From: Neelides folsomi
Taxonomy: Eukaryota; Arthropoda; Collembola; Neelipleona; Neelidae
DNA: 64,000 nucleotides
Reading direction: 5' to 3'
Assembly: GCA_034687125.1 (NCBI GenBank)
Contig: JAQGBZ010000086.1
Span: 143,604-207,603 of the forward strand
A program made the translations under genes and the position numbers. Shown piece by piece: positions 1 through 64,000 of this stretch. The first letter of the stretch is position 1. The number at the start of each line of letters is the position of its first letter. Under the pieces are notes generated by a model. The model was given only the letters and a program-made list of their open reading frames with translations, searched no databases and had not been told where the DNA came from.

Positions 1-229
1 GTGTGTCAATTTCCATAAATTTCCCCTTCCCGCCCTTCTTAAACCCGGGAAAGGTGGAGCGAAAAGGTGAAGGGGAAATTCCATAAAATCCACAAAATAA
101 CCTTCGACTTCTTCTCATTTCACTCAGACAATACAAACCTTCAGTCTCAATTTGAAAAAACTAACTTCACACCCAAAATACTCTTTTTCTTCCCTCATTT
201 CTTTCCCATTTTATTTCCAATATTCTTTC
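1..229. other. Non-genic, pyrimidine-rich lead-in
   Basis: No gene is visible. The first 75 bases are mixed (CCCGGG at about 46, then purine-rich). From about 80 to 229 the + strand is C/T-rich and forms the left flank of the first alternating core. Confidence 0.6.
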
Positions 230-345
230 CCTTTACATAAATACATATATGGTACATATGGTACATATGTAAATATCATATCATCCATATGCATACATAC
301 TTATGTAATATCCATATATCCTTTCTTTATCATTTTCTTATCTTT
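230..345. repeat. Alternating Y-R (TATA/TACATA) core
   Basis: Alternating pyrimidine-purine tract containing GGTACATAT twice in tandem (251-259, 260-268) and several CATATG sites. The left flank is C-rich and the right flank becomes G-rich from about 384. Confidence 0.7.
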
Positions 346-376
346 CCTATTCTTTCTTTATGCTTTCTTTCATATA

Positions 377-467
377 GTTCCTTATGGAGTTCTACATAGA
401 GTTCTATAGAAGTCCAAATAGAGTTCCTGAGTTCCTCATGAAGTTCCAAAGTTCCTCATGAAGTTGG
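377..467. repeat. Degenerate AGTTCC tandem array
   Basis: Repeated GAGTTC/AGTTCC words; AGTTCCTCATGAAGTT occurs twice near 430-465. It lies in the G-rich shoulder to the right of the first core. The unit is irregular (10-19 bp), so slippage is likely. Confidence 0.6.
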
Positions 468-719
468 ATCGATCAAGTTGAGCTAATAATGTTAAAGAGG
501 AATAAAGAATTCCAATTTTTTTCAATTGCCTCCAGCCTCCTCCGATTCCTATCAAAATGTTACGAGGATGACAAAACAAGGAGTGGGCCGCTCATCTTCC
601 CCTCCCGATTCAATTTCGGATCAATTGGAGAACCTAAGTGGCACTGGAGCATTTCCTGTCTTTACACTCAACACAAGAACCTTTGAACAATCTTTATACG
701 CTTTTCACTTCATGCGCCA
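468..719. other. Non-genic GC-richer stretch
   Basis: Short purine-rich and pyrimidine-rich patches alternate. Overlapping frames of 65 and 103 codons run here, but they share no motif and their composition mirrors the base bias, so no gene is called. The end (655-720) is C/A-rich and leads into the next core. Confidence 0.5.
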
Positions 720-965
720 ATACAACAAGTCCTCTTTTGATACATGCAATATACCAAATACAACTGTAATATACAAAATACCTATTTATATGCAAGTACA
801 ATTGTATCATTTAAAATCATACATACTATATATTTAAACCCATTCCATATAACTTTGATATAATATCAGTTATAAGTATGTAGTTACATACAGTTACAAC
901 TTCTTGCTTTAACATATTGTAAATCCATATATAGGTACTTCTATATTTACAATTCTCCATACAAT
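720..965. repeat. Alternating Y-R core
   Basis: Long TACA/TATA-rich tract. It is an exception to the usual skew pattern: C-rich sequence continues on its right side (965-1080). Confidence 0.6.
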
Positions 966-1440
966 TTCAAATAAATTTCTCATACAAATCTTCAGATCTT
1001 CCCAAGACGCCTGGAAGCATCAAAAGAATAAAAAGTAAGTAATTAAATTTACACTTTCCAACTTCATCTCCAAATCCCTGAAAAGCTTTTGTTCATATTT
1101 TTCTCTTTTTTTCATTTCCATCTAATCTTCAATTCTTCAATTGAGAATAAAATCCTTCCGTTTCTTATTGTTATGATCTTGTGTTTTAATTTAAATTCAA
1201 GAAAACAATTAGAAAATATAAAAATAAAAATGATAAAAAACTAACCTAACTAAATTCAAATCTTTCTCAATTTTAATATTTTAATAATATTTATTGTTAG
1301 ACATATTTATTACATATGGGACATGGCATATTTACATCTTTAAAATTATATTGGAATAATTATTTAAATATTAAAATAAATAATTTTAGTGATCAGTTTG
1401 TAAGTGTAAAAAGGTCTTTGTGTGTGATTAAAGTTGAATG
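966..1440. other. Non-genic; C/T-rich then A/T-rich block
   Basis: Pyrimidine-rich to about 1140, then almost pure A/T (1195-1385) with AATATTTA-type words. Nothing gene-like is seen. Confidence 0.5.
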
Positions 1441-1919
1441 AAAAGGGGGCCTAAAGAAAACACCTGTTCTTCTCCCTTACTCGGATGAAAGTGAAGGAGG
1501 AAGATCCGGACGGCCCCTTGAATAAACTCCAAGAGCTCAAACACTTCTCAATAAGAGGCTTTTTTCTTTCTCGGGGAGTGGGCAAGTTCCGGCGGATTAC
1601 TTTCCACTCTCTTCTCCATTTTGAAGGAAAGTCAACAAAGCCACAAGCTGAGTCAACTCCCAACATCTTCCTTTTACCTGCTCCCAAATCCCACACAGCG
1701 CTAATGAACCACCGCCAAATTCATTACTTTCCTAACCCAAGTTAAAGATCCAACTTACAACTCCCCCAAGAAACAACTTTGTTCTTCAAAGAGGATTCCA
1801 AACAACGAGGGCTAATGGGGATTAATTATTCCGAAGACAAAACATCCAAACTTTACAACAACTTCCTCTTTTAACCAATAACCAAAATACACACTTCTTA
1901 AATTTACACTTCCTCACTT
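1441..1919. other. Non-genic GC-richer segment
   Basis: Starts with a G run (AAAAGGGGGCC), then mixes purine and pyrimidine patches and ends C/A-rich toward 1919. Frames of 81 and 86 codons lie on opposite strands over the same bases, and neither has recognisable content. Confidence 0.5.
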
Positions 1920-2060
1920 CCTATATAAATATAAATACATGTACAGAATATATGTATATAACATACAGAATATATTTTACAAATATATCAGAAATGTACA
2001 AATATTATTTCAATTTTAGCTATGTACCATATACAAATTTTACCAGAACCAGGAATCTAA
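1920..2060. repeat. Alternating Y-R core
   Basis: Repeated ATACAGAATATAT and TATAAATA words. The left flank (1830-1920) is strongly C/A-rich. The right flank (2130-2250) is G-rich with GAAAGGAA/GAAGACGAAGG. Confidence 0.65.
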
Positions 2061-2159
2061 ATATTAAAAATGCATGTATGATTATATCATTATTTAGAAT
2101 ATTTAATCAAAGCGGCATTTTTAAGAATGTAATAAGTATGGTTAATTATATGCAGAGAT

Positions 2160-2433
2160 AAGTTCCAGGTTCGGGTTTTTTGCATAGAAAGGAATGAAAG
2201 GAACATAACGAAGACGAAGGATTTGTGAAGGGTATAAATTGTCACAGCATGTGATAATGAACCCGAGACTTCAACCCAGGGCTTCCTATCTTCACCTTCG
2301 ACCTTCACTCATTCGCTCCTTCATTCTCCGTGCTTGGGATGTTGGATCAAAATCCAGTCTATGACTAAAAGATCTTTCTGTTACAAATATACTCAAAATG
2401 AGAGATCCTTATACAGATCTGTAGCTAGATATT
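2160..2433. other. Non-genic; purine-rich then pyrimidine-rich
   Basis: G/A-rich to about 2260, flips to C/T-rich (2270-2325), then short mixed sequence. It shows one complete R-to-Y half-cycle with no gene. Confidence 0.5.
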
Positions 2434-2481
2434 ATACTGTGATATCCCAATATATATAATATATCTCGTGTATCACAGTAT
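2434..2481. repeat. Inverted repeat with TA-rich loop
   Basis: TACTGTGATA at 2435-2444 is the exact reverse complement of TATCACAGTA at 2471-2480, with one further paired base on each outer side. The loop is a TATATAATATAT tract, so this could extrude as a cruciform. Confidence 0.7.
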
Positions 2482-3099
2482 GTATATCTCATAAGTTTAA
2501 AAGGATAATCCACCAGGTCCTTATAAATACCATCACCGCCAACCACCGCAACGCATCTCAATTACCTCATCCCAAAATATTTTCCCAACGTCTCACACCA
2601 AGTCAGAAAACATTGGAGAAAGAGATGTTGAACATCTCTAATACTTCTAGGTTCTTTAGATTAATCATTATTTATTATTCAAATATATTCCATTTGAACA
2701 TGACCTACTTCAAACATTTCAAAACAAAGCCCAAAGAGGTTCAAAGTAATCAAAATACAAATGAACCACAATAAAGTAAATACAATTTCGGGATTTGAAA
2801 ATATGAAGATCTGAACATTGTGACAATTTATAAATATTTAAATAAATAAGTATATGCAAAAATGCGGGTGTTTTTATTATTTATATTATGCAATACGCTT
2901 TATTATGATTTCCTTCTTTGTAATATTATACACTTGTATCGTATTGTATTATTTAGATCCTATTTACATTTATGAATTTCCATCTTACATAAAATTGGAT
3001 AAAATGATATTTTCCCTTCAATAAAACCTTTACGTGACATTGATGCTCAATTTTCTCCCTTGTTCTCCAAAATTCTAACAAATTCACAAAATCCCCTGA
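2482..3099. other. Non-genic; C-rich then AT-rich
   Basis: 2510-2600 is C/A-rich (CACCGCCAACCACCGC). 2640-3050 is AT-rich with a weak alternating patch at 2880-2960. No gene is seen. Confidence 0.5.
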
Positions 3100-3259
3100 G
3101 AAAGAAATTCATCTTGAAAATTCATCCAAAAATTCATTTCGAAAATTCATCCAAAAATTCATTTCGAAAATTCAGAATTCCATTTTTGAAAGTCAGAAAA
3201 TCCATTTTGAAAATTCAGAAAATCCATTTAGAAAATTTAGAATATTCATTTTGAAAATT
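3100..3259. repeat. Tandem array, 21-25 bp unit
   Basis: Six units beginning GAAAATTCA: two nearly identical 25-bp copies (3116-3140, 3141-3165), then four 21-22 bp variants starting at 3166, 3188, 3209 and 3231. The frame through it is a translation of the repeat, not a protein. Confidence 0.85.
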
Positions 3260-3599
3260 GAAGCTAAGAATGGAAATAACGAGGCTGTTATTTAATCCTT
3301 TATTTTCTCATTATTTTCTCTGTCTCTTAAAACCGAAAGACGAAAATTTGAAATGTCTCCAGAGGTTGAAATTTCCGTCTGACCGACCGCAAATGTCCCA
3401 AAATTCCCAACTGTTGCAAATATTCATCTTCCCAGAATTCCTCCTTCCCTTTAAGTAAGTAGATTTGGGACTAATTGGAATTGTAAATGCCAGAAGGACG
3501 AATGAGATACAAATTAAAGGGAATTTCACTCCGATAATAATTCCCTTTCTTCTCCTGATAACAAAAGACGCCTCAAGACCCAATTCACCCAATTCTCAA
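3260..3599. other. Non-genic segment
   Basis: Mixed purine and pyrimidine patches, with overlapping short frames on both strands (66 and 93 codons) and no recognisable content. Becomes C/A-rich at 3575-3600 before the next core. Confidence 0.5.
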
Positions 3600-3900
3600 A
3601 CTTTGAATATAAAATGATATAAAATGACATTCTCATTATAACCCCTATTATACCATCTCAGGTTATAAAACCATATATATCCCTATATCAAATATTATAT
3701 CCATCTCTATTACACAATTTACGCATGACATTAATAAACTACCTTTAGTCCTTTTGTTCAACTTGAATGTAAATTTTGTATATTAAACCATTCTTCGTAA
3801 GATCATATACCTGTATCTTCTCTGGGCATACTTAATATGTATAATATATAATAATTATGTATAATATCCATATTAAAATATTTTATATATTAAAATAACT
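3600..3900. repeat. Alternating Y-R core (split)
   Basis: Two TATA-rich parts, 3600-3720 and 3825-3900. AAAATGATATA/AAAATGACAT is repeated at the start and TATGTATAATAT is repeated in the second part. Confidence 0.55.
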
Positions 3901-4155
3901 AAAAGTAGGACAATGGGAATAAAACTAGGATAATAATTTGAGTAATATAATTTAACATTTTATATCTTCATTCTCTCAGGCCTTTCTCACACCAACCCTT
4001 ATAAGACGTATCGTACCTTGAATATCTTGAGAAAGAAGAAGTTAATTTCATAAATTACCACGTATCTCGGCCGTAAGATCTAAAAGGATCTGAAACCACA
4101 AGAAAGAACCTGAAATAAACCTACAAAGGATTCCTCCATTCCTTTCATTATTTTA

Positions 4156-4193
4156 TCGGCCCTTGATGATAGGGGTCGGATTGGAAGGGCCGA
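4156..4193. repeat. GC-rich inverted repeat
   Basis: TCGGCCCTT (4156-4164) pairs exactly with AAGGGCCGA (4185-4193) across a 20-base loop. It is unusual in being GC-rich within an AT-rich region. No function can be assigned. Confidence 0.65.
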
Positions 4194-4286
4194 CACGAAG
4201 GGCTTCCAAAAAGGCTTCTACACATCTTCACGTAACCTCTACATCAATTCCTACCTGTACATAATTCCAGATAACTTAAGGGATCC

Positions 4287-4385
4287 TCAGGTAAATCCTT
4301 GTATAAATCCTAATGTAAATCCTAAACCAGACGTAAATCCAAAGTGAATCTATCCAAACTGAGATAAACTTCAGGTAAATCCAGG
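4287..4385. repeat. Degenerate GTAAATCC array
   Basis: TAAATCC or a close variant recurs at least five times with irregular 10-40 bp spacing, often as CAGGTAAATCC. Confidence 0.55.
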
Positions 4386-4800
4386 TATATTTATAAGCAG
4401 GTGAATCAAAGTATCAGTTTGAACTTGAGCGTATCTCACGTACGCGTCGACCATTGTAAATCCAAGGTCGGTCTAATGGGCTTCCTACATTGAAATACAT
4501 TGAAGTGAAGGTGAAGATCCAAGTTTTGGTTCCTTAACATCTTGATCACGACAAGGGAAAAGTTCGTCGTTGGAGACTCAGGTTGGCGGCCCTCGTTAAG
4601 AGAGAAATGTGGGTGGGAGAGAATCAATCCTTTTTCTATCTCTTGAACCTCCGTTTCTCTGTGGAGGGGCAAGTGATCCAGATTATCATTATTAGACTTC
4701 TCCGACCCTTTTTCAATGCCCTTGCTGACATAACCAAACCACTCGGTCTGATAGCTCAAAGATAATTCCTATAATTCCTCAGGGTAAACAAACATTTATT
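4386..4800. other. Non-genic GC-richer segment
   Basis: A 107-codon frame on the minus strand and a 60-codon frame on the plus strand overlap. Neither shows a motif or splice-compatible continuation, so no gene is called. Confidence 0.45.
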
Positions 4801-5160
4801 CTCCTTGTCCGACAATCAACTCCACCCTTTTTGAATCTAATCTTAAAATATAAACCAAATCAAAATGATATCCAAATCAATCCTGAACCAAATCAACCAA
4901 ATCAAAATAATACAAAAAGTATTTCAAAATAAAATCAAAGCCTCACAAAAACTGGCTAACTAAAATAAAAAATCTGATTAATTCCAATATTAAAAAGATT
5001 TAAAAAAATATCAATCGGAAAAATGAAAATTCCTTTAAAATGAAGAATAAAGAAAGAATAATTGAAGGAATCAAAAGGATGAATTGATGAAAATAATGAA
5101 AATAAATATTTGTAAAATGACCCAATTTGATTAAAATGGTTCAAGAAATGATGATGAAGG
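4801..5160. repeat. A-rich low-complexity block (AAATC/AAAT words)
   Basis: AAATCAA-type words recur from about 4855 to 4940, followed by an A/G-rich tract (5000-5160) with almost no C on the + strand. Low complexity, no gene. Confidence 0.55.
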
Positions 5161-5639
5161 GGAAAGCGCGGAGCCACCGAGGCGGAAATTGACAGACTTC
5201 ATTCCTCTCCACTTTTCTCCGCCCGACCGCCCAACACAGGCGGACCGAAGGGAATAAATTAAAGAGAGCGTAATTTGAAGGGAATTCTCCCATGAAGTCT
5301 CCGGCCGACCAAAAGAAAATTCCGTTTATGACCCGACAGATTAGCCACCGTCAATAAAAGGAAGACGTGGAAGGAGAAAACTCCACATCTGTCGCCATCC
5401 GCCCGACTCCAATCAATCCACTCACTTAATAACCTCTTTTTAACTATAACTTATATAAACTGAATCTTCCTCTATAAAATAGGCTTATTAAATAGGCTTA
5501 TAAAATAACCCCAAAAAATCAAAGTGCATCTGAAGACATCCAAAGGGCCAAAAAACGAGAAAAAAACAATCGCGTCTCTTTGTCTCGTCATTTCTAACCA
5601 CTCCAAAGTAGAACAAAAGTATTATTAAGTCCAGTCAAT
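5161..5639. other. Non-genic, relatively GC-rich segment
   Basis: One of the more GC-rich parts of the window (CCGCCCGACCGCCC at about 5220). It alternates G/A-rich and C/T-rich patches and ends C/T-rich before the next core. No frame of note. Confidence 0.5.
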
Positions 5640-5960
5640 TCCTCCTTATAAATACTGTATTGTAGTACATATGTATACAAGTTGTATAGAATACATATTA
5701 AATACATATATGTATGTATTGTACAGTTGAATGTAATGCGGTTGTAATATTATGCTAATTCGAAGTCGAATAAATAATAAATGCCAAAAGGAATTCTCGC
5801 CGTCGCTCGTGTAATCGGTCTCTTGAATTGTAATGAAGGCTCCCAAAATCATTCCCGATACTTCCTTTAATATCCCAAATATTATCATCTAAATAATACC
5901 GGTATTACTTCTCCGGTATACTTCTCCAGTATAAGGCCCTTTGGTATATCATTACATATA
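5640..5960. repeat. Alternating Y-R core (split)
   Basis: 5640-5740 is TACATATGTATA-rich and 5890-5960 is rich in CCGGTAT/CCAGTAT repeats. The first part has a G-rich right shoulder (5725-5755). Confidence 0.6.
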
Positions 5961-6239
5961 TTTCTCCATACAGATTCTTTTATATGATTCAAAGTCCGAG
6001 ATTCTCCATAGACTTGTCTTGTTGAAGGCCCCCATATTCAAATTACAGTTTGCGTAGCTGAATGGGCGGGAACATTGAAGTAGAGCAATCAAAAAAGGAT
6101 TAAAGTTCTTCATAAATGTCAGCGTTTCTCCATTCGTCATTCACGGAAGGAATACTTATCTAATTCCTACCTAATAATGTGACTGCTTTGCTATTAACAA
6201 TAATACGCAAAATGCATATTAAAGTTCAAGGAATATTCA
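5961..6239. other. Non-genic segment
   Basis: Mixed composition with a G-rich patch near 6060. No gene is seen. Confidence 0.45.
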
Positions 6240-6430
6240 AACCTAAAATCATCATATAAATACAAATCCAGTATAACTAATATATCTGTATATCTAAATC
6301 CGTTAATATAAATTCCTATTAAATTAACTTTAGGTAAAACTACATATACCGAACCTGTCTTTACATAGAGTATTTAGTAATGGTATGTAATGGTATGTAT
6401 AGGATATTGTTAATATATTCGTCCCTTTAA
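6240..6430. repeat. Alternating Y-R core with CA-to-TG switch
   Basis: The left half uses ATATAAATACAAATCC-type words. The right half contains GGTATGTAAT and GGTATGTATAGG. A clear example of the strand switch inside a core. Confidence 0.65.
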
Positions 6431-6799
6431 TTTTCAGATGCAAAATGAAGAGAGTGTAAGTGCATTAGGAAGGGTTGTAATGATCATAAAAAGACTCGGG
6501 CACATAATATTTTTCTCCGACTCTCCTTCTAATGGGCCGTGTGAGAGGTGCGTCGCCAGGGCAGGTGGATTGGGAAGGAAAAAACCAAACCTTCCAGGTA
6601 CCTCCAAAAGAACTCCAAAGAACTCTAAACAACTCCGATGGACTCCAATGGACCAGTTTGAATCTCTCGGTCGTAAAAGTGTGTGTGTGTGTGGAAAAGG
6701 CCGAAGATCCTCCGCTCGCCAGCTGCTCCTCCTTCATCATCATCCAAAACATCTCGACCTCTCCGACCCACCCTTTTTATAAACATCAGCTACCAACTC
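6431..6799. other. Non-genic half-cycle: G/A-rich then C/T-rich
   Basis: Purine/G-rich from 6435 to about 6590, mixed, then strongly C-rich: 6721-6800 has 32 C against 5 G by hand count. Three overlapping frames (95-114 codons) run through it on both strands without motifs. (GT)7 lies at 6679-6693. Confidence 0.55.
6679..6693. repeat. (GT)7 microsatellite
   Basis: Uninterrupted GT dinucleotide run followed by GG. Confidence 0.9.
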
Positions 6800-6960
6800 A
6801 CACTCACCACACAATATATACAAAATACAGATAATATATCTTATACAAAAATCACATAGAAAATTCAAATTCAAAAATCAGTTGGATGATATAAGATTTT
6901 ATGTATTTTATACTATAGGTATGTAAATTATATAAAATATAGCGAATATTAATATTCAAT
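6800..6960. repeat. Alternating Y-R core, textbook flanks
   Basis: ATATATACAAAATACAG on the left, TAGGTATGTAAATTA on the right. The left 80 bp have 32 C and 5 G. The 80 bp at 6961-7040 have 25 G and 5 C. Confidence 0.7.
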
Positions 6961-7899
6961 AAAATTGGGATAGTGTGTGTGTAATGGGAAATCTCTGATA
7001 TTTGAGCTATAGTAAATGGAAGGAGTGTGAGAGCCTTAAGGCCAAGCTTCCTTTTTCATATTGTTTCATATCTCCGTGGGGGGAAAGAGCCGCTAATGAG
7101 AATCCGGGAGTCAAGTGTCCCGAAAGGAATGAGCAATTAGAGAAAAAGGAGCTTTGTGAGCTCAGCTAATTTTGATTAATTTTCCCATGTACAAAAGGGA
7201 CGGATCTTCCATATTAAATATTTAATCTTCTTCTAAAACACCACTTGACTTCAAATTTTTATATTCTTCAAAACCAAAATCACTTTTACTTTTTAACTTT
7301 TGCTTCTTCTTCTTCTACTTCTATTTTATCCTATGTTAAATTACGTAACCCCAAGCTTTGAATTTTAACTCCGTTAAATTTCTCTTAATTCCCTATTAAT
7401 TATCAAATGATTAAAATCAATAAATCAAAATCCAATTAAATTACCTAAATTGAAACATGATGAAGAAATGTATTAATATTTTTGAAGTGGCTGTTGAGAG
7501 GATTGATGAGATCAAAAAATAAAAACCCGACCTTGACATTTGCCCTCTGTGAATCTCCGCTCTGGTTTTCCGGACGATAATGGAGGAGTCATGATCGCAT
7601 TATGAGCATCGCTCATCTTCATGCAAATGAAGGAACCAGGTGTAATAAAATAAACAACCGAGGGATCTTCCTCCTCCTCTCCCCTCCTCTAATTGCACGT
7701 TTAAATAAACATTATTTGCATAGGATGAGTTGTGGTTCTTCCCCGCCTGCCTTCTCCGCTCGATTATGATGTTAAACCTTAAGGGCGCCTTGCACAACTT
7801 TAAATTTTCCATTGTGGCTTATGGCTAAACACGCCTTAATTCACTACTTCAACACAACACCAGAAACCCAAGTTTAATGAACATACCAAAATGAATACT
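6961..7899. other. Non-genic segment between cores
   Basis: G-rich to about 7160. AT- and pyrimidine-rich at 7200-7450. A GC-richer patch at 7530-7780 includes CCTCCTCCTCTCCCCTCCTC-like pyrimidine runs, then C/A-rich sequence to 7900. The longest frame is 70 codons; no gene. Confidence 0.5.
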
Positions 7900-8030
7900 T
7901 ATCCTATCCTTATAATAAATCTCTCATACATACAGTAATTACATAAATATATAATACAGTATCATATCAGTATGTATCATATCAGTTCAATATATATATA
8001 ATACAGTATATATTATAGCAGTATTTTTAA
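7900..8030. repeat. Alternating Y-R core with internal duplications
   Basis: ATAATACAGTAT occurs twice (about 7950 and 7999), and CAGTATCATAT / AGTATGTATCATAT are tandem near 7958-7985. Left flank C/A-rich, right flank (8040-8090) G-rich. Confidence 0.65.
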
Positions 8031-8507
8031 ATTTAATGTTTAATGAGTGAAAAGACCAAGGTAAAGTTTAGTTTAGGATTTGAACTATCGGAATATGTTA
8101 ATAATAAACGAGGCCCATTTTTCAAATTCGCGTGTCTTGGTTGGTGAAGTATGTGAGAAATAATCGGGTGTTTGGGCCAATTTGAATTTGGTCCCTAATT
8201 GAACTTCTTTCACTCCTTTTTTTCTTCTCCCATAATGGAATGAATTGCCAGGTAGTGTTTGGGTTCTTTTATTGTCAAAGACATTCTGAGGCGGTCGTAA
8301 AAAAACTCGGGGTGAGACACAGGGGGCAAATTATGCATATTATGTCCCTTTGAATATTTCTGGCTGGCTAATATTCTCAAACCTCTCAATTTGCCAAGGA
8401 ATCGATCTGAGTCCGGAATAATCCAAAAAGGAGATTATAACACTTTTCCCCTTCGCCCACAAATCAAACATCAAGTATCGGAAATTTAATTTTCTTTCCT
8501 TTCCAAA
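8031..8507. other. Non-genic segment
   Basis: G/T-rich from 8035 to about 8190, mixed to 8340, then C/T-rich. No gene. Confidence 0.45.
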
Positions 8508-8615
8508 TCCCTCCGAATTTTCCTCTGAATTTTCCTCCAAATTCTGAGTTCAATTCTATAATTCTCAGTTCTCATCTGAGCTCTCTGAGTTTTCTGAGTT
8601 CTCTCCTGAGCGTTT
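8508..8615. repeat. Degenerate CTGAGTT / TCCTCTGAATTT arrays
   Basis: Three copies of a 14-bp CTCTGAATTTTC-like word (about 8511-8545) run into repeated CTGAG words (8543-8612). Confidence 0.65.
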
Positions 8616-9104
8616 CTCTCAATTTGTTCCGAATGAAAGAAATGAGATGTTAAGTTTTCTCACTTCGGATCCGATCCAAATGGTTTGAATCGGAGGATCC
8701 GAAATTCTGTCCGAATCGGAGAAGTTGAAATGTTTGAAAGTTGAAGAGGTTTAAAGAATTGTTCCGAAGAAAGGGTTCTTTCTTCCCTCTCAATTAAACG
8801 CCTCTCTTGAGTAAAGAAAGTTCCGCCCTATTAAAACTTTCCTCATCATCTTAAGGGGCTCATGAAGGGCGATTATGAATTTAAGAAATTTTCCTGATTA
8901 GTCGGAGGGGAGCTAATGGAGGGGAAGGGGCTGAGGGCCATCAGAGCCTCAATTATCCCATCATTACTTCCAAAGAGATGATGAGCCCCATTGGACCCAC
9001 AGACTTCATTCAAATCAATGAAAAACTCCCGAACGACTTTAAAAACTTGAAGTGAGAAAAACTGGATTTCGGTCTTCTTATAAGAAACACATAGACAATA
9101 AATT
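8616..9104. other. Non-genic segment
   Basis: Includes repeated GATCCGAA/GAATCGGA words at 8660-8725 in both orientations, then patches of both skews. A 79-codon minus-strand frame has no motif. Confidence 0.45.
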
Positions 9105-9265
9105 AGATTCATATAGATTTTATATAATTTATATGAATCTATCCAATTTATATGAATTTATACATTTACAGATAAATATATAGAATTGTAATACAATTGG
9201 ACTATAGGATTCTACATATTATATTGCATATGAATTGAAAGTGAAATGAATTTGTATATAAATTT
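9105..9265. repeat. Alternating Y-R core
   Basis: TTTATATGAAT(C/T)TAT is repeated three times near 9125-9170, then GAATTGTAATACAATT. The right shoulder is G/A-rich (9235-9330). Confidence 0.6.
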
Positions 9266-9639
9266 ATCAAGTAATAAAGTCACGCAAAGGAATGAGTTAA
9301 TGTGATTTAATATATAAAATAAATATTGGGCCTCGGAGGCCAAAGAACTTTCCCAAACTCCCCCGGATGGATTATGTGTGTAAGTGGAGATGCGGAGAGA
9401 TTAACATTCCCTCAAAATCCGCCGGCCCTCCCTTTCCCTGTACGTTGCCGGCTCCTGTTACAAATATTTTTCAACTCTGCAAAAAATACTCAAATTCCAT
9501 TCACTTTCCAATCCCACATCACTCACTACCATCAATTAAATCCAAGATACATCTAGCCCACCATACTCACACAAAAACCCTGCAGATTAATGGAGATCAT
9601 GTGAAAATTGTTTTTCTCTCCGCTCCATTTGAGATACAA
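9266..9639. other. Non-genic GC-richer half-cycle
   Basis: G-rich with GGGCCTCGGAGGCC at about 9328, flipping to C/T-rich from 9410. Strongly C/A-rich (CTCACACAAAAACCCTGC) at 9565-9590. Overlapping 76- and 107-codon frames are not supported as genes. Confidence 0.5.
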
Positions 9640-10030
9640 AATTTTAAATGCCTTTATAAACTCAATACCCTATATGAAATATATATTTAATGGAATCTGC
9701 AATATATAGGATAAAATTTGTATATAATCTATATTTGAAATATTTGCATTTCTACTCTTGTTTTAAGTATTCTCCAAATGTCCCGTTTCCCCTCATCAAA
9801 TTACACAAGTTTTTGTATAGGGATTTTATATGTAAACCAATCTGAATTTTATTCTCATTTTTATTTCTGTTTTATTTTACATTCAATTGAACTGAAAGAT
9901 TCAGTTCAATTATTTGTTCATTACATTAAGTTCAATTACATATTTTACATGGAGTTCAATTACATTTTAGCTCAATTGGGTTCCCAATTATCTGTAGATT
10001 TAGCACATCATGTAAGACTCATATTGGTAT
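9640..10030. repeat. Long TA-rich core with GTTCAATT repeats
   Basis: TATATA words at 9660-9750, then AGTTCAATTACAT-like units near 9902, 9928 and 9952 and TAGCTCAATTGGG at 9968. The skew turns to G-rich at 10020-10070. Confidence 0.55.
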
Positions 10031-10529
10031 GTGGATAATTCGGGTCAGAAAGGATTGGGTGTAAAAAGGTTCATCTGGTGCTCGTCAATTATCTCCTCAT
10101 GTTTCGCGGGGAAATCAAACGGGGCCATAAAAGGAATGCGGTGGGGAAGTTTGAGGGAGTCAACGACAACTTCTTTTTACCTTCTTTCAAAACTCCCATT
10201 TTTTATTCCTTCCATTACGCGACCATGACATTGGGACTGGAAGCCCCCAATCCATCAGAATGACAAGTTGAGATTGGTGAAGGCGGTTCCTTATTAGCAA
10301 ACTTATTTTTCATGCTCCAATTGGACTTTTTAATCCTCACCTTCCCCACCCATTAGCTCATAAACCTCGGAAAGGTCGGAAAAGGTCAAGACCAAGGAAG
10401 AGAAGAAAGAGAAAGAAAAAGTGTTTTAATTGTTACTTTAACTAATGATTTATCTCTTGGTTGGAAGATTCTTATAATTATTATGCAATTAACTTTATAA
10501 TTGCACCTTTACAATTCTCCTCAATAATA
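10031..10529. other. Non-genic segment
   Basis: G-rich to about 10160, C/T-rich at 10170-10215, GGAAAGGTC tandem (10370-10390), A/G-rich at 10395-10420. No gene. Confidence 0.5.
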
Positions 10530-10700
10530 TTGCAATAACCAATTATACATAAAATATACAAAACTACAGTTTCCTATACAATATATTATACAATTTTTTA
10601 GATTCCTGATAGATAAGTACTGTATATTTTCTGGTATATATTGTACTTTTAATTTCTGGTATATCCTACAATATTGTACGTTTTTCGTATTTTGTACAAG
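10530..10700. repeat. Alternating Y-R core
   Basis: Left side has TATACATAAAATATACAAAAC; TTTCTGGTATAT is duplicated at about 10628 and 10651. The right side is G/T-rich (10705-10765). Confidence 0.6.
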
Positions 10701-11417
10701 ATTATAAAATGGACGGTTTTTGAGGTTCGTAAAATAATCATAATGACAAAGCTGGGTATTTGAAAAAACTTCACCTCCAATAAAAACTCAAGTTTATGTT
10801 AAAGTCTCTAATGCCCAGGCCAATCTTCTTTTCCAATTCCTTTTTTCCCAATTTGCAAATCTTGGTCTGAATTTGAATCTCATTTTCCCATTGTCAAAGG
10901 AAGAGAAAAATGGTGAATTTGAGGGTGGGATGGAGCTGTCATAAGAGTTTACATTTCCCTTCCTCCTCCTGAATAAATGAAGAAGACGTATAGACAGAGA
11001 TATTCAGGAAATTATGACAACCAAGGCAAACCCACGGACGTGAAAATAGAATTCCAAATATACAAATTGGAGTTCCTTCCTCTTCCCAAAACATCTTCTC
11101 AACCTCTTTCTCAAAAGATCTCTCCAAAGACTTCCAAAGACTCCAAACATTCCTTTTTCCACTTAGGATCTCTTCAGCTTCTTCGCTCCCTCATTTGAAG
11201 TAATATTTTAAAAAACTGTGTTCATTAATGCCAAAGCCACAGCCACTTGGTTAAAATATTCACTTATAGATCACTTTGGAGTCTTAAGACTTTAACACAT
11301 TAACTAGATAGGAATTTTAACATTGGTTCGTCTAGCTAACATTAAGTATAAGTCTTCTTAGTCTTCTTGGTAAGAGTCTCTTACCAAAAGTAAAGCTAAA
11401 AGTATGAGATTTTCCAC
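10701..11417. other. Non-genic segment
   Basis: G-rich, then C/T-rich (10815-10855), G/A-rich at 10895-10940, C/T-rich at 11070-11180 with CTCCAAAGACTTCCAAAGACTCC-type duplication. No supportable gene. No classical core is seen between 10.7 and 11.8 kb. Confidence 0.45.
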
Positions 11418-11455
11418 GATAGAATTTTTATATTGGGATAGAATTTTTATATTGG
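11418..11455. repeat. Perfect 19-bp tandem duplication
   Basis: GATAGAATTTTTATATTGG occurs at 11418-11436 and again at 11437-11455 without mismatch. A diverged third copy follows. Confidence 0.9.
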
Positions 11456-11809
11456 GTAGATAGATTTTCAACATTGAGTGGATTTAGTAATATGGCTAAG
11501 GATTTTTTTCCTAATTTCACCAAGATTGTTAAAAAGGAATAAAACTCCTCAACGCGCGATTTGGGTTCTAATCGCCCATAAAGGAGGAGATAATTTGAAT
11601 ATAATTCACCTCTCGTTACTTATCACAAAGAAATTGAAATAAATGAGGGAAGATCCAAATCATCCCAAAAACCGGCCCTTTTACAACAACTTTACAAAGA
11701 TTTCTCTCCCTTCATTTAATAAATGGCAAAGTGAGAGTTCTGGATGAATTTCAACAAAGATATATCAAATACATTCGAATAAATATCTCCCATAAAACTC
11801 ATTAAAACA
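11456..11809. other. Non-genic segment
   Basis: Mixed, with C/A-rich sequence from 11660 to 11810 before the next core (11751-11820 has 13 C and 2 G). No gene. Confidence 0.45.
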
Positions 11810-11935
11810 TAAACATATAAAACAAGGAGATACTGTATACATAACTATCAGCATATATAAATCTTATAAGATTTAATAAAAAATATATCTTGATATAATA
11901 ATACAGATATGTATGTATGTATGTAGTAAATATAT
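11810..11935. repeat. Alternating Y-R core with TATG microsatellite
   Basis: Contains (GTAT)n at 11911-11925. The sequence to the right (11911-12000) has 22 G and 4 C. Confidence 0.7.
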
Positions 11936-12399
11936 GCATAGAGATTATATGAAAGTTTAAAAAGTGTATAAGAGAGAATCTAGCGAGTAATCATGGGAGT
12001 TGTGTAGAAAACTTGAACCAAGTCACGAAGACGTTGATGGGGAGCTGAATTTTGGATGATCGGAAGCTTAAATTCATCCCTTCCTTTTAACTCCCAAACT
12101 CTTCCCGATCTCCTTCACTTTTCATTAAGGTGGAAGAGGCGTCAGAGAAATTCCTTCCCTTTCCATCATCATCTTTTCCATCTCTCGGTCCAGCCAGAAC
12201 AAGACGGAGACGAAGAACGAGACTACGCTCATGAAGGACGAAATAATTCCCTCTTTTTTTCCCAACCGGTTCCAAGATCTGTAACTCGGCGATCTTCATG
12301 TGCAGAATTTCTGGCTGCAGTCGAAACCTCAAACACGCAACTTCTCAACTGACTCCCTCAAACTTTAACATCTCTATTAAATTCCACACGGTCGAAGCT
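11936..12399. other. Non-genic half-cycle
   Basis: G-rich to about 12065. Flips through GAAGCTTAAATTC to C/T-rich (12070-12200), then mixed. Frames of 98 (plus) and 81 (minus) codons overlap, with no motif. Confidence 0.5.
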
Positions 12400-12660
12400 T
12401 TTCATTAAAACTACATACGAGACGAGATATATAAAATTACATAGGGGAAGATAACAAATTACAAGATATACAAAATATATAAAAACATAAAATACTCAAA
12501 GATATACAAAATATATAAAACATATAAAATACTCAAAGGCGTACAAAATACTTGTACATATAAAAATATATGTTATACAAAAGTATACAGTATATTTAAG
12601 TATTTGATATAAATACAAGTTTGTATTAAATGTTTTAGAGATAAAAGATAGAAAATGTAT
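12400..12660. repeat. Alternating core carrying a 36-bp tandem duplication
   Basis: Two copies of a 36/37-bp unit that starts GATATACAAAATATATAAAA and ends AATACTCAAA, at 12465-12500 and 12501-12537, then a diverged third (GTACAAAATACT). The right side is G-rich (12640-12690). Confidence 0.8.
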
Positions 12661-13069
12661 AAGGTGTCGTTAAAGAGTTAATTGCCAGACTGAATTTCTT
12701 AAAATTAGCTTCCAACTCGTTATTATCTAAATGGGGATATTTCCCCCTTTTTCCATTCCAACTTTTCCCCCAGTGGAGGAACGTAATTTAAGACTCGCGG
12801 GCGGCATGAGGGAACATGAAGTTTTGGGAGTAATAAAGGGAGAAGATGATTTAAGAATACAACTTTTCCTCACCTTTTTGAATCATCGTCATGCGAGGTT
12901 TGAACCAATGGAATCCATGTTGAAATAAAAGAGAACCAAATCTCACGTGTCTCCGCGTGTGTGGAGAAGGAAGGGATTGAAGTGAAAGTATTCTCATCAC
13001 ACAGCATGGGGGAAAATTATACTCAAAATGTCTCAACCCACGAATAGGGAAAAAACGAAAAAAAAATCA
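12661..13069. other. Non-genic segment
   Basis: Short patches of both skews (TTTTCCCCCAGTGGAGGAACG near 12760) and a G-rich patch at 12955-12985. No gene. Confidence 0.45.
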
Positions 13070-13215
13070 TGGAATTATATCAGACATTATATCAGAAATA
13101 TACAGAATCCATATGATACAAAAGTAGCAAAAGTGCATATGGTATAAATTGGTAAAATGTACTAGTTATGTATATGAAAGTGTATGTAATATATATATAT
13201 AATGTACTGATATGT
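13070..13215. repeat. Alternating Y-R core
   Basis: ATATCAGA(C/A)AT is duplicated at 13078-13100 and TAATATATATATATAATG lies at 13186-13205. The right shoulder is strongly G/A-rich (GGATATGGGGGGAG-like at 13262-13275). Confidence 0.65.
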
Positions 13216-13599
13216 TATGTAATGTAAGGATGTATCTTGTATGAGAAAGAGAATTAAATTGATTATATGGGGGGAGTCGGAAATAAGAGAATTGATGAGG
13301 AAATGATGAAGCGGTTGGTGGAGTGGAATTCGTCTTTGCCATTCCTCCCTCTTGTATTAATTAGATTAAGAACACATCTCGGACTGAGGGACCAAATGAG
13401 CGTCCATTCCAATCCCGCCAACCAACCCTTCCCCATTGTGCATGGAATGAAAGTGGATTACAACTCACGAGGAAACAAATTGGGTGACAAGAACAAAACG
13501 CTTCTGCCCAACCCCAAGAACTTCAACCCAACGCCCAAATTCATCAGGGATTCATATCAACATCAAGAGACCAAATAAGACCTTAAATACAACCTAATA
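13216..13599. other. Non-genic half-cycle
   Basis: G/A-rich to 13325 (GGTGGAGTGGAATTC), flips at GAATTC to C/T-rich (13330-13440) and finishes C/A-rich (13500-13600). The 103-codon frame across it has no motif and its composition follows the flip. Confidence 0.55.
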
Positions 13600-13860
13600 C
13601 AGCCCAATAGAAAAATCCTAATACTTTAATATAAATCCTAATCATCTGATATAATACCATTATTAATACAGATCAAACATGGAACCTTTCCCCCATAAAT
13701 TTCATTCGATATAATACATATATTAATACTCTGTAGTATAAAAATATGAAATATATAAGTAGTAGTATATTACTAACACTATTAAGCTATGTATATAAAA
13801 TTATGGATAAATATGCAAATAAAAAGATTATAATATTTATCGTATTTAATTAAGATTTCT
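13600..13860. repeat. Alternating TA-rich core
   Basis: TAATATAAATCCTAATC, GATATAATAC and TATTAATAC words recur. The right shoulder is not clearly G-rich, so this is a partial exception. Confidence 0.55.
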
Positions 13861-14159
13861 TAACTATACCTTAATTCTTATTGGAGTCGACCCCGGGGGA
13901 ATAAAAACAGCAGTTGATTATCCAAATTGCTCAAATAGCTCCAAGGCTCAAATCTGGAAAAAAGTAAAAATGATTATTAGAAAAATGTATTCTTTATGTA
14001 TACAAAGAAAGTAAAAATTACAATAAAAAAACTCGTAAAATTAAGAACGCGGAACATTCAAACTCCTCCCGCATTAGGAAAAAACCCTATAACTTATTTT
14101 TACATATTAAGATATCTTTAGTTAAAACAATCAAATGCGTAGTTGGAGTTTGGAATGTT

Positions 14160-14300
14160 GAGCAGGGCATTTAAAATACACAAATATGTACAAGTTTTAT
14201 AAAAATGTAGAAGTTTACTTTATATATACCTACATATAAATATATCATATATCAGTATCATATACTCTAGGTATATATGTATGTGTATCATATGAGAGAG
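14160..14300. repeat. Alternating Y-R core
   Basis: ACAAATATGTACA on the left; GTATATATGTATGTGTATCATATG on the right. The C/A-rich left flank (14045-14095) and G/A-rich right flank (14292-14340) are clear. Confidence 0.65.
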
Positions 14301-14519
14301 ATCCGTATTTGAAAAAAGGGATTAGAGATAATAAAGTGAGTAAATCTCCGCCTCGTCACTCCCCATTTAAGAGGGCTTTTTTCCCCAAACATGCCACTTG
14401 CTCATTTCCCCAATTCACGCATAAATAGTAGGGAAAACAAGGAATAATCTCACTCGGTTAATACTCCCACACACGTGCTCTCACAAAGTCTCAAACCAGT
14501 GACAATATCAACGACTCAC
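14301..14519. other. Non-genic half-cycle
   Basis: G/A-rich to 14340, then strongly C-rich (CTCCGCCTCGTCACTCCCC; CCCACACACGTGCTCTCAC). No gene. Confidence 0.5.
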
Positions 14520-14830
14520 TCCAGTTCAAACATTTATACAAATTATATATCTATTCTCTTATATAACTCTGTATATAACATATCGATCCACCATATTACA
14601 AATATATATATTTTCACACGTATTCTCACAAAGTTGAATTTTATATGAAACGTCCTGTTAAATATTCTCGTTATTTCCAAAAATTCTTTATTTGAAGGTT
14701 GTGAAGATCTGTTATATAAATATACGATATATTTAAAAAGTATGGCATATGTACCATATACAGTGCATACAGTGTATGTACAGATATGGTATAAGTATGT
14801 CATATAATAGTATATGTATAAAATGTGTAT
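14520..14830. repeat. Long alternating core
   Basis: TATATA-rich on the left with C as the minority base; GTATGTACAGATATGG and TAAGTATGTCATATAATAG on the right. CAGTG(C/T)ATACAGTGTATG repeats near 14760-14780. The frame of 176 codons on the minus strand runs through it and is Tyr/Ile-rich by composition. Confidence 0.65.
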
Positions 14831-15519
14831 CAATCCACTTGAGGCACTTTGTAAAGTAAAATGTAAGGAAGGCGGATTGATCGCCCCGAACTTCCCTTTC
14901 GCCCGAACTGGAAGAAAGTTGGAATTTCCATAAAGAGGGAAAGAGAATTGGACTCCCCGGGTCGGGAGCCGGAAGGAGAAATGGAGAGCGAACCGGGGTT
15001 TATTTTTCCATTTGTTTTTTCCAAACCCCCTGGTGAGTGTGGATGTGATTCCGGAGGTTCTTTCAAGGAACATTCCCGGGGAAAATGCAAATGGGCGGGT
15101 TAATTCCTTCCTTTATTAACGCTCTACATTATAATGGTAATGAGGCTCATCGGGAGAGAAATTCAAGTTGGAAAAATAAAGATAAACCAAAATCCTTCAA
15201 CACCTCCTTTATTCCTTCCATCATTAATAATAAGAATGAAAAAGTGGAGAAAAACTCCGTTACTTCCCATGTCGATAAATTAAAGTAGGAAACAATCTCT
15301 CCAATTACTTCCTATTATTCCAAGACAAATGAGTGAGGAAATCTACCGGCTTTGTTTAACCTTAATAAACCAAACCTTAATCACTCGTTTAAAAATATTT
15401 ACAAGCCCCCGTCGCCTTATATGGAAAAATAATTATTGAAAATTTATCCAAACCGTCTTGTAAAAAAACCGGCTTGTCAACCGGTCAAACTCACCTTGTG
15501 TAATTTTACACAACCAATT
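14831..15519. other. Non-genic segment
   Basis: G/A-rich (14850-15000), then mixed. C/A-rich with ACCGG repeated in both orientations (AAACCGGCTTGTCAACCGGTC at 15466-15487). No gene. Confidence 0.45.
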
Positions 15520-15640
15520 AGTTACTTATTTACATACCCATACAAAACCAATATAAATAAATTCCCTATGCCCAATACTAATATAGTTTCACTAATATAG
15601 TTTTCTACCTATAGTATATTCTATTGTATTTAAGTATTTT
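15520..15640. repeat. Alternating TA-rich core
   Basis: ACTAATATAGTTT is duplicated at 15577-15603, then TATAGTATATTC. Left C/A-rich; right skew weak. Confidence 0.55.
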
Positions 15641-15939
15641 TTATCCAAGGACCAGGCCCATTAATAGAAACTTGAATAGTTAAATTAATTCAGTTTATAG
15701 CACCTCTTTGGGGAAAAAAATTTCACAAGGTAAATTGCAGTAGCTTGAAAGTGTCAATTGGCCATTGTTCAATTTGCTCATTTAAGTTGAACAACTAAGA
15801 AACTATTCCAGTTTGCATTTATTTAACACCAGAATCCTGATGGTTGTTAATGAATTAAATTGAAGATGTTTCATATTGATTGAAAGTAAATAAAATGTAA
15901 TGACTTGGAATTCGAAAGTTGTATAGATTCAACATTCCG
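15641..15939. other. Non-genic AT-rich stretch
   Basis: No clear repeat or gene; mild mixed skew. Confidence 0.4.
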
Positions 15940-16030
15940 GAATCGATACTGATATATATCATACAAAACTATAGTATAGGATATATATTTAGTAGTTTTA
16001 GTAGTAGTTATATAAGTTAAGAAATGAGTC
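15940..16030. repeat. Alternating Y-R core
   Basis: ATATATCATACAAAACTATAG, then TTTAGTAGTTTTAGTAGTAG. The right side is G/A-rich (16020-16100), ending in AAAAGGGCGGG. Confidence 0.6.
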
Positions 16031-16537
16031 TATATGGTGCGAACTATTAGAAGGAATTTAAATAAGGCCAAGTCCCTTTGAGGGAAAAGGGCGGGTTCCT
16101 CTAATTTCACATTTACTCCGTCCATGATTATATCTAAAGACCCATATTTCACTCTCAGGTAAATTAAGTTCCAAAACAAGTTCCAACTTTTTCCTTTTCT
16201 CTCACTCCCGAGAAAGTTGGCCTTCTCCGTTTAGTCTCATTAGGAATCCCTTTGGACTTTCCCTCTTTCACTTCCAACACGGGCCAAAGGACTCGACACT
16301 CACACTGTTAACATGAAGAAAACTGGTGAGGAATCCCAGGGAATCCCAAATGGAAAAAACCCCTCCATTTTGGAATCGCAGTTCTCAAACTTTGAACTGC
16401 AGGGACGTGAGCGGAGGACGGAACGAGTCCCAAAACTCAACGGTCCGTCTGGTGGAAAGGATGATGATCACACGACGGCCGGACGACCGTCCACCGAGAC
16501 GGAAACTCAACCAAACCAAATGAAACTTGACAAAACT
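16031..16537. other. Non-genic GC-richer segment
   Basis: G-rich to 16095, C/T-rich at 16095-16280, then purine/C-mixed. The 95-codon Arg/Glu/Thr-rich frame at 16313-16600 reads through GA-rich repeats and is not convincing as a protein. Confidence 0.5.
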
Positions 16538-16596
16538 CAACGAGAAATTCAACGAGAAACCCAACGAGGACGAAAAATCCGACGAGGACGAGAACG
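16538..16596. repeat. Purine-rich CAACGAGAAA/GACGAGGACG array
   Basis: Two 12-bp CAACGAGAAAnn units, a CAACGAGGACGA unit, then CGACGAGGACGAGAACG. Polypurine-biased tandem repeat. Confidence 0.75.
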
Positions 16597-17009
16597 TTGA
16601 AAAAAGCTAAAGTTTAAGAGATAGAAAATTGTAAAGATTGAAGTAAAGTGAGAAGGAAAGTGTTTGAATTAGAGGGGGAAGTTGAGAGGCAGACCACGGA
16701 GAAATCATCCAAAAGGACTCCCATTAAAATAGATCATGAGAGTTATGGGACATGCATTAAACATCCGCCCATCACCATTTCCAATAAACTGCCCCAACAA
16801 TGGGAAGTCCAATGGGAATCAAAGTCCATCGTCGGGATTGAGAAGCTTTTCCCACTTTTAAAAAAACCTTCCCACTTTCCCGAACCCGGGACACAAAAGA
16901 AAACAAATATTTCCTCAGGGCACCCACACCAATCCCAACCATTGTTCCCGTATGTAAATACATGGAGCCTTCCGTGTCTCTCCACTTTCCATTTGAGGCC
17001 AAAAAACTA
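16597..17009. other. Non-genic segment
   Basis: G/A-rich to 16705, mixed, then C-rich (16855-16985). Overlapping frames of 120 (plus), 80 and 81 (minus) codons have no motif; overlap on opposite strands argues against coding. Confidence 0.45.
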
Positions 17010-17210
17010 AATTTCATCTGATATATCTATTATATCCATATTACTGTATATTACTGTCAGTATATTCATCTATTCATTCTTAATATATCCTTACAATAAC
17101 ATCAACACGGCCAACACCTTAAGTATACATTAATTCCTATAGTGTCTTATCCTATGCACCATAACCATAATGTGGTATACCATAGTAGTTATATATAAAA
17201 TATATCCAGA
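17010..17210. repeat. Alternating TA-rich core
   Basis: ATATTACTGTATATTACTGT is a near-tandem pair at 17038-17057, and GTGGTATACCATAG lies near 17172. Only a short G-rich shoulder on the right. Confidence 0.55.
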
Positions 17211-17574
17211 AAGACCCGAATCCCATCACCGCAATAATTACAATATAAATGTCGGAAAATGGAGCGAAGAGTAAATAACCTTTAAATTATACATACCAAA
17301 ATTGCAATTCTTTAGGCCTTTAGAAATAGTGCACTTAAACGGTTCAGAGCAATCATTACGGGCCCATTGTGTCCACCATACCTTGTGCAAATATATTAAT
17401 ACAAAATCGAATGCAGTTCGCTTTGGAAGATTAATTCGTTATATTAAATATACCAACATTACTGTTTCTTTTTGTACAGAATCCAACCATCTAACATAGT
17501 AATAAGTACTTGTATAAAATACATCTTAGGTAAGAAAATATATGGTGATTATTTTTTCTCTCCGGGTACCACTA
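17211..17574. other. Non-genic AT-rich segment
   Basis: Mixed, with AT-rich patches at 17390-17420 and 17435-17465. No gene. Confidence 0.4.
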
Positions 17575-17627
17575 GTTCAGGTAATTCAGGTAATGTAAGG
17601 AAGTTCAGATAATGTCGGTAATATCAG
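17575..17627. repeat. TTCAGGTAAT tandem array
   Basis: TTCAGGTAA at 17576 and 17585, then TTCAGATAATG and TCGGTAATATCAG variants. Five degenerate copies of 9-17 bp. Confidence 0.7.
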
Positions 17628-18297
17628 TATGGTTTTGGAATCTAAATGTGGTTGGACAAGGGAGGTGTTCGAAGCAAGGTGAATTATTGTGTAGGCGAAG
17701 GGTCGTGAATTAGGAGCTGATTTATAATGATATTCGGTAGGGAGGACCACCCTTGATCTTGAAACAATTGATCAAAGAGCGGACGATAGGAAACTACCAA
17801 ATTGCGATTCAATGTCGGGGAATCTTTTCGAGGTTGGCGAGGGAAATGTAAGGGAGCCACAAGGGGATCGTTCCCTTCCATGTTCCCGTCCTGGTCAAAG
17901 AGCCCTACCTGATAAGGACACCCATTTGAGGTAATTAATTGACTTTGCCCTCGTAGCTCTTTTCCAACTCTGAGATTGGTGGTTGGGCCCTTGAGGTTCT
18001 CTTATTGTGGGAATCGGAGTTTGCCACCTCAGTTGAAAAAGGAGGTCCATCCATCAGGGCCCATCATGACATGGGGAGATTGTGAAAAAGGGAGAGAAGA
18101 AGAACTTCCTGGAATGTGTGTCCAATCGGGGAACCACAAATTAACGTATTGGAAAAGGAGCCGGCTCGGATTCCTCCACTCGTTAGACAGGTGGCAATGG
18201 AAATGAACCTTTTCTATTCAAAACTCCCACGTTTTTTTTCTCACCCTACCCGAAATGTCTCCCATAAAAATTCACAGAAGAGAAATTCACCCTTCAC
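17628..18297. other. Non-genic GC-richer segment
   Basis: G-rich at 17640-17710 and again at 17810-17870, mixed to 18150, C/T-rich from 18215. Frames of 65-76 codons only. Confidence 0.45.
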
Positions 18298-18427
18298 TTA
18301 CATAGAAATTCTCTTTACATAGAAATTCACCTCCGTTGCGTTCACTTTAGCTATATAGAAATTCACCTTAGGTTGAGATTTTCCTTAGGTTGAGATTCAC
18401 CTAAGGTTGAAATTTACCTTAGGTTTG
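18298..18427. repeat. Two consecutive tandem arrays
   Basis: First, ACATAGAAATTC-type units (18300, about 18317, about 18353). Then a 17-bp CCTTAGGTTGAGATTnn unit at 18366, 18383 and 18400, with a partial copy at 18417. The last full copy has CCTAAGG. Confidence 0.85.
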
Positions 18428-18769
18428 TACGACTATTCGTATGTTGGGATTTGGAAGACTCCTATGTTAGAAGAACAATTTGTAGGAAGAGAAGATTTGA
18501 ACTTGGAAGTGAATTTGACTCATAACTCTCACAGAAGGAGTCGAAAGGTTTCCTTCCTCTTTATTCACAAAATAATGAGTTTTTTCTTTCCCCACTCCAC
18601 AAAAACTGCACAGAAGGTGCGAGGATGAAAATAACCAAACTTTCCGTGCCAATCCCTCGTTCAACACCTCCTGAATCAAAAGTCTTTACTTAAACGACAA
18701 AATGAAAGTTTATTATACACGGAAATCTCCTAAAAAATGAAAGGAAATCTTGTATAGAAAATAGGGAGA
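18428..18769. other. Non-genic segment
   Basis: G/A-rich patches (18460-18510), then C-rich (18585-18670). Frames on both strands overlap; no gene. Confidence 0.45.
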
Positions 18770-18965
18770 AAAAATCCCTAGCTCAGAATATATAAAATTG
18801 ACATAAAATTCTTATAAAAAATCTGCGAATATTGTAAAGTATATGAAAATTGTATAAAAATATCGTTATATACCTCCATATAAAATATCTGTGTGTATGA
18901 GCATATCTGTATATAAATATAAATTTCCAAATTGATATAAAGGAATAAAGTTATATGAACTTCCT
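18770..18965. repeat. Alternating TA-rich core
   Basis: ATATAAAAT(C/T) and ATAAAATATC words recur; ATCTGT(G/A)T lies on the right. The right G-rich shoulder is short. Confidence 0.55.
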
Positions 18966-19369
18966 AAATGTCTATAAAATATCTAAAAAAAGGTCGAAGT
19001 ATTTTGTTCCTTCCAAATCCTCTTTATACTCCCCATTTTACAAGGGATTTGAATTTAGTGGATATTTTACAATTTTCCTATCTAGCCAAATCTGGTCTTT
19101 TTCCTGCTGTCCAGACAGAGACAATATTTGAGCATTTGGAGGGAAGTGGTCCGTAAAAATTGAATGCCTTCCTCATCACCCATTTCTGCATGTATGAATA
19201 GTAATAGGCCATGTGCAACAGTCTTTTGCCGGCGGTTAAGGACAATTTACTCATGTCTCAATGGACCCAGCCAAATTTCTCTGTTTAGCTAAAGTTACAA
19301 CTTTATAGCAGGATATAGTCAAAAACTAAGCGGTAAAGTTTAAAGTTATTTAAATTCTACAATTTGTCA
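18966..19369. other. Non-genic segment
   Basis: Mixed composition without repeats; no gene. Confidence 0.4.
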
Positions 19370-19445
19370 ATGTACCATACCTACTATATATTTTATATCT
19401 ATGTAAATATTGTAGTTAACGTTATCTGAATGTTCTTATATGAGG
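19370..19445. repeat. Short alternating core
   Basis: TACCATACCTACTATATATTTTATATC, followed by a clear G/A-rich shoulder (GAGACATAGAGTGAGATTGTGAG) at 19448-19472. Confidence 0.6.
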
Positions 19446-20059
19446 TAAAGAGACATAGAGTGAGATTGTGAGTTAGAAGGTGGATTTACGTAAGCGCCAT
19501 TTAGTGAAGATCCAACATCATTTTCCCTCCTTCTTTTGGCTCACTGAGCCGAGAAATGGGACGGACATTTGGAGCGACCTCGTGATAATTCCTCCACATT
19601 GAAACCGGGGCTTGGGGAAGATTAGCCGAGATGACCATCAAATCAATCCAACCCTTAAAAGTCACACTTGGGGTGAGCTCTGAGGGAGTCGTAAACTTTC
19701 AACATCACTCCAATCCTCCAATCATCCTTCCAATTCATCCCATTCAGTCTGATTCATCTCCTTTGGCAAAATCCCCCGCATTATTGAGTGATAGGTCATT
19801 ATTCATTATTTAAATACTTTCCGCATTTCCCAACCAGTTCCCGTCCAATAACGGTGGCTCGTAAACAATTAGTTCTCCTCAACTCCCAAGAGCAAATAAT
19901 CTGCGAATGAGTTTTTCCAGGGGCGGAGGACATAATAAAAATACTTAAAAATCAGCCAAGAAAACTTGAAAACCGGATCACCTGCAGGACTTAAATTTAG
20001 GGCCGTTCATTCTCGCCATTATTATTCCTATAACTTATAACTATTAAAATACTAAACTC
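19446..20059. other. Non-genic segment
   Basis: G-rich to 19500, mixed to 19680, C/T-rich at 19690-19765, mixed to 20059. No gene; longest frame 60 codons. Confidence 0.45.
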
Positions 20060-20150
20060 TCACAGTCTCACACAAACTCAATATTATAAATATATATAAA
20101 ATATTACATATACAGGTATGGTATTTATATTCATCTCCGTTCTTCATGTG
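20060..20150. repeat. Short alternating core
   Basis: The left flank CTCACAGTCTCACACAAACTC is C/A-rich. TATAAATATATATAAAATATTACATATACAGG forms the core. The right side (20160-20245) is G/A-rich. Confidence 0.6.
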
Positions 20151-20499
20151 CTGTTATATAAATGGGTAAATGCGAATGGGTTCAAGTAAAACCGCCAATG
20201 GAGAAATTGGATGATGAGGAAGAAGGAGGTTGAAGAATAAATGATCTTTGATGGATGGAATGACCAACAAGTGGAGGTTTAAATGCAATAGAACAAAAAC
20301 ACGGCTTTCCAGTTTTTCACCAATGGGAAGGGAAAAACAGGTGCTTTGGATCATTCAGACAACCATCCGATCAACTCAGGAGAAAAAGATAGGAAAAATA
20401 AAAGTCTAGCCCTTTTTTCATCTCCATTCCTCTCCATGCATTTCTTACCTTTACCTTAACTATAATTCTTCCCATCGCTTCTATCTAACCTGAGTAACC
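20151..20499. other. Non-genic half-cycle
   Basis: G/A-rich to about 20245 (GATGATGAGGAAGAAGGAGG), mixed, then C/T-rich (20405-20500). No gene. Confidence 0.5.
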
Positions 20500-20990
20500 C
20501 AACCCTATAAACTAAATAGATATTCTTATACATATTCTTGTATGTATTCCTATATGTATTCCAATGTCTATTCCAAAGTATTCTAATGTAAAGTATTCCA
20601 ATGTCTCCCCTTGTTCTGATAGAAGTCAAATCAAGATGGAGATTCAACATTGAAGACCGATTTGGACACAGACGACATTTTTATCTTCAAATCTTCACCC
20701 ATCTTTCACATCATAATCAAACAATGAAATTTTTTATGAATAATTCCTTCATTTATTCCTTCATTTATTCTTTTATTTACTCAACTACTGACGTACGTAT
20801 TCTTAAGTATACATACCTGTATTTACTTATATTACATGAGTATTTGTATGGTACTTGTCATATGGAATTTTTTATGTGCATACATATAAATATTGTAGAA
20901 GTATTTTTTGTAGAAGTAAAGATTTTTGTGATATGGAAAATTGTATTATTTTACATATGAAATCATTTTATTGTTATTTGGTTCTATTGG
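20500..20990. repeat. Composite core with 12-bp TTCATTTATTCC array
   Basis: TATTC(T/C)TATA/TATGTATTCC words at 20515-20600. A 12-bp TTCATTTATTCC-type unit occurs three times at 20747-20780 (read as FIYS repeats in one frame). TACATATAAATATTG lies at 20880-20900. The right shoulder is G-rich (20980-21020). Confidence 0.65.
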
Positions 20991-21419
20991 ATGTGTAAAT
21001 GGAATGTAAATGAAATGAATTCCTTTTGAGTTTTCCATTCACCTGGCAATCATCGTCCTTTGGCTGAGACACGAGTTTTGATAAAGATCCCTTTGGATAA
21101 ATCATATTTAAAATGGGTAGTGTGAAGGTGTGCGAAAGTGTGTTGAAGGACTCGTCATCAAAGTCATCATGTTCCGAACCTCATTTTTTCTCCTTTTAAA
21201 ATGTTTGGGAATCACCAGAGCGGCAAAGCGCTGATTCACTTCTCAGATTCACACCATATTTCTCCCAACTTCCCTTCCCAACCATTACGAACATAATATT
21301 ACACAAGGTCTTATGGTGGATCTTCTGGATGTGTATTTAAAGAAACGGGCTTCACAATGGATCAGTGAGGTGGGACTTGTTGTGGGAGAACTCAATTGTT
21401 TTCTTTACCAAAATCTCAG
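20991..21419. other. Non-genic segment
   Basis: Mixed, with G-rich patches at 21115-21145 and 21350-21390 and C-rich at 21245-21295. No gene. Confidence 0.4.
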
Positions 21420-21620
21420 TACCGTATAGATAAATATAAGAATCCTATATAAAACATCCCAAGACATCTTTTTTACATCTATACTTTTTTATCTTATCTT
21501 TGCCTTTATAAATATATTCAGATAAACATATGCATTTCTCATATACTTACTTTTAGATTTATATTTCTCATATGTATACATTTGTATTTCTTATATATTT
21601 CTTATATCTAGTGTTTGTAT
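21420..21620. repeat. Alternating TA-rich core
   Basis: TTATATTTCTCATATGTATAC and TTTGTATTTCTTATATATTTCTTATATC repeats. G-rich shoulder from 21625 to 21720. Confidence 0.6.
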
Positions 21621-22309
21621 TTATCTTGGTTTAAAAGGTTCTGTAATGACAAAGGTTGTTCAGAAGCCGTTGGTCGGTGAATCGTGACGAAGAGTGTGAG
21701 GGAACATTTGGTGAAGAGAGCGACAGTTGTTATGGGTAGATTATTGTGTGTTTGAAGGTGGTCCCTCAATTATCCTCCAGGAACGTCTCTCTCTTGAAAT
21801 TATCGTGATTAGGGGAGTTCACCTCTTTCTCCAAACTTTCATGGAATCCTCCGGAACAAAAGGGGACTTCCCTCTTGAAAGTCTCTCGAGTTCCTCTACC
21901 TGTTAGCCAACGACAGGAGCAAATAAATAAATCCACCTGACGCCTCACCTCCTTCCATCCCAAACCATCTCAAGCCATCTTAAACCATCTCCTTCCATCT
22001 CCTTCCCTTCAACTCAATTCCGAGACTCACCATCGTGAAGACAAGAAAAGAAGAAAAAAGTGAAGGAGCAACTCTCCCCTTGTCTGCCCACATTTTGAAA
22101 ACCATCTTCAAGACTCCTTTTTATTATTACATCCAACTTACATGCGATGTCTAATGATCCTCGGATTTCTCCTAAATACTCATACACACAATCTCAAACC
22201 TACCTAACTATTATTTAAAAGAACCCTTAAGAAATTCCCTATGAAATGAAGCTGAAATGAACTCCTTTACTTCTTCAACCTCTCCGCTTTCATTATACGA
22301 GACTTGTAC
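21621..22309. other. Non-genic half-cycle
   Basis: G-rich (21640-21765), mixed (21770-21955), CCATCT(C/T) repeats (21955-22005), a purine patch at 22040-22070, then C/T-rich to 22309. No gene. Confidence 0.5.
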
Positions 22310-22545
22310 ACAAAACCTTAAAACTCAAAATGCTCTATTACTTACACATACACAAATCCTGTACACAAATTCCCCGCTGGTCTTATACACAATTACACAT
22401 GTCTAATGCTTCAAATCCTTTACAAGTGTGTACACAAATACACATACAAAATACTCACAAATACACATACAATATTCTTACAAGTACATGTACAAAATAC
22501 GCACAAATGCTATACATACAAAAATACAATTTACTACACATGTAG
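22310..22545. repeat. CA-rich core with 24-bp tandem array
   Basis: CACAAATACACATACAAnAnTnn occurs about three times (22433-22510). The core is CA-biased rather than TA-biased; 22261-22350 has 26 C and 5 G, while 22541-22610 has 14 G and 5 C. Confidence 0.7.
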
Positions 22546-22849
22546 CAAAAAGATAATAGAAAAAGTACATGGAATATAGAACATGGAAAATTACATAGAC
22601 TTGAAGTGAAACACATAGACTACGGGCAAAAGAGCGTAGAAGATTATAATACACCAAATGTGTACATAATCCGCCCTCCTAATAGTTTTCCAAATAAATG
22701 CAGAGATGTAAAGTCATGTTGAACCTCCCCGGTGAGCTGACGGAAAATTGAACATCCAAATCTATATGGTGAAGATACCCAAAAGACCCCACGCGACTTT
22801 CCCAAAGAATACTACATATCAGTTTGTATCAGCTTGACATAAGGAAAAT
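22546..22849. other. Non-genic segment
   Basis: A/G-rich with ACATGGAA(T/A) duplicated and ACATAGAC at two positions (22560-22620), then mixed and C-rich near 22775-22805. No gene. Confidence 0.45.
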
Positions 22850-23060
22850 AAAAACAGTAGTTGGATCATACAAGTGCAAATACTAATACTAATATACCAA
22901 TATATATAAAATATATAGTCTACATATGGTATATAAAGTATCAATGTGTTTTGTATATAAAGTAACAACTGTGCAAGGACTCTGCAAGATGTCTGTGAGA
23001 GAAAATATATAATACGTATATGTACTAAAATATTCTCATTAGTTGTATATGAATTAAGTA
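22850..23060. repeat. Alternating Y-R core
   Basis: ACTAATACTAATATACCAATATATATA on the left; GTATATAAAGTA occurs twice (22929 and 22953). The right side is G/T-rich (23040-23100). Confidence 0.65.
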
Positions 23061-23399
23061 TTTGAATTGAGTATTTATAAGGAAGTTTTTCAAAGGTGAT
23101 TTGATCCATCAAACCCGTGGTTCCTTTTCCTTAAAGTGAACCAAAGTGAAATATAAAAAAGAAGTGATCGAGATCAAGCGAAGTGAATTTACGAGTAGGT
23201 CAAGTCACAGCCAGCCGTCCATTCCTCATTGTCACTCATCCCCTGCTTTCGTCCTTCCCAACATCACGGATGGTGAAATTGATTTGGATAATTAAGATTC
23301 TGAAGAGACTTTCGAATATATTGTAAATTTAACCTGTCAAACGACTTGGTTTTAATTAAAAGAATTAAACATCTCTCAAAATCGCACGCATTGAACCAT
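23061..23399. other. Non-genic segment
   Basis: AAAGTGAA(A/C) repeats at 23134-23165 (purine-rich), C-rich at 23205-23270, mixed after. No gene. Confidence 0.45.
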
Positions 23400-23610
23400 T
23401 TCTTTTTATATGCAATCCATTCCAACACCCAATCCGTATACTTTTAAATAAATATACTTAAATATACAAAATAAGTAAAGAATAAAAGTTCCATTATGTG
23501 TCGGTATGGAAATAGGTGTATAGTGATACTTACTATATTGAAACGTGTATGGTAGTTCTTTAATATTGTACCAGTATATTGGATAAAAGTAAAAGTAATT
23601 GTTATATAAA
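23400..23610. repeat. Alternating Y-R core
   Basis: CCAACACCCAATCCG left flank; AAATATACTTAAATATAC core; GTATGGAAATAGGTGTATAG right side. Confidence 0.6.
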
Positions 23611-23689
23611 TTATATGAATATCAGTTCGACGCGAGCCTTATTTACACGTAAGTAGTTGTTCACTAGAAGATTTATTGGAAGACATGGA

Positions 23690-24060
23690 CATTTTATATT
23701 CTGGCTGAATATATTGCTAAATATAAGAAGCAAATACCAAATATACTAAATATACCATATTGGATATATTCAATATATTGGATATATTTCTTATGTATGG
23801 TAAGGATTGGAAAAGGGAGAGTGTGAATTTAAATTTGGAGCTGTTGGGACCATTTGGTTTGATAAGAATCTCTTTATCTGATTTGAAGAATGTCGCTGGT
23901 CTTCTCCGCATTTCGCGACCCCATCAATCAATGTGGGAAAGATAAGACTCGTTTGGTTTATTAACTTCTTCTTCTTTACATACAACTTCCATATACATAC
24001 CATATAATAACTTACATACATTTCTTACATTCAGGTACATACAGGTACATAAGTAGTAGT
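23690..24060. repeat. Two TA-rich patches around a short GC-richer island
   Basis: ATATTGGATATATT is duplicated near 23757 and 23775, and ACATACA/CAGGTACATA is duplicated near 24030-24050. Between them (23800-23940) is a GC-richer island without a gene. Confidence 0.6.
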
Positions 24061-24469
24061 TATAATTTTTAACAAAAGGACTTTCAACTTCGCACCTCTG
24101 CGGTTTACATTTGACTTTTACTAAAAAGAATTCTTCCTCCACACCTTCCAAATAACTCCAAGTGGGAAAAGGAAAATCTTAATGAACCTCCTCCATCTGA
24201 CACAGACTGAAACTTAACTTAACAAACATCACCCAACGAATCCAAAAAATCAAATAAAACCTCGACCTTACAATTAACCAAATTCTTCTTCCTTCTTCCA
24301 CCGCACACCAAAAACCCTCAAAGAACACTCAAACATTCAAAAGATGAAATTTTTGATTCAAAAGATCCAAAGAATAATGAAAAAATGACAATTCAAACCT
24401 CAAATCCACTTTGCAAACCGAGATGTAAAATTCGAAACTTGTAAAATTTATAACTTATAAAATTCATGT
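24061..24469. other. Non-genic segment
   Basis: C/A-rich at 24180-24345 and purine/A-rich at 24345-24390. No gene. Confidence 0.4.
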
Positions 24470-24555
24470 ACCATACATATTTAATACATACAAACCATAT
24501 AATATAATGTACAGATCTTAATTCTTGTTATAATATATGTAATGTATTATAATTT
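24470..24555. repeat. Short TA-rich core
   Basis: CATACATATTTAATACATACAAACC on the left; TATATGTAATGTATTATAATTTCCTTATAATT on the right. Confidence 0.5.
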
Positions 24556-24839
24556 CCTTATAATTCTCAATAATTCATCCCCTGCCCTTCTTGGTTGAAC
24601 CACAGAAATTTGCAAATTTTTCCACCACCAAACGTGGCAGATCAACATGAAGAAACGCCAAAGAAAAAAGAACGAAGAAAATCAAATTGAGAAAGGAATT
24701 GAACCCTTTGGGATGTCAAAGAGCATTTAAATGATGATTTATGAACTTCAATCTTTCTCCTATGGTTCTTTTGGGTCTCCGCCCTCCTTCAACCCTTCAA
24801 TATTGGCACAACTGTCAAAACGTTGGATTTTGACGATTT
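24556..24839. other. Non-genic segment
   Basis: Mixed, with an A/G-rich patch at 24650-24690. No gene. Confidence 0.4.
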
Positions 24840-25050
24840 AATCTACAAATCATATAATGTATGATCCAAATCATATAAAATTTGTATTCACAATTCTACT
24901 ACACACCTATGACTTATGATATGATTTATATGTCCTACATTACAACTTACATTCAAGATTTACCTTGAGATTTAAATTACGATTTATATGGGATTAATAT
25001 GAGATTTTATACGAACTTATGAATTTATATGAACTTCCATATTGCAATAT
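24840..25050. repeat. TA-rich core with ATGATTTATAT words
   Basis: AATCATATAA(T/A) is duplicated near 24847 and 24868. GATTTATATG and TATATGAACTT variants recur on the right. Confidence 0.55.
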
Positions 25051-25556
25051 ATTGACTTGATGGGTCAGACCGGTTAAAAGAAAAGATTGAAGGGAATCAA
25101 TTTGTAATTCTTTTCTCGTCCCTATTGAATACGGATAAGGTAAATGTAAATGGTTTCACTTCTCCACTCATCTTCCCCCATTGGAATTAAATGTGATTGA
25201 AGGGAAAAGAGCTCGGAGGTCCGAAAGAAAAAGTCACTTAGGTTTTCTTTCATCTTTAATTCCTCTCTTATCACCCACTTGGAGGTCTCCATCTTAATTC
25301 CCCATCTTTTCCCTCTTCCCCATCTTAATCAAATCATCCGGGTTCTCATTAGGATTAAAACTAAGCTCAGTTCAACTCAACCAATTCAAACTAAAACTTT
25401 CATTACAAAGGATTAAGAGTGAATTAGAGCGGGAAATATAAAAGTTTTTAATGAGGAAATCCTATCTTTACATCCCTCACCCTTCGTTCTTATACAACTT
25501 GACAATATTTGAATCGAATTAAAACAAAGGTCGTAAAATCTTAAGTCCAATCCGTT
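25051..25556. other. Non-genic segment
   Basis: G/A-rich at 25075-25100 and 25190-25240, C/T-rich at 25240-25330, mixed after. No gene. Confidence 0.45.
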
Positions 25557-25701
25557 TAAAAAACTTTATAAGAAAATCCTTTTAAAAAACCTTATAAGAA
25601 ATTCTAAAAACCTTATAGAAAAATCATTCTTAAAAACCTTATAGAAAATTTCTTCAAAAACCTTATAAGAAAATTTTGTCAAAAGTCTTATAGAAAAACT
25701 C
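25557..25701. repeat. Tandem array, AAAAACCTTATAAGAAAA unit
   Basis: Six copies of a 21-27 bp unit, AAAAACCTTATAnGAAAnTn. Spacer length varies while the CCTTATA(A)GAAA heart is kept. Confidence 0.85.
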
Positions 25702-25779
25702 AATTTGAAAATAATAAGAAAATCATATCTATCAAAAACCAACTTGAATAAAAGAACAATGTATTAAAAGCCTGTGTAA

Positions 25780-25850
25780 GTTGATAGAATATATCGTATA
25801 TTAGATATATGGTGTTTTAAAAAGGTTAAGTATACCTTTTATTTGATAAG
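25780..25850. repeat. Short alternating core
   Basis: AGAATATATCGTATATTAGATATATGG, with a weakly G-rich right shoulder (25800-25860). Confidence 0.5.
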
Positions 25851-26219
25851 GGAGAATCTCGTTAAATAGAAATTTAATTCTATCAATCGGGGCGGCTCGG
25901 CGCCTATGAAGAAAGTTGAAACCCTTCTTGTGTTTGAACACAATAAAATGAACATAAAAGTGTAGAAGTTGCCTTGGTCCACAATGGGATTGAGATTCTT
26001 AGCCCATTACCCATATTACGATATTACCGACAGGGTTGGGCGTACTTTCAACTTCAACTTCCCTCTCCCCTCTGTCACTCTACATGGAATGAGATCAAAG
26101 TTAACAATTTTCCATTTCCTCATTTCCCCACATGGAACCGTAAAAACCGTAAAAAGTAAAGGAAGGGGAGAAAGACAAAGTGCCTTACGAAGAAAACTCT
26201 CAAACTCAAAAATTTTAAC
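25851..26219. other. Non-genic half-cycle
   Basis: G-rich patch GGGGCGGCTCGGCGCC near 25890, then C/T-rich (26050-26130), then A/G-rich, then C/A-rich. Frames of 105 and 61 codons are not supported. Confidence 0.45.
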
Positions 26220-26395
26220 TTCCTATATTTATACTGATTTCAAATATATAAAATATATTTCGAATAAAAGAAATAAAATATACTAGAGTAGCTATTATAC
26301 AGAGTATCTAAAATATATATAGTTTTTCCTATGTATGGTATATATGTATATATGGTATGTAAGATAGTTTAAAATTGTATGGTGTGTTTGATGTA
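26220..26395. repeat. Alternating core with CA-to-TG switch
   Basis: The left part has TACTGATTTCAAATATATAAAATATA. The right part has GTATGGTATATATGTATATATGG followed by GTATGGTGTGTTTGATG. Confidence 0.65.
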
Positions 26396-26749
26396 AAAGG
26401 GAAAAGAATGAAAATGCAAATCCATCCTTAGGAGTCCCTTAGCTTTAACCCTCCCCTTGTATTTAGGAAAGAACATATGCAATGCATTAGGAATTTCCTC
26501 TTCCAAAGATCCTCCTCGTAAGAATGAGATGGCTTATGCCAATATTTTCCTCCAAGCCAATCCTCTTACTTACATACACGCCTTCTCACTCACTTCCCCC
26601 TTCACTCCACACAACCAAATTATTCGGGAGAAAACAGGAGAAAAAAGTCGTTTCCGACCCTCCGGAGAAAAATACCCTCAAGAAATAAATACAAAAACCA
26701 TCAGCTTTCATTGACTTGTAAAAAAACCCGCCAAAGGTTACAATATCTT
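26396..26749. other. Non-genic segment
   Basis: G/A-rich to 26412, C/T-rich at 26505-26610, G/A-rich at 26625-26650. An AAAAACCCGCC word at 26722-26732 recurs at 26869 and 26916. No gene. Confidence 0.45.
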
Positions 26750-26830
26750 AAAAACCGAAAATTCATAAAAACCGAAAATTCATAAAAACCGAGAATTTAT
26801 AAAAACCAAAGGTTTGTAAAAACCAAAAAC
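26750..26830. repeat. 17-bp tandem array
   Basis: AAAAACCGAAAATTCAT at 26750-26766 and 26767-26783 (identical), variants at 26784 and 26801, and a partial copy at 26818. Confidence 0.9.
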
Positions 26831-27349
26831 GGATATTCAGTGAAGTATGGAAAAATGGAATGTTTTATAAAAACCCGCCCGAATGTCCTGTCATAAAAAA
26901 GGGAGGAAAGTTGATAAAAACCCGCCAGGACCGGAAGAGTTTTGTGAATATTTTGGAAAGAGGGTCGGGACGAGAAAGGAGTTATCAAAGCGAGAATGTA
27001 TTTGGTTGAAGAGTTGAAGCTTCCTTTGACTTCCCCGACATATTTCGTCATTTGAGCCGACGGGGGCTTCCCCTCCATCTTTATTTAGCCGCGACGGTCC
27101 TCCAGATAACTTTTGACTTTAAACCCAAAGAATAGAAAAAGTTTCCCCTTACCCTTTCACCCTGGCATTTCCCTTTTTTCTCCATCCGGCCCGAATGAGC
27201 CGAAAAGGTCAATCGAACCGCCGGCACTTCAAACTCATCCTAAACCTTGCCGGGAAAAAACCTTCACTTTGTTCTCAATATTTTAAAACTGTTTGTCTAT
27301 GAAGAATTCCCCATGCGGATTTTCCCCTTTTTCCACAATGCTCAGAAAT
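26831..27349. other. Non-genic GC-richer segment
   Basis: TAAAAACCCGCC at 26868-26879 and 26915-26926. G-rich at 26880-26980, mixed to 27110, then C-rich (27120-27340) with CCGG/GCCGG words. The 93-codon minus frame has no motif. Confidence 0.5.
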
Positions 27350-27480
27350 ACCTTCATATAAGTTATCTTAAATATCTCCATTCTATGTATATACATTTGT
27401 ACCTAACTACCTAATATACAATATGTAATATTGTAATATATGTATGTATAACATAGGAATACGCATACAGTTTTTGGTCT
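27350..27480. repeat. Alternating Y-R core
   Basis: ATGTATATACATTTGTACC, then TATGTAATATTGTAATATATGTATGTATAACATAGG. G-bearing right edge. Confidence 0.6.
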
Positions 27481-27599
27481 GCATAGTAAATACGTAATAT
27501 TCGTAAAAGCGCATTGCAATTTCCTGGTGGAAATACCTGGAATTTATTAAATTCACCTGCAACAACATCAAATATGCAGCGAATTTGGACAATTTATGA

Positions 27600-27860
27600 A
27601 TTTCTTTATTAAATAAATTCAATCTCCCCCTTTACAATTTACGATCAATTTCCAAGCTCCATTTTCATCATACTTCAAATTTACCAAATTCATTTTGTAA
27701 ATAAATTTTAAATTACCTTTTATAAATAAAGTTCATTTTCTAAAATTTCATTTTCTTGATATTTTTATTCATCTAAAGATTTAATTTGAATTTAACTTCT
27801 AAATTCAATTTATCGATTTCCTTAAAATTCCCATAAATTCACTCAAATTAAACTCTTAAG
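27600..27860. repeat. A/T-rich non-alternating block
   Basis: ATTTACCAAATTCATTTTGTAAATAAATTTTAAATTACC-type sequence with homopolymer steps instead of TATA alternation; ATTTTCT words recur. Distinct from the alternating cores. Confidence 0.55.
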
Positions 27861-28871
27861 AAAAACCTTTCAAATGAAATGAAACAAAAGGGATCGAAGT
27901 TGAAAGATCAAAGAAAATCCATTGAGGTTTCAATTTAGAAAGAATGGGAATTTTCTCCCAGGGAAGTAAAATTCAAATTCAAATTGGAAAACTCGGCCTG
28001 TTAAAAGAATCATAAATATTCATACAACTCCTGACCTCTCCTCTTTCCAACATTTCCAATGTTTCCACCATGGTTGAAGATAAAGCTGCTAAATATTGCA
28101 CAACCACCTTAACAACTTCTACAGACAATTCTTATTCAAACTTCATAAAATTTTCTCATCTCTGAGTCTTACAAGTCTTCCCAGAGCCAAAAGACTTAAA
28201 ACTCAATTGGAAAGTTTGCAATGCAAACTCAAAGGTTCAGAGGTTGAAAAAAGATGAAGGGAAAAGGGGAAAGATTAAAATACACTTTGTGAATATTAAA
28301 ACACCGTGGATCTGTTAATAAAAACAAGGTGGATTTTGAATTCCGTCTTTTCCCTTTTCGTCCAAGCGTCGAGATGGAGTTAAATGAGTTAATTAGCCAA
28401 ATTACTTAATTAACTTCCCTCTTTCACTTACCATCGTTTAGGAACGGATCTCCTCTATTACGCTCATTTCAATACTAATGGCTACTTTTAGTTTCCTTTA
28501 GCTTCAACAAACGTCTGGAGTCACAGAGTTTGAACATCGTGACTTGAAACTGCCTTAAGAAAATTGTAAGATTTCCGTACCAGAAAGGAAATAATACGAA
28601 AGGTCTGCCAATTAACTCAATGTCTAAAAGAGCAATGATTGGAAAAATAAGTTTTATAATCTGAACACTTGAAGACTCCAACTTGCGCAAATTACAAATT
28701 CCTCGAAATGAGCTCGTTTGATCTCTTGTTACGATTCGTATAATAAAAAAGACTTTCTAATCCAATTCCATCAACTTTACGTATGTAAATTAATATCCTT
28801 TTAATTTACATCCTTGGGAAATATCAACCAGACACTGAGTCTGACACCATGGCCAATTGTTCAATAAAATC
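27861..28871. other. Non-genic segment
   Basis: Purine-rich at 27870-27950 with AAATTCAAATTCAAATT, C/T-rich at 28020-28110, mixed to 28870. No core and no gene; the longest frame is 71 codons (28475-28690 minus) with no motif. Confidence 0.45.
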
Positions 28872-28928
28872 AAATTTGATCCGAATTTGATCCAAATTCG
28901 ATCTAAATTTGATCTAAATTTGATTAAA
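28872..28928. repeat. 12-bp AAATTTGATC(C/T)A array
   Basis: Four to five copies of AATTTGATCnnA in direct tandem. Confidence 0.85.
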
Positions 28929-29039
28929 TGGATTTAAATGAGATTATTATCAAGTCAATCAAACCAGGCCACTACTTTCATTCACAATAATAAATGAATT
29001 CCTGGTGTGATAAATAAATCTATTTTTCATAATTCATAC

Positions 29040-29300
29040 CTTAATAGCAATAATATGATATCTACATACATATTCTACCCATATAAAATATATCAAATGA
29101 ATATGAAGAATATAGTACATATAATTTATGTATTGTAATATTCATACAAATTAAATCATTTTGGTTCAAATGGTTCAAATCTTTCAAATTATGGCGGCTT
29201 TTCCAATTTAAATAACTTCCTTCTGTATCTATTTAATATATGTAGGTACTTATGTATGTGCTAATATATTTTAGTATAGTTAAGGGTATATAATTTGATG
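29040..29300. repeat. Alternating core with CA-to-TG switch
   Basis: ATCTACATACATATTCTACCC on the left; TATGTAGGTACTTATGTATGTGC and TAGTATAGTTAAGGG on the right, followed by GGTGAAGAGTCGGGGGAG. TGGTTCAAA is duplicated in the middle (29161-29180). Confidence 0.65.
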
Positions 29301-29760
29301 GTGAAGAGTCGGGGGAGTAAATATATATTCAAATCTTTGTTCTTTGAAAAGGATTGGGAATGAGGTGGAATGTAATTGCTCAGAGAGCTGAAGGCCCCAA
29401 TTCATACATAATTCCCTTTCCATCTCCCCCCTTCACTTTACATCCAAAGAATCCAAACCAAGTTGTGGACGAGAAACCTCAACGAGACTCAAAATACCCA
29501 AAAGTCCCACATTTACACCAAACAAACATTTACGAGAAGAGAAAGATGAGAAAATGGAATTTTGTTACATTAAAATGGAATGGCGAAATGGTGAGCAAAA
29601 TTCTAAACAATATGTTGCAAAATACAAAACTACAAAATATTGAGCAAAAAGAGAGAAATTTTCTATACAGGATTTGTTTGATACAACATCAACTTGCTAC
29701 ACATCATAAAGAATGAAAATGATGGAAATTTACTTTTAACACGCAAACCCCCTTTGGCCC
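29301..29760. other. Non-genic segment
   Basis: G-rich to 29390, C/A-rich at 29400-29535, G/A-rich at 29535-29600, A-rich to 29680. The 120-codon frame (29354-29716) has no motif and its composition follows the bias. Confidence 0.45.
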
Positions 29761-29960
29761 TCAACTTTAAATATTCTGTGGATTAAAACAATTCAGACAC
29801 AAAGTTGAAAATAATTTCCAAATTAAATTTAAAAAATGTTTAAATAATTTTAAATTCTGTTCAAACAAGCTGAAATTAAATTCGAACAAGTTGAAACGAT
29901 TTTTAAATGGAGTTCAAAAGGTTAATTTAAGTTTAAATCAAAGATTTAGAAAGAGAAATG
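29761..29960. repeat. A/T-rich non-alternating block
   Basis: TTTAAATAATTTTAAATTC and repeated AACAAG(C/T)TGAAA words. Confidence 0.5.
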
Positions 29961-30285
29961 GAGAAAGTGAATTGAAATGAAGATTTTGGAATTTCATTTT
30001 CCTTTCCATCATCTTCCAAATCTTTTTTCCTAATAGGGGAATATTGTAAGACATTTACGACTCCTCTCCCTCCGCTTCATGAAATCCTCGAAGATTGGAA
30101 GGATTTGAAGAAGCATCTGAGACTGGAAACATTTCCTCAACTAAAACACTTCTTTCCAATTCCTTTTCCCCAATTCCTCAAAAAATGGTTCAAAAAATGG
30201 TTTCAAAATTGGGTTTTAACATTGAAAATGATAAGGATTTCCTTCTTCACTTTACCCTCAAATTCTCATACTCACACAACATTCA
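29961..30285. other. Non-genic segment
   Basis: G/A-rich (29945-29985), C/T-rich, G/A-rich (30085-30120), then T/C-rich with AAAATGGTT(C/T)AAAA duplicated (30181-30210). The 178-codon frame starting at 30095 runs into the following pyrimidine tract. Confidence 0.45.
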
Positions 30286-30465
30286 CAATTTTCACAACCT
30301 CCATATTTTCCCATACATTCCCATATTTCCTATATTTTCCCAAACAATCTATATTTTTCTATATTACCTATATTTGCCCAAATTTTTATATTGTGAATCC
30401 TCTGAAATATACCATATATTGGTATTGTATGTATTTAAATATAAAAAGTATGAAATATATTGCAA
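30286..30465. repeat. Pyrimidine-rich to alternating tract
   Basis: CACAACATTCACAATTTTCACAACC, then CCCATA(C/T)ATT repeats, then TATATTTTTCTATATTACCTATATTTGCCC and finally GTATTGTATGTA. A graded C-to-T-to-TA-to-TG transition. Confidence 0.6.
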
Positions 30466-30799
30466 ACGATCAAGTTGGCTTTCCATCGCTCAAATGTTGA
30501 ATTGTAGAGAAATAAACATTATTCAGTTTCATTCTCCAAAAGGTAACTCCATCCGATGTAGAAAGAAAATGTATTTTATTTCCTTTTTGTTCTCCCTTAA
30601 GCTTTGCCATCAGACGCCTCTCGCACCTTAAGTCCCTTTCTTCCATCACAAGTCCATTTTCCCCCTTTGTAATGCTCAAAGACCAGCAGAGTGGAAAGCT
30701 CCTTGGCTTGTCCAGCATTCAGAATTAACCCAACAGAATCTTCTATCTTTCTTCTATAAATGCAATTTCCACTTACTGGATCTCTCCCTCTACTACTGA
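30466..30799. other. Non-genic segment
   Basis: Mixed to 30600, then C/T-rich: 30731-30810 has 22 C and 6 G. Overlapping minus-strand frames (82 and 69 codons) have no motif. Confidence 0.45.
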
Positions 30800-31090
30800 A
30801 ATACAACTGATATTATATAGCAAAACCCAATATACCCGGATTCCTATTATTCTCTGAAATGATCAATCACTCACATCCGATTTATCCTCTTCAATGACCA
30901 CATACTAAATTATACCCGTTGAGCATAGGAAAAAATACAGGAATGAAATACCTAATAAAATACATATACCGTATGTTACATTATCTATACAATATTGTAT
31001 AAAAATATACAGTATAATATTTAAGTATAGAATATAAATGGTGTATGGAGAGGTAAGTGGAAAATGTAATGTATAGAATATGTGTATTTA
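30800..31090. repeat. Alternating core, textbook flanks
   Basis: Contains the perfect 14-bp palindrome ATACAATATTGTAT at 30987-31000. 31031-31100 has 20 G and no C, against a C-rich left flank. Confidence 0.7.
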
Positions 31091-31479
31091 GAAAGAGAGT
31101 AATTTGTAAGAGTAAATAAATTCCGTAACATCATTTATTGAACAAATGTCGTTTGAGTTCTCCTTCGGCATTCACTTTCATCCGTTAAATATTTGACCAA
31201 GGTGTAATGAGAGTTAATAAGAAGGACACGGAGGTGGAGTTTAATGGATCAGTTAATGCGAGACCAACGAAGGTGCTCAAGAAAGCGATGATCGATCACA
31301 TCGAACTCCTAACGGTCCCCAAACTACTGCAAATTCACACAACGTCCTCCACTCACAAATAATGACTCGTTGTAAACACCACGTCGCAGACATTTATTCC
31401 GCTTTAAGCCCTCAAGGGAAATCCTCTACTTATTAACTCAATTCACAAATTCGTACTTTATGAACCAATATTAAAATTA
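31091..31479. other. Non-genic half-cycle
   Basis: G/A-rich patches to about 31290 and C/A-rich from 31295 to 31450. No gene. Confidence 0.45.
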
Positions 31480-31615
31480 TGCTTAAATACACCAAACTAC
31501 AATATATACAATACTAAAATATCTGTATGTACAATATACATAATACTAATATATACTGTAAATGTATTGTAGGATACATAATAATACACTTAAATATTGC
31601 TTGCATATTTACCAT
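31480..31615. repeat. Alternating Y-R core
   Basis: ACAATATATACAATACTAAAATATC, then GTACAATATACATAATACTAATATATAC. Followed by GGATAGGTTAGGTTAG, which is G-rich. Confidence 0.6.
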
Positions 31616-31650
31616 AAATTGCGTTTTTAGGATAGGTTAGGTTAGTTAAA

Positions 31651-31658
31651 GTATAAAT
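31651..31658. repeat. Left target-site duplication
   Basis: GTATAAAT immediately precedes the element end CTGAG and matches GTATAAAC at 32361-32368 in seven of eight bases. Confidence 0.65.
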
Positions 31659-31698
31659 CTGAGTTCGGTAATTCCCCACTCGGCCCAGTTTACTCCCC

Positions 31699-31731
31699 GG
31701 GTGGGGAGCGGGTAGCAGGTAGTAGGGTGGG
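31699..31731 (+). repeat. G-rich subterminal arm (quadruplex-capable)
   Basis: Five G runs of at least three (31699, 31703, 31710, 31725, 31729) within 33 bases; loops are short apart from one of 12 bases. Confidence 0.6.
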
Positions 31732-32301
31732 TAGCAAGTGGATAGCAACCTAGGGGGCCAGAGAGGAGAAGGGTGGCGACGTGGCTAGTACAGGTCGTGA
31801 ATAGAATCAGTCGAATAGAATTGAGCTCAATTTATTCTAAAGTAAAATTCTAATTTCACCATCATTTTCATTAAGTCCAAACTTCTTCAGCATCTTTTAA
31901 CTTCGATAGATTATCGTTAGTTAAAAATCCTATCTCAAGATTTATTAGAGATGTATGAAATGATATTATTTTTTAATTTCTTATAGGGAAAAGAAATATT
32001 GTTCTAGGGAAGAAAATGTATAAAAGTTATAAGGATAAAAGAGGAAGAATGACTTGTCCATGCTTGGACCAAGAGTTTGGTCAAAGGCCTGCACAGTCTG
32101 TTTGATGGTGCAAGTCTTCAGTTCTGTCTTCTTTCCATATATTTCAGATTTGACATTGAAATTTCAGATTCAGTTGACAAAAATAATATTCTAAATATCA
32201 AAGTTAATCCCAAACGCTTTAATTTAAAGCCTAGGAATAGTATCAGGAACTGTTTTTCATAATATGCCCCAATAAAACAATTTATTTTTGCTATCCAGTC
32301 T

Positions 32302-32345
32302 CCCCACCCAGCAAGTTGCTCCCCGCTCCCCGGTACCCGCTCCCC
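32302..32345 (-). repeat. C-rich subterminal arm (G-rich on minus strand)
   Basis: Six C runs of three to four (32302, 32307, 32321, 32328, 32336, 32342), the inverted counterpart of the left arm. Confidence 0.6.
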
Positions 32346-32360
32346 ACTTGCCGCACTCAG

Positions 32361-32368
32361 GTATAAAC
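32361..32368. repeat. Right target-site duplication
   Basis: GTATAAAC directly follows the element end ..ACTCAG. Confidence 0.65.
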
Positions 32369-32480
32369 GTATAGTAAATAGTAATGAATGTATGAACTGG
32401 TATAAGAATGTGTATTTGGAATGTATGGTATAAATGGTATAAATTATTTATTAGGATTGATATTTATAAATATATGAATT
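32369..32480. repeat. Alternating Y-R core, TG-biased
   Basis: ATAGTAAATAGTAATG, GTATGGTATAAATGGTATAAATT. Right side G/A-rich (32475-32495). The transposon sits directly at its left edge. Confidence 0.55.
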
Positions 32481-33199
32481 TGAAGAATTGGCAATCAAAC
32501 GGTCTCTAAATCCTCCTGATGGATCGTTAGGGAAGAGATGGGGAAAAGTAATTGTGGGACTTCAAACTTCATCTCCTTCTTTCCTCTTCAATGGGGCACA
32601 ATTTTGGGTGGAATGAAGAGAGCCATAATTAAGATTAACGAGCATCGGAGATCGTGAAAAATCAATGAGAAGTTTTCCAAAGTTCACAACTTCAACTTCA
32701 TCGTCCCACTGTCCTTTCTCGTAATGACTGGAGTTTTCCATTCCCAATCCTCCTACTAAAGATAAGGTATATAAACTGCTATTGGTAATACTGTGAGTAA
32801 ACGAAGGTTGTAAATGCTTGGATTTCCTCCTAATCACTCTCCGATCCTTCCTCATTTATAATTTCCAAACTTGAATCCTCATCATTCGGAGAGGATGATT
32901 GGGAGAGAAAAGTTCCAATCGGGGCAAGCAAAGGAAGATGCCGTGGATCTCTTTGATGTCTAAATGCTCATCTTGAAGCTTTTAGCGATGAAGGAGTTCC
33001 GTCTTCAATTTTCCAAATTGGCCTTATAATGTGAGCCCCCTTTGTGTCTGGGATGATAATTAGACTTCGGCTCCTTCCGCGGTCCGGGAGAGAATTGAGG
33101 GCATTAATGAGGGACTTCTCCAAGGCGTGGTTCTCATAATTACCTCTTTCACTCCACTCTATTCAAGATCAATCCCAATCACGGGATCAGCCAAAGACT
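32481..33199. other. Non-genic segment
   Basis: Alternates short G/A-rich (32520-32555, 32885-32945) and C/T-rich (32565-32595) patches, then C-rich from 33140. The 97-codon minus frame has no motif. Confidence 0.45.
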
Positions 33200-33610
33200 C
33201 TCCCATACACTTCCATACATACACTCCCAATACGTTCCCCTATATTCACTCCCATACAAAATACATACTCTGTTCGTACTCTTCTCATATAATACGGAGG
33301 ACCATCAAAACCAACATAAAATGAACATCCACCTATTCCTAATTGTGAGCTGATTTAATGTAGGGCGGCTTCAAATGCCTCATACAAAATCCCATCATTC
33401 ACTGAAAGATCAATTCAACACAAAATGTTATAATTTAGATACGATACGTAGAACTACACTTTATATAAGTAGTACATTTAGATAGATTTATATGTAAAAT
33501 GTACAGTGGTTATATACAAAAGACACACAAGTATTTAGGTATATTAAATCCCAAAGGTTAAAGGAATACTGTGGGTTGTAGGAAGTATACAGGTTCTACC
33601 ATATATCGTC
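33200..33610. repeat. Composite core
   Basis: CCCATACACTTCCATACATACACTCCCAATAC at 33202-33233 (CA-rich side), then TA-rich parts at 33430-33520. The G-rich side has GGTTGTAGGAAGTATACAGG near 33573. Confidence 0.6.
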
Positions 33611-34480
33611 AAGTGTAAGTAAATCTATACCTTTTGAATTAAGCCCAAAAGATCAAAAGACTTCATCACACATCTAAAAAGGCTTCAAACTCACCCGGTG
33701 CCCAATATTCTGAAATCCCAATCAAATCTTCAACCTTAATTAACCCTTCAAAATTCTCTTCCTATTCCTACTAAAACAAAGTCAATAAATATTTATGAAC
33801 AATCCTAATATTCTTACATAAATAATAAAGAGATTCAAAAAGATGTTCACATTAAAAATATAAAATACAAATAAGAAAAAATTAATAGATTATTATTGTT
33901 AGGTTGATCTAAGAGAATTTTGAACAATTTTAAAGTGGGAGATTAAATTTGATAAAAAGTTTTAACAATGGAAGGAGGAAAAATATTTTTCCCTCCCTGA
34001 TGATTAGCAATGAAGATGGCTCAGTTTTTACAACTCGCCGCATCCCGGCAATCCGGTCCAGATCATTTTTTCCTCAGATCATTTTCCCTCAATCTTCCCT
34101 TCATGTTTGAGCCCCTTGGAAGGGAATTCTCCTTATCGCCACCAATTTGAACCCCTCGACTTTTAAATAGGACCTGTTTAATTTCCAAGTGGCCATTAAG
34201 TCCGAGACTCCTCATGGAAGGAATTGGTAAGGAACGGCCGGGGTAGGGAGAGATAACCAAACGGCTCCAAAACCTGTTCGAGAACCTTCGTCCGGAGCCA
34301 CAGTGGAATTGCCACCACAAAGTACAGGAGGAATAAACAGGAGGAAAATGAGTCGGACCACTTCCATGCGCTACAATATAAAAACATCATTTGACCTTTG
34401 GGGAATTTCCTCCCCATCTCATCTGATAAATGATTAAAGATCCTCCACAACTAAAAGACACCTACTTGAACTGACAAAAG
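33611..34480. other. Non-genic segment
   Basis: C/A-rich (33660-33770), A/T-rich (33780-33960), then GC-richer at 34010-34340 with mixed patches. Two overlapping minus frames (85 and 84 codons) have no motif. Confidence 0.45.
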
Positions 34481-34860
34481 ATAAAACTTAGAAAATCACC
34501 AAAAATTATTTAAAATCACATTTAAAATTTTAAATCACAATTTCAAAAAATTAAATCGCTTCTTCAGATCATTCAAAATTCTTTCAAATCTTTCCCCTTT
34601 TTCTAAAACTGTTTAAAAATTACATTAAATTATAATTAAATTAAATAAACTATGCATTTATTGAATGGATTTAATTAAAGTCTTGTTAATTACATTTAAA
34701 CTGAAAATTTCGTTTTAAGTTTAAATATTTGGAAAAATTCATTTTATATAAAATGAACAATACTAAATATATAAAATGAAGATAGATACCAAAAGGCTCA
34801 GATGATATCTATAGAAAAATATCTCGAGTTTTAATACAAGTGGAAATATCATAAAAGAAA
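34481..34860. repeat. A/T-rich non-alternating block, then weak TA core
   Basis: AAAATCAC and TTTAAAATTTTAAATCAC words at 34490-34550. TAATTAAATTAAATAAAC at 34630-34650. Near-repeated TATATAAAATGAA words at 34745-34780. Confidence 0.5.
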
Positions 34861-35659
34861 TATTCGACTTTCATTTTAATCCGCCGATTAAAATGCAGGG
34901 CAGGCGGAAGTCGATAAGAAGACATACGATTTGAACATCTCTTTGTCTCGCCCACTTGAGCCACTTTCCCCTTCATTCTCCATCTCTCCCCATCTTGTAA
35001 CCCTTTCCCTCTTTCTTAAAATTTCCTATACATTTCCCAATATGAGATACCCGGGTATTTTACCCGGTAGGATGGAATAAAACCCGGGTTTTGTTGAAAA
35101 GGTTCTGTATTTTTCATTACATCTCCTATCATCATCTTCACTTGGTCTCCAATAAAAGGAGTCTTTTTCATTGAAGGGAAACTCACCCAGGGAGTTCGCT
35201 CATTTCCACCAGATTGGAACCTCATTTTGATGGTCCTCATTAAGCACCTTGTATTCATTCCACGCCTTCTTCCTATCTCTTTCTCCTTCCAATTCCTTCT
35301 TATTCCAATAAAAGAACTCCAAATCAAGACATCATGTTCTTCCTTAATGCTCCTTCCCCTCTCCGCGCCAATTTTTCAATTAATTTCCCTTTCCCGGTTC
35401 CCAATTAGCTCCAGGGCCTTCACCGGGAATAAAAAATTCCTTAAACTCTCCACACATCTTTTCCCAAAAGGTCCAAAACCCCAAAGTCTCAAACTGTCGC
35501 GAATCTCGCAAAAAAGAAACTTTTAAGGGATAAACCAACTTTTTCCCAATCTCGTCTTAATGCCTATAAGGAACCTCGGAGAAATCTAAAAGGAATCCTC
35601 ACAATCCTTCTAGAAACCAAGACGTAAACAAAGCCCATCACAATAGAAGGGTTAAGAGT
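34861..35659. other. Non-genic segment
   Basis: GC-richer, with CCGCCGATT and ACCCGGGTATTTTACCCGG (35048-35066: near inverted CCGGGTA/TACCCGG). C/T-rich to 35500. Frames of 103 (minus) and 99 (plus) codons overlap; no gene. Confidence 0.45.
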
Positions 35660-35830
35660 CATATCGTACATACAGATCCTATCAGATCCTATCATATTCA
35701 TCTATTAGATCATATACAGATCATTTACACAGTAAATAAAGATCATATAACTGATATCTTTATAAATATAATATATATAATATAAATATATAATATGTAT
35801 TAAATACAGTATATAAAGTATATGGGTCAT
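35660..35830. repeat. Alternating Y-R core
   Basis: CAGATCCTATCAGATCCTATCAT is a tandem 11-bp pair at 35671-35692. GATCATATACAGATCATTT follows, then TATAATATATATAATATAAATATATAATATG. Right side G-rich from 35820. Confidence 0.7.
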
Positions 35831-36843
35831 TTCTTTGAAAAAAGTCTGAAATTGGGGTGAAAAGTAAAGGAAAAGTTTAAGAAAATCCTCACGAGTGAAA
35901 ACCACTTTTCTTCCTTTTTTTGTCTCTCTGGGTCAAAGTTTTGTCCAAAGGAGTCATTTGAGAGTAAGGTGGACAAGTAGGGCAATAATAATATCAAATC
36001 CCATAAATTCCCTCTTCACTCCAACCTGTCCCCAAATTAATCTTTTTCCCTCCCTGGGACGTCCAAACTAATGCAACTAATATGTTTCCTTAATCTTCCA
36101 ATCGTCTCCACATTGATCAAATTCTTTCCTGGAGATTAAAAACGAGATGACACAACCCAAAAAAAAAAATCTTTATCATAAAAATATCCAAAAAATCATC
36201 CTTATATAAAAATGTTTTATCTGATTTATATTATTATTATTTTATCGAGCTTCTTTAAGGATATTAAAATTAATAAAGTTCCAATAAAATGATAAATAAG
36301 GGTCAAAGGTCTCTCCACTGTTGACTAGTGTTGACTACAAAATTACATATGGAATACTGCCCATGAAGGAATCGTCTGCTCCTGGGTCTTAAGATTTAGA
36401 AAAGATGTAAAACCTCCGTATGGGTAAAAAAAGCGTAATGGTCCGGAGTTGATGAAAGATGGTGAGATGTTTGGAGAGTTGTTCTGAGGGCAAGGTCAGA
36501 TGGAGGGAAGTAAAATGTATCATTGTCATCATCTTGGATGATAAGGGTTTGGGATTGTGATGGCAATGACTCTCAGCACCACAAAACTCCTCTCTTTTCC
36601 ATCTCACATCTAACAGACTTTTCTCTCTTGTTGGATCTTTGGATGTTTCGAATGTTCAGAATCTTCAGAAGGTGGACGGACGAGTTGGTTCATTGTTTTC
36701 ATCCCCCGGTGATCAAAGTCGTTTGTTTACCACTTCCAACATTGCACTCAATGGAGGCAAAATGTGCAAAGAAAATCTCACTTCAATTCCTATTCCATCA
36801 AATGCTAAACTCAATCTCATCTTACTCTACATAAATACATAAA
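35831..36843. other. Non-genic segment
   Basis: G/A-rich (35835-35890), mixed, C/T-rich (36005-36060), A11 run at 36159-36169, AT-rich to 36300, G-rich (36420-36515), then C/T-rich up to the next core. Frames of 67-103 codons overlap on both strands; no gene. Confidence 0.45.
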
Positions 36844-37010
36844 TGTATATAAAATCCATAGCAGAATATAAACATAATTCATAACAGACTGTATATAAAA
36901 TCCATATAAAACTGTATATTGTATAAAATCCATATCAAACTGTATTTGCATTATTTTGTATGGTATATAAAATCTATATGAAACTGCATAATATAAAATT
37001 GTATACATAT
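36844..37010. repeat. Alternating core formed by 20-35 bp tandem units
   Basis: (A)CTGTATATAAAATCCATA-like units recur five times with variable spacers (36845, 36889, 36911, 36939, 36963). Right side G/A-rich (37008-37040). Confidence 0.75.
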
Positions 37011-37369
37011 GAAGAAAGCATTAGAATGGAATTTTGCCAAGTAATAATATAGTGCATGTATTGCTCACCATTGGGTGAGAGAAACCCGAATGATCTGCAT
37101 TTGAATCAATACACTTCTTCTTCCCCTTTACACTCATTTAAATGAATCAAATCACACGTCCCGAATTTGATGTAAAAGAAAGACTCCTTCCACGTACACC
37201 TTAATTACACCTTATGATGAATTCATCTCCATTATCAATTCTCTACGGTTGGAATCCTCCTCTTAATAAGAACTTACAACAACTGAAGTTAATACTGAAG
37301 TTACAACAATAAGAAGAACTTAAGACTTGAACTTATGAAAATTTCCTTTCTTATATCACTACTTGAATG
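37011..37369. other. Non-genic segment
   Basis: G-rich with a small hairpin CTCACCATTGGGTGAG at about 37065. C/T-rich at 37105-37200; ACTGAAGTTA duplicated near 37283-37305. No gene. Confidence 0.45.
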
Positions 37370-37445
37370 TATGGTATATCACTTTATGTAATATATATCA
37401 CTAAAATGTATAGTATATTCTTACTTATGTAATATCACTTGTTCA
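37370..37445. repeat. Short alternating core
   Basis: AATGTATGGTATATCACTTTATGTAATATATATCACT: ATGTA(T/A) and TATCACTT words repeat three times. Confidence 0.6.
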
Positions 37446-37559
37446 ATTCAATTCTTAAACCCTTCGTTCTTGATTCTAGTTAACACTTTGCATGGTTATT
37501 ATGATTTTTAATGTTATTGCCTCATTAATATACAATCCTCGTTCCAACCACTCATGACC

Positions 37560-37900
37560 CCAACTTACACCGTGTAAATAAAATTGTAATTTGTAATAAA
37601 TAATTGGGCCCAGGAAATTATGATTATAAACCCACCAAACTCCTGCACGTAATGCCGTGTAAATCTTTTGGGGAAATTTAAATAAAAAATTAATTTTTTA
37701 ATATTTATACAGTTAAAATGGAATTACGTGTTAACTAACTTTAGAGTAAGTTGAAATTCAATTGAATAAATGTCTTTAAAATCAAAAGATTTGGATTAAA
37801 TTTAAAGTCAAAAATTTGAAAATCATTTTGAACTTATTTTGAGTATTTTGAATTTTTCTGAGAATTTCTCCAAATATTTTGAACAATTTTGAGTGGGGCG
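37560..37900. repeat. A/T-rich non-alternating block
   Basis: TTGTAATTTGTAATAAATAATTG, TTAATTTTTTAATATTT, then TTTTGAA(C/T)-type words (37800-37890: AATTTTGA, TATTTTGA). Confidence 0.5.
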
Positions 37901-38109
37901 AGTTTTTGAGTGAAATTCCATTTATGGATTTTCCATCTGATTTTATTACTTAAGGGAAAATGGAATGAAATCAAATCTGAAATCCTCCACCTTCCTTATT
38001 GCATTACTTATGTAAGAAAATAATAAAACCAATTCATTCTCAGAGTGAAATGAAACTAGTCAATTACACTTTACCTTTTTTCTACTTCCGTTCTTTCAAA
38101 TATTTTTGA

Positions 38110-38290
38110 ATCTCTTACATTACCTTATATTTACAGCGTTTATATTATGTATCCGAATATACTGAATGTAAATATCAATATACGGTGGGAGTATATCAAT
38201 TATCAATGTGCTCGAAGATGCCGATCATAAGTATGAACATGAACATAAGTAATCTATAGATACCTATATATTTTGAAAATTTTAATAGTA
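38110..38290. repeat. Alternating core
   Basis: TTACATTACCTTATATTTACAGC on the left; GAACATGAACATAAG and TATAGATACCTATATATT on the right; G/A-rich at 38300-38350. Confidence 0.55.
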
Positions 38291-38639
38291 TAAAGTTAAA
38301 TAGAAAAAGTAGATGGATTTATTATATAATGGTTGAGAAGAAGTTCAAATGTAATTTCCGAGCTTACAGACAAGTTTCATATTTGTCTGAATATATTTTC
38401 TCTTTTCATTACACGGCCAACTCCGTCAAGGGATGTAATTTAAACCTTGTTCTGTTCAGTTCTCCTGAGTTCTGTTGTTATGTTGGAAGTGTGCGGTTTT
38501 TGGGAGTCTCTTAAAAGCCCTCAGCCTCATCATGCCAAGAAGCCCACGGCCTTTTCGGCCTGCTGAGGTTAACCAAAAGGAAAGGTGAACTTCTCCACAC
38601 TCAATTTATTGGGCTCAGTCCAAGTTTAAAAAATCCCCG
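38291..38639. other. Non-genic segment
   Basis: G-rich then C/T-rich (38390-38420); CCACGGCCTTTTCGGCCTGCTGAGG is GC-rich near 38550. No gene. Confidence 0.45.
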
Positions 38640-38910
38640 CATTTCACATCGAATGTTTATGATCAAAATCAAATAATTCACTCAAAATAAAAACTTTCAA
38701 AATCCAAAACAAAAATATTTCAAAATCCAAATCTTTCAAAATTAGATTTAAAAAATCTTTTTTGTGGATAAGAAAAATAATTTAAGGATTTTAAGAAATT
38801 CTTTTCTGTATAGGTATAAGGAGCTCAGCGAATGTTTTGATATAAATTTAAGAAAATTTTTAATAATGAAATAAAAATTAAAAAATTTAAATGAGATTTC
38901 CCTTTACAGT
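38640..38910. repeat. A-rich block with CAAAATCC words
   Basis: ATCAAAATCAAATAATTCACTCAAAATAAAAAC, then TTTCAAAATCCAAAAC and variants repeated four times (38695-38750), followed by pure A/T. Confidence 0.6.
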
Positions 38911-39399
38911 CAATTTCTCAATAAATTGATGTCCAACATCGTCCACATAATTTCCATCAACACGCAACTTCAATTCCTTAACTCTCACTTTACAGTTTAC
39001 CAAACTTCCTTGATCGACTCCTAAGAAGTTTCACTTCTTAAAGACAAGTGATCCATTCAAACATTCCTCATCGATGACAACCAACCTGCTCCTTCGCACA
39101 ACTTAATTCACCTCATTTTATAATACAATTTATGATTATCCATTGTCGTTAGAATTCTTAAATTTCCACCAATTTATCATTCCTTAACACTGTTAAGTTA
39201 ACAGTAGCTATTAAGTTTCAAATTTCCCACTATGTGCAATTCTATACCAGTATCTATCAAACACAAAATAAAAGCAATTTCCATTTCTCGTTTTCTTCTC
39301 CTTTGGTTGATCAAAATGGATTAAAGATTAAATTAATTCTTTCTTTAGTGTCTTTACTTCACCCATTGCGAATATTAAATAATAGTTAACAAGAAAATC
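38911..39399. other. Non-genic C/T-rich segment
   Basis: Mostly pyrimidine-rich with ACTCCTAAGAAGTTTCACTTCTTA (38+ kb; nested inverted AAGAAGT/ACTTCTT at about 39022-39040). No gene. Confidence 0.45.
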
Positions 39400-39610
39400 A
39401 CAATCATACAAATACTATCACACATACCATACATATATTGTATTTGGTATATTGTATATATTATAATGAATGAAATCTTAATTTCCATAATCATGACCAT
39501 TTGTAAAATTAAAATTTCCCTCTACTGACACACATTGTTGAATTGTAAGTTTGTAAGTAATACAATGTTATTGTAATTCATAATATACATTTGTCCATTT
39601 GTAATAGTTC
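39400..39610. repeat. Alternating core
   Basis: CAATCATACAAATACTATCACACATACCATACATA on the left; TATATTGTATTTGGTATATTGTATATATT centre; TTGTAAGTTTGTAAGTAATAC on the right. Confidence 0.6.
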
Positions 39611-39947
39611 AAGTGTAAACTGATCCTGTGCCATTAAAACCTGCCAAAGGGTCAACGTTGGAAAAATGAGAGAGCGGGACAGGTAAAGTTGAAGTCAAAT
39701 AGAATTAAATCATCAAGAATGATCAAATGAATTCAAATGGGTTTTGAGTGTAATTTATTTTATTGTGAATTTCTTTGTCTCCTTCGGCTCCTTCAACTCC
39801 TTCCCTCAATTGAGTGGAAATTAAGGTCCTTTAAGATTAATTTATCTCCTCTTTTCCTCCTTGTATGGGAAATCTTAATTTAATTCACCAAACCCGATAG
39901 AAGTGTGAAGGGAGTGGATAGGAAAACTTTACACTTGACATCATGTT
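39611..39947. other. Non-genic segment
   Basis: G/A-rich (39655-39700), C/T-rich (39775-39815), mixed. No gene. Confidence 0.45.
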
Positions 39948-40045
39948 CCTTCTTATATTAATTCTCCTTATATTAATTCTATCTTCTTCTTACTTGTATT
40001 AATTCTATCTTCTCCTTTACTTGTATTAATTCTCCTTATATTAAA
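39948..40045. repeat. Pyrimidine-rich TTATATTAATTCTC array
   Basis: CTTATATTAATTCT / CTTGTATTAATTCTATCTTCT units, five copies (two 27-30 bp long ones in the middle). Confidence 0.85.
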
Positions 40046-40729
40046 CTTCCATAATATTATCAAAATTATCATTCTCCTCCTCACAATTCCTATTTAATTT
40101 CCATTCAACTAATTTCGTATTCAACTTTTGTCTCCTCTTCTGGTTCCTGAGCCAGAGCGGAGGGAAAGACGTTTAATTAATATTATAATAAGTGGTTTCC
40201 ACTTGAGCAAATTTAATTTGCATAAAACAATGTGGACTTTATCCTAAATCCAGATATGATAATAATTACATACATATTATAAACATAAATATTTCAACTG
40301 TAAAAGACTTAAAAGAGCCGTCTTTTCCCTTCCTCATTCCCAATTCAAATAACCATTTAGTTAATTCCCATCCTTCAAGATCTTCCAGAATTAAATTTAT
40401 TCATCTGTTAAAATGTTCATAAACAAGGCTTGGCCTCTCACAATATAAATGTCGTTTAGCTTCAGAAAAATTTAAAATGTTCTTCATTACCAGTTTTTAA
40501 ATATCTAAATGGAGGGAGTTTACAAATTTGAAACAGTTGAAAAATACATTTTTAAATATCCATAAAATCATATGTGTGACTCTTTTCCCAAATATCCTAA
40601 ATGATTTTCTAAACATATCCAAATGTATCCAAAAGTATAGAACGCTCTGTAGATCCAAAAGGTTCAAAAGTGTTCAAAAACATTTAAAGTCCTAAAGATC
40701 TTTCAAGTCTTATAATAATCTTAAAGTTC
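40046..40729. other. Non-genic segment
   Basis: C/T-rich to 40140; a small CTGG..CCAG hairpin; G/A-rich at 40155-40172; weak TA patch at 40255-40300; AAATATCC and TCCAAA(T/A)GTAT words repeated at 40550-40640. No gene. Confidence 0.45.
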
Positions 40730-40860
40730 ACCCTTAAAGTATTTTTATTATACGATATATAAATTATATATGCACAAGCTATGTATAAATTATATACGAA
40801 TAAGCTATATAAATTATACATATATTCTGTATTTAGCTAGTGATATATTTCTAAGACTTG
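40730..40860. repeat. Alternating core with AAGCTATnTAAATTATA repeats
   Basis: TAAATTATATATGCACAAGCTATG, TAAATTATATACGAATAAGCTATA, TAAATTATACATATATTC: three tandem copies of about 24-25 bp. Confidence 0.8.
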
Positions 40861-41229
40861 TATTACAGAAGCTTTGGTTGTAAAGTAGTTAAAGCTAATG
40901 TAATGTCTCCTCCTGTTTTTCAATCTCCCTCTAAAGGCATCTATTTACAAATTTCCATTTATTTTAGTCGCAGTTGGTTCAAATATTTCAACGAGAGTCG
41001 AAAAGGGAAATTCAACTTGTTGGAGAACTGTGAGAGTGAATTGAGTAAATAACGAGGAGAGCTGTTGAAAGGGAAGCCCCTTGACCCTTCGGTTATTTAC
41101 ACCCAGAGATGCTTCGTTCCTTCGGTGGAGGGAGCGGAGGGAGGAAAAAGAACCCTTCGGCAGAAACCATAATAATCATTCAACATTATTGTCAACCTTC
41201 CCCCTCTCAGAATCCTCATCTTATATGAG
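40861..41229. other. Non-genic segment
   Basis: C/T-rich patches, then G/A-rich (41010-41070), G-rich (41125-41165, GGAGGGAGCGGAGGGAGG) and C-rich (41195-41215). No gene. Confidence 0.45.
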
Positions 41230-41375
41230 ATCATCTTAAGATATAATAAAATTTATAGCTGATACATATAGAGTACCATACATATACAGCACACTACATT
41301 ACATACACATACCATACATATTGTATACCAGTAGTACAGTACACCGGTAGTACATTAGATAAGTATAGAACTCAA
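41230..41375. repeat. Alternating CA/TA core
   Basis: ACATATAGAGTACCATACATATACAGCACACTACATTACATACACATACC; CAGTAGTACAGTACACCGGTAGTACATTAG on the right: (C/G)GTAGTACA is repeated. Confidence 0.65.
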
Positions 41376-41849
41376 TGGAAGACTATTATAGATTGTATCC
41401 CATTGAAGATAATATTAAATCACAATTTGAATTCCCATCCAATCCCCCTTTTATTTTAATGTCAAATGTCAATGCATTGGATACATTTGGCATTGGAACT
41501 ATTTGATATAAGAAGAAAAGTTTAATTAAATGAAAGTGGATTTCTTGTGTTGACATAATGAAGAATCAGAAAAATTAAATAATGGGAATTTATGTGGAAT
41601 ATTTGGATTTTAGGTTTATTATTCATTTGAGCTGTACGTGCAGAGACGTTTGGCACAATTCCCTTCCGGCAATAAAACGCCCACTCGAAAGAGTTCAACA
41701 AATATGAAATCTCCACACAATACAATTTGGATCCAAAAACCCAAAAGTATATTTTAAGTATGGAACAACGTGTTAACTTTTATGTAATACAAAATACTAC
41801 AAGAGAAATAAATGAGGAAAGGAATCTACTCTCTGAATGTGAGTTTATG
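41376..41849. other. Non-genic AT-rich segment
   Basis: AATGTCAAATGTCAATGCATTGG near 41458 (short tandem and palindromic words). No gene; the 67-codon minus frame has no motif. Confidence 0.45.
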
Positions 41850-41995
41850 TGACTGGGGATGTAATTGAACTTTGTATGTATTTGTATACACGTAATATCG
41901 TAATTCTAATTGTATATGGAATTGTATGTATGGAATGGATATGTAATTGTATGTAGGGATGTATATGTAATAATGTAATTGTATAAGTACAGGTG
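41850..41995. repeat. TG-biased alternating core (skew exception)
   Basis: GTAATTG / GTATGTA / GGAATTGTATGTATGGAATGG words throughout. Both flanks are G-rich, unlike most cores; it looks like a right half without a left half. Confidence 0.6.
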
Positions 41996-42369
41996 GATTT
42001 GAGCACGTGCGTTCATTATTTTTCATTTGGTTGTATTATTTCATTGAAAAAGAATTTTGGACTGTTTGTGAAAGATGTAAAATGTTTTAGTTTTTACGAT
42101 CCCACAAACTACCCTTAAGTTACGTTATGTTTTCTAGTGAGGTAAAACACTTGTGATGAAATTGGAAGCTGGAAGGAAAATGTTAAAGGGAAATATTTAC
42201 ACGAGTTCATATTTACAATTATTCCCAATTATTGTAATTGATATGGCTAAGGGGCATTGGATTTATTTAAATATTGTAAATCTAAAATCCAGTAAAATCC
42301 TCAATCTCGACCTCACTTTATGGAATTCAAATGGTCAATTAACAAATTGAAGGCGGAAACTTTAAAGAA
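41996..42369. other. Non-genic segment
   Basis: G-rich to 42190, then AT-rich. No gene. Confidence 0.4.
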
Positions 42370-42560
42370 CGAAATTCACAGTTCAATATTTAAATTTAAA
42401 TCAATATTAAAAGTTTAATTGTATTTAAGTTTAGTTTTATTTATTTATGGGAATTTTATAGATTTAGTGCAAAAATGACCAAATGACCAAAATGGCAAAC
42501 TGAGTAAAATGAGGCGAATTGGCGAAAGTAAATTTTGGATGAGAAACTGATGAATTTATA
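42370..42560. repeat. A/T-rich non-alternating block with ATGACCAAA repeats
   Basis: AATATTTAAATTTAAATCAATATTAAAAG, then AAAATGACCAAATGACCAAAATGGC (42473-42496). Confidence 0.55.
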
Positions 42561-43619
42561 ATTTATAATTTACCTGACCATTTCCCTCCCAAAGTATTCC
42601 AATTTCCTCCTTGTGTCCACATTCATCAAAGATGGGATCAATTGGACGTTGGGAGAAATCGGAACCCCCGGGCTTTCTCTTTTCGCTACAAATTGAGCTT
42701 TGCGGAAATGAGGAAAATCGGTAAAATCGGAAGTGAATAAACATCCAATAAACTCAACTCTCTTCTTCATATACAAAACCAATCTTAATCATCTTAATAA
42801 ATAGAGCCAACGGCTATAAAACCGCTAAAGGTATCTTAATAACTCAACTGAAGGAATCTCTCTCTTAATCTACATTTAATAATATTTATTACCAAATTCA
42901 CAAAATTGGGTTTCTCTCATCCTCCCAGTGAATGAGAATCTCATAGAGTGAATGAGATCATTAATAATTATTCCTGAATGAATTATTGATAAAAGGGGCG
43001 AGTTGGCCGCAAGGAAATTAGCTAATGAACCTTTGGGATCGTAATGTTAATTAAATGTAAAATGGCTCTTTTCTTACCTTTTTTATTTCTCTGGGTTTAT
43101 TCTTGGGTTTATTCTTCTTGATTCTTCTTTGGATGGGAATTGAACTTATGGGGGAATTGAAAAAGGAAAAGAGAAGCAATCACAAATCTCCTTGATTGTT
43201 TTTCACACTCTTGAGATGTAAATGGCGGAATCAAATTCCACTCTCAATGTATTATATGTATTTATTCACAAAAAGAGTTTGTTTGATTCTCACAAGGAGG
43301 GGATTGGGAGGATTTGAAAAGGACGAGATTGAGATCGTCGACGGGATTACGATGCTCTTTGCTTAAAGAGAAAGAAAAGATCTTTACAAAATCCCTCCGA
43401 GGTTAATTCCTCCTATAGAGTTTAAACTTCACTTGATTTTACTTCTTTTGCACTCACTTGGTTAGTTTAAGTTAAAGAAAAGAACAGCGGGCTGATTGGA
43501 GAATTGACGGAATAAAAGTTAGGGAATAAAAAAAAGTTCAGAGTTAAAAAGGAAGATTTTGAGTATTTAAAATTCCCTTTTTTCACTTCTTCTTGGATTT
43601 GGGACGTTGAAAGTTTTCC
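42561..43619. other. Non-genic segment without an alternating core
   Basis: Patches: C/T-rich 42575-42620, mixed 42640-42850, GAATGAGAATCTCATAGAGTGAATGAGATCATT words near 42930, T/G-rich 43080-43135 (TTCTTGGGTTTATTCTT duplicated), G/A-rich 43290-43375, then mixed. No gene; frames of at most 70 codons. Confidence 0.45.
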
Positions 43620-43990
43620 GTTCAAACAAACCAAGTTGTTTAATATTTATAATAAACCTTAAACTTACAAAAAGGTCTATGAAACTATTTTGTCAAATGA
43701 TCAAATTTTCATCTACTTTTTTATCAACTTGGTTAAACTTGGTTAAAAAAACTTAAACTTTGTAAAATCCATCAAGTTGGTTAAATTTTTAAATCTTGGT
43801 TAATTTTAAATTTAAATCCGTTTGTACAAAAATGTTCAAAACTTCAAAACTGTTTAATTGGAGTGAAGCGAAGTTAAATGTCACTTTTAATATTAAAAAA
43901 TTTAAAAGTTGTTTAACTATTTAATTTATCTTTTTAGTTTTTTCTTCTGATTTTGATTAAATATTGTCAATTGTCCAAACGTGACACAAA
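43620..43990. repeat. A/T-rich block with AACTTGGTTAAA repeats
   Basis: CAACTTGGTTAAACTTGGTTAAAA tandem at about 43725-43746, recurring as CAAGTTGGTTAAATT and TCTTGGTTAATTTT downstream; the remainder is TTTAAATT-type. Confidence 0.6.
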
Positions 43991-44400
43991 TATTTTAAAG
44001 AGACGCTGAAGGGAACGTTTTGAATAAAACAGTAATGTTGGTTGTGTTAATAAAAATGTTGATGTTGATTATAGGCAGTTTATAATGTTGGTTGTTGATG
44101 GTTAACTGTATTGATCCTTGACCTTTTATTTAAGGTGTTGGTTATGTATTGAAGGATATTTGCTAATTGATATGTTTAATTTGTGACTGCTCAAAGGAGC
44201 CGCTGAATATTTGCGGAGGAAATTGGACGACGTGAACTCCTCGGAACCTGGCGAGGGAATGAGGGAAGGGATAGGGAAAATGCATTGAGCCCCGAAATTC
44301 CCTCTCCCGCCCGCCTCGCCCCTCGACGCCCCTCAACACACCACTGGCACGCTTTTCTACTCATCACAACTCATCTCAAAAGATCTCCAAAGATCATTTC
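43991..44400. other. Non-genic; GTTGGTTGT repeats then GC-richer flip
   Basis: AATGTTG(A/G)TTG words at 44033-44100. G/A-rich with GAGGGAATGAGGGAAGGGATAGGG (44249-44276), then an abrupt flip to C-rich (CCCTCTCCCGCCCGCC, 44299-44340). Confidence 0.55.
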
Positions 44401-44640
44401 TAGAAGATTTCTATAACTTACACTAACAATAAAGAAAAATACTAAAGGTAAAAGATTTTACCTGTAAAATATTTAATTCCATTTAATTTTTTATTATAAT
44501 AAAATTTAAAGAAAGATTTACCTGTATTAAAATTAGATTTTCTTTCACGTTTATCTACTGTTGTTCAAATTAAAAATAAGGTTTTTAAGATTTAAACCAC
44601 ACGGGTTTTTTATTTAAGATAAGTTAGGATTAGTTAGGAG
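44401..44640. repeat. A/T-rich block with GATTTACCTGTA duplication
   Basis: AGGTAAAA..TTTTACCT inverted (44446-44463); GATTT(T)ACCTGTA at about 44454 and 44515. AT-rich between. Confidence 0.6.
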
Positions 44641-45219
44641 AGAAAGTTTTGAAAATTTGCTATTCACCTTTTTTGGTTTTTGCCAATCAAAAGAATCCAA
44701 AGTCAAAAGGAGCAATTTTTGATAATCCAAGTGGATTTTTATTTCCTCGTTTAAATTGAAATAAAATCACTTTTCATTCCCAACTATTTTTTAACAAGAG
44801 TCTTAATTGTTTTAATCAGAAAGGTCTGACTTGATCGACCTCGAAGTCCACGCGTCTTTCATAGCCCAATGTTGGTAATTTTACTCTAGCGGTTTGTTAG
44901 GGGGGAAGTGGAGATTAGGAGTTTTAGAACTGGAAAGGTTGAAAGAAACAAATAATATTTTTATGTCCCTTAATTCCTTCCAATTCCTTCCGAACGGAGG
45001 TTGAGAAAAATCTCAATGATGAATGGAAATGGAATTACACAATCCGGTCCCTCCATCCAAGGACCAAATAGGAAGCTCACGTGGAAAAATCCATTTAAAC
45101 AATTTTTATGCCCCTTTGGACCATTACGAGCTTCTAATAGTCCCAAAGTGAAATTCCAACACAGGTGAGCCCCAGAAATTGGCCAATGAGATTTGCCTTT
45201 ATGAATAATCTAACAGTTT
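44641..45219. other. Non-genic segment
   Basis: Mixed; G-rich 44895-44945, C/T-rich 44970-44990, C/A-rich 45050-45160. No gene. Confidence 0.45.
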
Positions 45220-45500
45220 ATACAAACTTTTAAAAACTATATAAATATGTACATATAAGTATAGGTATATTACTTATCTGAGCCCGATCCAACTAAAATA
45301 TTTTGGTATTATATTTATATAAAAAGCTTAATATCAAAATAATAACGGAGGTTTGGCAAACTTAAATATATGTACAATTACTGTTGTATAATATACTAAT
45401 ATACATATACCTCTAATATACTATACTGTTATATAATAATATTGTAGTTACCATATTTCATATATGGTACATATAAACACTATATGTTACATGTATGGTA
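45220..45500. repeat. Long alternating core
   Basis: Includes the palindrome TACCATATTTCATATATGGTA (45449-45469, 8-bp arms). GGTACATATAAACACTATATGTTACATGTATGGTATAATG forms the right side. G-rich shoulder at 45525-45600. Confidence 0.65.
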
Positions 45501-46059
45501 TAATGAATATTGAACCAATATTAGTTTGAATGAGATATGTGAATTTATGAGTTTAATAATTTGAGTATGGGTATTTGGATCAAGATTAGAAGGATTTGGA
45601 TTATATGAAGGTATTTTATTGTTGACATTAATAAGCACTTGAGGAGAGTAAAGGTGAAGAATTGAACTTGAGGAAGGCAAACAGGGTCAAATTACGAAAA
45701 TCCTTGAACAAAAATCCCCCGGTTCATGATTGAGGATCATGATTAAGATAAACCTGTGTGTGTGAAGTTATTATTATGGAGGAGCCATTGGCTTCTCCTT
45801 CTTTTTCATCTTCTGCATCTTCTTTGCCTCCTTCATTCTTCCTTCGTGGTTTTGGAGTCCTCCCGACTTGCCACGATCTTCATTCGCCTCATTACTCATC
45901 TTACATCTGATCAAAAACATTACACGCCCATTTACCATTTACACCTTCGAGTATTTGGAACGTTACAACCTTTAAAATATTTCTTGGGATGAGCAAAATT
46001 CAAAAATCCCTAAAAAGGTTAAATTCGCGGAATTTTAATTTACATTATTTAATTGTGTC
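45501..46059. other. Non-genic half-cycle
   Basis: G/T-rich to 45690, mixed to 45800, C/T-rich (45800-45900). The 78-codon frame at 45756 is Leu/Ser-rich with no motif. Confidence 0.5.
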
Positions 46060-46310
46060 ATTATACCGTATTTAGTTATTTAGTTTAGACTTGTAATTAT
46101 GTATTTAGTTATTTAGTTTAGACTTGTTATTTACTTATTTACATAGTTTAAACATGTCATTTAAGACTTTATATTGTCTTATGTACATACTTGTATATTA
46201 ATGAAGATAGATGTGATATAAATGATATATGCAATTATATAAAAGGGGAAGATTAAGAATAAGAGATATGTCTGTAGATATAATGTATTTATAAGGACTT
46301 ATAAGGAGCT
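46060..46310. repeat. Alternating core with 33-bp tandem duplication
   Basis: GTATTTAGTTATTTAGTTTAGACTTG begins both copies, at 46068-46100 and 46101-46133; a diverged third copy follows. TATATA words at 46210-46250 and a G/A-rich right shoulder. Confidence 0.85.
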
Positions 46311-46600
46311 CATAAATAAAAGGTAAATGTCGTGATGGAGGACAGGGATGAAGAAATTATCAAAACTCGATCTGATTATTTTAATAAGGTGAGGTTTTGA
46401 CTCAACGACTTGCTTGACTCGTTGACAATCCCAACCTTCTCAAACCTGAGTCTCAAATGGCCGGCTAATCTCTTTTATGAGATCATTTACTTATTTCATG
46501 GTGCTAATCTTAGGTCAAGATTCCCTTCCATTCCCAACAATATAATCCCCATTCATAATTCCCCTCTCACTTTCCACTTCAACATTGCTCAATTAAAATA
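46311..46600. other. Non-genic half-cycle
   Basis: G-rich to 46355, mixed, then C/T-rich (46505-46590). No gene. Confidence 0.45.
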
Positions 46601-47220
46601 ATTTGAGATAATTTAACACTTTATTTAAACCTACGAAAAGAAAATAAAATTAAATAAGAAAAGCATAGCAATGTTGAATTAATAGAATTAACACTGATAG
46701 GTTAAAGTTAAGACTTTCCAATTTACCATACATTTTAAATGGTTAAGTAGAGAACCGTGTAATTTTAGATAATTGTTCAAATTTATCAATCTACATAATT
46801 TAACAATTTATTAAAGAACTTGAGAAAACAAGGTGTGGCCCAAGATGTGTTGACTTTTAAGATAATTGAAATTCATTTACTTTAAACTAAAAAAATCCAT
46901 TCATTGCTCATGTTGTTAAATTGAATTAAAAATGAGAAATAGAAAGCCACTTAATGAAGATGTATCTGTAAATGAATATCAACTATAGTTTTAAATAAAG
47001 AAAGAAAAAATTAAATTGGAGGGAAAAAGGTAAATAATAGTTTCTACATGAATTCGATTCAAGAAAAATTTTTCCGGAAAATTTTTTTCTTTAATTTGGT
47101 TTAATCTTGTAATTAATCTTTATGAAAATAATCGAAGTTGTTTCAATCCAACTGTAAAGAAATGAAAATTTTGCTCCAATTGTAATATTTGAACAAAATT
47201 CAGGACTTTGGCATGTGAAT
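46601..47220. repeat. Long A/T-rich non-alternating block
   Basis: Over 600 bases dominated by TTTAA, AATTGAA and AAAATT steps, with little TATA alternation and few GC patches. No gene. Confidence 0.55.
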
Positions 47221-47609
47221 TCATTTTATTTATTCCCGCCCTCTTTCCCCAATCTCCAAATGAAGTTGGAATGAAGTTTTGAACGAACTTCAAAATGAAG
47301 GCGGAAAATGTGTCGGCAGTGTTGGGTTCATGAATTCATAAACCTCAATATTCATCATTGCCTTCGAGCTCTCCTTTAATTCCTCGAGTTTGCAACGTAA
47401 AATGGGCAAGGAAATGTTTGGGAGAATTCCGTCAAATAAACTTCTTCACTTCGAGGATGAGTCGTAAAGAATCGCCACTTTTGTCTTTTTTAGTGAATTC
47501 TTCATCCACGCGTTTGCTCCATCCGTCTCATATTTATTATGCATGCAAAGATGTCCTTTTTGTAGTGGAAAACATTTCTTACCTTGTGAAACAACTCATA
47601 ATACAAAAA
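47221..47609. other. Non-genic segment
   Basis: GC-richer, with GAAGTTGGAATGAAGTTTTGAACGAACTTC near 47264. The 85-codon frame at 47358 has no motif. Confidence 0.45.
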
Positions 47610-47750
47610 TTATAGAGTATAAAATACTATGTATCTAATACAAAAAGAAGATATTGTATATTACCTATATACGTATACTGTTACTTTTTAAACTAAATGT
47701 ACAGTATTCCGATAATATGAAATTGTATGATATTTTATGTTATATGGAGT
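47610..47750. repeat. Alternating core
   Basis: GTATAAAATACTATGTATCTAATAC; TATATTACCTATATACGTATAC; G/T-rich right edge. Confidence 0.6.
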
Positions 47751-48179
47751 TGGTGATTTTTTTGTTGAAGGGATTTGAAGTAGTTGGATGAACTTGCCAA
47801 TTTTTTCCATATGATTTAAGATGAATCCTGACGTTTTGTTCACCTGAGTGGTTTGTGTGGATTTTATGTGTATTTATATAATAAAATTATGAAGATGATA
47901 AATAAGGAGGAATAAATTGTCCGTACATTTCCCCACCATTCATCAACTGTTTGGGTAGGAGAATTCACATATGTTTTGTTCACGTTTAAATGAAGATTTG
48001 TTCAAGCAGGTTGAAAAATCTTTTTATTATGCGTCTACTTCTTTTATCAAACCGATGGGATTTATTCCAAAAGTCAAAACTTTGACTTCCTTCTAAATAA
48101 AATCAACTCATAATTTGAATTTTTGATTGAAACGATATTTGAATATTTGTTAAAGAAGGGTTTTATTGAAATATTCAGG
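47751..48179. other. Non-genic segment
   Basis: G/T-rich to 47870, mixed after; no gene. Confidence 0.4.
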
Positions 48180-48295
48180 TAAAATACAGTACTTATTATA
48201 CATACAACATTTACGTATACCAGATATTTAGTACAGTTAAGATAAAATATGAATATACAAATATACAAATATTTATGTATATAACATAGGAATAA
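48180..48295. repeat. Alternating core
   Basis: AAAATACAGTACTTATTATACATACAAC; AATATACAAATATACAAATATTTATG (ATATACAA tandem at 48252-48270). Confidence 0.6.
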
Positions 48296-48700
48296 TTGCC
48301 CTTGGGAATTTTTTGTTTTTAAACTCTGGAGGAATTGCAGGTGAGTTAATGGGGTTTTGATTATCCGATTTGTAGGAGGACGGCGGTTGCACGACGAATC
48401 CTTCAATTCGCTTCATCAACCCAAGGAACTTTCCACCTCGAAGATTTGGCCCAATGGAGGAGATTTGGAGCGATTGGAAGTTCCACAGTGATTTTGCCAC
48501 AATGCTCCTCTTGCAACTCTCACCAAAACTCAACGGAGAATGAATGGCCAAATTCCAGCCTTCAATTTCTAATTCACAATCGGAACATCTCAATTGAACT
48601 GAATAATGAAAGGAGTTTTCATACTTTCCCAACCTCTGTTTAATTATCCATCACCTTTTAATATAACTGTTTACTATTCTTAATCACATCTTAAAATCAC
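48296..48700. other. Non-genic GC-richer segment
   Basis: G-rich to 48390, mixed, C/T-rich at 48495-48540. Minus frames of 119 and 110 codons and a plus frame of 65 overlap; none is supported. Confidence 0.45.
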
Positions 48701-48930
48701 TTATTAAAAATCACTCCTTGACTACCTTTAATTTAATGAGATTAAAAGGAGGAAATTCAATCAGTTCAAAATTACATCACAAAATTATCATGACTTTTAA
48801 TTTTAAATTCCATGCTAAATAAAATTCAAAAATTAATAAACTGCGCAAATTGCAAATCCAGTACAATCTATCTATTAAATATGATAAAATAATATTTAAT
48901 AAGTTAAATAATTATTATAAAAGCATTTAG
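48701..48930. repeat. A/T-rich non-alternating block
   Basis: TTTTAATTTTAAATTCC, TAAATAAAATTCAAAAATTAATAAAC and TAATATTTAATAAGTTAAATAATTATTATAAAAG. Confidence 0.5.
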
Positions 48931-48964
48931 CACCGTTGCTAAAGTTTATATTTTAGCAACGGTG
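48931..48964. repeat. Perfect 13-bp inverted repeat (hairpin)
   Basis: CACCGTTGCTAAA (48931-48943) and TTTAGCAACGGTG (48952-48964) are exact reverse complements separated by 8 A/T-rich bases. A strong GC-containing stem in an otherwise A/T block; could be a small foldback or a structured RNA element. Confidence 0.85.
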
Positions 48965-49199
48965 AAAGATTAAATCTCGAGTTTTTGAAATTCTTTGGAA
49001 TGAATTATGAATCTGGCTGGCCATTGTTGTGTAAGTGAAGGCATGTGAAGGCATTGGGCATTGTTGTCTTTGGGAATAAATGAATTTTATTTCCTCAAGA
49101 AAGGGAAAAGAGAGAAAATCTTCACAAGGTGACAAATTGTAATGGAAAGATCTTTGAGCATTTCTTATGACCACCACATTTCCCAAAGGACAAAAAATG
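48965..49199. other. Non-genic segment
   Basis: GTGAAGGCAT is duplicated at about 49034-49055, GGGCATTGTTG follows; G/A-rich at 49095-49115. No gene. Confidence 0.45.
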
Positions 49200-49410
49200 T
49201 CAAATGTCCTTTTCATTATTGGTTGTATATTCCGAATACTCAACTCAATATATCCAACTTATTCAACCTATCCAATATATTTCATATACTCTCAGCCAAT
49301 AATAAAAGTACATTATTATATAAGACAAATACATATTTGACATATTGTGGATATGGTGTGTATGAGACTTGAATATAAGAATGTGTAGTAGTAGATATAA
49401 TGTAGATAAA
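49200..49410. repeat. Alternating core with TATCCAA/TTCAACCTATCC words
   Basis: AATATATCCAAC..CCTATCCAATATATTTC on the left; CATATTGTGGATATGGTGTGTATGAG on the right. Confidence 0.6.
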
Positions 49411-49660
49411 ATAATTGTAATGATGGGAGAGGTAAGTTAAATTACCTATAGGGAAGAGACATTGAGATAAGATCATGAGGAGTTTGAGGAGACGGCGGTT
49501 GAGGACAGTTCAGGTTCTTCATTGTTGGAATTCTGGCTGAGGAAATGAATTTGAATCTGCATGGAACTGAAGATCTTCTGATTCCTATGGTTTAAAACCT
49601 ATAGTTTGAGATGGGAACTTATCGTTAGTTAAGAAGGAGGGAGATTGTGTGTTGGACAAG
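49411..49660. other. Non-genic G-rich segment
   Basis: GTAGTAGTAG, GATGGGAGAGG, GAGGAGTTTGAGGAGACGGCGG: strongly G/A-rich shoulder to about 49505, then mixed. No gene. Confidence 0.5.
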
Positions 49661-49721
49661 GGAAGTATAAAAGCAAGTAGAAATATAAAAGCAAAGGGAA
49701 GCTTAAAAGCAAAGGGAAGGA
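49661..49721. repeat. 16-20 bp TATAAAAGCAAAGGGAAG array
   Basis: Three copies of (T/C)nTAAAAGCAA(A)GnnGAA in direct tandem. Confidence 0.85.
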
Positions 49722-50134
49722 TAGGCGATTTGGGCTGATGGGTTTTAATGTTGAGTTTGAGAAGACGACTGTGGGGAGATTGAGATTCAAATGGGAGAAA
49801 TGGACCGGATTGTTGGTTGGCCCCTAAAGCCAAGAAGTGACACAATGGTCGTAGTACTTTGTTTCCCGACTCCCTACTTCGCTGACAACCAACCTGCATT
49901 ATCTACCTACCTTGAATTCAAATTCAGACCCGGCCACATTACGAGTTCTGGCCTGTGATTTACATCTCACCTGCCGAACGTCTCGCGAAAGAATTACTAA
50001 ACTCAGGTAACAAACCTAATGCTTTATTCCTATCCTTCTTCGCATCTTTTCTATGTTTCTCCTTAAACTCCTTCTCCTTACTTCTTAAACTCTTTGCATA
50101 CAAACTCTGTTTAGACAGAAGATTCAAAGATGAG
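49722..50134. other. Non-genic half-cycle
   Basis: G-rich to 49830, then C-rich (49860-49980), then C/T-rich (50015-50105). Overlapping frames on both strands; no gene. Confidence 0.5.
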
Positions 50135-50192
50135 GATAGGGAAAATGAACATAGGGAAAATGAACATTTAAGAATACGGGGAAAATGAACAT
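50135..50192. repeat. 15-bp ATAGGGAAAATGAAC array
   Basis: Two exact tandem copies (about 50136-50165) and a third, CGGGGAAAATGAAC, at about 50177-50190. Confidence 0.85.
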
Positions 50193-50499
50193 TGTGAAGA
50201 TGAAGTTTTGGAAGCATGGATAAGATGAAGTTTGGTAGATGGTGAAGATTGTTGGTTCTAATGGGAGTGTGTGGAGGATCTTGTGGATATAAATCTGTGC
50301 CAAATGAAGGAGATGGAAGTTGAAGGAATCTTGACCATTTATTGTCTCTGTCAGTTGGGAACCATCAGACTTCTCTTATATGTCTAATTAGCCTATGAAA
50401 CATTCGATAATATCCTTAATCTTCCCAAACCACCTTTAAACGCTTGGTAATAAACGGTATGTGCGGGATTACAAGCAGGATCTTTATTTAACACCTCAC
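50193..50499. other. Non-genic segment
   Basis: AAGATGAAGTTTTGGAAG/AAGATGAAGTTTGGTAG duplication (50195-50243), G-rich to 50330, mixed after. No gene. Confidence 0.5.
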
Positions 50500-50710
50500 A
50501 ATCTTTTAAATTCTAACGAGGACAGTTTGGGAAATTTAAATTAAACCAAATCGTGGCAAACTGTAACTATGTTTAAACCAAGTTATTTAATTTATTATTT
50601 AATTATTTTTATTTATTTAAAATGGACCAAAAAGAGTTTTTAAATTAAATTAAAATTAAAATCTTAAATTCGAAATTTTGCTTCATTTTGAATTCTCTTC
50701 GTTTTATTTG
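50500..50710. repeat. A/T-rich non-alternating block
   Basis: TTATTTAATTTATTATTTAATTATTTTTATTTATTTAAAATGG; TTAAATTAAATTAAAATTAAAATC. Confidence 0.6.
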
Positions 50711-51250
50711 CAGTGTTTTCTGTTTTTTGAAGGTTTGGATGAATTTTTGACTTTTGAAGAAATAATTCAATGTTTTCATTTATCTCGCTCTCCACAAGTA
50801 TTGGTTTTGAGCTTTTGGGGATTTGAACTCTGTGAGTGATATCACTCCGCTCCAGCAATGTTCTCAAAAATGGTGAAAATTCCATCCCGGGTATGACCAA
50901 AGAAGCGATCAAATCTTCCCACCAAATTCAACCCCACATTGTTACCTTTGCCAGTCCCAGGGCGGGAACTTACGAGTCTCTCGAGCATTTCTCAGTTTCA
51001 AAACCCCGATCAAAATCCGATTTCCCCAATTCTCTCTTTCAATGTCTCAATTCGTCCGATGGCCGGATGAAAAGAATGGGATATTTATATGAATTGAATC
51101 GATGTGGAAAATTCCCAATTCCTCGACAGAGACAAAATATGGAGGGAGAAACCCCCACTGGAACTGACGCTTCCGAAAAAGACAAAAATTTCCACCGACC
51201 TTTTCTTATAGGCAAATTCCTTCTTTTTACATTCACAAACTCCATTGCCT
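50711..51250. other. Non-genic GC-richer segment
   Basis: T/G-rich to 50825, then mixed and C-rich (50915-51035). The 140-codon frame 50836-51258 contains PHIVTFASPRAG, superficially like the strand motif of class-3 lipases, but it has no GHSLG-type nucleophile motif upstream, so no gene is called. Confidence 0.45.
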
Positions 51251-51430
51251 TATTTTAGACTTTATACATATAAGAAAATATACTGATGACACTATAGGAT
51301 ATGTATTTATTATATGATATACATGGTTGTGTATATTTTGTTATATTTTGTACCATACATTTATAAAGTCTATTAAGAATAAGAAGGGATATATGGTATA
51401 TGTTTATATGTATAAATTGGTTGTTATTAA
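51251..51430. repeat. Alternating core
   Basis: TTATACATATAAGAAAATATACTG; TTGTTATATTTTGTACCATAC; GGGATATATGGTATATGTTTATATGTATAAATTGG on the right, then GTGGAAGGGAATTGAGAAGAG. Confidence 0.65.
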
Positions 51431-51689
51431 GTGGAAGGGAATTGAGAAGAGTCACGTAGGAAATCAGAACAGTCAGAGCATTCAAAAGCACAAGTCAATT
51501 TAAAATGGAATTTGTTTAAACCATGAGACTTCATTTTCTTCCTTCTAACTCCTTAAGGGTTAAAGCAGAAAATGATCCAAAGACTCACTTGAGCCATTTG
51601 GAGGAATTGTAGGACAAATTTATAAATTCTCTACGCATTCTTGTCCCTACTTTGTTCTCCTTGAGGGATCTTCCCTTTTTGATGACATC
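51431..51689. other. Non-genic segment
   Basis: G/A-rich to 51480, C/T-rich at 51530-51560, mixed. No gene. Confidence 0.45.
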
Positions 51690-52130
51690 TAATTACTAAA
51701 ACCCTCAAAACCACACTAATTAACATAATTAACAAAACAAAATGATTCAAATAAACAATTTTGAAATTATTTTAAAATTTTGACTTGAAAATTTTGACTT
51801 AAATTGAATCTCTTCCTGAATTTAAAATCCTTAAGTTAAAATCTTAAAATTAATTATTGGAAACATTGTATTTATTATCTAACATTATTTAACTTAACAA
51901 GTCATATATACTTTTAATTTACTTTTATTTAATACTTTAAGTTTATGTTTAAATTTATTAGATCATTGTGACTATCCTAGTTATATATTACGTTAAAGTC
52001 GGTTAAAGCATTGGTTTAACAGGAAGGATTTAATAAAACTGAAGTATAATAAATATCAACCAATTCCTTGATACTTTTAAGGAATGAATAATTCCTTTGC
52101 TGTCATAAAATTTATTACTCGAGTTTTGGC
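51690..52130. repeat. A/T-rich non-alternating block
   Basis: AATTAACATAATTAAC; ATTTTGACTTGAAAATTTTGACTTAAATTG (15-bp tandem at 51775-51802); TTTATTTAATACTTTAAG. Confidence 0.6.
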
Positions 52131-52349
52131 AAAAATGATAAATAAACTTGTTGCTATTTTGCCCTCAGTTTGCTTTCAACACTCCGCCCATCTCTTTTTT
52201 TCATCCTCTTATTTATGAAATTTATGAAAGTGGAGATTTAATATTCAAAAAACTCTTTAACAACTTTCCTATAAATTCCAACATTAACTTTTCCACTCAA
52301 AGATTTCATTCCCTCGCAAAAGATCGATCGATATTTCTTAAGAAAACAA
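52131..52349. other. Non-genic C/T-rich segment
   Basis: Pyrimidine-rich, with TTTATGAAATTTATGAAAG tandem near 52212. The 107-codon frame 52148-52471 follows the pyrimidine bias; no gene. Confidence 0.45.
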
Positions 52350-52650
52350 TTTTAGTTAATATTACATACCTAATATATCATATAAATATAGCTATTATAT
52401 TCCATATACACTTTATTTATCCATTTTATATCCAATATCCAACCACTTCTTTTCACATCATAAAAATATGAAATTGTTAACGAAAAAATAATAATGTTTT
52501 CTAACTATAATATTGTTTAAGTAATACTTTTATATCCTTTAATAGTATTACATTATATGTATTGTGTAGTTATACATTATGTATGCATACTTTAATATAT
52601 TTACTTTATACATGCATTTAATATGAAGTAATAAAAGTGGTAAAATTATA
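52350..52650. repeat. Long TA-rich core
   Basis: TACATACCTAATATATCATATAAATATAGC; TTATATCCAATATCCAACC; TTATATGTATTGTGTAGTTATACATTATGTATGCATAC on the right, then G/A-rich (52650-52700). Confidence 0.6.
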
Positions 52651-53020
52651 AGCAAAGGATGGTTTCAAGTATGAGGAATTAAGGAAGAGTTGAAAGGATT
52701 TAATGTCCATAATGGAACATATCGTTGGCCATTGAAGGAGTTGGAGGGCTTTCCTCATTTTTCTTTTTCTTCCCTCACCAACTCGAAGAAATCTCCTTTT
52801 GGGTTTCTTCTGAATCTTCGTTTTCATGGTGTGATTTTGACATTTGTGAGTGGGAAAGTGTTTATGAAATCTCAACTGGGCGAAAGGGCTACATAATTCT
52901 TGTAAAAGTGATATAGAAATACTCGATTTGGCACACTTTTCCACTTCTTCTCCTTCTCTTCTTCTTTTCCTTCTTTTCTCCTCCCGTCTGCTCCAACTTC
53001 TCGAGGGCTTCTCAATTCTT
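52651..53020. other. Non-genic half-cycle
   Basis: G-rich to 52750, mixed, G/T-rich at 52830-52870, then strongly C/T-rich (52940-53010). No gene. Confidence 0.5.
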
Positions 53021-53085
53021 AAAGGATTCTTATGGAAAAGGATGGAAAAGGATTCCCATGGAAAAGGATTCGTATGGAAAAGGAG
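53021..53085. repeat. 16-bp AAAGGATTCnnATGGA array
   Basis: Copies at 53021, 53047 and 53063, with a 10-bp short copy at 53037 and a partial copy at 53079. Confidence 0.9.
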
Positions 53086-53199
53086 TTGAGTAGTTTTTTA
53101 TATACAGAAAAAGGAGACTCAAACGGCCCGTTCCTCATCTTCAAAAACTCCGCCCAAAACTCCTTTCTGAGAGATAAAGAAAAATGACCAACTCATTTC
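53086..53199. other. Non-genic segment
   Basis: G/A-rich then C/T-rich; no gene. Confidence 0.4.
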
Positions 53200-53560
53200 C
53201 TTATAACTATACTTAATATAAAATATATATTATTTCTACACACCATATTACACTGTCCTTATTCTCTTATATATTTAATATGTTTAAAATAGTTCAATGT
53301 TTCTTATATAAAGATATAGCAAGGTATTGAAATCCCATTAAATACAGGAATAAGAAATGTTTCATGAATCAAACATGAAAATGTAAAGAAGGGCGGATAT
53401 AACTTCATATGCTTAGGATATTTATCAAATTGAAGATGAATGATATGACTGATATAACAAATATTGAAAAGATAAAATATATCTCATATTTGATATACAG
53501 TTATGTAGAGTACAGTAGCTATGTATTTGATCTATATGTACTGATATGATGTAAGAGATG
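53200..53560. repeat. Double alternating core
   Basis: 53205-53310 (ACTATACTTAATATAAAATATATATT) and 53440-53550 (GATATGACTGATATAAC; GTATGTAGAGTACAG-like), separated by a G/A-bearing stretch with AATGTTTCATGAATCAAACATG. Confidence 0.6.
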
Positions 53561-53986
53561 AATGTTGTTCATTTTTTGATAATAAAAAGTTGATGGATGT
53601 AAAAGTTCAGAAGCTCACATAAAGACCAGAAATTACTGAATTTTGAAACCGGGAGACGAAGGAGGTCGACGTCGGGGCAATTAATAAAAAGTGGATTTGA
53701 GGTGGAAGGTTGGAGGAAGGACGGAATTTGCTGATGACAGTCTTCAGCCTCATAATTACAGGAATCAAACCCTCGTCCCTTGTTGTCGGACATAAAATGG
53801 AATTTATTTTTTACGCTTCATCCAAAACCACCCATGGACATCAACAGCTCAATTATTCTGCAGCAATAACCCACTACTTTAACCAATTTAAAAATCCCGC
53901 TCTCATCTTCACATCTCAAATTCTTAACTATTCCCTGCCTTTAACTATAAACCCTACCAGTATACTTTAACTATAAAACATTCTTA
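53561..53986. other. Non-genic half-cycle
   Basis: G/A-rich (53640-53735), then C/A-rich (53815-53960). Frames of 86 (plus) and 74 (minus) codons overlap; no gene. Confidence 0.5.
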
Positions 53987-54115
53987 AACCATGATTGAAC
54001 CATGGTTAGAATATAAACTTGAACTATGGTTTAACATATGATTTACATGTATATTTGAACCATGATTTAACATACTCCACTTGAACTATAAAACAAGTTA
54101 AAATATAAACAATAA
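53987..54115. repeat. TTGAACCATGATT degenerate array
   Basis: ACCATGATTGAACCATGGTTAGAATATAAACTTGAACTATGG and later TTGAACCATGATTTAACATA, TTGAACTATAAAAC. Units of 13-40 bp, five or more copies. Confidence 0.75.
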
Positions 54116-55009
54116 TTTAAATCTTCCACACATTCACTAACTTTCGCAAGTTTTATATCTTCATGTAAATATGAGTTTGTGGGTTATAATATAAATCCTA
54201 TATGTTCTCTTATAAGCCCAATTTCTTTTATATTACCATAATGTTGGGTTTTAACGTTAAATAAATATAAGGTGAATGGCTGAGCTTCAATATTGACTTT
54301 AATCTTGTGAAGTTAAGGGGAGATTTGGGTAAGATTTAATAGCCGAAATGCCGTCGGTATTTTGCCCATCCTTCTCCTACCCAATTGATGTAATTTCCCT
54401 TCCTTTATGACTTACTTACTCGCGAAAAGAAGTAAAAAGGAGTAAAAGGGATAAAAAAGGGTCTCCGCCTCTCTCGGTCATAATCACTTTATTCCCTCTA
54501 ATTTGTCAGGTTGAGTGGAGGCGGTCGGAAGAGTCCTTGAGGGTAATTGGAGAGCCAAAGGTTAAAATAAGATTAGGAAGGTGAGGAGATGCAATAAATT
54601 CACCATAAGTCATTCGGGTCTTGACATGGTCCAAACCGCAGCTCCCCGCCGTGACACGTCTCCACTTCACTCACCTTCAATCTCACCCATTCCATTTATC
54701 TTCTATTTAATTCATTCTACAGATCTCTATTTCTCATCCTCATCCCTATCTCTTCCTCATCTTCTTCCTATCTCTTTCTCCTGCTCTTTCTCATCTTCTC
54801 TGTGTTTTCCTTCCTCATCCAAAATCCAATGATTTGAATGAGGGGAGAAGATCCGGCGAAGAACCGCAGGTTCCATTAAGCATTGTCGGGCCTTCATTTA
54901 ATAATTGAACATTTCGGGTTCTTGGAGTGGTTTTTCCTTATGAACGAATCTTCCTTAGGGTTTCCTCTTTACAGACATCTTGTATTATTTCTCTTAATTG
55001 TACAGCTAC
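54116..55009. other. Non-genic segment
   Basis: TA-rich at 54175-54265, G/T-rich 54295-54345, C/T-rich 54365-54405, A/G-rich 54425-54465, G-rich 54505-54595, strongly C/T-rich 54655-54825 (CTCATCCTCATCCC; TCTTCCTCATCTTCTTCC), G-rich 54835-54870. No gene: the 83-codon frame is Ser/Leu from CTC/TCT runs. Confidence 0.5.
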
Positions 55010-55225
55010 TGCATTTACTCACTTCTACATTACATGCACATGTTAAATACATTAGTTGAACCAATATATATCAATTTATGGTACATATAAGTATCTGTAC
55101 TTGTACACATTGTATACTGTATAAGTATGCTCTATAGTAAAATAGTTATATGTGTATGATGTATGTATGGTATGTACACTAAAGGTAGTATGAACATATT
55201 ACAGTACAGTGTATGGTATATGGGA
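55010..55225. repeat. Alternating core, textbook flanks
   Basis: TCTACATTACATGCACATG on the left; GTATGATGTATGTATGGTATGTACAC on the right. 54961-55040 has 20 C and 6 G; 55211-55260 has 21 G and 2 C. Confidence 0.7.
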
Positions 55226-55608
55226 GAACGGGATTGTATGGAGTTTAGCGGTGGAAATGGAAGAGTATGAGAAACAAGCGGAACTCACAATTCCCCTTTA
55301 ATTACTTTAACGTAATCGATGGAAATAATTAGTCGGGAGGGCAATTAGTTTTATTGCGGTCTCAGCAGTCCTTCAACTCCTTCATGCGTAAGGACGACTT
55401 CTGTTCTTTTCCTACAAAATTTTATAAAGTAGTCAGATGGACGATCCTGACAGCCAAATCAAACTCATCCTAACTCACGCAGTTTATATAACACACATTT
55501 CATAGCTATGGACAGACAACATGCCAAAGATCAAGATGAGGAAAACGAAGATGTAAAATACAAGAATTTGGTCAAGATGAGTTTTAAGACTTTACAATAT
55601 AGGTCTTT
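55226..55608. other. Non-genic half-cycle
   Basis: G-rich to 55285, mixed, C-rich at 55450-55505, A/G-rich at 55520-55590 with GATCAAGATGAGGAAAACGAAGATG. No gene. Confidence 0.45.
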
Positions 55609-55700
55609 CGATATATTGGATTTATTTTATATTGGATTGGATTTATTAGATTTATTATATTGAGAATATTAAGATTCATATTAAATACATTGGATTGATA
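55609..55700. repeat. TTGGATTTATT array in TA-rich tract
   Basis: ATATTGGATTTATTTTATATTGGATTGGATTTATTAGATTTATTATATTG: four copies of (T)TGGATTTATT with variable spacers. Confidence 0.75.
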
Positions 55701-56104
55701 TGACTTTGAAGTTTTGTGGTTTTGTTGTGAAGTTGATAGAAGTTGATAGATCTTGAAAGGTCATAAGAAATAAAAAAGTTTTGGTGCTGGCGGAGGAACA
55801 ACAGGTGCTGTTTGGAGCTGCCGTTGAATTGCTCATTGAACTTCCCTTGATTTATAGCTCATTTAAATAGAGATTTACGAGCAGTGAAAAGGCCGAAAAC
55901 CACAATAAAAATTACAATCAGCCAATTTTATTAGAAAATGAAGTGAAATCCACATTTGAAAAACTGGCTCAAGATGAATTGTTATTCGTAAATGTAAGGT
56001 TGTAGGAGATTCCTTCTGGAATTCACTAATTATCTAAAAACCTCTTGAGCCCATGCTGAGTGAATTGGTCAAGAAGAATATAAGAACCATATAAGAAAGA
56101 ATAT
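55701..56104. other. Non-genic segment
   Basis: GAAGTTGATA tandem (55730-55752); G-rich 55780-55825; A-rich after. No gene. Confidence 0.45.
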
Positions 56105-56180
56105 AAGGAGATTTGTAAGGAGATTTGTAAGACGAATATTAGAAGAAGAATTGTAAGATGAATATTAGAAGAAGAATTGT
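56105..56180. repeat. Two nested purine-rich tandem duplications
   Basis: AAGGAGATTTGT at 56105 and 56117, then a 26-bp unit starting AAGA(C/T)GAATATTAGAAG at 56129 and 56155 with one mismatch. Confidence 0.9.
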
Positions 56181-56640
56181 GAAGGAATGAATGGGGGAAA
56201 ATAAATGGCCCTTATTTTAATAAATAATTCCACCGCAGGTTATTTACCTTACGCATCATGAAGAGGATTTTAATGTACTGGAGAATGTATCAACTGTATA
56301 TAAAAGTAAGATAATATAAATTACACACATTAGTATTAGTTTGGCTGGAACATTTCACATTCGGCGTTATTATTTGAACGGCAGTTAAAAAACTAACCGG
56401 TTTTTTTATTTACTCTTTTTTCTCTTTTATGACAAATGGAGTCTTGGGAAATAAGTGGGGGATTTGGGAACTCGTAAATTATTTGGGGCCGATTCCACAA
56501 CTCGCCATTGTCTTAATGTTCACCAAGGAAGAAACATTAAATATGTTGAAACAAAGAAATTCCCTTTCTGAACCCACACTTTCGTATTATTTAAGAAATC
56601 TCATTCAGGCGCTCAACATCATAAAATACAAATATAATAA
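56181..56640. other. Non-genic segment
   Basis: G/A-rich to 56205, weak TA patch at 56285-56335, mixed to 56640. The 73-codon frame at 56429 has no recognisable motif. Confidence 0.4.
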
Positions 56641-56879
56641 ACATACATAAAATACCAATTAAGGAATTGTTCCAAATACAATAAATCTGTAAATTTGGCT
56701 CAAATGATAATAAAATTTATAAATTCACATTTAATTTAATGACATTTATTTATTTAATTATTAAATTACTTAGTAATTCGTTTAATTTGTATAGTAGCGT
56801 AATCATGAAGTTTCTCATTTTTAAAATCGTGGAAATCCCCTTTATTATAAAAAGGAGGCATTACAATCATAAATTTTTT
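56641..56879. repeat. A/T-rich non-alternating block
   Basis: ATTTAATTTAATGACATTTATTTATTTAATTATTAAATTAC. Left border of the insertion cluster. Confidence 0.5.
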
Positions 56880-57076
56880 TCTCACTTTTGAGAAAAATTT
56901 TTAAATATCGATCAACTTTATTTATTTTTTTAAATCACCAAGTGGAATTTTATTCATTTCACTGAATAATTTCAGTAAAATTGAATAAAATGAACGGATT
57001 CCACTTGGTGATTTGAAAAATCAATAAAGTTGTTTATTTAATTTAATTTTATAAATTTAATTTTCTCAAAAGTGAA
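56880..57076. mobile_element. Foldback / MITE-like palindrome (about 197 bp)
   Basis: Outer arms TCACTTTTGAGAAAA (56882-56896) and TTTTCTCAAAAGTGA (57061-57075) are exact complements. Inner arms 56913-56948 and 56998-57032 pair over about 35 bp, including ATCACCAAGTGGAAT and its complement, with one length difference. The centre pairs again (TTTTATTCA..CACTGAA with TTCAGT..TGAATAAAA). Nearly the whole element can fold into one long hairpin. No open frame and no clear target duplication, so the class is uncertain: a MITE or a recent inverted duplication. Confidence 0.75.
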
Positions 57077-57487
57077 TTATTTAATTGAATCTTCGACTTC
57101 TTTGTCGAATCTCTTTTTGGATTAAGCCCTATTGTTTTGGGTTTGCAACGGATTCATACAAACGGATGATTCATAATCACTTTTATGACACGGATTTACT
57201 ATATCATTTGGTTTCCATTTTATCGGGTATTTGAACAGAAAGTACTTTCCTTGAACGGATTTACTATTTATCATTATGTTTTGACTAGCGGATCCGTGAC
57301 TAAACCTCCGACCTACGGATAGTACTGATAGCACTATTAGTGAGATGCCAGCCTTTAAAGGATATTAATGAATTCTGAGACCTTCAGATGAAACTCAAAA
57401 AAAGCTGCGATAATTGTCAATTCAGGGTATCTTATCTGTATAAAAATGACCGATCCGGATATTTGACGGATTATTGGGCAAATTTGG
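57077..57487. other. Non-genic spacer with ACGGATTTACTAT repeats
   Basis: ACGGATTTACTAT occurs at about 57190 and 57256; CGGAT words recur (AACGGATTC, AACGGATGA, GCGGATCC, ACGGATAG). Also a small TTCGAC..GTCGAA stem (57093-57110). The 67-codon frame beginning at 57388 (Cys-x2-Cys near its start) is not supported as a gene. Confidence 0.5.
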
Positions 57488-57614
57488 ACCGAGCGGGGAA
57501 ATTAGAAGGAAACAGAAGTGCGACGGAAGGGGAGTATAAGGGGGGACAGAAGTTTGACGGAGGGGGAATTAAAGGGGTGGCAGAAGTATGACCGAAGGTG
57601 AATTAGAAGGCGAC
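57488..57614. repeat. Degenerate 35-bp purine-rich tandem array
   Basis: Units start at 57512 (ACAGAAGTGCGACGGAAGGG), 57546 (ACAGAAGTTTGACGGAGGGG) and 57581 (CAGAAGTATGACCGAAGG), with a partial earlier copy from 57488. The array ends two bases before the next inverted-repeat element. Confidence 0.85.
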
Positions 57615-57616
57615 TA

Positions 57617-57838
57617 AATAATTTGTCAATTTCAGCAGTTAATTTAAAAGACTAGTAGATCCGTCGTCCCGACGGTACAAAGATTGTAACAATAAGGATA
57701 TCTTGCACCCACGGTTTCCTAGAGATACCAGTATTTGATGGGATACCGTGTTTCGATTGACCCATGGTTCCGTGGGATACCGTCGGGACGACGGATCCGC
57801 TAGTCTTTTAAATTAACTGCTGAAATTGACAAATTATT
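57617..57838. mobile_element. MITE-like element with 61-bp inverted arms (222 bp)
   Basis: Left arm 57617-57677 and right arm 57778-57838 are reverse complements with two mismatches (left CTAGTAGATCC against CTAGCGGATCC). The arms start AATAATTTGTCAATTTC, contain CAGCAGTTAATTTAAAAGAC and end CCGTCGTCCCGACGGTA, itself a small 6-bp stem. The 100-bp interior has GGGATACCGTG-type words and a second imperfect inverted pair (CCCACGG/CCGTGGG). No open frame and no certain target duplication. The high arm identity suggests a young insertion or arm homogenisation. Confidence 0.8.
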
Positions 57839-57861
57839 ATTTTATTAATGGTTTATTTAAG

Positions 57862-57912
57862 CGGGTTATTTAAACCGGGTTATTTAAAGCTTGCTAATTA
57901 AACCGGGTTGTT
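57862..57912. repeat. CGGGTTATTTAAAC tandem array
   Basis: GCGGGTTATTTAAAC, CGGGTTATTTAAAGC, then GCTAATTAAACCGGGTTGTT: three to four copies of about 15 bp. Confidence 0.8.
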
Positions 57913-58249
57913 ATAAAATGAAAAAGGAATTTAAATTGTTCAATATTTAATGAATCAGGGCAAGTGTGATTGATGTCGAGCAAGGAAAGTGCATTTGCCA
58001 TTTGGAAGTTTCCATTTGAGTGGATGAGGTGACCCTATGGCGAATTAAAACACGAAACCTCATCACCATCACCGACCCTCAGCACCAAACCATGTTTTAT
58101 CTCCTTCACTAATCCCAACAAAATTGAAATTTATTTTTCACGCCACATTCACTTAAATACACGCCAAGTTCCATCCATTCAATGCAAACACACTTCAACT
58201 CACACCGCAAAACCCATCACTGAAAAACAAATAAAATCATATCCCTACT
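57913..58249. other. Non-genic segment
   Basis: G-rich 57955-58040, then strongly C/A-rich (58050-58225). No gene. Confidence 0.5.
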
Positions 58250-58380
58250 GGTATACAAAATACCAATATATTGGTATATTGGCTTATATTGAAATTACAA
58301 AATATATTGACTTATATTGAAATATATTGATATATGTGTACAATATATTGAAGTATATTGAAATATATAGTTAGATGATT
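58250..58380. repeat. Alternating core with TATATTGA(A) array
   Basis: Perfect palindrome CCAATATATTGG at 58263-58274; then ATATATTGACTTATATTGAAATATATTGATATATG: TATATTGA units repeated seven times. Confidence 0.75.
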
Positions 58381-58859
58381 GTGGGATGAGTCATAACATC
58401 AACGTGTGTCGTTTGTTGAAAAAATGTGATTTTCCTCATTTGGATCCTCCGGAGTGCCAACGAGGGGGTCGTTAATTGACATCTACAAATCCTTGGATTT
58501 TCAATAACCAAATGCTCCTCTCTTTGATCCAACATTGGGAAATTGAATTCCCCTTCCGACCTGCTAAAGATCTCCCCTTATGTATTTTGTGTGTATTGGT
58601 TTGGTTGCTTTACAATGCCTGGTTCTGGTTCTGGTGGAGTTCACCATGGAGCAAATGAAGATTTTGGTTGGGGCAGTTGTATTTGCGTACCCGCGTTGAA
58701 GTGTATGAGGGTGAGGAATAAGTGGATTATCCGCCAAATTGGAATTTCCCCATTATTCTCCTCATTCATTCAAATGATTCAAACATTTCTCAATATAAAT
58801 TTATAAATGGTTCAATTGTTTGCCAAAAAGCTTTAAAATTACGTATCTGATGAAATTGA
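58381..58859. other. Non-genic half-cycle
   Basis: G/T-rich to 58420, mixed to 58620, G-rich 58620-58730 (GGTTCTGGTTCTGGTGG), C/T-rich 58745-58780. Two overlapping plus frames (60 and 87 codons), no motif. Confidence 0.45.
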
Positions 58860-58970
58860 TGAAATGAGCTATATGGAGCTGTATATAAAATATATGAAAT
58901 TTAAGGAGCTGTATGTAAAATATGTAGAATTGTATAATATATATGGAGTTGTATGATAATTAAATATAGG
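58860..58970. repeat. GAGCTGTATnTAAAATAT array
   Basis: GGAGCTGTATATAAAATATATG, GGAGCTGTATGTAAAATATGTAG, GGAGTTGTATGATAATTAAATAT: three copies of about 35-45 bp. Confidence 0.8.
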
Positions 58971-59279
58971 CCATTTGATGAAGATTATTTTGGGTTTTGT
59001 TTTAATATCAGTCATTTGATCTTTGGTGTAAGTGTTGGTGAGAGGTTTGTAAATGAATGTTGATTCAACACTCGAGATGAAAATGATTATCCCATTCACT
59101 CTGCGACATTCAATTGCCTCATTCGCCCTCTTGCCCACCCCATTAATAATCAACGACGAAAAAACCGCAAGTTAAAACAATGGACAATAGAAAACAATTA
59201 TGACAAACTTCTGTTGAATAAATATTGATGCACTTGGTTTAATACGCTCTTGGCCTCTCGGATCGCCGTCTTGATAAAA
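58971..59279. other. Non-genic segment
   Basis: G/T-rich to 59060, C/T-rich at 59090-59150, mixed. No gene. Confidence 0.45.
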
Positions 59280-59630
59280 ATTAAATATCATATGTAAATT
59301 TACATATTCATAATATTTTCATATCTACATAAACATACGTATCTGTTCATAAATATTAAGATTCATATTTGTAGCTTTTTGTTTACAATTTCTAAGAACT
59401 CGAGTCATCTCCGCCGAGATTCCAAAGTTCATATTTACAATTTCATTTTAATCAGACGTTAATTTTATCTTTAAGAACTTTATTTGTATTCTAAGAACCG
59501 AATGTATTGTCTTTTAATAATATTTGTATGTCTGTATATTTTGTATATATTTGTTTATATTGGTATTTATGTATGTATGTATATATTATGTATATTTATG
59601 TATGTCTCGTGTTTTGTATGGCATTTTAAT
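59280..59630. repeat. Composite alternating core
   Basis: ATCATATGTAAATTTACATATTC at 59287-59309 is near-palindromic. The right part is TG-rich: GTATATTTTGTATATATTTG, TATGTATGTATGTATATATTATG. Confidence 0.65.
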
Positions 59631-59939
59631 ATGGTCTTTGTGTTGATTCATCCGAGTCCATAAGTTGAAGATGATTAGAATTTTTCTCCGGAATTTCGAT
59701 ACGCTTCCGTCCAGGCTTTTACAATCTTCAGATGGCCGATAAAGTTTTTTTGCGGCTGCCGACAAAAGCCAAACCGGCGGTGTCATTCTGAGAATCTTTC
59801 CATATCTTTTCTCCTCCCTTCATATCTCTTTATTTATAACCAGAGATGATTGGGAGTTTTAGTTGGACACCGAGGAAGTTGATCTTAATGAGATTTTAAC
59901 GAGCGGATGAACGACAATTTAATTTCTTAAACAATCTAA
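59631..59939. other. Non-genic segment
   Basis: G/T-rich to 59690, mixed GC-richer, C/T-rich 59795-59830, G-rich 59845-59875. The 66-codon minus frame has no motif. Confidence 0.45.
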
Positions 59940-60075
59940 TAACACTTTTACAGACATCAATATACAGATACATAAACATACACCATTTAGTAAATATACT
60001 GTACAACACAACAAACTTTACGATATGTCTTATGTATTGCATCTGTATATTTGAAGTTCATATGAATGAATGAAT
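59940..60075. repeat. Alternating core
   Basis: ACAGACATCAATATACAGATACATAAACATACACC on the left; GATATGTCTTATGTATTGC on the right; then GAATGAATGAATAAG (60064-60078). Confidence 0.65.
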
Positions 60076-60539
60076 AAGTCAAGGTGGAATGAAAAGAATA
60101 AAAAGAAATTTTTCTTTCATGTGAAGTTTAAAAAGTTAAGATCATTTTGATCTCGAGTCATTTGATTCGAATTAAGGGAGATCATTGGCGTGATGAATAA
60201 ATTAATATTCATCTTTGGGTCTTTTGGATTTTGTCACCAAGGTGGGCTTTAATTGATGAGAGAGGAAACGAGGGGAAATTGAGCCACCCTTTTCATTTTC
60301 TCACACCCTTCACGCTTCCTCTCTTTTAAAACCGTTTTTTTCTGAGCTTTTCCATACACTTCGACAGCCTCAACACATCAACTTAGGAGAGTTATGAAAG
60401 TTATGAGCCAGAGGATTTGACGACCATAGTCAAAATTCCATTGAGAAATATTTGGGGATTTTTTAATGTTGAGCTTTCTTTTCAGTAGGATTTGATTGAT
60501 CACCAAATGAGTCTTTCGAATTCAAAGTTCTGTAATAGA
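60076..60539. other. Non-genic half-cycle
   Basis: G/A-rich to 60290, C/T-rich 60290-60335, mixed. No gene. Confidence 0.45.
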
Positions 60540-60780
60540 AATCGAACTTACTAGAAATAATAAAACAAAAATTTTAAAATAAACATTTAATTAAGATTAA
60601 ATTAAAAATTAAGATTTTAAATAAAGCTAATTAATTTACTAAAAAATTTGAGTTTTTAACAGTCAATTGTAAATTTTAATTATTTTTTTTATTATAAATT
60701 AAATCAAAGGTTAATTTATAGTTGAATCTATTGGCCCGTTGATTATTTGGAAATTATATAAAAAATTGTTTTTTGACCAA
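60540..60780. repeat. A/T-rich non-alternating block
   Basis: TTTAATTAAGATTAAATTAAAAATTAAGATTTTAAATAAAG and TTTTAATTATTTTTTTTATTATAAATTAAATC. Confidence 0.6.
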
Positions 60781-61064
60781 ATTTGACATTTGTGATGGTT
60801 TTGAGTTTTGAGTCTTCAGAGCCTTTGGATGTTTGAAAGCGAGCCGAGTTTTCATTTCACAGTTGAGTAGGTGAATTTCCCTCCACATCTCCATTGTTTC
60901 ATTCACGCTACATTTCCTTTTGGAGAACTCGAGAAGATGACAAAAGACGAAGAAGCAAATGAAGGATTCACTTCAATTGTCAACCCCCATTCTTCTCCTT
61001 ATTCTATTCCCCCTTTCACAATCCCTAAAGTGATCAAAATGGCCCTGTCGTCTCCTCCCCAGCT
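60781..61064. other. Non-genic half-cycle
   Basis: G/T-rich to 60870 (GTTTTGAGTTTTGAGTC duplication), C/T-rich, a G/A patch (60920-60970), then C/T-rich to 61060. No gene. Confidence 0.45.
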
Positions 61065-61150
61065 CTTGTAATTTACAAGCCTTGTAAATACAAATAGTAA
61101 ATACAAATTGTTAAACTAAATTGTAAATACAAAGTGTAAAACCAAATACA
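61065..61150. repeat. TTGTAAATACAAA array starting with a palindrome
   Basis: CTTGTAATTTACAAG (61065-61079, 7-bp arms) leads into CTTGTAAATACAAATAGTAAATACAAATTG and TTGTAAATACAAAGTG: four copies of (TTG)TAAATACAAA. Confidence 0.8.
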
Positions 61151-61779
61151 CCTAAAAACACCTTTGTCACAAAGAAGGTAAAAAAGAGTTTAAAAAAGAC
61201 CGGAAATAAGAAGAAGCGATTAATTGAAATCGCCTCACCTTCACCTTCATGTTACCTCAATTCCTTCCCTGTTTCAATTCCCAATTTTTCAACTCAACTT
61301 CTCCTTTGGTTCATTTCCCTCTTGGTCTTAATTCTATGAATTCTAGCTTATACAAAGTCAAATGCAAGACTTACACTTTCCATTAGTTTGTACAACGGCG
61401 TTAGTTTGTATATAAAAACGGCTCCACCTTGGTTTTGTACACAAAACGGCCAACTGCATTTCTTCGTTTCTTCTTCAGCCTTCGCCTTCATAAGTTCAAT
61501 TGTGGAGTAAAAGACGAGTTTTTGTGGCGGAGGGTCGGAGTTGTTTTTATATGAACCTTTTAGAAATTAAGTAGGAAATGTTGAATTCCCTATAATTACA
61601 TTTTAATTCCTCCAGAGATGAAAAGGGAGAGTAAATGGATAATGAGGGACTGAATGGTTTTTTAACTTTAACAATCCAAACACTTCAATGTCTTTAACCC
61701 AATAAGGAGATCAGACGGACAAAAAGGGTTATTAACACTCCAGACAACAATTAGAAAACATATTTTGGAAAGTGGGCCA
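61151..61779. other. Non-genic segment
   Basis: A/G-rich to 61220, C/T-rich 61230-61330, GTTAGTTTGTA(C/T) repeated and ACAAAACGGC/ATAAAAACGGC words (61384-61450), G-rich 61500-61545 and 61615-61655. No alternating core and no gene. Confidence 0.45.
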
Positions 61780-62160
61780 AAGAAATCTTTAAATTCCGAT
61801 GTCATTTTCATCCCTCATTAAATGTACTTATTAAAATCTTCAAATGCTTCATTTGATTTTATAAATTATATTATCGTTTTAAATTACACTTTTAGAAACA
61901 AATATGGCAATAACTAAAAATTAATTCGCTATTAAATAATTAATTTGAAAATATATTAATTATCCGAATAGTTAATAAAATATAAATTAAATAATATTGT
62001 AAAAAAAATTTCAGTACATTTTTTATTCATTATTTTATTAAAAAATGACGTACTTTCTGAACCTTTAAAAGGAAATCCAAATTCCAGTAAATCACAATTT
62101 TAAAAAAAAGATGAAAGGATTTAAAATTGGAATTTCACTTAAAAAATACACGATTTTGAA
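61780..62160. repeat. A/T-rich non-alternating block
   Basis: AATTAATTCGCTATTAAATAATTAATTTG; TTAATAAAATATAAATTAAATAATATTG; A8 and T5 runs. No gene. Confidence 0.6.
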
Positions 62161-62629
62161 TTGGGGCTTAAATCAGAAAATTCTCAATTCACGACTTTTA
62201 CTTGTGGCGGTTTACAGGTTTAAATTGGGGAGATGTTTACGATTAATGTTATTTATTTGAATTTCTTTCAAATGAGGTTGAGAAAGCGAAGAGACTCCAA
62301 AAAGGAAAGTTTTCTCCTTTTAACTTCAATTAGATTGGGAATTTGATGAAATGTAAAAATATGAAAAATATGGGAAATGGAGAGCTTCTTTGTCAAATTT
62401 ATTTGATTGTAGGAGGGAAATGGGATTTTGAACCATGTTTGTGACATCTGTCACATGTGTCGTCTCCCAATTTTTGAAATCCTCTCCAGCTTAACAATTT
62501 CCTCCCAATTTTTCCGAGATGGTTAGGAAAATGTGGGACTTCCTTTTCCACTTATTACCTCCATCTTTTCCACACACTCATCTTCATCTTAAACATCACA
62601 TGGGCCAAAGGTGCTTAACCTTAAACACG
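62161..62629. other. Non-genic half-cycle
   Basis: T/G-rich, G/A-rich 62270-62310, AAAATATGAAAAATATGGG tandem (62356-62375), GTGACATCTGTCAC stem near 62440, C/T-rich 62465-62600. No gene. Confidence 0.5.
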
Positions 62630-62960
62630 CGACATTAAATAACTTAAAATAAACCCAAATATTAAAAAACTTAAAATAAATTCCAAGCATTTATTAATAC
62701 ATTTAGTATTTTAATATTTAACAAAAGCAGATAGTTAATTACGAAAGACCATTCTAAAATAAATAACTAGATATTTTAATTAAATGAAATTAATAAAATT
62801 TTCCAATTGTCTTTTTAAATCTAAGAATTTTCTTAAATTTAATAAACTTAAAAAGAGAAAACGATAAAAGAGAAATGTTAATGGTAAAATAAAAGGGACA
62901 ATGCGTAGTAAAAAAAGTGTAAGATAAAAAGAAGGAGAATTTCCCAATAATAAAAAGCAA
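62630..62960. repeat. A/T-rich block becoming A/G-rich
   Basis: AACTTAAAATAAA(C/T)CCAA duplicated (62641 and 62670); TTTAGTATTTTAATATTTAAC; then G/A-rich (62850-62945). The 89-codon minus frame is Phe/Ser-rich by composition. Confidence 0.55.
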
Positions 62961-63275
62961 AGACAAAGGAAGATTCCATGTTGAGATTTTAAGATATCTC
63001 ACACACGTGCGGATGAACCCAAAATGCCCAATGTACCAAATGTATAAAATGTAATACACTTGTATGACACGATTACTTTTTTACGCTTACGCCCGCGCTT
63101 TTACTTACGACATATCTCAGACATTTCAAAAGTCCAGATTTATAGAAAATGATTCTCGGATATGAAAACTCATATTAAAAGTAATATCATAAGAGTTATA
63201 TTCTTATAAATACATATTACCTTACATATTGTAAAATTTATATCTAAAAACTGCGTTGAACTGCGTAATTTCCTC
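62961..63275. repeat. Weak alternating core
   Basis: CCAATGTACCAAATGTATAAAATGTAATAC (AATGTA x3, 63029-63054) and TTATATTCTTATAAATACATATTACCTTACATATTG (63197-63231). GC-rich ACGCTTACGCCCGCGC lies between. Confidence 0.5.
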
Positions 63276-63364
63276 GTAATACCCGTCAAATACACTCCAA
63301 ATACCCGGGTAATAGTAATCGGTAACGTTTATAGGTAATATTTATTGGTAATACCCGTAATACT
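63276..63364. repeat. AATACCCGnnTAAT / GGTAATA array
   Basis: AATACCCGTCAAATAC, AAATACCCGGGTAATAG, then GGTAACG, GGTAATATTT, GGTAATACCCGTAATAC. It switches from C-bearing to G-bearing units at CCCGGG (63304-63309), a miniature of the larger skew flip. Confidence 0.75.
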
Positions 63365-63469
63365 CAAAGGATGATATTGAATCGGTTTTGGCCCATAGAT
63401 AAACTATAACTTGCTATAAACTTGAAGAATCAAAACCATAGCGAGAAAGTTCAATTAATAAATTTTAAG

Positions 63470-63570
63470 GTTTATGTATTTATTATATTAATACTACTTT
63501 AGGTATTTCTCTTGTGGTATGGTTATATATACATATATTTATATATGGTATATATGGCGGTATTTTAAAT
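63470..63570. repeat. Alternating core
   Basis: TATTTATTATATTAATAC; GGTATGGTTATATATACATATATTTATATATGGTATATATGG. Followed by G/A-rich sequence (63570-63645). Confidence 0.65.
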
Positions 63571-63929
63571 GAGTTTGAGAGGCGGGAAGATTCGGGAATA
63601 AGAAGAAGCGGGAAGCGTCGGAATGTTCCGGTGAGAAAGAATTAATCAAAGTTCATAAATCATTTTGTATGGCAAGGGGTGGATTGAGGGAAAACGGAGG
63701 GAATCTTCAATCATCCGCGTTCCGCATCGATCCTTCCGAACTCATTGGTGGTGGAGGGTCATAAGGGACGTCTTTTTTATGGGGAAGTCATAAAGGGAAA
63801 TATATAAATTCATTTCCAGAAGATGCAATTTGACCTCTGCGAGTTCATTGTGGCGATCCTTTCATTATGTATTCCAACCTCATCCTCCCCATTCTTCCAC
63901 TGCCTCCTTTTTCTTATTGCGATAATAAC
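63571..63929. other. Non-genic half-cycle
   Basis: Strongly G-rich (63575-63700), mixed, G-rich (63748-63790), then C/T-rich (63870-63915). No gene. Confidence 0.5.
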
Positions 63930-64000
63930 ACATACAGAAGAGATATATTTATATATATGACATATTGGATGGGACTTCTTACATAACTATCATATATATA
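63930..64000. repeat. Alternating core cut by window end
   Basis: ATATATTTATATATATGACATATTGG and ATCATATATATA at the last base. Confidence 0.55.

What the first reader, a model, noticed from the sequence alone, without database searches (positions are those of the whole stretch)
1..64000. Composition wave: cores of alternating Y-R DNA separate C-rich (left) from G-rich (right) flanks about every kilobase
On the + strand most TATA/TACATA cores have a C-rich left flank and a G-rich right flank. Hand counts: 6721-6800 32C/5G against 6961-7040 25G/5C; 11751-11820 13C/2G against 11911-12000 22G/4C; 22261-22350 26C/5G against 22541-22610 14G/5C; 30731-30810 22C/6G against 31031-31100 20G/0C; 54961-55040 20C/6G against 55211-55260 21G/2C. 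I tracked about 60 cores by eye and most follow the rule. Exceptions: about 965, 2480, 13860, 17200 and 41850-41995. The pattern is nearly symmetric under reverse complement about each core, although the cores are not homologous. Possible causes: bidirectional transcription or R-loop-linked mutation outward from each core, closely spaced replication starts, chromatin anchoring, or DNA-elimination signals. None is shown by the sequence.
Basis: partly seen in the sequence, partly recalled or inferred. Interest (0 to 1): 0.72.

Follow-up and report, generated by a model that had tools for sequence, protein, structure and literature searches.

The report
Strand-composition wave in arthropod noncoding DNA
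In long non-coding DNA of a small arthropod genome, AT-rich spots recur about every 600 letters, and across most of them the bases shift from C-richer before the spot to G-richer after it on each strand, the kind of trace left by a direction-dependent process working outward from spaced sites.

Summary
All ten hand counts are exact. GC skew rises from left to right across 87 of 106 AT-rich cores in the window, 51 strictly from negative to positive, 5 the reverse; of 77 non-overlapping cores 66 rise (p about 1e-10). Corrections: spacing is about 520-600 bp, not a kilobase; AT-richness predicts the crossing better than Y-R alternation (0.178 and 0.067); the wave is mainly amino (A+C) to keto (G+T), fading about 280 bp from the core. 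On other contigs 17 of 19 sampled stretches are positive, but only 9 of 19 by more than two standard errors. It continues through presumed introns of an Ig-domain gene on the same contig. Units share no sequence, show no clear oriented promoter or splice motif, and their cores are rich in tandem repeats. The polarity needs a 5'-3' directional process (inference). Best guess: nucleosome-poor cores with short divergent transcription that exposes the outward strand to deamination. An island-anchored version and replication initiation remain open. Eight paper searches listed no such wave (listings capped).

The parts
1..64000 (.). Region carrying the wave: 106 AT-rich cores (100-bp AT above 0.74) with GC-richer islands between them; right end of contig C86
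   Evidence: each of six 10-kb pieces (1-60000) shows G-before-C asymmetry 0.050-0.078, z 7.9-13.7
6721..7040 (.). Core near 6917 with C-rich left (32C/5G) and G-rich right (25G/5C) flank
11751..12000 (.). Core near 11914 with C-rich left and G-rich right flank
22261..22610 (.). Core near 22553; 22433-22508 is a tandem repeat of a 23-bp unit
30731..31100 (.). Core near 30980, left skew -0.44, right +0.36
54961..55260 (.). Core near 55094, left skew -0.07, right +0.42 at the 30-250 bp scale
48619..49119 (.). One of the clearest cores (48869): left -0.54, right +0.40; tandem repeat 48873-48917 at its centre
52260..52760 (.). Clear core (52510): left -0.63, right +0.40
1..41448 (.). Large-scale C excess on + (skew -0.111), turning to G excess (+0.039) from there to 64000; an offset on which the wave rides

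Best explanation
The wave-rich non-coding DNA of this arthropod is built of non-homologous units of about 600 bp: an AT-rich, tandem-repeat-prone core roughly 100 bp wide and a GC-richer island. Most likely each core is a nucleosome-poor site that lets a strand-exposing process start in both directions and run outward for about 250 bp, most plausibly short divergent RNA polymerase II transcription of the enhancer-RNA or upstream-antisense kind. The exposed outward strand loses C (to T) and A (to G) by deamination over evolutionary time, so G+T accumulate to the right of each core on + and, by symmetry, A+C to the left. Shown here: the unit spacing, the polarity, its amino/keto nature, its reach, the lack of shared sequence, and its presence in presumed introns. 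Inferred: nucleosome depletion, transcription, deamination.
For: Polarity and symmetry. Mainly keto-amino excess (peak about 0.12 near 160 bp, 0.009 at 280-300 bp) with purine excess of only 0.005-0.051. On the outward strand C stays low over about 280 bp while G recovers sooner, and T exceeds A. In 43 blocks of 700-1000 bp the skew still falls to 0.018 at 280-320 bp, so its reach looks fixed. Period near 600 bp: GC autocorrelation -0.0110 at 280-380 bp and +0.0053 at 540-700 bp against 150-bp-block null sd 0.0009 and 0.0008 (window plus loci chosen for strong wave; the window alone shows it too). Passages of PMC10030826 (12 of 23 places shown) give G+T excess on the human non-template strand with cytosine deamination as a possible cause. 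TATAAA is slightly commoner outward than inward within 40 bp of cores (83 and 63, about 1.7 sd). G-before-C at 100-200 bp changes sign under plain reversal, so a process blind to 5'-3' direction cannot make it (inference).
Against: Beyond 40 bp from the core there is no oriented TATA or splice-donor enrichment beyond trinucleotide content, and initiator-like words show no clear bias. The abstract of PMC3315797 states that start-site skew on the coding strand is C-biased in invertebrates, the opposite of what outward starts from cores would need. The wave is nearly as well described as anchored on GC islands: GC peaks more than 300 bp from an AT peak still show -0.25, AT peaks far from GC peaks +0.28. 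Only 9 of 19 stretches from other contigs exceed two standard errors. One core per 600 bp would be a very dense set of germline start sites. No RNA or chromatin data were available.
Confidence: 0.38

Rival explanations
1. Islands, not cores, are the units: each GC island is a regulatory element with divergent short transcription from its centre, and the transcribed strand is C-biased as reported for invertebrate start sites; cores are unconstrained spacers that drifted AT-rich and gained tandem repeats.
For: Sign fits the stated invertebrate C bias. Tandem repeats cover 14.8% within 40 bp of cores against 2.3-2.6% at 200-320 bp. Strong wave is seen in an Ig-domain gene region and at a homeobox frame (L012), almost none in L009 with a NAPRTase frame and L017 with a thyroglobulin-repeat frame; but L011 with an RPS23-like frame has a clear crossing (0.162, se 0.059), so the link to gene type is loose. 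Anchoring cannot be told apart.
Against: In long blocks the skew is confined to about 280-300 bp from the core and is near zero towards the block centre. No conservation data.
Confidence: 0.2
2. Cores are many weak replication start sites (MCM loading in nucleosome-free regions); the lagging-strand template is exposed and deaminates.
For: Same sign and similar scale reported for the 5500 most abundant yeast MCM sites (400-bp windows, nucleosome-free regions, GC skew rising 5' to 3'; PMC10945306, 12 of 21 places shown).
Against: Forks normally run for kilobases (recalled), so a skew that fades within about 280 bp with amplitude near 0.2 needs very short or very regular forks; the yeast paper calls its signature subtle.
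Confidence: 0.14
3. Sequence-encoded nucleosome barriers with flanking nucleosomes, composition being selected or mutated by nucleosome position alone.
For: Human nucleosome-inhibiting barriers are GC-poor, mean size 153 bp, spread genome-wide, with GC oscillations beside them (PMC4966569, 12 of 39 places shown).
Against: The passages shown speak of GC content, not of a skew reversal (the word skew occurs once in the text, in a place not shown); I see no clear nucleosome-scale ripple in GC out to 300 bp and no evident quantised spacing. A polarity needs an added directional cause.
Confidence: 0.14
4. Meiotic double-strand breaks at AT-rich open sites with deamination of the 3' single-stranded tails.
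For: Break repair could also make the short tandem repeats found at cores; inference.
Against: 5'-3' resection leaves the - strand single-stranded on the right, so deamination would remove G from + there; observed is the larger loss of C.
Confidence: 0.04
5. Artefact of chance, repeats or a decayed satellite or transposon.
For: Tandem repeats are frequent.
Against: Masking does not change it; adjacent units align no better than shuffled ones, 17.97 against 18.15, n 124; a 701-bp piece of the window and a 2000-bp piece of L008 found only themselves; no same-island inverted repeat.
Confidence: 0.02

Closest known systems
GC-skew rise across MCM-loaded nucleosome-free regions in budding yeast (PMC10945306, passages)
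   Same: Skew rises 5' to 3' across a nucleosome-free intergenic site on a scale of a few hundred bp
   Different: Here amplitude is about 0.2 on each side, sites recur about every 600 bp in intergenic DNA and presumed introns, and no MCM or nucleosome data exist
Human nucleosome-inhibiting energy barriers (PMC4966569, passages)
   Same: GC-poor sites scattered through genic and intergenic DNA with GC rising beside them
   Different: Human barriers lie one per 1.5-1.8 kb with 153-bp quantisation below 1 kb; here about 520-600 bp, no quantisation seen, plus a strand polarity not in the passages read
Transcription-linked G+T excess on the non-template strand, and divergent promoters or enhancers (PMC10030826, passages)
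   Same: Keto excess on the strand running away from a putative start, symmetric about the site
   Different: No clear start-site motif and no RNA evidence; one site per 600 bp; invertebrate start sites are stated to be C-biased (PMC3315797, abstract and passages)
Strand-bias segments of the mouse genome (PMC2266913, abstract and section list)
   Same: Segmented strand bias that its author does not attribute to transcription
   Different: The abstract describes A-rich/T-rich boundaries with transcription peaking around 20 kb away, not units of hundreds of bp; here the G/C part dominates

Membership tests
Bidirectional promoter or enhancer-RNA start sites | Divergent capped RNAs from the edges of an open site | not testable with these tools
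   no RNA data
Bidirectional promoter or enhancer-RNA start sites | Outward-oriented core-promoter motifs | tested here: not met
   TATAAA 121 outward and 145 inward beyond 40 bp, z -0.85; within 40 bp 83 and 63, about 1.7 sd; TCAGT no clear bias. Motif-poor start sites are not excluded
Bidirectional promoter or enhancer-RNA start sites | Keto excess on the outward strand | tested here: met
Replication origins in nucleosome-free regions | Skew rising 5' to 3' across the site | tested here: met
Replication origins in nucleosome-free regions | MCM or ORC occupancy, fork polarity reversal | not testable with these tools
   no data
Nucleosome-inhibiting energy barriers | GC-poor barrier of about 150 bp predicted by a bending-energy model | tested here: inconclusive
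   GC 0.17-0.19 within 40 bp of the core centre, 0.24 at 40-60 bp, about 0.40 by 260 bp; the width is partly set by the 100-bp smoothing, and the physical model was not run
Nucleosome-inhibiting energy barriers | Inter-barrier distances quantised in 153-bp steps | tested here: inconclusive
   spacing histogram in 50-bp bins shows one broad mode at 400-650 bp and an excess in the first bin; too few intervals
Nucleosome-inhibiting energy barriers | GC oscillation at nucleosome scale beside the barrier | tested here: not met
   no clear ripple out to 300 bp in 20-bp bins, 212 half-blocks
Tandem satellite or dispersed transposon family | Sequence similarity between units | tested here: not met
   adjacent and random unit pairs no better than shuffled; two pieces single-copy

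The most novel reading that the evidence does not exclude
Expanded non-coding DNA of this arthropod is partitioned, with no shared sequence, into units of about 600 bp by spaced bidirectional initiation sites (of transcription or replication) that act in the germline often enough to write a strand-mutation footprint on most units of wave-rich regions, introns and gene deserts alike. Genome sequence alone would then give a map of open sites in an organism with no functional data.
Probability: 0.3. Interest if true: 0.82.

Novelty: new variant of a known kind. Interest (0 to 1): 0.6.

Why it matters
Strand asymmetry of this strength, alternating over hundreds of bases in animal non-coding DNA, would mean that local, directional germline processes, rather than only gene transcription or distant forks, set base composition there. 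It would allow regulatory or initiation sites to be called from sequence alone, and would make the question of what drives skew at nucleosome-poor sites testable in one species by RNA 5'-end and replication mapping.

Tried and rejected
Y-R alternation as the main cause: AT content predicts better. Splice-donor signal: outward GTAAG looked enriched (93 outward, 27 inward) but trinucleotide content explains it (86 and 22, expected fraction 0.76, z 0.9). Hairpin elements: same-island inverted score 10.84 against 10.77 between islands. Inverted similarity across a core was slightly above that between cores (12.51 against 11.78); I put this down to shared local composition without testing it. Decayed satellite or transposon. 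Coding exons in the window: low hexamer scores and no Pfam match above cut-off for the 9 window frames given, five of them among the 53 frames of 90 aa or more and four shorter (one weak match, CLAMP, E 0.043). The other frames were not scanned. Rfam and tRNA scans empty. Deciding whether cores or islands anchor the wave failed. Skew relative to gene sense was looked at in only two places: the Ig-domain gene region (sense strand slightly G-rich) and L034 beside a channel-domain match on + (mean + skew -0.044, the opposite sign).

Selection to disclose: searches used the window plus loci chosen for a strong G-before-C signal (or, for C86 90-140 kb, for nearness), so their amplitudes are upper figures; one search used the window and C86 90-140 kb. 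Searches used the window and all 20 loci; the window and all 25 loci of 8.7-10 kb then held. L001, L022, L027 and the short histone loci L028-L033 were left out. L034 was taken because a channel domain matched beside it, not at random. On checking the draft I lowered the island rival from 0.22 to 0.20, because L011 is not a weak-wave locus by its crossing.
Full report
What the sequence is. The window is the last 64 kb of contig C86 (207,603 bp) of a 75.1-Mb, 840-contig assembly. It looks intergenic or intronic: longest stop-to-stop frame 189 aa, no Rfam or tRNA hit, no Pfam match above cut-off in the 9 window frames given. The mitochondrial contig C742 has I-Q-M-nad2-W-C-Y-cox1-L2-cox2-K-D, with trnL2 between cox1 and cox2, which from recalled knowledge is the insect/crustacean type; the species was not identified. 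On the minus strand of C86, between about 93.5 and 116.1 kb, lie exon-like frames of an immunoglobulin-domain protein; one frame matches Pfam Ig_3 above cut-off. I read them as a kirre/roughest-like gene from recalled features (signal-peptide frame, C-terminal THV); the PDB search with one piece gave receptor tyrosine phosphatases S and delta as best matches, so the family name is not tested. The window begins 27 kb upstream of the first recognised frame.

Is the observation true? All ten counts are exact. GC skew rises across 100 alternation maxima by 0.243 (se 0.032) and across 100 AT maxima by 0.292 (se 0.029); random positions 0.002, sd 0.038. In the 20 loci then held the values are lower, 0.072 and 0.122 (se 0.016 each; random -0.003, sd 0.017). 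With a fixed threshold 87 of 106 window cores rise and 51 change strictly from negative to positive; among 77 cores at least 500 bp apart 66 rise. In a joint regression AT content has 0.178 and alternation 0.067, both outside 1000 circular shifts (maxima 0.072 and 0.055).

A core-free statistic. Counting C-then-G against G-then-C pairs, G-before-C is preferred at 10-300 bp, most at 100-150 bp (-0.071 in the window, z -22; -0.035 in the 20 loci, z -19; null: 20-bp blocks shuffled with random strand), turning to C-before-G at 300-500 bp in the window. The quantity is unchanged by reverse complement and changes sign under plain reversal, so it needs a process that knows 5' from 3'. Causes blind to direction (AT-biased mutation, biased gene conversion, tandem duplication, simple constraint) cannot give it alone; this is inference.

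Spacing. GC content and skew both have their largest spectral values at 585-630 bp in the window, and GC autocorrelation is -0.0097 at 300-350 bp and +0.0038 at 600-700 bp. In the window plus strong loci the values are -0.0110 at 280-380 bp (null sd 0.0009) and +0.0053 at 540-700 bp (null sd 0.0008); ten loci with a weak signal show no trough (+0.0040 and +0.0009). Core spacing has a broad mode at 400-650 bp where 50-bp block shuffles fall off steadily. Order is lost after one period, so this is not a satellite ladder.

Anatomy of a unit. In 257 blocks from the window and nine loci GC rises from 0.18 at the core to about 0.4 at 280 bp; on the outward strand at 80-120 bp the bases are A 0.335, C 0.121, G 0.178, T 0.366. 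In 212 half-blocks the keto-amino difference climbs to about 0.12 near 160 bp and is 0.009 at 280-300 bp, while purine-pyrimidine stays at 0.005-0.051. In 43 blocks of 700-1000 bp the skew falls to 0.018 at 280-320 bp, so its reach looks fixed from the core; in 67 blocks of 200-400 bp it is weak (0.065 at most). Yet 75 GC peaks more than 300 bp from an AT peak also show a crossing of -0.25, so I cannot say from sequence which is the anchor. ApC followed by A, C or T is about half as frequent on the outward strand as on the inward strand (0.51, 0.47, 0.54). CpG and GpC are palindromic and say little.

What is absent. Of 1000 pentamers and 2070 hexamers compared with trinucleotide expectation the z-scores have sd about 1.1; TATAAA, GTAAG, GTGAG and GTAAGT show no bias of their own beyond 40 bp; ATTTTG (z 4.5), AAAAAA (z 4.0) and AAAAA (z 3.7) lead, AATAAA is at 2.8. 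Within 40 bp of cores TATAAA is 83 outward and 63 inward, a weak lean. Units resemble each other no more than shuffled copies do, direct or inverted, and islands are not hairpins.

Where it occurs. Of 25 stretches outside the window 23 have a positive mean crossing, pooled 0.161 over 384 cores; leaving out the six on C86, 17 of 19, of which 9 exceed two standard errors; of the six on C86 4 do. Strength varies: L008 0.464, L006 0.428 and L034 0.375 (six cores each for the last two), but L007 -0.011, L009 0.009, L017 0.026, L021 -0.038. L009 has a NAPRTase frame and L017 a thyroglobulin-repeat frame; L011, with an RPS23-like frame, has 0.162 by crossing but only 0.010 by the G-before-C measure; L012 has a homeobox frame (Otx-like, recalled) and 0.244; the L008 and L019 frames scanned gave no match. 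So the wave goes with expanded non-coding DNA only loosely. The presumed introns of the Ig-domain gene, bounded by eye, show it (8, 10 and 5 cores; 0.300, 0.394 and 0.179, the last with se 0.132) with an offset of only -0.02 to -0.05 on +, so the gene's own transcription does not erase it. The stretch upstream of that gene and window 1-41 kb are C-rich on + by 0.10-0.11, and the window turns at 41448, as if a long leftward transcript began there; this is a guess.

Tandem repeats. Short tandem repeats cover 14.8% of bases within 40 bp of cores and 2.3-2.6% at 200-320 bp, against 1.6% and 0.3-0.5% in local shuffles; across 26 sequences the excess correlates with wave strength (Spearman 0.69, p 1e-4). 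Core slippage, break repair or merely relaxed constraint would all fit.

Mechanism. The sign (loss of C and A on the strand leading away from the core) is that of an exposed non-template strand or lagging-strand template. Passages read: human genes carry G+T excess on the non-template strand, with deamination as a possible cause (PMC10030826); yeast MCM-bound nucleosome-free regions show a rising skew over 400 bp (PMC10945306); but start-site skew in invertebrates is stated to be C-biased on the coding strand (PMC3315797, abstract and passages), which would favour starts at island centres. I put short divergent transcription from cores first (0.38), island-centred transcription second (0.20), replication and nucleosome barriers at 0.14 each. 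Break resection gives the wrong sign.

Novelty. Eight searches of the paper library showed no report of such a wave in their listings; several listings were cut (for example 10 of 5,462, 15 of 34), no preprints are held and most subscription journals are missing. The parts are known (skew at nucleosome-poor sites, GC-poor nucleosome barriers); the spaced, strong, unit-by-unit combination in an animal genome seems new. One species, no functional data, and a selected set for several amplitudes limit the claim.

Noticed in passing
window 41448; C86 about 185.05 kb: Large-scale GC skew turns from -0.111 to +0.039; with an Ig-domain gene on the minus strand to the left this could mark a distant transcription start with a very long first intron.
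   Followed up: partly
L026, L015, L023 (C86:90001-120000): Exon-like frames of a minus-strand immunoglobulin-domain gene, kirre/roughest-like by recall, with gaps of several kb between them.
   Followed up: partly
window, e.g. 3105-3259, 22433-22508, 25559-25698, 26749-26829, 57512-57610: Many short tandem repeats (96 TRF rows in 64 kb, some overlapping), concentrated at AT-rich cores in wave-rich loci.
   Followed up: yes
window, all: GC-skew autocorrelation has a bump at lags 9-13 bp, near the helical repeat; may come from short-period tandem repeats or nucleosome phasing.
   Followed up: no
G000 genome: Only six histone-fold matches, five over the cut-off, in 75 Mb (counts of large families are lower bounds); few for an animal by recall, perhaps an assembly gap.
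   Followed up: no
G000:C28 and C22: Large clusters of I-set domains with open frames up to 2332 aa; giant muscle-protein-like by recall.
   Followed up: no
L021:5467-7848: A 794-aa open frame with no Pfam match at E 0.01 in a low-GC contig (C600).
   Followed up: no
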